Shown: piece after piece, positions 1 to 24,400 of the stretch | Numbering within the stretch: position 1 is the first letter of the stretch | How the letters are laid out: each line of letters starts with the position of its first letter | Assembly: GCF_000003605.2 (NCBI RefSeq) | Contig: NW_003141130.1 | Span: forward strand, 1-24,400 | Source: Saccoglossus kowalevskii | Lineage: Eukaryota > Hemichordata > Enteropneusta > Harrimaniidae | Reading direction: 5' to 3' | Length of the DNA stretch: 24,400 nt | Notes under the pieces: generated by a model | What the model was told of the DNA's origin: nothing | What the model saw: only the letters and a program-made list of their open reading frames with translations | Database searches by the model: none | Program-made: the position numbers and the translations under genes

Positions 1-64
1 TTCATCATCTCGTATTTATGTTATCTAGTCCCATCTTTACGTTATGTAGTCACGTATTTATGTT

Positions 65-911
65 ATAATCTCCCATCTTTATGTCACGCTGTCTCGTATT
101 TATCTGATGGAGTCCCATCTTTATGTCTTGCTGACTCGTATTTATGTTATGCAGTCCCATATTTATGTCATGCTGTCTCGTATTTATGTGATCCAGTCCC
201 ATCTTTATGTTATGTAGTCTCGTATTTATGTTATGTAGTCCCATCTTTATGTCATGCAGACTCGTATTTATGTTATGCAGTCCCATCTTTATGTCACACA
301 GTCTCGTATTTATGTGATTGAGTCCCATCTTTATGTCACATAGTCTCGTATTTATGTTTTGCAGTCCCATCTTTATGTCACATTGTCTCTTATTTATGTT
401 ATGCAGTCCCATCTTTATATCATGCAGTCTCGTATTTATGTTATCCAGTCCCATCTTTATGTTATGTAGTCTCGTATTTATGTTATGCAGTCCCATCTTT
501 ATGTCACGCAGCCTCGTATTTATGTTATGCAGTCCCATCTTTATGTCATGCAGTCTCGTATTTATGATATCCAGTCCCATCTTTATGTTATGTAGTCTCG
601 TATTTATGTTATGTAGACCAATCTTTATGTCACGCAGTCTCGTATTTATGTTATGCAGTCCCATCTTTATGTCATGCAGATTCGTATTTATGTTATGCAG
701 TCCCATCTTTATGTCATGCAGTCTCGTATTTATGTTATCCAGTCCCATCTTTATGTTATGTAGTCTCGTATTTATGTTATGCAGTCCCATCTTTATGTCT
801 TGCAGTATCGTATTTATGTTATGTAGTCCCATCTTTATGTCATGTAGTCTCGTATTTATGTTATGCAGTCCCATATTTATGTCTTGCTGACTCGTATTTA
901 TGTTATGCAGT
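65..911 (+). repeat. HOR module R, copy 1 (847 bp)
   Basis: Starts at ATAATCTCCC, a one-base variant of the usual ATAAACTCCC. It carries the module's ordered markers: TATCTGATG (about 110), TTTTGCAG (about 357), TATATCATG (about 415), CAGCCTCG (about 510) and GTAGACCAATC (613). It ends where a 20-bp monomer begins at 912. It is 84 bp (two dimers) longer than the 763-bp standard form; the extra dimers lie between GTAGACC and the end (299 bp here, 215 bp in copies at 12514 and 14024). Confidence 0.85.
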
Positions 912-1155
912 CCCATTTTATGTCATGTAGTGTCGTATTTATGTTATGCAGTCCCATCTTTATGTCTTGTAATCTCGTATTTATGTTATGTAGTCCCATC
1001 TTTATGTTATGTAGTCTCGTATTTATGTTATGCAGTCCCAACCCTATGTCTTGCAGTCTCGTATTTATGTTATGCAGTCCCATCTTTATGTCATGTAGTC
1101 TCGTATTTATGTTATCTAGTCCCATCTTTACGTTATGTAGTCTCGTATTTATGTT

Positions 1156-1743
1156 ATAAACTCCCATCTTTATGTCACGCTTTCTCGTATTTATCTGATG
1201 CAGTCCCATCTTTATGTCTTGCTGACTCGTATTTATGTTATGCAGTCCCATATTTATGTCATGCTGTCTCGTATTTATGTGATCCATTCCCATCTTTATG
1301 TTATGTAGTCTCGTATTTATGTTATGTAGTCCCATCTTTAAGTCATGCAGACTCGTATTTATGTTATGCAGTCCCATCTTTATGTCACACAGTCTCGTAT
1401 TTATGTGATGGAGTCCCATCTTTATGTCACATAGTCTCGTATTTATGTTTTGCAGTCCCATCTTTATGTCACATAGTCTCGTATTTATGTTATGCAGTCC
1501 CATCTTTATGTCATGCAGTCTCGTATTTATGTTATCCAGTCCCATCTTTATGTTATGTAGACTCGTATTTATGTTATGTCGTCCCATCTTTATGTCACGC
1601 AGTCGCGTATTTATGTTATGCAGTCCCATGTTTATGTCATGCAGATTCGTATTTATGTGATGCAGTCCCATCTTTATGTCATGTAGTCTCGTATTTATGT
1701 TATCTAGTCCCATCTTTACGTTATGTAGTCTCGTATTTATGTT
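1156..1743 (+). repeat. HOR module R, copy 2 (truncated, 588 bp)
   Basis: Starts at ATAAACTCCC and follows the module through the TTTTGCAG marker (about 1447). It then crosses back to the lead-in of the next module (CAGTCGCG near 1600, TTATCTAGTC near 1700). Spacing to the next start is exactly 588 bp, which is 14 dimers, so the truncation kept the 42-bp register. Confidence 0.85.
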
Positions 1744-2506
1744 ATAAACTCCCATCTTTATGTCACGCTGTCTCGTATTTATCTGATGCAGTTCCATCTT
1801 TATGTCTTGCTGACTCGTATTTATGTTATGCAGTCCCATATTTATGTCATGCTGTCTCGTATTTATGTGATCCAGTCCCATCTTTATGTTATGTAGTCTC
1901 GTATTTATGTTATGTAGTCCCATCTTTATGTCACGCAGACTCGTATTTATGTTATGCAGTCCCATCTTTATGTCACACAGTCTCGTATTTATGTGATGGA
2001 GTCCCATCTTTATGTCACATAGTCTCGTATTTATGTTTTGCAGTCCCATCGTTATGTCACATAGTCTCTTATTTATGTTATGCAGTCCCATCTTTATATC
2101 ATGCAGTCTCGTATTTATGTTATCCAGTCCCATCTTTATGTTATGTAGTCTCGTATTTATGTTATGCAGTCCCATCTTTATGTCACGCAGCCTCGTATTT
2201 ATGTTATGCAGTCCCATCTTTATGTCATGCAGTCTCGTATTTATGTTATCCAGTCCCATCTTTATGTTATGTAGTCTCGTATTTATGTTATGCAGTCCCA
2301 TCTTTATGTCACGCAGTCTCGTATTTATGTTATGCAGTCCCATCTTTATGTCATGCAGATTCGTATTTATGTTATGCAGTCCCATCTTTATGTCATGCAG
2401 TCTCGTATTTATGTTATCCAGTCCCATCTTTATGTTATGTAGTCTCGTATTTATGTTATGCAGTCCCATCTTTATGTCTTGCTGACTCGTATTTATGTTA
2501 TGCAGT
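1744..2506 (+). repeat. HOR module R, copy 3 (763 bp, intact terminal monomer)
   Basis: Full-length 763-bp module with TTTTGCAG (about 2036), TATATCATG (about 2095) and CAGCCTCG (about 2188). The GTAGACCAATC marker is replaced by the ordinary GCAGTCCCATC. At the position where other copies have the 20-bp monomer (2507) this copy has a normal 21-bp CCCATCTTTATG monomer, so it may predate that deletion or have been converted back. Confidence 0.83.
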
Positions 2507-2936
2507 CCCATCTTTATGTCATGTAGTCATGTATTTATGTTATGCAGTCCCATCTTTATGTCTTTCTGACTCGTATTTATGTTATGCAGTCCCATCTTGG
2601 TGTCATGTAGTCTCGTATTTATGTTATGCTGTCCCAACTTAATGTCTTGCTGACTCGTATTTATGTTATGGAGTCCCATCTTCATGTCATGTAGTCTCGT
2701 ATTTATGTTATGCAGTCCCATCTTTTTGTCTTGTAGTCTCGTATTTATGTTAGGCAGTCCCATCTTTATGTCACGCTGTCTCGGATTTATGTTATGGAGT
2801 CCCATATTTATGTCATGCAGTCTCATATTTATGTTATGCAGTCCCATCTTTATGTCACACAGCTCTTATTAATGTTATGCAGTCTCATCTTTATGTCATG
2901 TAGTCTCGTATTTATGTTATACAGTCCCATCTTTAT
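2507..2936. repeat. 42-bp repeats leading into the first degenerate cassette
   Basis: Ordinary dimers carrying rarer variants: CATCTTGGTGTC (2593), CTTAATGTC (2637), CATCTTTTTGTC (about 2720) and TTAGGCAG (about 2750). The same variants in the same order recur from about 6256 to 6637, at an offset of 3700 bp, so the two stretches are duplicates. No other feature is seen. Confidence 0.8.
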
Positions 2937-3157
2937 GCTGTATTGGAGTGCTGTTATGTAGTTCTGTCGCTTTGTTGTGTGGTTCTACCCCTGTGTTATG
3001 CAGACTTACATTTATGTTATGCAGTTGTGTATGTTACGCAGTCCCATCTGTATGTTATGCAGTCTCGTACTTATGACATGCAATCTCGTATTCATGTTAT
3101 GCAGTCCCATCTTTATGTCATGCAGTCTCGTATTTATGTTATGTATTAATTAATTTA
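2937..3157 (+). repeat. Degenerate cassette D plus AT junction, copy 1
   Basis: Begins GCTGTATTGGAGTGCTG and reaches the ATTA junction at 3145, exactly 208 bp later. Its first ~110 bp are the most diverged DNA in the window, yet they can still be cut into 17- to 21-bp pieces ending in CAGAC, CAGTT or CAGTC, so they are decayed satellite monomers rather than foreign DNA. The remainder is near-consensus repeat. The junction here is ATTAATTAATTTA (3145-3157). A 68-codon frame opens from a TTG at 2943 and stops inside the junction; it recurs in all five copies only because the cassette is duplicated. Confidence 0.85.
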
Positions 3158-3670
3158 TGTATTTATGTTATGCAGGTCCATCTTTATGTCATGTAGTCTC
3201 CTATTTATGCTATGCAGTCCCGTCTTTATGTCATGCAGTCGTGTTTTTATGTTATGACAGTCTCCTATTTATGTTATGCAGTCCCATCTTTATGCCATGC
3301 AGACTCGTATTTATGTTATGCTCTCCCATCTTTATATCACGCAGTCTCGTATTTATGTTATGGAGTCCCATATTTATGTCATGCAGTCTCCTATTTATGT
3401 TATGGAGTCCCATCTTTATGTCTTGCAATCTCGTATTTATGTTAGGCAGTCCCATCTTTATGTCACGCAGTCTCGTATTTATGTTATGGAGTCCCATATT
3501 TATGTCATGCAGTCTCATATTTATGTTATGCAGTCCCATCTTTATGTCTTGCTGACTCGTATTTATGTTATGCAGTCCCATCTTTATGTCACACAGCTCT
3601 TATTTATGTTATGCAGTCCCATCTTTATGTCATGTAGTCTCGTATTTATGTTATACAGTCCCATCTTTAT
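3158..3670. repeat. 42-bp repeats between cassettes D1 and D2
   Basis: Contains CAGGTCCATC just after the junction, GTCGTGTTTTTATG (about 3239) and a small irregular monomer GTTATGACAG (about 3251). It also has a CTCTCCCATC monomer at 3321. The part from about 3265 is duplicated 4476 bp downstream (7741 onward), with the same private variants. Confidence 0.8.
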
Positions 3671-3891
3671 GCTGTATTGGAGTGCTGTTATGTAGTTCTG
3701 TCGCTTTGTTGTGCGGTTCTACCCCTGTGTTATGCAGACTTATATTTATGTTATGCAGTTGTGTATGTTACGCAGTCCCATCTGTATGTTATGCAGTCTC
3801 GTACTTATGACATGCAATCTCGTATTCATGTTATGCAGTCCCATCTTTATGTCATGCAGTCTCGTATTTATGTTATGTATTAATTAATTTA
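3671..3891 (+). repeat. Degenerate cassette D plus AT junction, copy 2
   Basis: Begins GCTGTATTGG, with the ATTA junction at 3879, again 208 bp later. It starts 734 bp after copy 1. It differs from copy 1 by point changes such as TTGTGCGG for TTGTGTGG and CTTATATT for CTTACATT; copies 2-5 share TTGTGCGG. Confidence 0.85.
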
Positions 3892-4033
3892 TGTATTTAT
3901 GTTATGCAGGTCCATCTTTATGTCATGTAGTCTCCTATTTATGCTATGCAGTCCCGTCTTTATGACATGCAGTCGTGTTTTTATGTTATGCAGTCCCATC
4001 TTTATGTCATGCTGTCTCGTATTTATGTTATGT

Positions 4034-4046
4034 ATTAATTAATTTA
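4034..4046 (+). repeat. AT-rich junction without cassette
   Basis: ATTAATTAATTTA, followed by TGTATTTACGTTATG and then a TCACATC monomer. It lies 155 bp after the junction of cassette copy 2, with a shortened repeat segment between them. The following block (CAAACAG at about 4121, GACTGG at about 4630) is colinear with the block after 6846 at an offset of 2812 bp. Confidence 0.85.
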
Positions 4047-4870
4047 TGTATTTACGTTATGCAATCACATCTTTATGTCATGTAGTCTCCTATTTATGTT
4101 ATGCAGTCCCATCTTTATGTCAAACAGTCTCGTATCTATGTTATGCAGTCCCATCTTTATGTCACATAGTCTCGTATTTATGTTATGCAGTCCCATCTTT
4201 ATGTCACATAGTCTCGTATTTATGTTATGCAGTCCAACTTTATGTCATGCAGTCTCGTAATTATGTTATGTAGTCCCATCTTTTTGTTATGTAGTCTCGT
4301 ATTTATGTTATGTCGTCCCATCTTTATGTCACGCAGTCTCGTATTTATGTTATGCAGTCCCATCTTTATGTCATGCTGATTCGTATTTATGTTATGCAGT
4401 CTCATCTTTATGTCACGCAGTCTCGTATTTATGTTATGGAGTCCCATCTTAACGTCATGCAGTCTCATATTTATGTTATGGAGTCCCATCTTTATGTCTT
4501 GCTGACTCGTATTTATGTTATGCTGTCCCATCTGTATGTCACGCAGTCTCGTATTTATGTTATGGAGTCCCATATTTATGTCACACAGTCTCATATTTAT
4601 GTTATGGAGTCCCATCTTTATGTCTTGCTGACTGGTATTTATGTTATGCAGTCCAATCTTTATGCCATGCAGACTCGTATTTATGTTATGCTCTCCCATC
4701 TTTATGTCACGCAGTCTCGTATTTATGTTATGGAGTCCCATCTTTATGTCTTTCTGACTCGTATTTATGTTATGCAGTCCCATCTTTATGTCACACAGCT
4801 CTATTATGTCATGCAGTCCCATCTTTATGTCATGTAGTCTCGTATTTATGTTATACAGTCCCATCTTTAT
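4047..4870. repeat. 42-bp repeats between junction 4034 and cassette D3
   Basis: Ordinary dimers with a run of CACATAG variants near 4165-4210 and TTATGGAG/TATGTCACGC variants from 4435. There are short monomers at about 4232 (GTCCAACTTTATG) and about 4795 (CAGCTCTATTATG). The block to about 4770 is colinear with 6846-7582. Confidence 0.8.
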
Positions 4871-5095
4871 GCTGTATTGGAGTGCTGTTATGTAGTTCTG
4901 TCGCTTTGTTGTGCGGTTCTACCCCTGTGTTATGCAGACTTATATTTATGTTATGCAGTTGTGTATGTTACGCAGTCCCATCTGTATGTTATGCAGTCTC
5001 GTACTTATGACATGCAATCTCGTATTAATGTTACACACTCCCATCTTTATGTCATGCAGTCTCGTATTTATGTTATGTATTAATTAATTAATTTA
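4871..5095 (+). repeat. Degenerate cassette D plus AT junction, copy 3
   Basis: Begins GCTGTATTGG with the junction at 5079, 208 bp later. Private changes include TATTAATGTTACACACTCC near 5022-5041. The junction has three ATTA units (ATTAATTAATTAATTTA) rather than the two of copies 1 and 2, a typical tetranucleotide slippage difference. Confidence 0.85.
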
Positions 5096-6637
5096 TGTAT
5101 TTATGTTATGCAGGTCCATCTTTATGTCATGTAGTCTCGTATTTATGTTATGCAGTCTCATCTTTATGTCTTGCTGATTCGTATTTATGTTATGCAGTCC
5201 CATTTTTATGTCACGTAGTCTTGTATTTATGTTATGCAGTCCCATCTTTATGTCTTGAAATCTCGTCTTTATGTTATGCAGTCACATCTTTATGTCATGT
5301 AATCTCGTATTTATGTTATGCAGTCCCATCTTTATGTCTTGCAATCTCGTATTTTTGTTATGCACTCCCATCTTTATGTTATGTAGTCTCGTATTTATGT
5401 TATGCAGTACCAACCCTATGTCTTGCAGTATCGTATTTATGTTATGTAGTCCCATCTTTATGTCATGTAGTCTCGTATTTATGTTATGCAGTCCCATCTT
5501 TATGTCTTGCTGACTCGTATTTATGTTATGCAGTCCCATCTTTATGTCTTGTAATCTCGTATTTATGTTATGCAGTCCCATCTTTATGTTATGTAGTCTC
5601 GTATTTATGTTATGCAGTCCCAACCCTATGTCTTGCAGTCTCGTATTTATGTTATGCAGTCCCATCTTTATGTCATGTAGTCTCGTATTTATGTTATGCA
5701 GTCTCATCTTTATGTCTTGCTGACTCGTATTTATGTGATGCAGTCCCATTTTATGTCATGTAGTGTCGTATTTATGTTATGCAGTCCCATCTTTATGTCA
5801 TGTAATCTCGTATTTATGTTATGCAGTCCCATCTTTATGACTTGCAATCTCGTATATATGTTATGCAGTCCCATCTTTTATGTCTTGCAATCTCGTATTT
5901 ATGTTATGCAGTCACATCTTTATGTCTTGCAGTCTCGTAATTATGTTATGCAGTCCCATCTTTATGTCATGTAGTCTCGTATTTATGTTATGCAGTCCCA
6001 TCTTTATGTCACGCAGTCTCGTATTTATGTTATGCAGTCCCATCTTTATGTCATGCAGATTCGTATTTATGTTATGCAGTCCCATCTTTATGTCATGCAG
6101 TCTCGTATTTATGTTATCCAGTCCCATCTTTATGTTATGTAGTCTCGTATTTATGTTATGCAGTCCAATCTTTATGTCTTGCTGACTCGTATTTATGTTA
6201 TGAAGTCCCATCTTTATGTCAGGTAGTCTTGTATTTATGTTATGCAGTCCCATCTTTATGTCTTGCTGACTCGTATTTATGTTATGCAGTCCCATCTTGG
6301 TGTCATGTAGTCTCGTATTTATGTTATGCTGTCCCAACTTAATGTCTTGCTGACTCGTATTTATGTTATGGAGTCCCATCTTCATGTCATGTAGTCTCGT
6401 ATTTATGTTATGCAGTCCCATCTTTTTGTCTTGTAGTCTCGTATTTATGTTCGGCAGTCCCATCTTTATGTCACGCAGTCTCGTATTTATGTTATGGAGT
6501 CCCATATTTATGTCATGCAGTCTCATATTTATGTTATGCAGTCCCATCTTTATGTCACACAGTCTCTTATTTATGTTATGCAGTCTCATCTTTATGTCAT
6601 GTAGTCTCGTATTTATGTTATACAGTCCCATCTTTAT
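5096..6637. repeat. 42-bp repeats between cassettes D3 and D4
   Basis: Dimers rich in CTTGCAATC, CTTGTAATC and CTTGCTGAC variants. Two monomers read CCAACCCTATG (about 5410 and 5620), a marker that recurs in the segments downstream of R modules. It holds one 20-bp monomer at 5745 and one 22-bp monomer near 5872 (CATCTTTTATG). From about 6256 it copies 2556-2936. No gene is seen. Confidence 0.82.
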
Positions 6638-6858
6638 GCTGTATTGGAGTGCTGTTATGTAGTTCTGTCGCTTTGTTGTGCGGTTCTACCCCTGTGTTAT
6701 GCAGACTTATATTTATGTTATGCAGTTGTGTATGTTACGCAGTCCCATCTGTATGTTATGCAGTCTCGTACTTATGACATGCAATCTCGTATTCATGTTA
6801 CGCAGTCCCATCTTTATGTCATGCAGTCTCGTATTTATGTTATGTATTAATTGATTTA
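6638..6858 (+). repeat. Degenerate cassette D plus AT junction, copy 4
   Basis: Begins GCTGTATTGG with the junction at 6846, 208 bp later. The junction is mutated to ATTAATTGATTTA and runs into GAATTTACG. Downstream sequence matches what follows junction 4034 rather than what follows copy 1, so the AT junction is where two source blocks are joined. Confidence 0.85.
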
Positions 6859-8146
6859 TGAATTTACGTTATGCAATCACATCTTTATGTCATGTAGTCT
6901 CCTATTTATGTTATGCAGTCCCATCTTTATATCAAACAGTCTCGTATTTATGTTATGCAGTCCCATCTTTATGTCACATAGTCTCGTATTTATGTTATGC
7001 AGTCCCATCTTTATGTCACTTAGTCTCGTATTTATGTTATGCAGTCCATCTTTATGTCATGCAGTCTCGTATTTATGTTATGTAGTCCCATCTTTATGTT
7101 ATGTAGTCTCGTATTTATGTTATGTCGTCCCATCTTTATGTCACGCAGTCTCGTATTTATGTTATGCAGTCCCATCTTTATGTCATGCAGATTCGTATTT
7201 ATGTTATGCAGTCTCATCTTTATGTCACGCAGTCTCGTATTTATGTTATGGAGTCCCATCTTTACGTCATGCAGTCTCATATTTATGTTATGGAGTCCCA
7301 TCTTTATGTCTTGCTGACTCGTATTTATGTTATGCTGTCCAATCTGTATGTCACGCAGTCTCGTATTTATGTTATGGAGTCCCATATTTATGTCACGCAG
7401 TCTCATATTTATGTTATGGAGTCCCATCTTTATGTCTTGCTGACTGGTATTTATTTTATGCAGTCCCATCTTTATGCCATGCAGACTCGTATTTATGTTA
7501 TGCTGTCCCATCTTTATGTCACGCAGTCTCGTATTTATGTTATGGAATCCCATCTTTATGTCTTGCTGACTCGTATTTATGTTATGCTGTCCCATCTTTA
7601 TGTCACGCAGTCTCGTATTTATGTTATGCTGTCCAATCTGTATGTCACGCAGTCTCGTATTTATGTTATGGAGTCCCATCTTTATGTCACGCAGTCTCAT
7701 ATTTATGTTATGGAGTCCCATCTTTATGTCTTGCTGACTCGTATTTATGTTATGCAGTCCCATCTTTATGCCATGCAGACTCGTATTTATGTTATGCTCT
7801 CCCATCTTTATATCACGCAGTCTCGTATTTATGTTATGGAGTCCCATATTTATGTCATGCAGTCTCCTATTTATGTTATGGAGTCCCATCTTTATGTCTT
7901 GCAATCTCGTATTTATGTTAGGCAGTCCCATCTTTATGTCACGCAGTCTCGTATTTATGTTATGGCGTCCCATATTTATGTCATGCAGTCTCATATTTAT
8001 GTTATGCAGTCCCATCTTTATGTCTTGCTGACTCGTATTTATGTTATGCCGTCCCATCTTTATGTCACACAGCTCTTATTTATGTTATGCAGTCCCATCT
8101 TTATGTCATGTAGTCTCGTATTTATGTTATACAGTCCCATCTTTAT
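6859..8146. repeat. 42-bp repeats between cassettes D4 and D5 (mosaic)
   Basis: The first part, to about 7582, is colinear with 4047-4770 (offset 2812). The last part, from about 7741, is colinear with 3265-3670 (offset 4476), including the CTCTCCCATC monomer at 7797. Between them is a run of TTATGCTG and CACGCAG dimers. A 20-bp monomer occurs near 7043 (GCAGTCCATC). Confidence 0.82.
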
Positions 8147-8371
8147 GCAGTATTGGAGTGCTGTTATGTAGTTCTGTCGCTTTGTTGTGCGGTTCTACCC
8201 CTGTGTTATGCAGACTTATATGCATGTTATGCAGTTGTGTATGTTACGCAGTCCCATCTGTATGTTATGCAGTCTCGTACTTATGACATGCAATCTCGTA
8301 TTCATGTTACGCAGTCCCATCTTTATGTCATGCAGTCTCGTATTTATGTTATGTATTAATTAATTAATTTA
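8147..8371 (+). repeat. Degenerate cassette D plus AT junction, copy 5
   Basis: Begins GCAGTATTGG, one base different from the other copies, with a three-unit junction (ATTAATTAATTAATTTA) at 8355, 208 bp later. This is the last cassette D in the window; HORs downstream use only the longer AT junction. Confidence 0.85.
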
Positions 8372-8513
8372 TGTATTTATGTTATGCAGGTCCATCTTTA
8401 TGTCATGTAGTCTCTTATTTATGTTATGCAGTCCCGTCTTTATGTCATGCAGTCGTGTTTTTATGTTATGCAGTCCCATCTTTATGTCATGCCGTCTCGT
8501 ATTTATGTTATGT
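8372..8513. repeat. Short repeat link between two AT junctions
   Basis: Starts with the CAGGTCCATC and GTCGTGTTTTTATG variants, as after cassette copies 1 and 2, and ends GCCGTCTCG just before the next junction. It parallels 3892-4033, which also lies between two junctions (159 bp between junction starts here, 155 bp there, the 4-bp difference being one ATTA unit). Confidence 0.8.
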
Positions 8514-8538
8514 ATTAATTAATTAATTTATTTATTTA
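8514..8538 (+). repeat. 25-bp AT-rich junction heading HOR 1
   Basis: ATTAATTAATTAATTTA followed by two TTTA units, then CGTTATGCAGTCACATC. This 25-bp form occurs five times (8514, 9975, 11896, 17298, 19177). An R module starts 449 bp downstream, as it does for the junctions at 9975, 17298 and 19177. Confidence 0.88.
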
Positions 8539-8962
8539 CGTTATGCAGTCACATCTTTATGTCATGTAGTCTCCTATTTATGTTATGCAGTCCCATCTTT
8601 ATGTCAAACAGTCTCGTATTTATGTTATGAAGTCCCATCTTTATGTCACATAGTCTCGTATTTATGTTATGCAGTCCCATCTTTATGTCACATAGTCTCG
8701 TATTTATGTTATGCAGTCCCATCTTTATGGCATGCAGTCTCGTATTTATGTTATCCAGTCCCATCTTTATGTTATGTAGACTCGTATTTATGTTATGTCG
8801 TCCCATCTTTATGTCACGCAGTCTCGTATTTATGTTATGCAGTCCCATCTTTATGTCATGCATATTCGTATTTATGTGATGCAGTCCCATCTTTATGTCA
8901 TGTAGTCTCGTATTTATGTTATCCAGTCCCATCTTTACGTTATGCAGTCTCGTATTTATGTT

Positions 8963-9725
8963 ATAAACTCCCATCTTTATGTCACGCTGTCTCGTATTTA
9001 TCTGATGCAGTCCCATCTTTATGTCTTGCTGACTCGTATTTATGTTATGCAGTCCCATATTTATGTCATGCTGTCTCGTATTTATGTGATCCAGTCCCAT
9101 CTTTATGTTATGTAGTCTCGTATTTATGTTATGTAGTCCCATCTTTATGTCATGCAGACTCGTATTTATGTTATGCAGTCTCATCTTTATGTCACACAGT
9201 CTCGTATTTATGTGATGGAGTCCCATCTTTATGTCACATAGTCTGGTATTTATGTTATGCAGTCCCATCTTTATGTCACATAGTCTCTTATTTATGTTAT
9301 GTAGTCCCATCTTTATGTCATGCAGTCTCGTATTTATGTTATGCAATCCCATCTTTATGTTATGTAGTCTCGTATTTATGTTATGCAGTCCCATCTTTAT
9401 GTCACGCAGCCTCATATTTATGTTATGCAGTCCCATCTTTATGTCATGCAGTCTCGTATTTATGTTATCCAGTCCCATCTTTATGTTATGTAGTCTCGTA
9501 TTTATGTTGTGTAGACCAATCTTTATGTCACGCAGTCTCGTATTTATGTTATGCAGTCCCATCTTTATGTCATGCAGATTCGTATTTATGTTATGCAGTC
9601 CCATCTTTATGTCATGCAGTCTCGTATTTATGTTATCCAGTAACATCTTTGTGTTATGTAGTCTCGTATTTATTTTATGCAGTCCCATCTTTATGTCTTG
9701 CTGACTCGTATTTATGTTATGCAGT
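8963..9725 (+). repeat. HOR module R, copy 4 (763 bp, intact terminal monomer)
   Basis: ATAAACTCCC start and standard 763-bp length. The TTTTGCAG marker reads TTATGCAG here, and TATATCATG is absent. CAGCCTCA (about 9409) and GTAGACCAATC (about 9511) are present. A 21-bp rather than 20-bp monomer stands at the end (9726), as in copy 3. The next module start is 1461 bp away. Confidence 0.85.
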
Positions 9726-9974
9726 CCCATCTTTATGTCATGTAGTCTCGTATTTATGATATGCAGTCCCATCTTTATGTCTTGCTGACTCGTATTTATG
9801 TTATGCAGTCCCATCTTTATGTCATGTAGTCTCGTATTTATGTTATGTAGTCCCATCTTTATGTCATGTAGTTTCGTATTTATGTTATGCAGTTCCATCT
9901 TTATGTCTTGCTGACTCGTAATTATGTTATGCAGTCCCATCTTTATGTCATGCTGTCTCGTATTTATGTTATGT

Positions 9975-9999
9975 ATTAATTAATTAATTTATTTATTTA
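9975..9999 (+). repeat. 25-bp AT-rich junction heading HOR 2
   Basis: Same 25-bp sequence as at 8514, exactly 1461 bp downstream of it. The R-module start is again 449 bp further on. Confidence 0.88.
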
Positions 10000-10423
10000 C
10001 GTTATGCAGTCACATCTTTATGTCATGTAGTCTCCTATTTATGTTATGCAGTCCCATCTTTATGTCAAACAGTCTCGTAGTTATGTTATGCAGTCCCATC
10101 TTTATGTCACATAGTCTCGTATTTATGTTATGCTGACCCATCTTTATGTCACATAGTCTCGTATTTATGTTATGCAGTCCCATCTTTATGTCATGCAGTC
10201 TCGTATTTATGTTATCCAGTCCCATCTTTATGTTATGTAGACTCGTATTTATGTTATGTCGTCCCATCTTTATGTCACGCAGTCGCGTATTTATGTTATG
10301 CAGTCCCATCTTTATGTCATGCAGATTCGTATTTATGTGATGCAGTCCCATCTTTATGTCATGTAGTCTCGTATTTATGTTATCTAGTCCCATCTTTACG
10401 TTATGTAGTCTCGTATTTATGTT

Positions 10424-11270
10424 ATAAACTCCCATCTTTATGTCACGCTGTCTCGTATTTATCTGATGCAGTCCCATCTTTATGTCTTGCTGACTCGTAT
10501 TTATGTTATGCAGTCCCATATTTATGTCATGCTGTCTCGTATTTATGTTATGCAGTCCCATATTTATGTCATGCTGTCTCGTATTTATGTGATCCAGTCC
10601 CATCTTTATGTTATGTAGTCTCGTATTTATGTTATGTAGTCCCATCTTTATGTCATGCAGACTCGTATTTATGTTATGCAGTCCCATCTTTATGTCACAC
10701 AGTCTCGTATTTATGTGATGGAGTCCCATCTTTATGTCACATAGTCTCGTATTTATGTTTTGCAGTCCCATCTTTATGTCACATAGTCTCGTATTTATGT
10801 TTTGCAGTCCCATCTTTATGTCACATAGTCTCTTATTTATGTTATGCAGTCTCATCTTTATATCATGCAGTCTCGTATTTATGTTATCCAGTCCCATCTT
10901 TATGTTATGTAGTCTCGTATTTATGTTATGCAGTCCCATCTTTATGTCACGCAGCCTCGTATTTATGTTATGCAGTCCCATCTTTATGTCATGCAGTCTC
11001 GTATTTATGTTATCCAGTCCCATCTTTATGTTATGTAGTCTCGTATTTATGTTATGTAGACCAATCTTTATGTCACGCAGTCTCGTATTTATGTTATGCA
11101 GTCCCATCTTTATGTCATGCAGATTCGTATTTATGTTATGCAGTCCCATCTTTATGTCATGCAGTCTCGTATTTATGTTATCCAGTCCCATCTTTATGTT
11201 ATGTAGTCTCGTATTTATGTTATGCAGTCCCATCTTTATGTTTTGCTGACTCGTATTTATGTTATGCAGT
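10424..11270 (+). repeat. HOR module R, copy 5 (847 bp)
   Basis: Carries all module markers and is 84 bp longer than standard. The two extra dimers are visible as local tandem duplications: the CCCATATTTATGTCATGCTG dimer is doubled near 10515-10580, and the TTTTGCAG/CACATAG dimer is doubled near 10756-10820. It ends at the 20-bp monomer at 11271. Confidence 0.87.
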
Positions 11271-11437
11271 CCCATTTTATGTCATGTAGTGTCGTATTTA
11301 TGTTATGCAGTCCCATCTTTATGTCTTGTAATCTCGTATTTATGTTATGCAGTCCCATCTTTATGTCATGTAGTCTCGTATTTATGTTATGCAGTCCCAT
11401 CTTTATGTCTTGCTGACTCGTATTTATGTTATGATGT
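11271..11437 (+). repeat. Segment between paired 20-bp monomers (167 bp)
   Basis: Bounded by 20-bp monomers CCCATTTTATG at 11271 and 11438. The spacing of 167 is four dimers minus 1. The same variant order (CATGTAGTG, CTTGTAATC, CATGTAGTC, CTTGCTGAC) occurs in the other copies, which differ by whole dimers. Confidence 0.83.
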
Positions 11438-11895
11438 CCCATTTTATGTCTTGTAGTGTCGTATTTATGTTATGCAGTCCCATCTTTATGTCATGTAATC
11501 TCGTATTTATGTTATGCAGTCCCATCTTTATGTCTTGCAATCTCGTATTTATGTTATGCAGTCCCATCTTTATGTTATGTAGTCTCGTATTTATGTTATG
11601 CAGTTCCAACCCTATGTCTTGCAGTCTCGTATTTATGTTATGCAGTCCCATCTTTATGTCATGTAGTCTCGTATTTATGATATGAAGTCCCATCTTTATT
11701 TCTTGCTGACTCGTATTTATGTTATGCAGTCCCATCTTTATGTCATGTAGTCTCGTATTTATGTTATGCAGTCCCATCTTTATGTCATGTAGTTTCGTAT
11801 TTATGTTATGCAGTTCCATCTTTATGTCTTGCTGACTCGTAATTATGTTATGCAGTCCCATCTTTATGTCATGCTGTCTCGTATTTATGTTATGT

Positions 11896-11920
11896 ATTAA
11901 TTAATTAATTTATTTATTTA
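11896..11920 (+). repeat. 25-bp AT-rich junction heading HOR 3
   Basis: Same 25-bp sequence, 1921 bp after the previous one. Its downstream R module begins 365 bp later instead of 449, a loss of exactly two dimers. No further junction follows until 17298. Confidence 0.88.
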
Positions 11921-12260
11921 CGTTATGCAGTCACATCTTTATGTCATGTAGTCTCCTATTTATGTTATGCTGTCCCATCTTTATGTCACATAGTCTCGTA
12001 TTTATGTTATGCAGTCCCATCTTTATGTCATGCAGTCTCGTATTTATGTTATCCAGTCCCATCTTTATGTTATGTAGACTCGTATTTATGTTATGTCGTC
12101 CCATCTTTATGTCACGCAGTCGCGTATTTATGTTATGCAGTCCCATCTTTATGTCATGCAGATTCGTATTTATGTGATGCAGTCCCATCTTTATGTCATG
12201 TAGTCTCGTATTTATGTTATCTAGTCCCATCTTTACGTTATGTAGTCTCGTATTTATGTT

Positions 12261-12728
12261 ATAAACTCCCATCTTTATGTCACGCTGTCTCGTATTTATC
12301 TGATGCAGTCCCATCTTTATGTCTTGCTGACTCGTATTTATGTTATGCAGTCCCATTTTATGTCATGTAGTGTCGTATTTATGTTATGCAGTCCCATCTT
12401 TATGTCATGTAATCTCGTATTTATGTTATGCAGTCCCATCTTTATGTCTTGCAATCTCGTATTTATGTTATGCAGTCCCATCTTTATGTTATGTAGTCTC
12501 GTATTTATGTTATGTAGACCAATCTTTATGTCACGCAGTCTCGTATTTATGTTATGCAGTCCCATCTTTATGTCATGCAGATTCGTATTTATGTTATGCA
12601 GTCCCATCTTTATGTCATGCAGTCTCGTATTTATGTTATCCAATCCCATCTTTATGTTATGTAGTCTCGTATTTATGTTATGCAGTCCCATCTTTATGTC
12701 TTGCTGACTCGTATTTATGTTATGCAGT
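12261..12728 (+). repeat. HOR module R, copy 6 (collapsed and rejoined)
   Basis: The ATAAACTCCC start is followed after only 91 bp by the 20-bp monomer at 12352. That is 672 bp, or 16 dimers, short of the standard. The crossover probably lies between two identical CTTGCTGACTCG dimers, one near the module start and one at its end. After a short stretch of post-module dimers the sequence re-enters the module at GTAGACC (12514) and reaches a second 20-bp monomer at 12729, the usual 215 bp later. Confidence 0.82.
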
Positions 12729-12937
12729 CCCATTTTATGTCATGTAGTGTCGTATTTATGTTATGCAGTCCCATCTTTATGTCTTGTAATCTCGTATTTA
12801 TGTTATGCAGTCCCATCTTTATGTTATGTAGTCTCGTATTTATGTTGTGCAGTCCCATCTTTATGTCATGTAGTCTCGTATTTATGTTATGCAGTCCCAT
12901 CTTTATGTCTTGCTGACTCGTATTTATGTTATGCAGT
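12729..12937 (+). repeat. Segment between paired 20-bp monomers (209 bp)
   Basis: 20-bp monomers at 12729 and 12938 lie 209 bp apart, five dimers minus 1. It includes the TTGTGCAGTC variant seen again at about 20504 and 24157. Confidence 0.83.
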
Positions 12938-13475
12938 CCCATTTTATGTCATGTAGTGTCGTATTTATGTTATGCAGTCCCATCTTTATGTCATGTAATC
13001 TCGTATTTATGTTATGCAGTCCCATCTTTATGTCTTGCAATCTCGTATTTATGTTATGCAGTCCCATCTTTATGTTATGTAGTCTCGTATTTATGTTATG
13101 CAGTTCCAACCCTATGTCTTGCAGTCTCGTATTTATGTTATGCAGTCCCATCTTTATGTCATGTAGTCTCGTATTTATGATATGAAGTCCCATCTTTATG
13201 TCTTGCTGACTCGTATTTATGTTATGCAGTCCCATCTTTATGTCATGTAGTCTCGTATTTATGTTATGCAGTCCCATCTTTATGTCATGTAGACTCGTAT
13301 TTATGTTATGTCGTCCCATCTTTATGTCACGCAGTCGCGTATTTATGTTATGCAGTCCCATCTTTATGTCATGCAGATTCGTATTTATGTGATGCAGTCC
13401 CATCTTTATGTCATGTAGTCTCGTATTTATGTTATCTAGTCCCATCTTTACGTTATGTAGTCTCGTATTTATGTT
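12938..13475. repeat. Post-module repeats and lead-in to R copy 7
   Basis: Opens with a 20-bp monomer and contains a CCAACCCTATG monomer (about 13107) and a TATGATATGAAG dimer (about 13178). It then joins directly, without an AT junction, to the lead-in markers CAGTCGCG (about 13331) and TTATCTAGTC (about 13431). Confidence 0.8.
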
Positions 13476-14238
13476 ATAAACTCCCATCTTTATGTCACGC
13501 TGTCTCGTATTTATCTGATGCAGTCCCATCTTTATGTCTTGCTGACTCGTATTTATGTTATGCAGTCCCATATTTATGTCATGCTGTCTCGTATTTATGT
13601 GATCCAGTCCCATCTTTATGTTATGTAGTCTCGTATTTATGTTATGTAGTCCCATCTTTATGTCATGCAGACTCGTATTTATGTTATGCAGTCCCATCTT
13701 TATGTCACACAGTCTCGTATTTATGTGATGGAGTCCCATCTTTATGTCACATAGTCTCGTATTTATGTTTTGCAGTCCCATCTTTATGTCACATAGTCTC
13801 TTATTTATGTTATGCAGTCTCATCTTTATATCATGCAGTCTCGTATTTATGTTATCCAGTCCCATCTTTATGTTATGTAGTCTCGTATTTATGTTATGCA
13901 GTCCCATCTTTATGTCACGCAGCCTCGTATTTATGTTATGCAGTCCCATCTTTATGTCATGCAGTCTCGTATTTATGTTATCCAGTCCCATCTTTATGTT
14001 ATGTAGTCTCGTATTTATGTTATGTAGACCAATCTTTATGTCACGCAGTCTCGTATTTATGTTATGCAGTCCCATCTTTATGTCATGCAGATTCGTATTT
14101 ATGTTATGCAGTCCCATCTTTATGTCATGCAGTCTCGTATTTATGTTATCCAGTCCCATCTTTATGTTATGTAGTCTCGTATTTATGTTATGCAGTCCCA
14201 TCTTTATGTCTTGCTGACTCGTATTTATGTTATGCAGT
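13476..14238 (+). repeat. HOR module R, copy 7 (763 bp, reference form)
   Basis: Complete module with every marker: TATCTGATG, TTTTGCAG (about 13767), TATATCATG (about 13827), CAGCCTCG (about 13920) and GTAGACC (14024), ending at the 20-bp monomer at 14239. I use it as the standard against which other copies are measured. Confidence 0.88.
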
Positions 14239-14405
14239 CCCATTTTATGTCATGTAGTGTCGTATTTATGTTATGCAGTCCCATCTTTATGTCTTGTAAT
14301 CTCGTATTTATGTTATGCAGTCCCATCTTTATGTCATGTAGTCTCGTATTTATGTTATGCAGTCCCATCTTTATGTCTTGCTGACTCGTATTTATGTTAT
14401 GCAGT
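14239..14405 (+). repeat. Segment between paired 20-bp monomers (167 bp)
   Basis: 20-bp monomers at 14239 and 14406, the same spacing and variant order as at 11271. Only one base at the second 20-bp monomer site distinguishes them at a glance (CATGTAGTG here, CTTGTAGTG at 11438). Confidence 0.83.
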
Positions 14406-15867
14406 CCCATTTTATGTCATGTAGTGTCGTATTTATGTTATGCAGTCCCATCTTTATGTCATGTAATCTCGTATTTATGTTATGCAGTCCCATCTTTATG
14501 TCTTGCAATCTCGTATTTATGTTATGCAGTCCCATCTTTATGTTATGTAGTCTCGTATTTATGTTATGCAGTTCCAACCCTATGTCTTGCAGTCTCGTAT
14601 TTATGTTATGCAGTCCCATCTTTATGTCATGTAGTCTCGTATTTATGATATGAACTCCCATCTTTATGTCTTGCTGACTCGTATTTATGTTATGCAGTCC
14701 CATCTTTATGTCATGTAGTCTCGTATTTATGTTATGCAGTCCCATCTTTATGTCATGTAGTTTCGTATTTATGTTATGCAGTTCCATTTTTATGTCTTGC
14801 TGACTCGTAATTATGTTATGCAGTCCCATCTTTATGTCATGCTGTCTCGTATTTATGTTATGCAGTCCCATCTTTAGGTCTTGCTGACTCGTATTTATGT
14901 TATGCAGTCCCATCTTTATGTCATGTAGTTTAGTATTTATGTTATGCAGTTCCATCTTTATGTCTTTCTGACCGGTATTTATGTTATGCAGTCCCATCTT
15001 TGTGTCATGTAGTCTCGTATTTACGTTATGCAGTCCCGTCTTTATGTCATGTAGTCTCGTATTTATGTTATGCAGTCTCATCTTTATGTCTTGCTGATTC
15101 GTATTTATGTTATGCAGTCCCATTTTTATGTCACGTAGTCTTGTATTTATGTTATGCAGTCCCATCTTTATGTCTTGCTGACTCGTATTTATGTTATGCC
15201 GTCCCATCTTTATGTCATGTAGTCTCGTATTTATGTTATGCAGTCCCAACTTTATGTCTTGCTGACTCGTATTTATGTTATGCAGTCCCATCTTTGTGTC
15301 ATGTAGTCTCGTATTTATGTTATGCAGTCCCATCTTTATGTCTTGCTGACTCGTATTTATGTTATGCAGTCCCATCTTTATGTCATGTAGTTTAGTATGT
15401 ATGTTATGCAGTTCCATCTTTATGTCTTGCTGACCGGAATTTATGTTATGCAGTCCCATCTTTGTGTCATGTAGTCTCGTATTTACGTTATGCAGTCCCG
15501 TCTTTATGTCATGTAGTCTCGTATTTATGTTATGCAGTCCCATCTTTATGTCATGTAGTCTCGTATTTATGTTATGCAGTCCCATCTTTATGTCATGTAG
15601 TTTCGTATTTATGTTATGCAGTTCCATCTTTATGTCTTGCTGACTCGTATTTATGTTATCCAGTCCCATCTTTATGTTATGTAGACTCGTATTTATGTTA
15701 TGTCGTCCCATCTTTATGTCACGCAGTCGCGTATTTATGTTATGCAGTCCCATCTTTATGTCATGCAGATTTGTATTTATGTGATGCAGTCCCATCTTTA
15801 TGTCATGTAGTCTCGTATTTATGTTATCTAGTCCCATCTTTACGTTATGTAGTCTCGTATTTATGTT
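14406..15867. repeat. Post-module repeats containing a 462-bp sub-repeat
   Basis: After the usual post-module dimers, including CCAACCCTATG (about 14574), the sequence enters a block marked by GTTTAGTAT (about 14928 and 15388), TGACCGG (14969 and 15431) and CATCTTTGTGTC. The two TGACCGG sites are 462 bp apart, eleven dimers. The same pair recurs 7200 bp downstream. The block then joins to the lead-in of R copy 8 (CAGTCGCG about 15724). Confidence 0.8.
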
Positions 15868-16588
15868 ATAAACTCCCATCTTTATGTCACGCTGTCTCGT
15901 ATTTATCTGATGCAGTCCCATCTTTATGTCTTGCTGACTCGTATTTATGTTATGCAGTCCCATATTTATGTCATGCTGTCTCGTATTTATGTGATCCAGT
16001 CCCATCTTTATGTTATGTAGTCTCGTATTTATGTTATGTAGTCCCATCTTTATGTCATGCAGACTCGTATTTATGTTATGCAGTCCCATCTTTATGTCAC
16101 ACAGTCTCGTATTTATGTGATGGAGTCCCATCTTTATGTCACATAGTCTCGTATTTATGTTTTGCAGTCCCATCTTTATGTCACATAGTCTCTTATTTAT
16201 GTTATGCAGTCCTATCTTTATATCATGCAGTCTCGTATTTATGTTATCCAGTCCCATCTTTATGTTATGTAGTCTCGTATTTATGTTATGCAGTCCCATC
16301 TTTATGTCATGCAGTCTCGTATTTATGTTACCCAGTCCCATCTTTATGTTATGTAGTCTCGTATTTATGTTATGTAGACCAATCTTTATGTCACGCAGTC
16401 TCGTATTTATGTTATGCAGTCCCATCTTTATGTCATGCAGATTCGTATTTATGTTATGCAGTCCCATCTTTATGTCATACAGTCTCGTATTTATGTTATC
16501 CAGTCCCATCTTTATGTTATGTAGTCTCGTATTTATGTTATGCAGTCCCATCTTTATGTCTTGCTGACTCGTATTTATGTTATGCAGT
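15868..16588 (+). repeat. HOR module R, copy 8 (721 bp)
   Basis: Lacks one dimer relative to the 763-bp form: the CAGCCTCG dimer is missing after about 16285. The terminal 20-bp monomer begins TCCATTTTATG, a C-to-T change shared only with copy 9. It lies at the start of the 1879-bp HOR. Confidence 0.86.
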
Positions 16589-16839
16589 TCCATTTTATGT
16601 CATGTAGTGTCGTATTTATGTTATGCAGTCCCATCTTTATGTCTTGTAATCTCGTATTTATGTTATGCAGTCCCATCTTTATGTTATGTAGTCTCGTATT
16701 TATGTTGTGCAGTACCAACCCTATGTCTTGCAGTCTCGTATTTATGTTATGCAGTCCCATCTTTATGTCATGTAGTCTCGTATTTATGTTATGCAGTCCC
16801 ATCTTTATGTCTTGCTGACTCGTATTTATGTTATGCAGT
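16589..16839 (+). repeat. Segment between paired 20-bp monomers (251 bp)
   Basis: 20-bp monomers at 16589 and 16840, six dimers minus 1 apart. The extra dimer relative to the 209-bp form carries the CCAACCCTATG variant (about 16717) after TTGTGCAG. Confidence 0.83.
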
Positions 16840-17297
16840 CCCATTTTATGTCATGTAGTGTCGTATTTATGTTATGCAGTCCCATCTTTATGTCATGTAA
16901 TCTCGTATTTATGTTATGCAGTCCCATCTTTATGTCTTGCAATCTCGTATTTATGTTATGCAGTCCCATCTTTATGTTATGTAGTCTCGTATTTATGTTA
17001 TGCAGTTCCAACCCTATGTCTTGCAGTCTCGTATTTATGTTATGCAGTCCCATCTTTATGTCATGTAGTCTCGTATTTATGATATGCAGTCCCATCTTTA
17101 TGTCTTGCTGACTCGTATTTATGTTATGCAGTCCCAGCTTTATGTCATGTAGTCTCGTATTTATGTTATGCAGTCCCATCTTTATGTCATGTAGTTTCGT
17201 ATTTATGTTATGCAGTTCCATCTTTATGTCTTGCTGACTCGTAATTATGTTATGCAGTCCCATCTTTATGTCATGCTGTCTCGTATTTATGTTATGT

Positions 17298-17322
17298 ATT
17301 AATTAATTAATTTATTTATTTA
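17298..17322 (+). repeat. 25-bp AT-rich junction heading HOR 4
   Basis: Same 25-bp sequence, reappearing after 5402 bp without one. The next junction is exactly 1879 bp downstream and the R module starts 449 bp downstream. Confidence 0.88.
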
Positions 17323-17746
17323 CGTTATGCAGTCACATCTTTATGTCATGTAGTCTCCTATTTATGTTATGCAGTCCCATCTTTATGTCAAACAGTCTCG
17401 TATTTATGTTATGCAGTCCCATCTTTATGTCACATAGTCTCGTATTTATGTTATGCTGACCCATCTTTATGTCACATAGTCTCGTATTTATGTTATCCAG
17501 TCCCATCTTTATGTCATGCAGTCTCGTATTTATGTTATCCAGTCCCATCTTTATGTTATGTAGACTCGTATTTATGTTATGTCGTCCCATCTTTATGTCA
17601 CGCAGTCGCGTATTTATGTTATGCAGTCCCATCTTTATGTTCTGCAGATTCGTATTTATGTGATGCAGTCCCATCTTTATGTCATGTAGTCTCGTATTTA
17701 TGTTATCTAGTCCCATCTTTACGTTATGTAGTCTCGTATTTATGTT

Positions 17747-18467
17747 ATAAACTCCCATCTTTATGTCACGCTGTCTCGTATTTATCTGATGCAGTCCCAT
17801 CTTTATGTCTTGCTGACTCGTATTTATGTTATGCAGTCCCATATTTATGTCATGCTGTCTCGTATTTATGTGATCCAGTCCCATCTTTATGTTATGTAGT
17901 CTCGTATTTATGTTATGTAGTCCCATCTTTATGTCATGCAGACTCGTATTTATGTTATGCAGTCCCATCTTTATGTCACACAGTCTCGTATTTATGTGAT
18001 GGAGTCCCATCTTTATGTCACATAGTCTCGTATTTATGTTTTGCAGTCCCATCTTTATGTCACATAGTCTCTTATTTATGTTATGCAGTCCCATCTTTAT
18101 ATCATGCAGTCTCGTATTTATGTTATCCAGTCACATCTTTATGTCACGCAGCCTCGTATTTATGTTATGCAGTCCCATCTTTATGTCATGCAGTCTCGTA
18201 TTTATGTTATCCAGTCCCATCTTTATGTTATGTAGTCTCGTATTTATGTTATGTAGACCAATCTTTATGTCACGCAGTCTCGTATTTATGTTATGCAGTC
18301 CCATCTTTATGTCATGCAGATTCGTATTTATGTTATGCAGTCCCATCTTTATGTCATGCAGTCTCGTATTTATGTTATCCAGTCCCATCTTTATGTTATG
18401 TAGTCTCGTATTTATGTTATGCAGTCCCATCTTTATGTCTTGCTGACTCGTATTTATGTTATGCAGT
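17747..18467 (+). repeat. HOR module R, copy 9 (721 bp)
   Basis: Also 721 bp, but the missing dimer is different from that in copy 8. Here TTATCCAGTCACATC (about 18122) runs directly into the CAGCCTCG dimer, so the preceding TTATGTAG dimer was lost. The terminal 20-bp monomer shares the TCCATTTTATG change with copy 8. Confidence 0.86.
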
Positions 18468-18718
18468 TCCATTTTATGTCATGTAGTGTCGTATTTATGT
18501 TATGCAGTCCCATCTTTATGTCTTGTAATCTCGTATTTATGTTATGCAGTCCCATCTTTATGTTATGTAGTCTCGTATTTATGTTGTGCAGTACCAACCC
18601 TATGTCTTGCAGTCTCGTATTTATGTTATGCAGTCCCATCTTTATGTCATGTAGTCTCGTATTTATGTTATGCAGTCCCATCTTTATGTCTTGCTGACTC
18701 GTATTTATGTTATGCAGT
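18468..18718 (+). repeat. Segment between paired 20-bp monomers (251 bp)
   Basis: Duplicate of 16589-16839 at an offset of 1879 bp, with the CCAACCCTATG monomer (about 18596). The second 20-bp monomer (18719) reads CCAATTTTATG, a private change. Confidence 0.83.
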
Positions 18719-19176
18719 CCAATTTTATGTCATGTAGTGTCGTATTTATGTTATGCAGTCCCATCTTTATGTCATGTAATCTCGTATTTATGTTATGCAG
18801 TCCCATCTTTATGTCTTGCAATCTCGTATTTATGTTATGCAGTCCCATCTTTATGTTATGTAGTCTCGTATTTATGTTATGCAGTTCCAACCCTATGTCT
18901 TGCAGTCTCGTATTTATGTTATGCAGTCCCATCTTTATGTCATGTAGTCTCGTATTTATGATATGCAGTCCCATCTTTATGTCTTGCTGACTCGTATTTA
19001 TGTTATGCAGTCCCAGCTTTATGTCATGTAGTCTCGTATTTATGTTATGCAGTCCCATCTTTATGTCATGTAGTTTCGTATTTATGTTATGCAGTTCCAT
19101 CTTTATGTCTTGCTGACTCGTAATTATGTTATGCAGTCCCATCTTTATGTCATGCTGTCTCGTATTTATGTTATGT

Positions 19177-19201
19177 ATTAATTAATTAATTTATTTATTT
19201 A
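19177..19201 (+). repeat. 25-bp AT-rich junction heading HOR 5
   Basis: Last AT junction in the window, 1879 bp after the previous one. The R module follows 449 bp later. The 5.2 kb to the window end contain no further junction. Confidence 0.88.
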
Positions 19202-19625
19202 CGTTATGCAGTCACATCTTTATGTCATGTAGTCTCCTATTTATGTTATGCAGTCCCATCTTTATGTCAAACAGTCTCGTATTTATGTTATGCAGTCCCA
19301 TCTTTATGTCACATAGTCTCGTATTTATGTTATGCTGACCCATCTTTATGTCACATAGTCTCGTATTTATGTTATCCAGTCCCATCTTTATGTCATGCAG
19401 TCTCGTATTTATGTTACCCAGTCCCATCTTTATGTTATGTAGACTCGTATTTATGTTATGTCGTCCCATCTTTATGTCACGCAGTCGCGTATTTATGTTA
19501 TGCAGTCCCATCTTTATGTCATGCAGATTCGTATTTATGTGATGCAGTCCCATCTTTATGTCATGTAGTCTCGTATTTATGTTATCTAGTCCCATCTTTA
19601 CGTTATGTAGTCTCGTATTTATGTT

Positions 19626-20388
19626 ATAAACTCCCATCTTTATGTCACGCTGTCTCGTATTTATCTGATGCAGTCCCATCTTTATGTCTTGCTGACTCGT
19701 ATTTATGTTATGCAGTCCCATATTTATGTCATGCTGTCTCGTATTTATGTGATCCAGTCCCATCTTTATGTTATGTAGTCTCGTATTTATGTTATGTAGT
19801 CCCATCTTTAAGTCATGCAGACTCGTATTTATGTTATGCAGTCCCATCTTTATGTCACACAGTCTCGTATTTATGTGATGGAGTCCCATCTTTATGTCAC
19901 ATAGTCTCGTATTTATGTTTTGCAGTCCCATCTTTATGTCACATAGTCTCTTATTTATGTTATGCAGTCCCATCTTTATATCATGCAGTCTCGTATTTAT
20001 GTTATCCAGTCCCATCTTTATGTTATGTAGTCTCGTCTTTATGTTATGCAGTCCCATCTTTATGTCACGCAGCCTCGTATTTATGTTATGCAGTCCCATC
20101 TTTATGTCATGCAGTCTCGTATTTATGTTATCCAGTCCCATCTTTATGTTATGTAGTCTCGTATTTATGTTATGTAGACCAATCTTTATGTCACGCAGTC
20201 TCGTATTTATGTTATGCAGTCCCATCTTTATGTCATGCAGATTCGTATTTATGTTATACAGTCCCATCTTTATGTCATGCAGTCTCGTATTTATGTTATC
20301 CAATCCCATCTTTATGTTATGTAGTCTCGTATTTATGTTATGCAGTCCCATCTTTATGTCTTGCTGACTCGTATTTATGTTATGCTGT
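19626..20388 (+). repeat. HOR module R, copy 10 (763 bp)
   Basis: Standard length with all markers, including CAGCCTCG (about 20070) and GTAGACC (about 20173). Small private changes include TCGTCTTTATG near 20036 and TTATACAG near 20255. It ends at the 20-bp monomer at 20389. Confidence 0.87.
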
Positions 20389-20597
20389 CCCATTTTATGT
20401 CATGTAGTGTCGTATTTATGTTATGCAGTCCCATCTTTATGTCTTGTAATCTCGTATTTATGTTATGCAGTCCCATCTTTATGTTATGTAGTCTCGTATT
20501 TATGTTGTGCAGTCCCATCTTTATGTCATGTAGTCTCGTATTTATGTTATGCAGTCCCATCTTTATGTCTTGCTGACTCGTATTTATGTTATGCAGT
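20389..20597 (+). repeat. Segment between paired 20-bp monomers (209 bp)
   Basis: 20-bp monomers at 20389 and 20598, the same five-dimer form as at 12729 and 24040. Confidence 0.83.
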
Positions 20598-20942
20598 CCC
20601 ATTTTATGTCATGTAGTGTCGTATTTATGTTATGCAGTCCCATCTTTATGTCATGTAATCTCGTATTTATGTTATGCAGTCCCATCTTTATGTCTTGCAA
20701 TCTCGTATTTATGTTATGCAGTCCCATCTTTATGTTATGTAGTCTCGTATTTATGTTATGCAGTTCCAACCCTATGTCTTGCAGTCTCGTATTTATGTTA
20801 TGCAGTCCCATCTTTATGTCATGTAGTCTCGTATTTATGATATGAAGTCCCATCTTTATGTCTTGCTGACTCGTATTTATGTTATGCAGTCCCATCTTTA
20901 TGTCATGTAGTCTCGTATTTATGTTATGCAGTCCCATCTTTA

Positions 20943-21624
20943 TGTCATGTAGTCTCGTATTTATGTTATGCAGTCCCATCTTTATGTCTTGCTGACTCGT
21001 ATTTATGTTATGCAGTCCCATCTTTATGTCACGCAGTCGCGTATTTATGTTATGCAGTCCCATCTGTATGTTCTGCAGATTCGTATTTATGTGATGCAGT
21101 CCCATCTTTATGTCATGTAGTCTCGTATTTATGTTATCTAGTCCCATCTTTACGTTATGTAGTCTCGTATTTATGTTATAAACTCCCATCTTTATGTCAC
21201 GCTGTCTCGTATTTATCTGATGCAGTCCCATCTTTATGTCTTGCTGACTCGTATTTATGTTATGCAGTCCCATATTTATGTCATGCTGTCTCGTATTTAT
21301 GTGATCCAGTCCCATCTTTATGTTATGTAGTCTCGTATTTATGTTATGTAGTCCCATCTTTATGTCATGCAGACTCGTATTTATGTTATGCAGTCCCATC
21401 TTTATGTCACACAGTCTCGTATTTATGTGATGGAGTCCCATCTTTATGTCACATAGTCTCGTATTTATGTTTTGCAGTCCCATCTTTATGTCACATAGTC
21501 TCTTATTTATGTTATGCAGTCCCATCTTTATATCATGCAGTCTCGTATTTATGTTATCCAGTCCCATCTTTATGTTATGTAGTCTCGTATTTATGTTATG
21601 CAGTCCCATCTTTATGTCACGCAG
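20943..21624 (+). repeat. Recent duplication, copy A (partner at 23043-23724)
   Basis: By line-by-line reading this stretch matches 23043-23724 except for one substitution near 23689 and a 1-bp deletion near 23724. Both carry the private variant CATCTGTATGTTCTGCAG (21061 and 23161). The offset is exactly 2100 bp, which is 50 dimers. Confidence 0.88.
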
Positions 21625-21940
21625 CCTCGTATTTATGTTATGCAGTCCCATCTTTATGTCATGCAGTCTCGTATTTATGTTATCCAGTCCCATCTTTATG
21701 TTATGTAGTCTCATATTTATGTTATGTAGACCAATCTTTATGTCACGCAGTCTCGTATTTATGTTATGCAGTCCCATCTTTATGTCATGCAGATTCGTAT
21801 TTATGTTATGCAGTCCCATCTTTATGTCATGCAGTCTCGTATTTATGTTATCCAGTCCCATCTTTATGTTATGTAGTCTCGTATTTATGTTATGCAGTCC
21901 CATCTTTATGTCTTGCTGACTCGTATTTATGTTATGCCGT
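21178..21940 (+). repeat. HOR module R, copy 11 (763 bp, intact terminal monomer)
   Basis: Standard length and markers. The 20-bp monomer expected at 21941 is replaced by a 21-bp monomer beginning CGCATC. The sequence then passes into the CTTTGTGTC/GACCGG block rather than the usual post-module segment. Confidence 0.85.
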
Positions 21941-22731
21941 CGCATCTTTATGTCATGTAGTCTCGTATTTATGTTATGCAGTCCCATCTTTATGTCTTGC
22001 TGACTCGTATTTATGTTATGCAGTCCCATCTTTGTGTCATGTAGTCTCGTATTTATGTTATGCAGTCCCATCTTTATGTCTTGCTGACTCGTATTTATGT
22101 TATGCAGTCCCATCTTTATGTCATGTAGTTTAGTATTTATGTTATGCAGTTCCATCTTTATGTCTTGCTGACCGGTATTTATGTTATGCAGTCCCATCTT
22201 TGTGTCATGTAGTCTCGTATTTACGTTATGCAGTCCCGTCTTTATGTCATGTAGTCTCGTATTTATGTTATGCAGTCTCATCTTTATGTCTTGCTGATTC
22301 GTATTTATGTTATGCAGTCCCAATTTTATGTCACGTAGTCTTGTATTTATGTTATGCAGTCCCATCTTTATGTCTTGCTGACTCGTATTTATGTTATGCC
22401 GTCCCATCTTTATGTCATGCAGTCTCGTATTTATGTTATGCAGTCCCAACTTTATGTCTTGCTGACTCGTATTTATGTTATGCAGTCCCATCTTTGTGTC
22501 ATGTAGTCTCGTATTTATGTTATGCAGTCCCATCTTTATGTCTTGCTGACTCGTATTTATGTTATGCAGTCCCATCTTTATGTCATGTAGTTTAGTATTT
22601 ATGTTATGCAGTTCCATCTTTATGTCTTGCTGACCGGTATTTATGTTATGCAGTCCCATCTTTGTGTCATGTAGTCTCGTATTTATGTTATCTAGTCCCA
22701 TCTTTACGTTATGTAGTCTCGTATTTATGTT
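21941..22731. repeat. Second copy of the 462-bp sub-repeat block
   Basis: GACCGG sites at 22170 and 22632 are 462 bp apart, matching the 14970/15432 pair at a constant offset of 7200 bp. Shared private variants include GTTTAGTAT, CTTTGTGTC, CACGTAGTCTTG and CCCAACTTTATG. After the second GACCGG the block switches straight to the TTATCTAGTC lead-in of the next R module. Confidence 0.82.
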
Positions 22732-22993
22732 ATAAACTCCCATCTTTATGTCACGCTGTCTCGTATTTATCTGATGCAGTCCCATCTTTATGTCTTGCTG
22801 ACTCGTATTTATGTTATGCAGTCCCATATTTATGTCATGCTGTCTCGTATTTATGTGATCCAGTCCCATCTTTATGTTATGTAGTCTCTTATTTATGTTA
22901 TGTAGTCCCATCTTTATGTCATGCAGACTCGTATTTATGTTATGCAGTCCCATCTTTATGTCACACAGTCTCGTATTTATGTGATGGAGTCCC
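22732..22993 (+). repeat. HOR module R, copy 12 (truncated)
   Basis: Follows the module from ATAAACTCCC to GTGATGGAG. At 22994 it switches from the expected CCCATC...CACATAG monomer to CCCAACTTTATGTCTTGCTG, a variant of the 462-bp block (compare 22443). The next module start is 546 bp away, exactly 13 dimers. Confidence 0.85.
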
Positions 22994-23042
22994 AACTTTA
23001 TGTCTTGCTGACTCGTATTTATGTTATGCAGTCCCATCTTTG

Positions 23043-23724
23043 TGTCATGTAGTCTCGTATTTATGTTATGCAGTCCCATCTTTATGTCTTGCTGACTCGT
23101 ATTTATGTTATGCAGTCCCATCTTTATGTCACGCAGTCGCGTATTTATGTTATGCAGTCCCATCTGTATGTTCTGCAGATTCGTATTTATGTGATGCAGT
23201 CCCATCTTTATGTCATGTAGTCTCGTATTTATGTTATCTAGTCCCATCTTTACGTTATGTAGTCTCGTATTTATGTTATAAACTCCCATCTTTATGTCAC
23301 GCTGTCTCGTATTTATCTGATGCAGTCCCATCTTTATGTCTTGCTGACTCGTATTTATGTTATGCAGTCCCATATTTATGTCATGCTGTCTCGTATTTAT
23401 GTGATCCAGTCCCATCTTTATGTTATGTAGTCTCGTATTTATGTTATGTAGTCCCATCTTTATGTCATGCAGACTCGTATTTATGTTATGCAGTCCCATC
23501 TTTATGTCACACAGTCTCGTATTTATGTGATGGAGTCCCATCTTTATGTCACATAGTCTCGTATTTATGTTTTGCAGTCCCATCTTTATGTCACATAGTC
23601 TCTTATTTATGTTATGCAGTCCCATCTTTATATCATGCAGTCTCGTATTTATGTTATCCAGTCCCATCTTTATGTTATGTAGTCTCGTTTTTATGTTATG
23701 CAGTCCCATCTTTATGTCACGCAG
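23043..23724 (+). repeat. Recent duplication, copy B (partner at 20943-21624)
   Basis: Near-identical to copy A as described there. Beyond about 23724 the two copies stay homologous but shift by one base because of a deletion in the CAGCCTCG marker (here CAGCTCG). Confidence 0.88.
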
Positions 23725-24039
23725 CTCGTATTTATGTTATGCAGTCCCATCTTTATGTCATGCAGTCTCGTATTTATGTTATCCAGTCCCATCTTTATGT
23801 TATGTAGTCTCGTATTTATGTTATGTAGACCAATCTTTATGTCACGCAGTCTCGTATTTATGTTATGCAGTCCCATCTTTATGTCATGCAGATTCGTATT
23901 TATGTTATGCAGTCCCATCTTTATGTCATGCAGTCTCGTATTTATGTTACCCAATCCCATCTTTATGTTATGTAGTCTCGTATTTATGTTATGCAGTCCC
24001 ATCTTTATGTCTTGCTGACTCGTATTTATGTTATGCAGT
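23278..24039 (+). repeat. HOR module R, copy 13 (762 bp)
   Basis: One base short of standard because CAGCCTCG is CAGCTCG at about 23722. That deletion breaks the long minus-strand open frame near 23710. It keeps GTAGACC (about 23825) and ends at the 20-bp monomer at 24040. Confidence 0.87.
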
Positions 24040-24248
24040 CCCATTTTATGTCATGTAGTGTCGCATTTATGTTATGCAGTCCCATCTTTATGTCTTGTAA
24101 TCTCGTATTTATGTTATGCAGTCCCATCTTTATGTTATGTAGTCTCGTATTTATGTTGTGCAGTCCCATCTTTATGTCATGTAGTCTCGTATTTATGTTA
24201 TGCAGTCCCATCTTTATGTCTTGCTGACTCGTATTTATGTTATGCAGT
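24040..24248 (+). repeat. Segment between paired 20-bp monomers (209 bp)
   Basis: 20-bp monomers at 24040 and 24249. The order of variants matches 20389-20597, and the sequence after 24249 continues to match the sequence after 20598 until the window ends, so another HOR is entered but not completed. Confidence 0.83.
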
Positions 24249-24400
24249 CCCATTTTATGTCATGTAGTGTCGTATTTATGTTATGCAGTCCCATCTTTAT
24301 GTCATGTAATCTCGTATTTATGTTATGCAGTCCCATCTTTATGTCTTGCAATCTCGTATTTATGTTATGCAGTCCCATCTTTATGTTATGTAGTCTCGTA

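Follow-up and report, generated by a model that had tools for sequence, protein, structure and literature searches.

The window analysed here is the whole of contig NW_003141130.1 (24,400 bp). It lies entirely within one tandem array, and 24.4 kb is the extent of the contig, by which the real length of the array is not fixed. TRF analysis returned a single row, a 42-bp array at 8..24400 with 582 copies and 85% match, and wrap-around decomposition resolved 585 units with a mean identity to the consensus of 0.912 (all 585). Autocorrelation peaked at lag 42 (0.818), at 84, 126, and 168, and at 21 (0.688). Comparing monomers across the 583 full dimers, with the two partial end units left out of the pair counts, gave identities of 0.880 for A-A and 0.830 for B-B versus 0.701 for A-B, indicating that the 42-bp dimer is real. 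These analyses confirmed the long uninterrupted satellite array and the nesting of a 21-bp monomer in a 42-bp dimer that had originally been predicted from the sequence. The array and a degenerate part of it are:

8..24400, forward strand: uninterrupted tandem array whose 42-bp dimer pairs two 21-bp monomers, A TCTCGTATTTATGTTATGCAG and B TCCCATCTTTATGTCATGCAG (TRF, decomposition)
3146..3260, forward strand: degenerate stretch of three dimers, on average 74% identical to the consensus and in no high-identity block

The degenerate region near 2940-3260 is still derived from the repeat. The pieces of contigs C1526, C2702, and C3338 that were read were array throughout, a 16-base core of the satellite occurred in 1,983 exact copies in the 572-Mb assembly, and contigs and scaffolds broke off within arrays, which ran into gaps and contig ends. 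A long head-to-tail non-coding array, together with several such arrays and many genomic copies, is satellite DNA. Searches for structured RNA yielded no Rfam family that reached its gathering score within the window. A 1,233-base window piece had no match in phages or plasmids and an exact 23-mer none in prokaryote genomes or viral contigs, and a prokaryotic, phage, or plasmid origin was rejected on these grounds. Six words of 16-21 bases taken from the consensus were all absent from the literature searched, a comparison that stood apart from eukaryotic satellite libraries; an undescribed satellite family is thus not contradicted by the literature, phage, plasmid, prokaryote, and viral comparisons.

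At the kilobase level, with blocks called from 8-dimer windows at 96.5% identity or better, the window contained 130 high-identity dimer blocks compared to none in each of 20 dimer-order shuffles, and 561 of 583 dimers fell inside a block. Examples from the dimer diagonal scan are:

15601-18193 and 17480-20072 (span 15601..20072), forward strand: longest block pair, 62 dimers, 98.9% identical at an offset of 1879 bp; none in 20 shuffles
8453-9115 and 9914-10576 (span 8453..10576), forward strand: 1461-bp block recurrence, 96.9% identical
19401-20449 and 20953-22002 (span 19401..22002), forward strand: 1552-bp block recurrence, 97.8% identical

Blocks up to 99% identical recurred at irregular kilobase distances across the window, with nearest-copy distances including 462, 588, 734, 1458-1554, 1840-1921, and 2100 bp. 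The 462-bp sub-blocks and 1461-2100-bp lengths of the original prediction were therefore correct, and so was a nested hierarchy with kilobase-scale blocks. Its term higher-order repeat (HOR) was too strong in the sense used for alpha satellite, a fixed-length tandem multimer of near identity, because block distances ranged from 462 to more than 2,100 bp and did not settle on any one value; at the kilobase level the array is a mosaic whose period varies. Within this mosaic, five segments (R markers) carry a rare variant:

2925..3060, forward strand: R marker copy 1, with the rare variant CTACCCCTGTGTTATG at position 2985; resembles the array edge in C888
3659..3794, forward strand: R marker copy 2, rare variant at 3719
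4859..4994, forward strand: R marker copy 3, rare variant at 4919
6626..6761, forward strand: R marker copy 4, rare variant at 6686
8135..8270, forward strand: R marker copy 5, rare variant at 8195

Their spacings were 734, 1200, 1767, and 1509 bp, and R modules near 763 bp, as predicted, were not reproduced as such.

Short arrays of the same 21-bp unit are scattered through the genome. Of the first seven dispersed arrays studied, five (L010, L011, L012, L013, and L034) had at one edge an intact or diverged copy of a conserved 27-bp terminus, TATGGAACGCCGTNNCTGTCTTATGTG, which was absent at L014 and from the single visible edge of L015. Neither the mobile-element-like terminus nor the dispersed arrays had been noticed originally, and the earlier interpretation as a whole is partly supported. 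Allowing up to 3 mismatches, the terminus pattern was detected in 16 places genome-wide, compared to none for a reversed control. To measure the periodicity of the adjoining DNA, lag-21 autocorrelation was computed over at most 250 bp adjoining the terminus on its inner side and compared with that of mononucleotide shuffles, with L065 (too short, 55 bp) and L070 (an assembly gap) falling outside the test. In 13 of the 14 places that could be tested, the DNA directly inside had a 21-bp period, the arrangement of tandem repeats within the ends that characterises foldback and terminal-inverted-repeat elements. Significance reached p<=0.0025 in 12 of the 14, with p=0.03 at L063 and p=0.13 at L069; L063 counts as weak, its periodicity inside the terminus (0.34) not exceeding that of its upstream flank (0.35). 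When six 10-16-base terminus words were compared with the literature, 17 papers contained one of them; among these, the matches listed each shared one 10- or 11-base word and were unrelated by title.

At least three different repeat sequences adjoin the terminus, and eight places, found through the terminus alone, carry repeats unlike those of the window. These comprise an 84-bp tetramer of 21-mers in the four copies of a single subfamily at L059-L062, a TTATATTCTGATCAAATGTTA array at L071, and degenerate repeats at L063, L072, and L073; for many unit pairs, likeness was no better than chance. One large element shared by the flanks of the dispersed arrays was rejected, as masked comparison revealed, besides the terminus, dispersed repeats common to two to four loci and an internal module common to L013 and L068. 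In a separate observation, a CARD domain was found beside a 2A-like peptide, a combination reminiscent of NLR genes of marine invertebrates.

The window itself contains no terminus, with no site within 3 mismatches of the terminus inner 20 bases, and its own descent from the element therefore rests on the C888 link: a shared 16-mer and a modest gap in match scores. The array edge in C888 carries an eroded terminus identical to L067 at 35 of 41 positions, a match equalled in 0 of 1000 shuffles, whereas agreement with some other terminus copies was weak (shuffles as good: 9/1000 for L010, 14/1000 for L061, 1/1000 for L011). The rare 16-mer of this edge (CTACCCCTGTGTTATG) marks the R modules, with five occurrences in the window, five in a 9-kb piece of C3338, and none in those parts of C1526 and C2702 that were read. 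Match scores to the C888 edge were 101-111 for the R modules, compared to 97 for the next window match, 97 for the best in C1526, 93 in C3059, and 92 in C1840.

The relation of the array to small arrays beside a transposon-like end elsewhere in the genome suggests that the satellite may have grown from a mobile element. We consider it probable that the window comes from the interior of a large non-coding satellite array, and that the 21-bp unit of this array originated as a subterminal tandem repeat of a mobile-element family ending in TATGGAACGCCGTNNCTGTCTTATGTG. Such an element would have had a small number of 21-bp repeats adjoining its end on the inner side; plausibly, these served as binding sites for transposase and were held at a spacing of two helical turns. 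Transposition would account for the observed scatter of short arrays, and homogenisation within each subfamily for their distinct units. At some loci, unequal exchange may then have stretched the repeats into the 42-bp dimers and long arrays now seen, and passed edge variants into the interior, where they appear as kilobase-scale blocks; the long arrays would by now be ordinary satellite DNA without coding function. Conversely, the satellite may have come first and been captured by the element. More tentatively, one element family may keep a strict 21-bp subterminal period (two helical turns) while the repeat sequence is replaced repeatedly, each version being homogenised per subfamily. The family would then give rise again and again, within one genome, to 21-bp satellites that look unrelated, and the window would represent the one among them that grew to satellite scale. 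Short tandem repeats are present in the ends of sea urchin TU elements, and kilobase-scale repeats on 21- or 42-bp units in the chicken W-chromosome XhoI/EcoRI 21-bp families and the avian 41-42-bp CNM repeat, so that the window's hierarchy has precedents; all are likened to it by organisation, not by sequence.

The account of the Tetris foldback transposon and TIR-220 satellite of Drosophila virilis (PMC4079207) describes tandem repeats near an element end, short arrays adjacent to ends of the element, long arrays of satellite at other sites, and no autonomous copy found, all as here. In contrast to our 21-bp unit, that of TIR-220 is 220 bp; Tetris has long inverted ends with 8-10 bp target duplications, whereas inverted ends and TA were found here at L069 only, and a single terminus here adjoins repeats that differ in sequence but share one unit length. 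According to the same account, Galileo (P superfamily) has repeated transposase sites in its ends, offering extra transposase-binding sites as a model for why subterminal repeats exist, a role that is putative here, where no transposase was identified.

The class of the carrier is a matter separate from the proposed origin. At L069, TATGGAACGC and GCGTTCCATA lie at the two ends of 123 bp as matching inverted ends, and the TA at both ends fits a TA target-site duplication, in this one case; used as query for further copies, this element matched itself only. Among 17 oriented loci, many of which extend just 0.3-3 kb, or into a gap, beyond the array, 15 had no inverted match to the terminus outer 11 bases, that at L060 was assigned to a neighbouring repeat, and only that at L069 was in place; the inner part was inverted in none. 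A clean foldback model was accordingly not adopted, as inverted ends were found at a single locus. It is a real, if lesser, possibility that the carrier was a one-ended element (a LINE or SINE 3' end, or Helitron-like) with the repeats as tail or internal sequence and copies cut off on the far side, as the scarcity of inverted matches and far ends that vary from copy to copy where visible would predict. This would change the carrier class, not the origin, and is compatible with descent from a mobile element. Against it stand the paired ends of L069, the internal module common to L013 and L068, which faces opposite ways with respect to the array in the two loci, and inverted 21-bp units at L011 and, by eye, L067, which fit a foldback-like element better. 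No transposase was found, and L066-L068 had no ORF above 170 codons.

We regard it as unlikely that a 21-bp minisatellite developed independently into an ordinary satellite, and that mobile elements afterwards captured pieces of it or inserted next to them, which would make the terminus link secondary. The window lacks the terminus, and the 16 places found genome-wide are all on contigs other than C1526, C2702, and C3338, an absence that comes from the genome-wide search and not from piece-by-piece search of these arrays. However, repeats start immediately inside the terminus, and the same terminus heads other 21-bp repeats of little sequence likeness; the 21-bp habit therefore seems a property of the element and not of the window's satellite. 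Satellite-like repeats carried by oyster Helentrons would also suit an independent satellite (PMC7492417). In the same account the non-autonomous Cg_HINE Helentrons of Crassostrea gigas resemble our case, dispersing short satellite-like arrays with related monomers in a classical satellite and forming a group with similar flanks and different monomers, with units mostly of 140-180 bp versus 21 bp here; this likeness is drawn apart from the Helentron hallmarks (3' palindrome, subterminal inverted repeats, and microsatellite). The 'mirage' minisatellites of amphioxus, described as exon-boundary duplications (PMC3087553), gave by that description no sign of relation.

It is improbable that the satellite is centromeric or pericentromeric and maintained by selection because it serves the kinetochore or heterochromatin. 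Contigs of 24-50 kb that were array in all parts read, with homogenised kilobase-scale blocks, recall the style of centromere arrays, but 1,983 core copies is a small number, even though arrays end in gaps and contig ends. There is a similarly small chance that the block mosaic is partly an assembly artefact, by collapse or misjoining of similar repeats; assemblies do break within arrays, but R marker neighbourhoods and a 733/734-bp spacing recur in C3338. Coding function is unlikely, and we give almost no credence to a gene for a protein with 7- or 14-residue repeats: a period divisible by 3 leaves stop-free frames of up to 1,050 codons, and the synonymous share clearly exceeded uniform expectation in three of six frames (0.292 vs 0.175, 0.269 vs 0.206, and 0.301 vs 0.198, the last in a frame that contains stops) and slightly in a fourth (0.272 vs 0.238), but 47 of 583 dimers had frame-shifting length changes and about 70% or more of changes were non-synonymous in every frame.

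The birth of a satellite is as a rule deduced from a single end state. The genome studied here seems to contain several stages, from a 123-bp element through degenerate short arrays and homogenised short arrays of at least three repeat sequences to arrays of tens of kilobases, and the 27-bp terminus seems to tie this series of element, short arrays, and long arrays together. If the 21-bp spacing is conserved while the sequence is not, this would point to a constraint on helical phase, for example through transposase binding, and, if true, would offer a direct test of transposons as seeds of satellites.

The contig C3209 is 24,400 bp long and is the window in its entirety, in an assembly that totals 572 Mb in 4,830 contigs. 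The original prediction of a window-filling satellite was borne out by TRF, which reported one array:

8..24400: single tandem array, period 42, 582 copies, 85% match.

The predicted nesting of a 21-bp monomer in a 42-bp dimer likewise held, the unit being a pair of monomers with 83–88% identity between like halves and 70% between unlike halves. Pair counts are based on 583 full dimers (585 units were cut and two partial end units left out). An Rfam scan of the window returned no family at gathering score. A protein-coding repeat is very unlikely: although synonymous changes exceed the uniform expectation in four of six frames, frame-shifting length changes in 47 of 583 dimers and a non-synonymous share of about 70% or higher in all six window frames disfavour a protein reading.

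In the window, neighbouring dimers resemble each other no more closely than any two dimers do (mean identity 0.855 in both cases), yet 561 of the 583 lie inside blocks, scored as 8-dimer windows recurring at ≥96.5%, and 20 shuffles of dimer order gave zero blocks, which is the signature of block duplication. Because nearest-copy distances vary (462, 546, 588, 734, 1091, 1215, 1458–1554, 1679, 1840–1921, 2100 bp and larger), the kilobase-scale level is a mosaic and not a strict higher-order repeat; of the kilobase-scale HORs proposed earlier, the recurring blocks stand, with irregular periods.

Exact copies of the 16-base core TTTATGTTATGCAGTC number 1,983 across the assembly and include 271 in the window. 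In the pieces examined of C1526 (49.8 kb; 10 kb and eight of nine short loci covered), C2702 (32.5 kb; 6 kb and two loci) and C3338 (29.0 kb; 9 kb), all or nearly all of the sequence is array, a finding that holds for these pieces rather than whole contigs. By 84-mers in common with the window (C3338, 4,631 of 8,917; C1526, 1,566 of 9,917; C2702, 230 of 5,917), C3338 is the nearest of the three. Short arrays of ~0.4–3.2 kb were detected on C3059, C1840, C1764 (into a gap), C316, C2722 and the end of C437, a list that is a lower bound because six of 37 candidates were scored.

Short-array edges have in common a non-repeat stretch, the terminus, with 1–3 mismatches per 29 bases at loci L010 (C3059), L013 (C316) and L011, five at L012, and nine in an eroded form at L034 (C888). 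It was not recognised at L014 (C2722), nor at the one edge visible of L015. Two genome-wide motif searches allowing up to three mismatches gave 11, then 16 places, and a reversed control gave 0:

L055–L065 and L069–L073: the sixteen terminus places.
L055–L058, L064 and L065: the window's repeat family.
L059–L062: 84-bp tetramer of 21-mers that begin with TATATG; a single subfamily, in four copies.
L071: homogeneous TTATATTCTGATCAAATGTTA array.
L063, L072 and L073: degenerate repeats.
L069: short element of 123 bp, TATGGAACGC at one end and GCGTTCCATA at the other, TA at both outer edges.
L070: gap.
C2722 (L014, not one of the sixteen), 4539–5684 and 7910–8048: 97% homogeneous 21-bp array adjoining a second, very degenerate, GTGCATTTACCATGTTATGTA-like 21-bp repeat, with an inverted copy ~2.5 kb off.

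The motif was derived from three of the six window-family places (on C316, C1840 and C3059), which therefore do not count as independent support. Another nine places came to light by motif alone and show no window-type repeat; L070, a further place, is a gap. The sequence adjoining the inner side of the motif showed 21-bp periodicity at 13 of the 14 places that could be tested (p ≤ 0.0025 in 12 and p = 0.03 at L063, against mononucleotide shuffles), with lag 21 first or second among lags 12–60 in 12 of 14; L065 (only 55 bp) and L070 were left out of this count. At L069, periodicity inside the terminus was not significant (p = 0.13). Upstream flanks, available for 13 of the 14 places, gave raw lag-21 match values of 0.21–0.35, and L063 lends weak support because its flank (0.35) scores no lower than its inside (0.34). 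Scaffold gaps or contig ends start in or at terminus-headed arrays at L034, L012, L060, L062, L070, L059 and L065, so that long unassembled arrays may exist there.

Different repeats share a 21-bp period behind one terminus. Among hand-chosen units, the best cyclic identities connect some of the repeats, at 14/21 for the window unit and L072, 16 for L072–L072b, 16 for F2b–L073 and 14 for F2c–F3, but many pairs were at chance level; common descent of all 21-bp units is plausible, while what they demonstrably have in common is the period. A text search of the literature gave no match to six words of the satellite consensus, and among the matches listed for short terminus words all were unrelated by title.

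Judged by its ends, L069 looks like a complete element. Together with an internal module that L013 and L068 have in common but that faces opposite ways with respect to their arrays, and inverted 21-bp units in L011 and, by eye, L067, these ends fit a carrier resembling a foldback DNA transposon. A one-ended element is also possible: among 17 oriented loci, many with little sequence beyond the array, an inverted outer motif is assignable to the element at L069 alone (that of L060 falls in a neighbouring repeat) and an inverted inner motif occurs at none. A transposase for the terminus-headed element was not found. Other features at these loci were:

C1219 (L068), 354–545: inverted-arm module inside a terminus-headed element, with one arm on C316 (L013, 5529–5614).
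L011, ~5890–6138, and L060, 1169–1395: another dispersed repeat, with 78% identity between the two copies across 227 bases. It starts with GGAACGCCG, which is also the outer portion of the terminus, and adjoins terminus-headed arrays at both loci, so that a related family of elements is possible.
C3044 (L066), 5018–5326, minus strand: 102-codon ORF downstream of the terminus, reading by eye like a putative RecQ-type helicase fragment.
C3059 (L010), 7120–8423: reading frame near the array with a terminal 2A-like peptide, GDVEENPGP; a CARD domain lies ~900 bp beyond (Pfam E 2.6e-9), an immune-receptor-like arrangement.

In the window, the terminus was not found within three mismatches of its inner 20 bases. 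The scaffold order on C888 is eroded terminus, array, gap; this terminus is identical to that of L067 at 35 of 41 positions (equalled by 0 of 1,000 shuffles), and against other copies 0 to 14 of 1,000 shuffles were as good. About 190 bp inside the C888 edge lies the variant 16-mer CTACCCCTGTGTTATG. It has five copies in the window, one at each R module (2985, 3719, 4919, 6686 and 8195), and another five in the piece of C3338, with none in the examined pieces of C1526 and C2702. Around it, 115 bp can be aligned without loss of register, a shortened unit included, and the five R modules are the top five window matches to the C888 edge (scores 101–111), followed by the next window match (97), C1526 (97), C3059 (93), C1840 (92) and C2702 (88). 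This argues well for a tie between window and terminus via C888, although not finally, because the score gap is modest.

One study (PMC4079207) explains subterminal repeats of the transposon Galileo as extra transposase sites and describes those of Tetris as turned into satellite. By analogy, the terminus-headed 21-bp repeats may have taken the same course. In the order of events that we infer, subterminal repeats would be held at two helical turns for transposase binding and spread by transposition, each subfamily homogenising its own unit; unequal exchange at some loci would then expand them into dimer-based satellites, and edge variants carried inward would become block markers. Transposon-derived satellites are of a known kind; the unusual part is one terminus heading several sequences of fixed 21-bp period.
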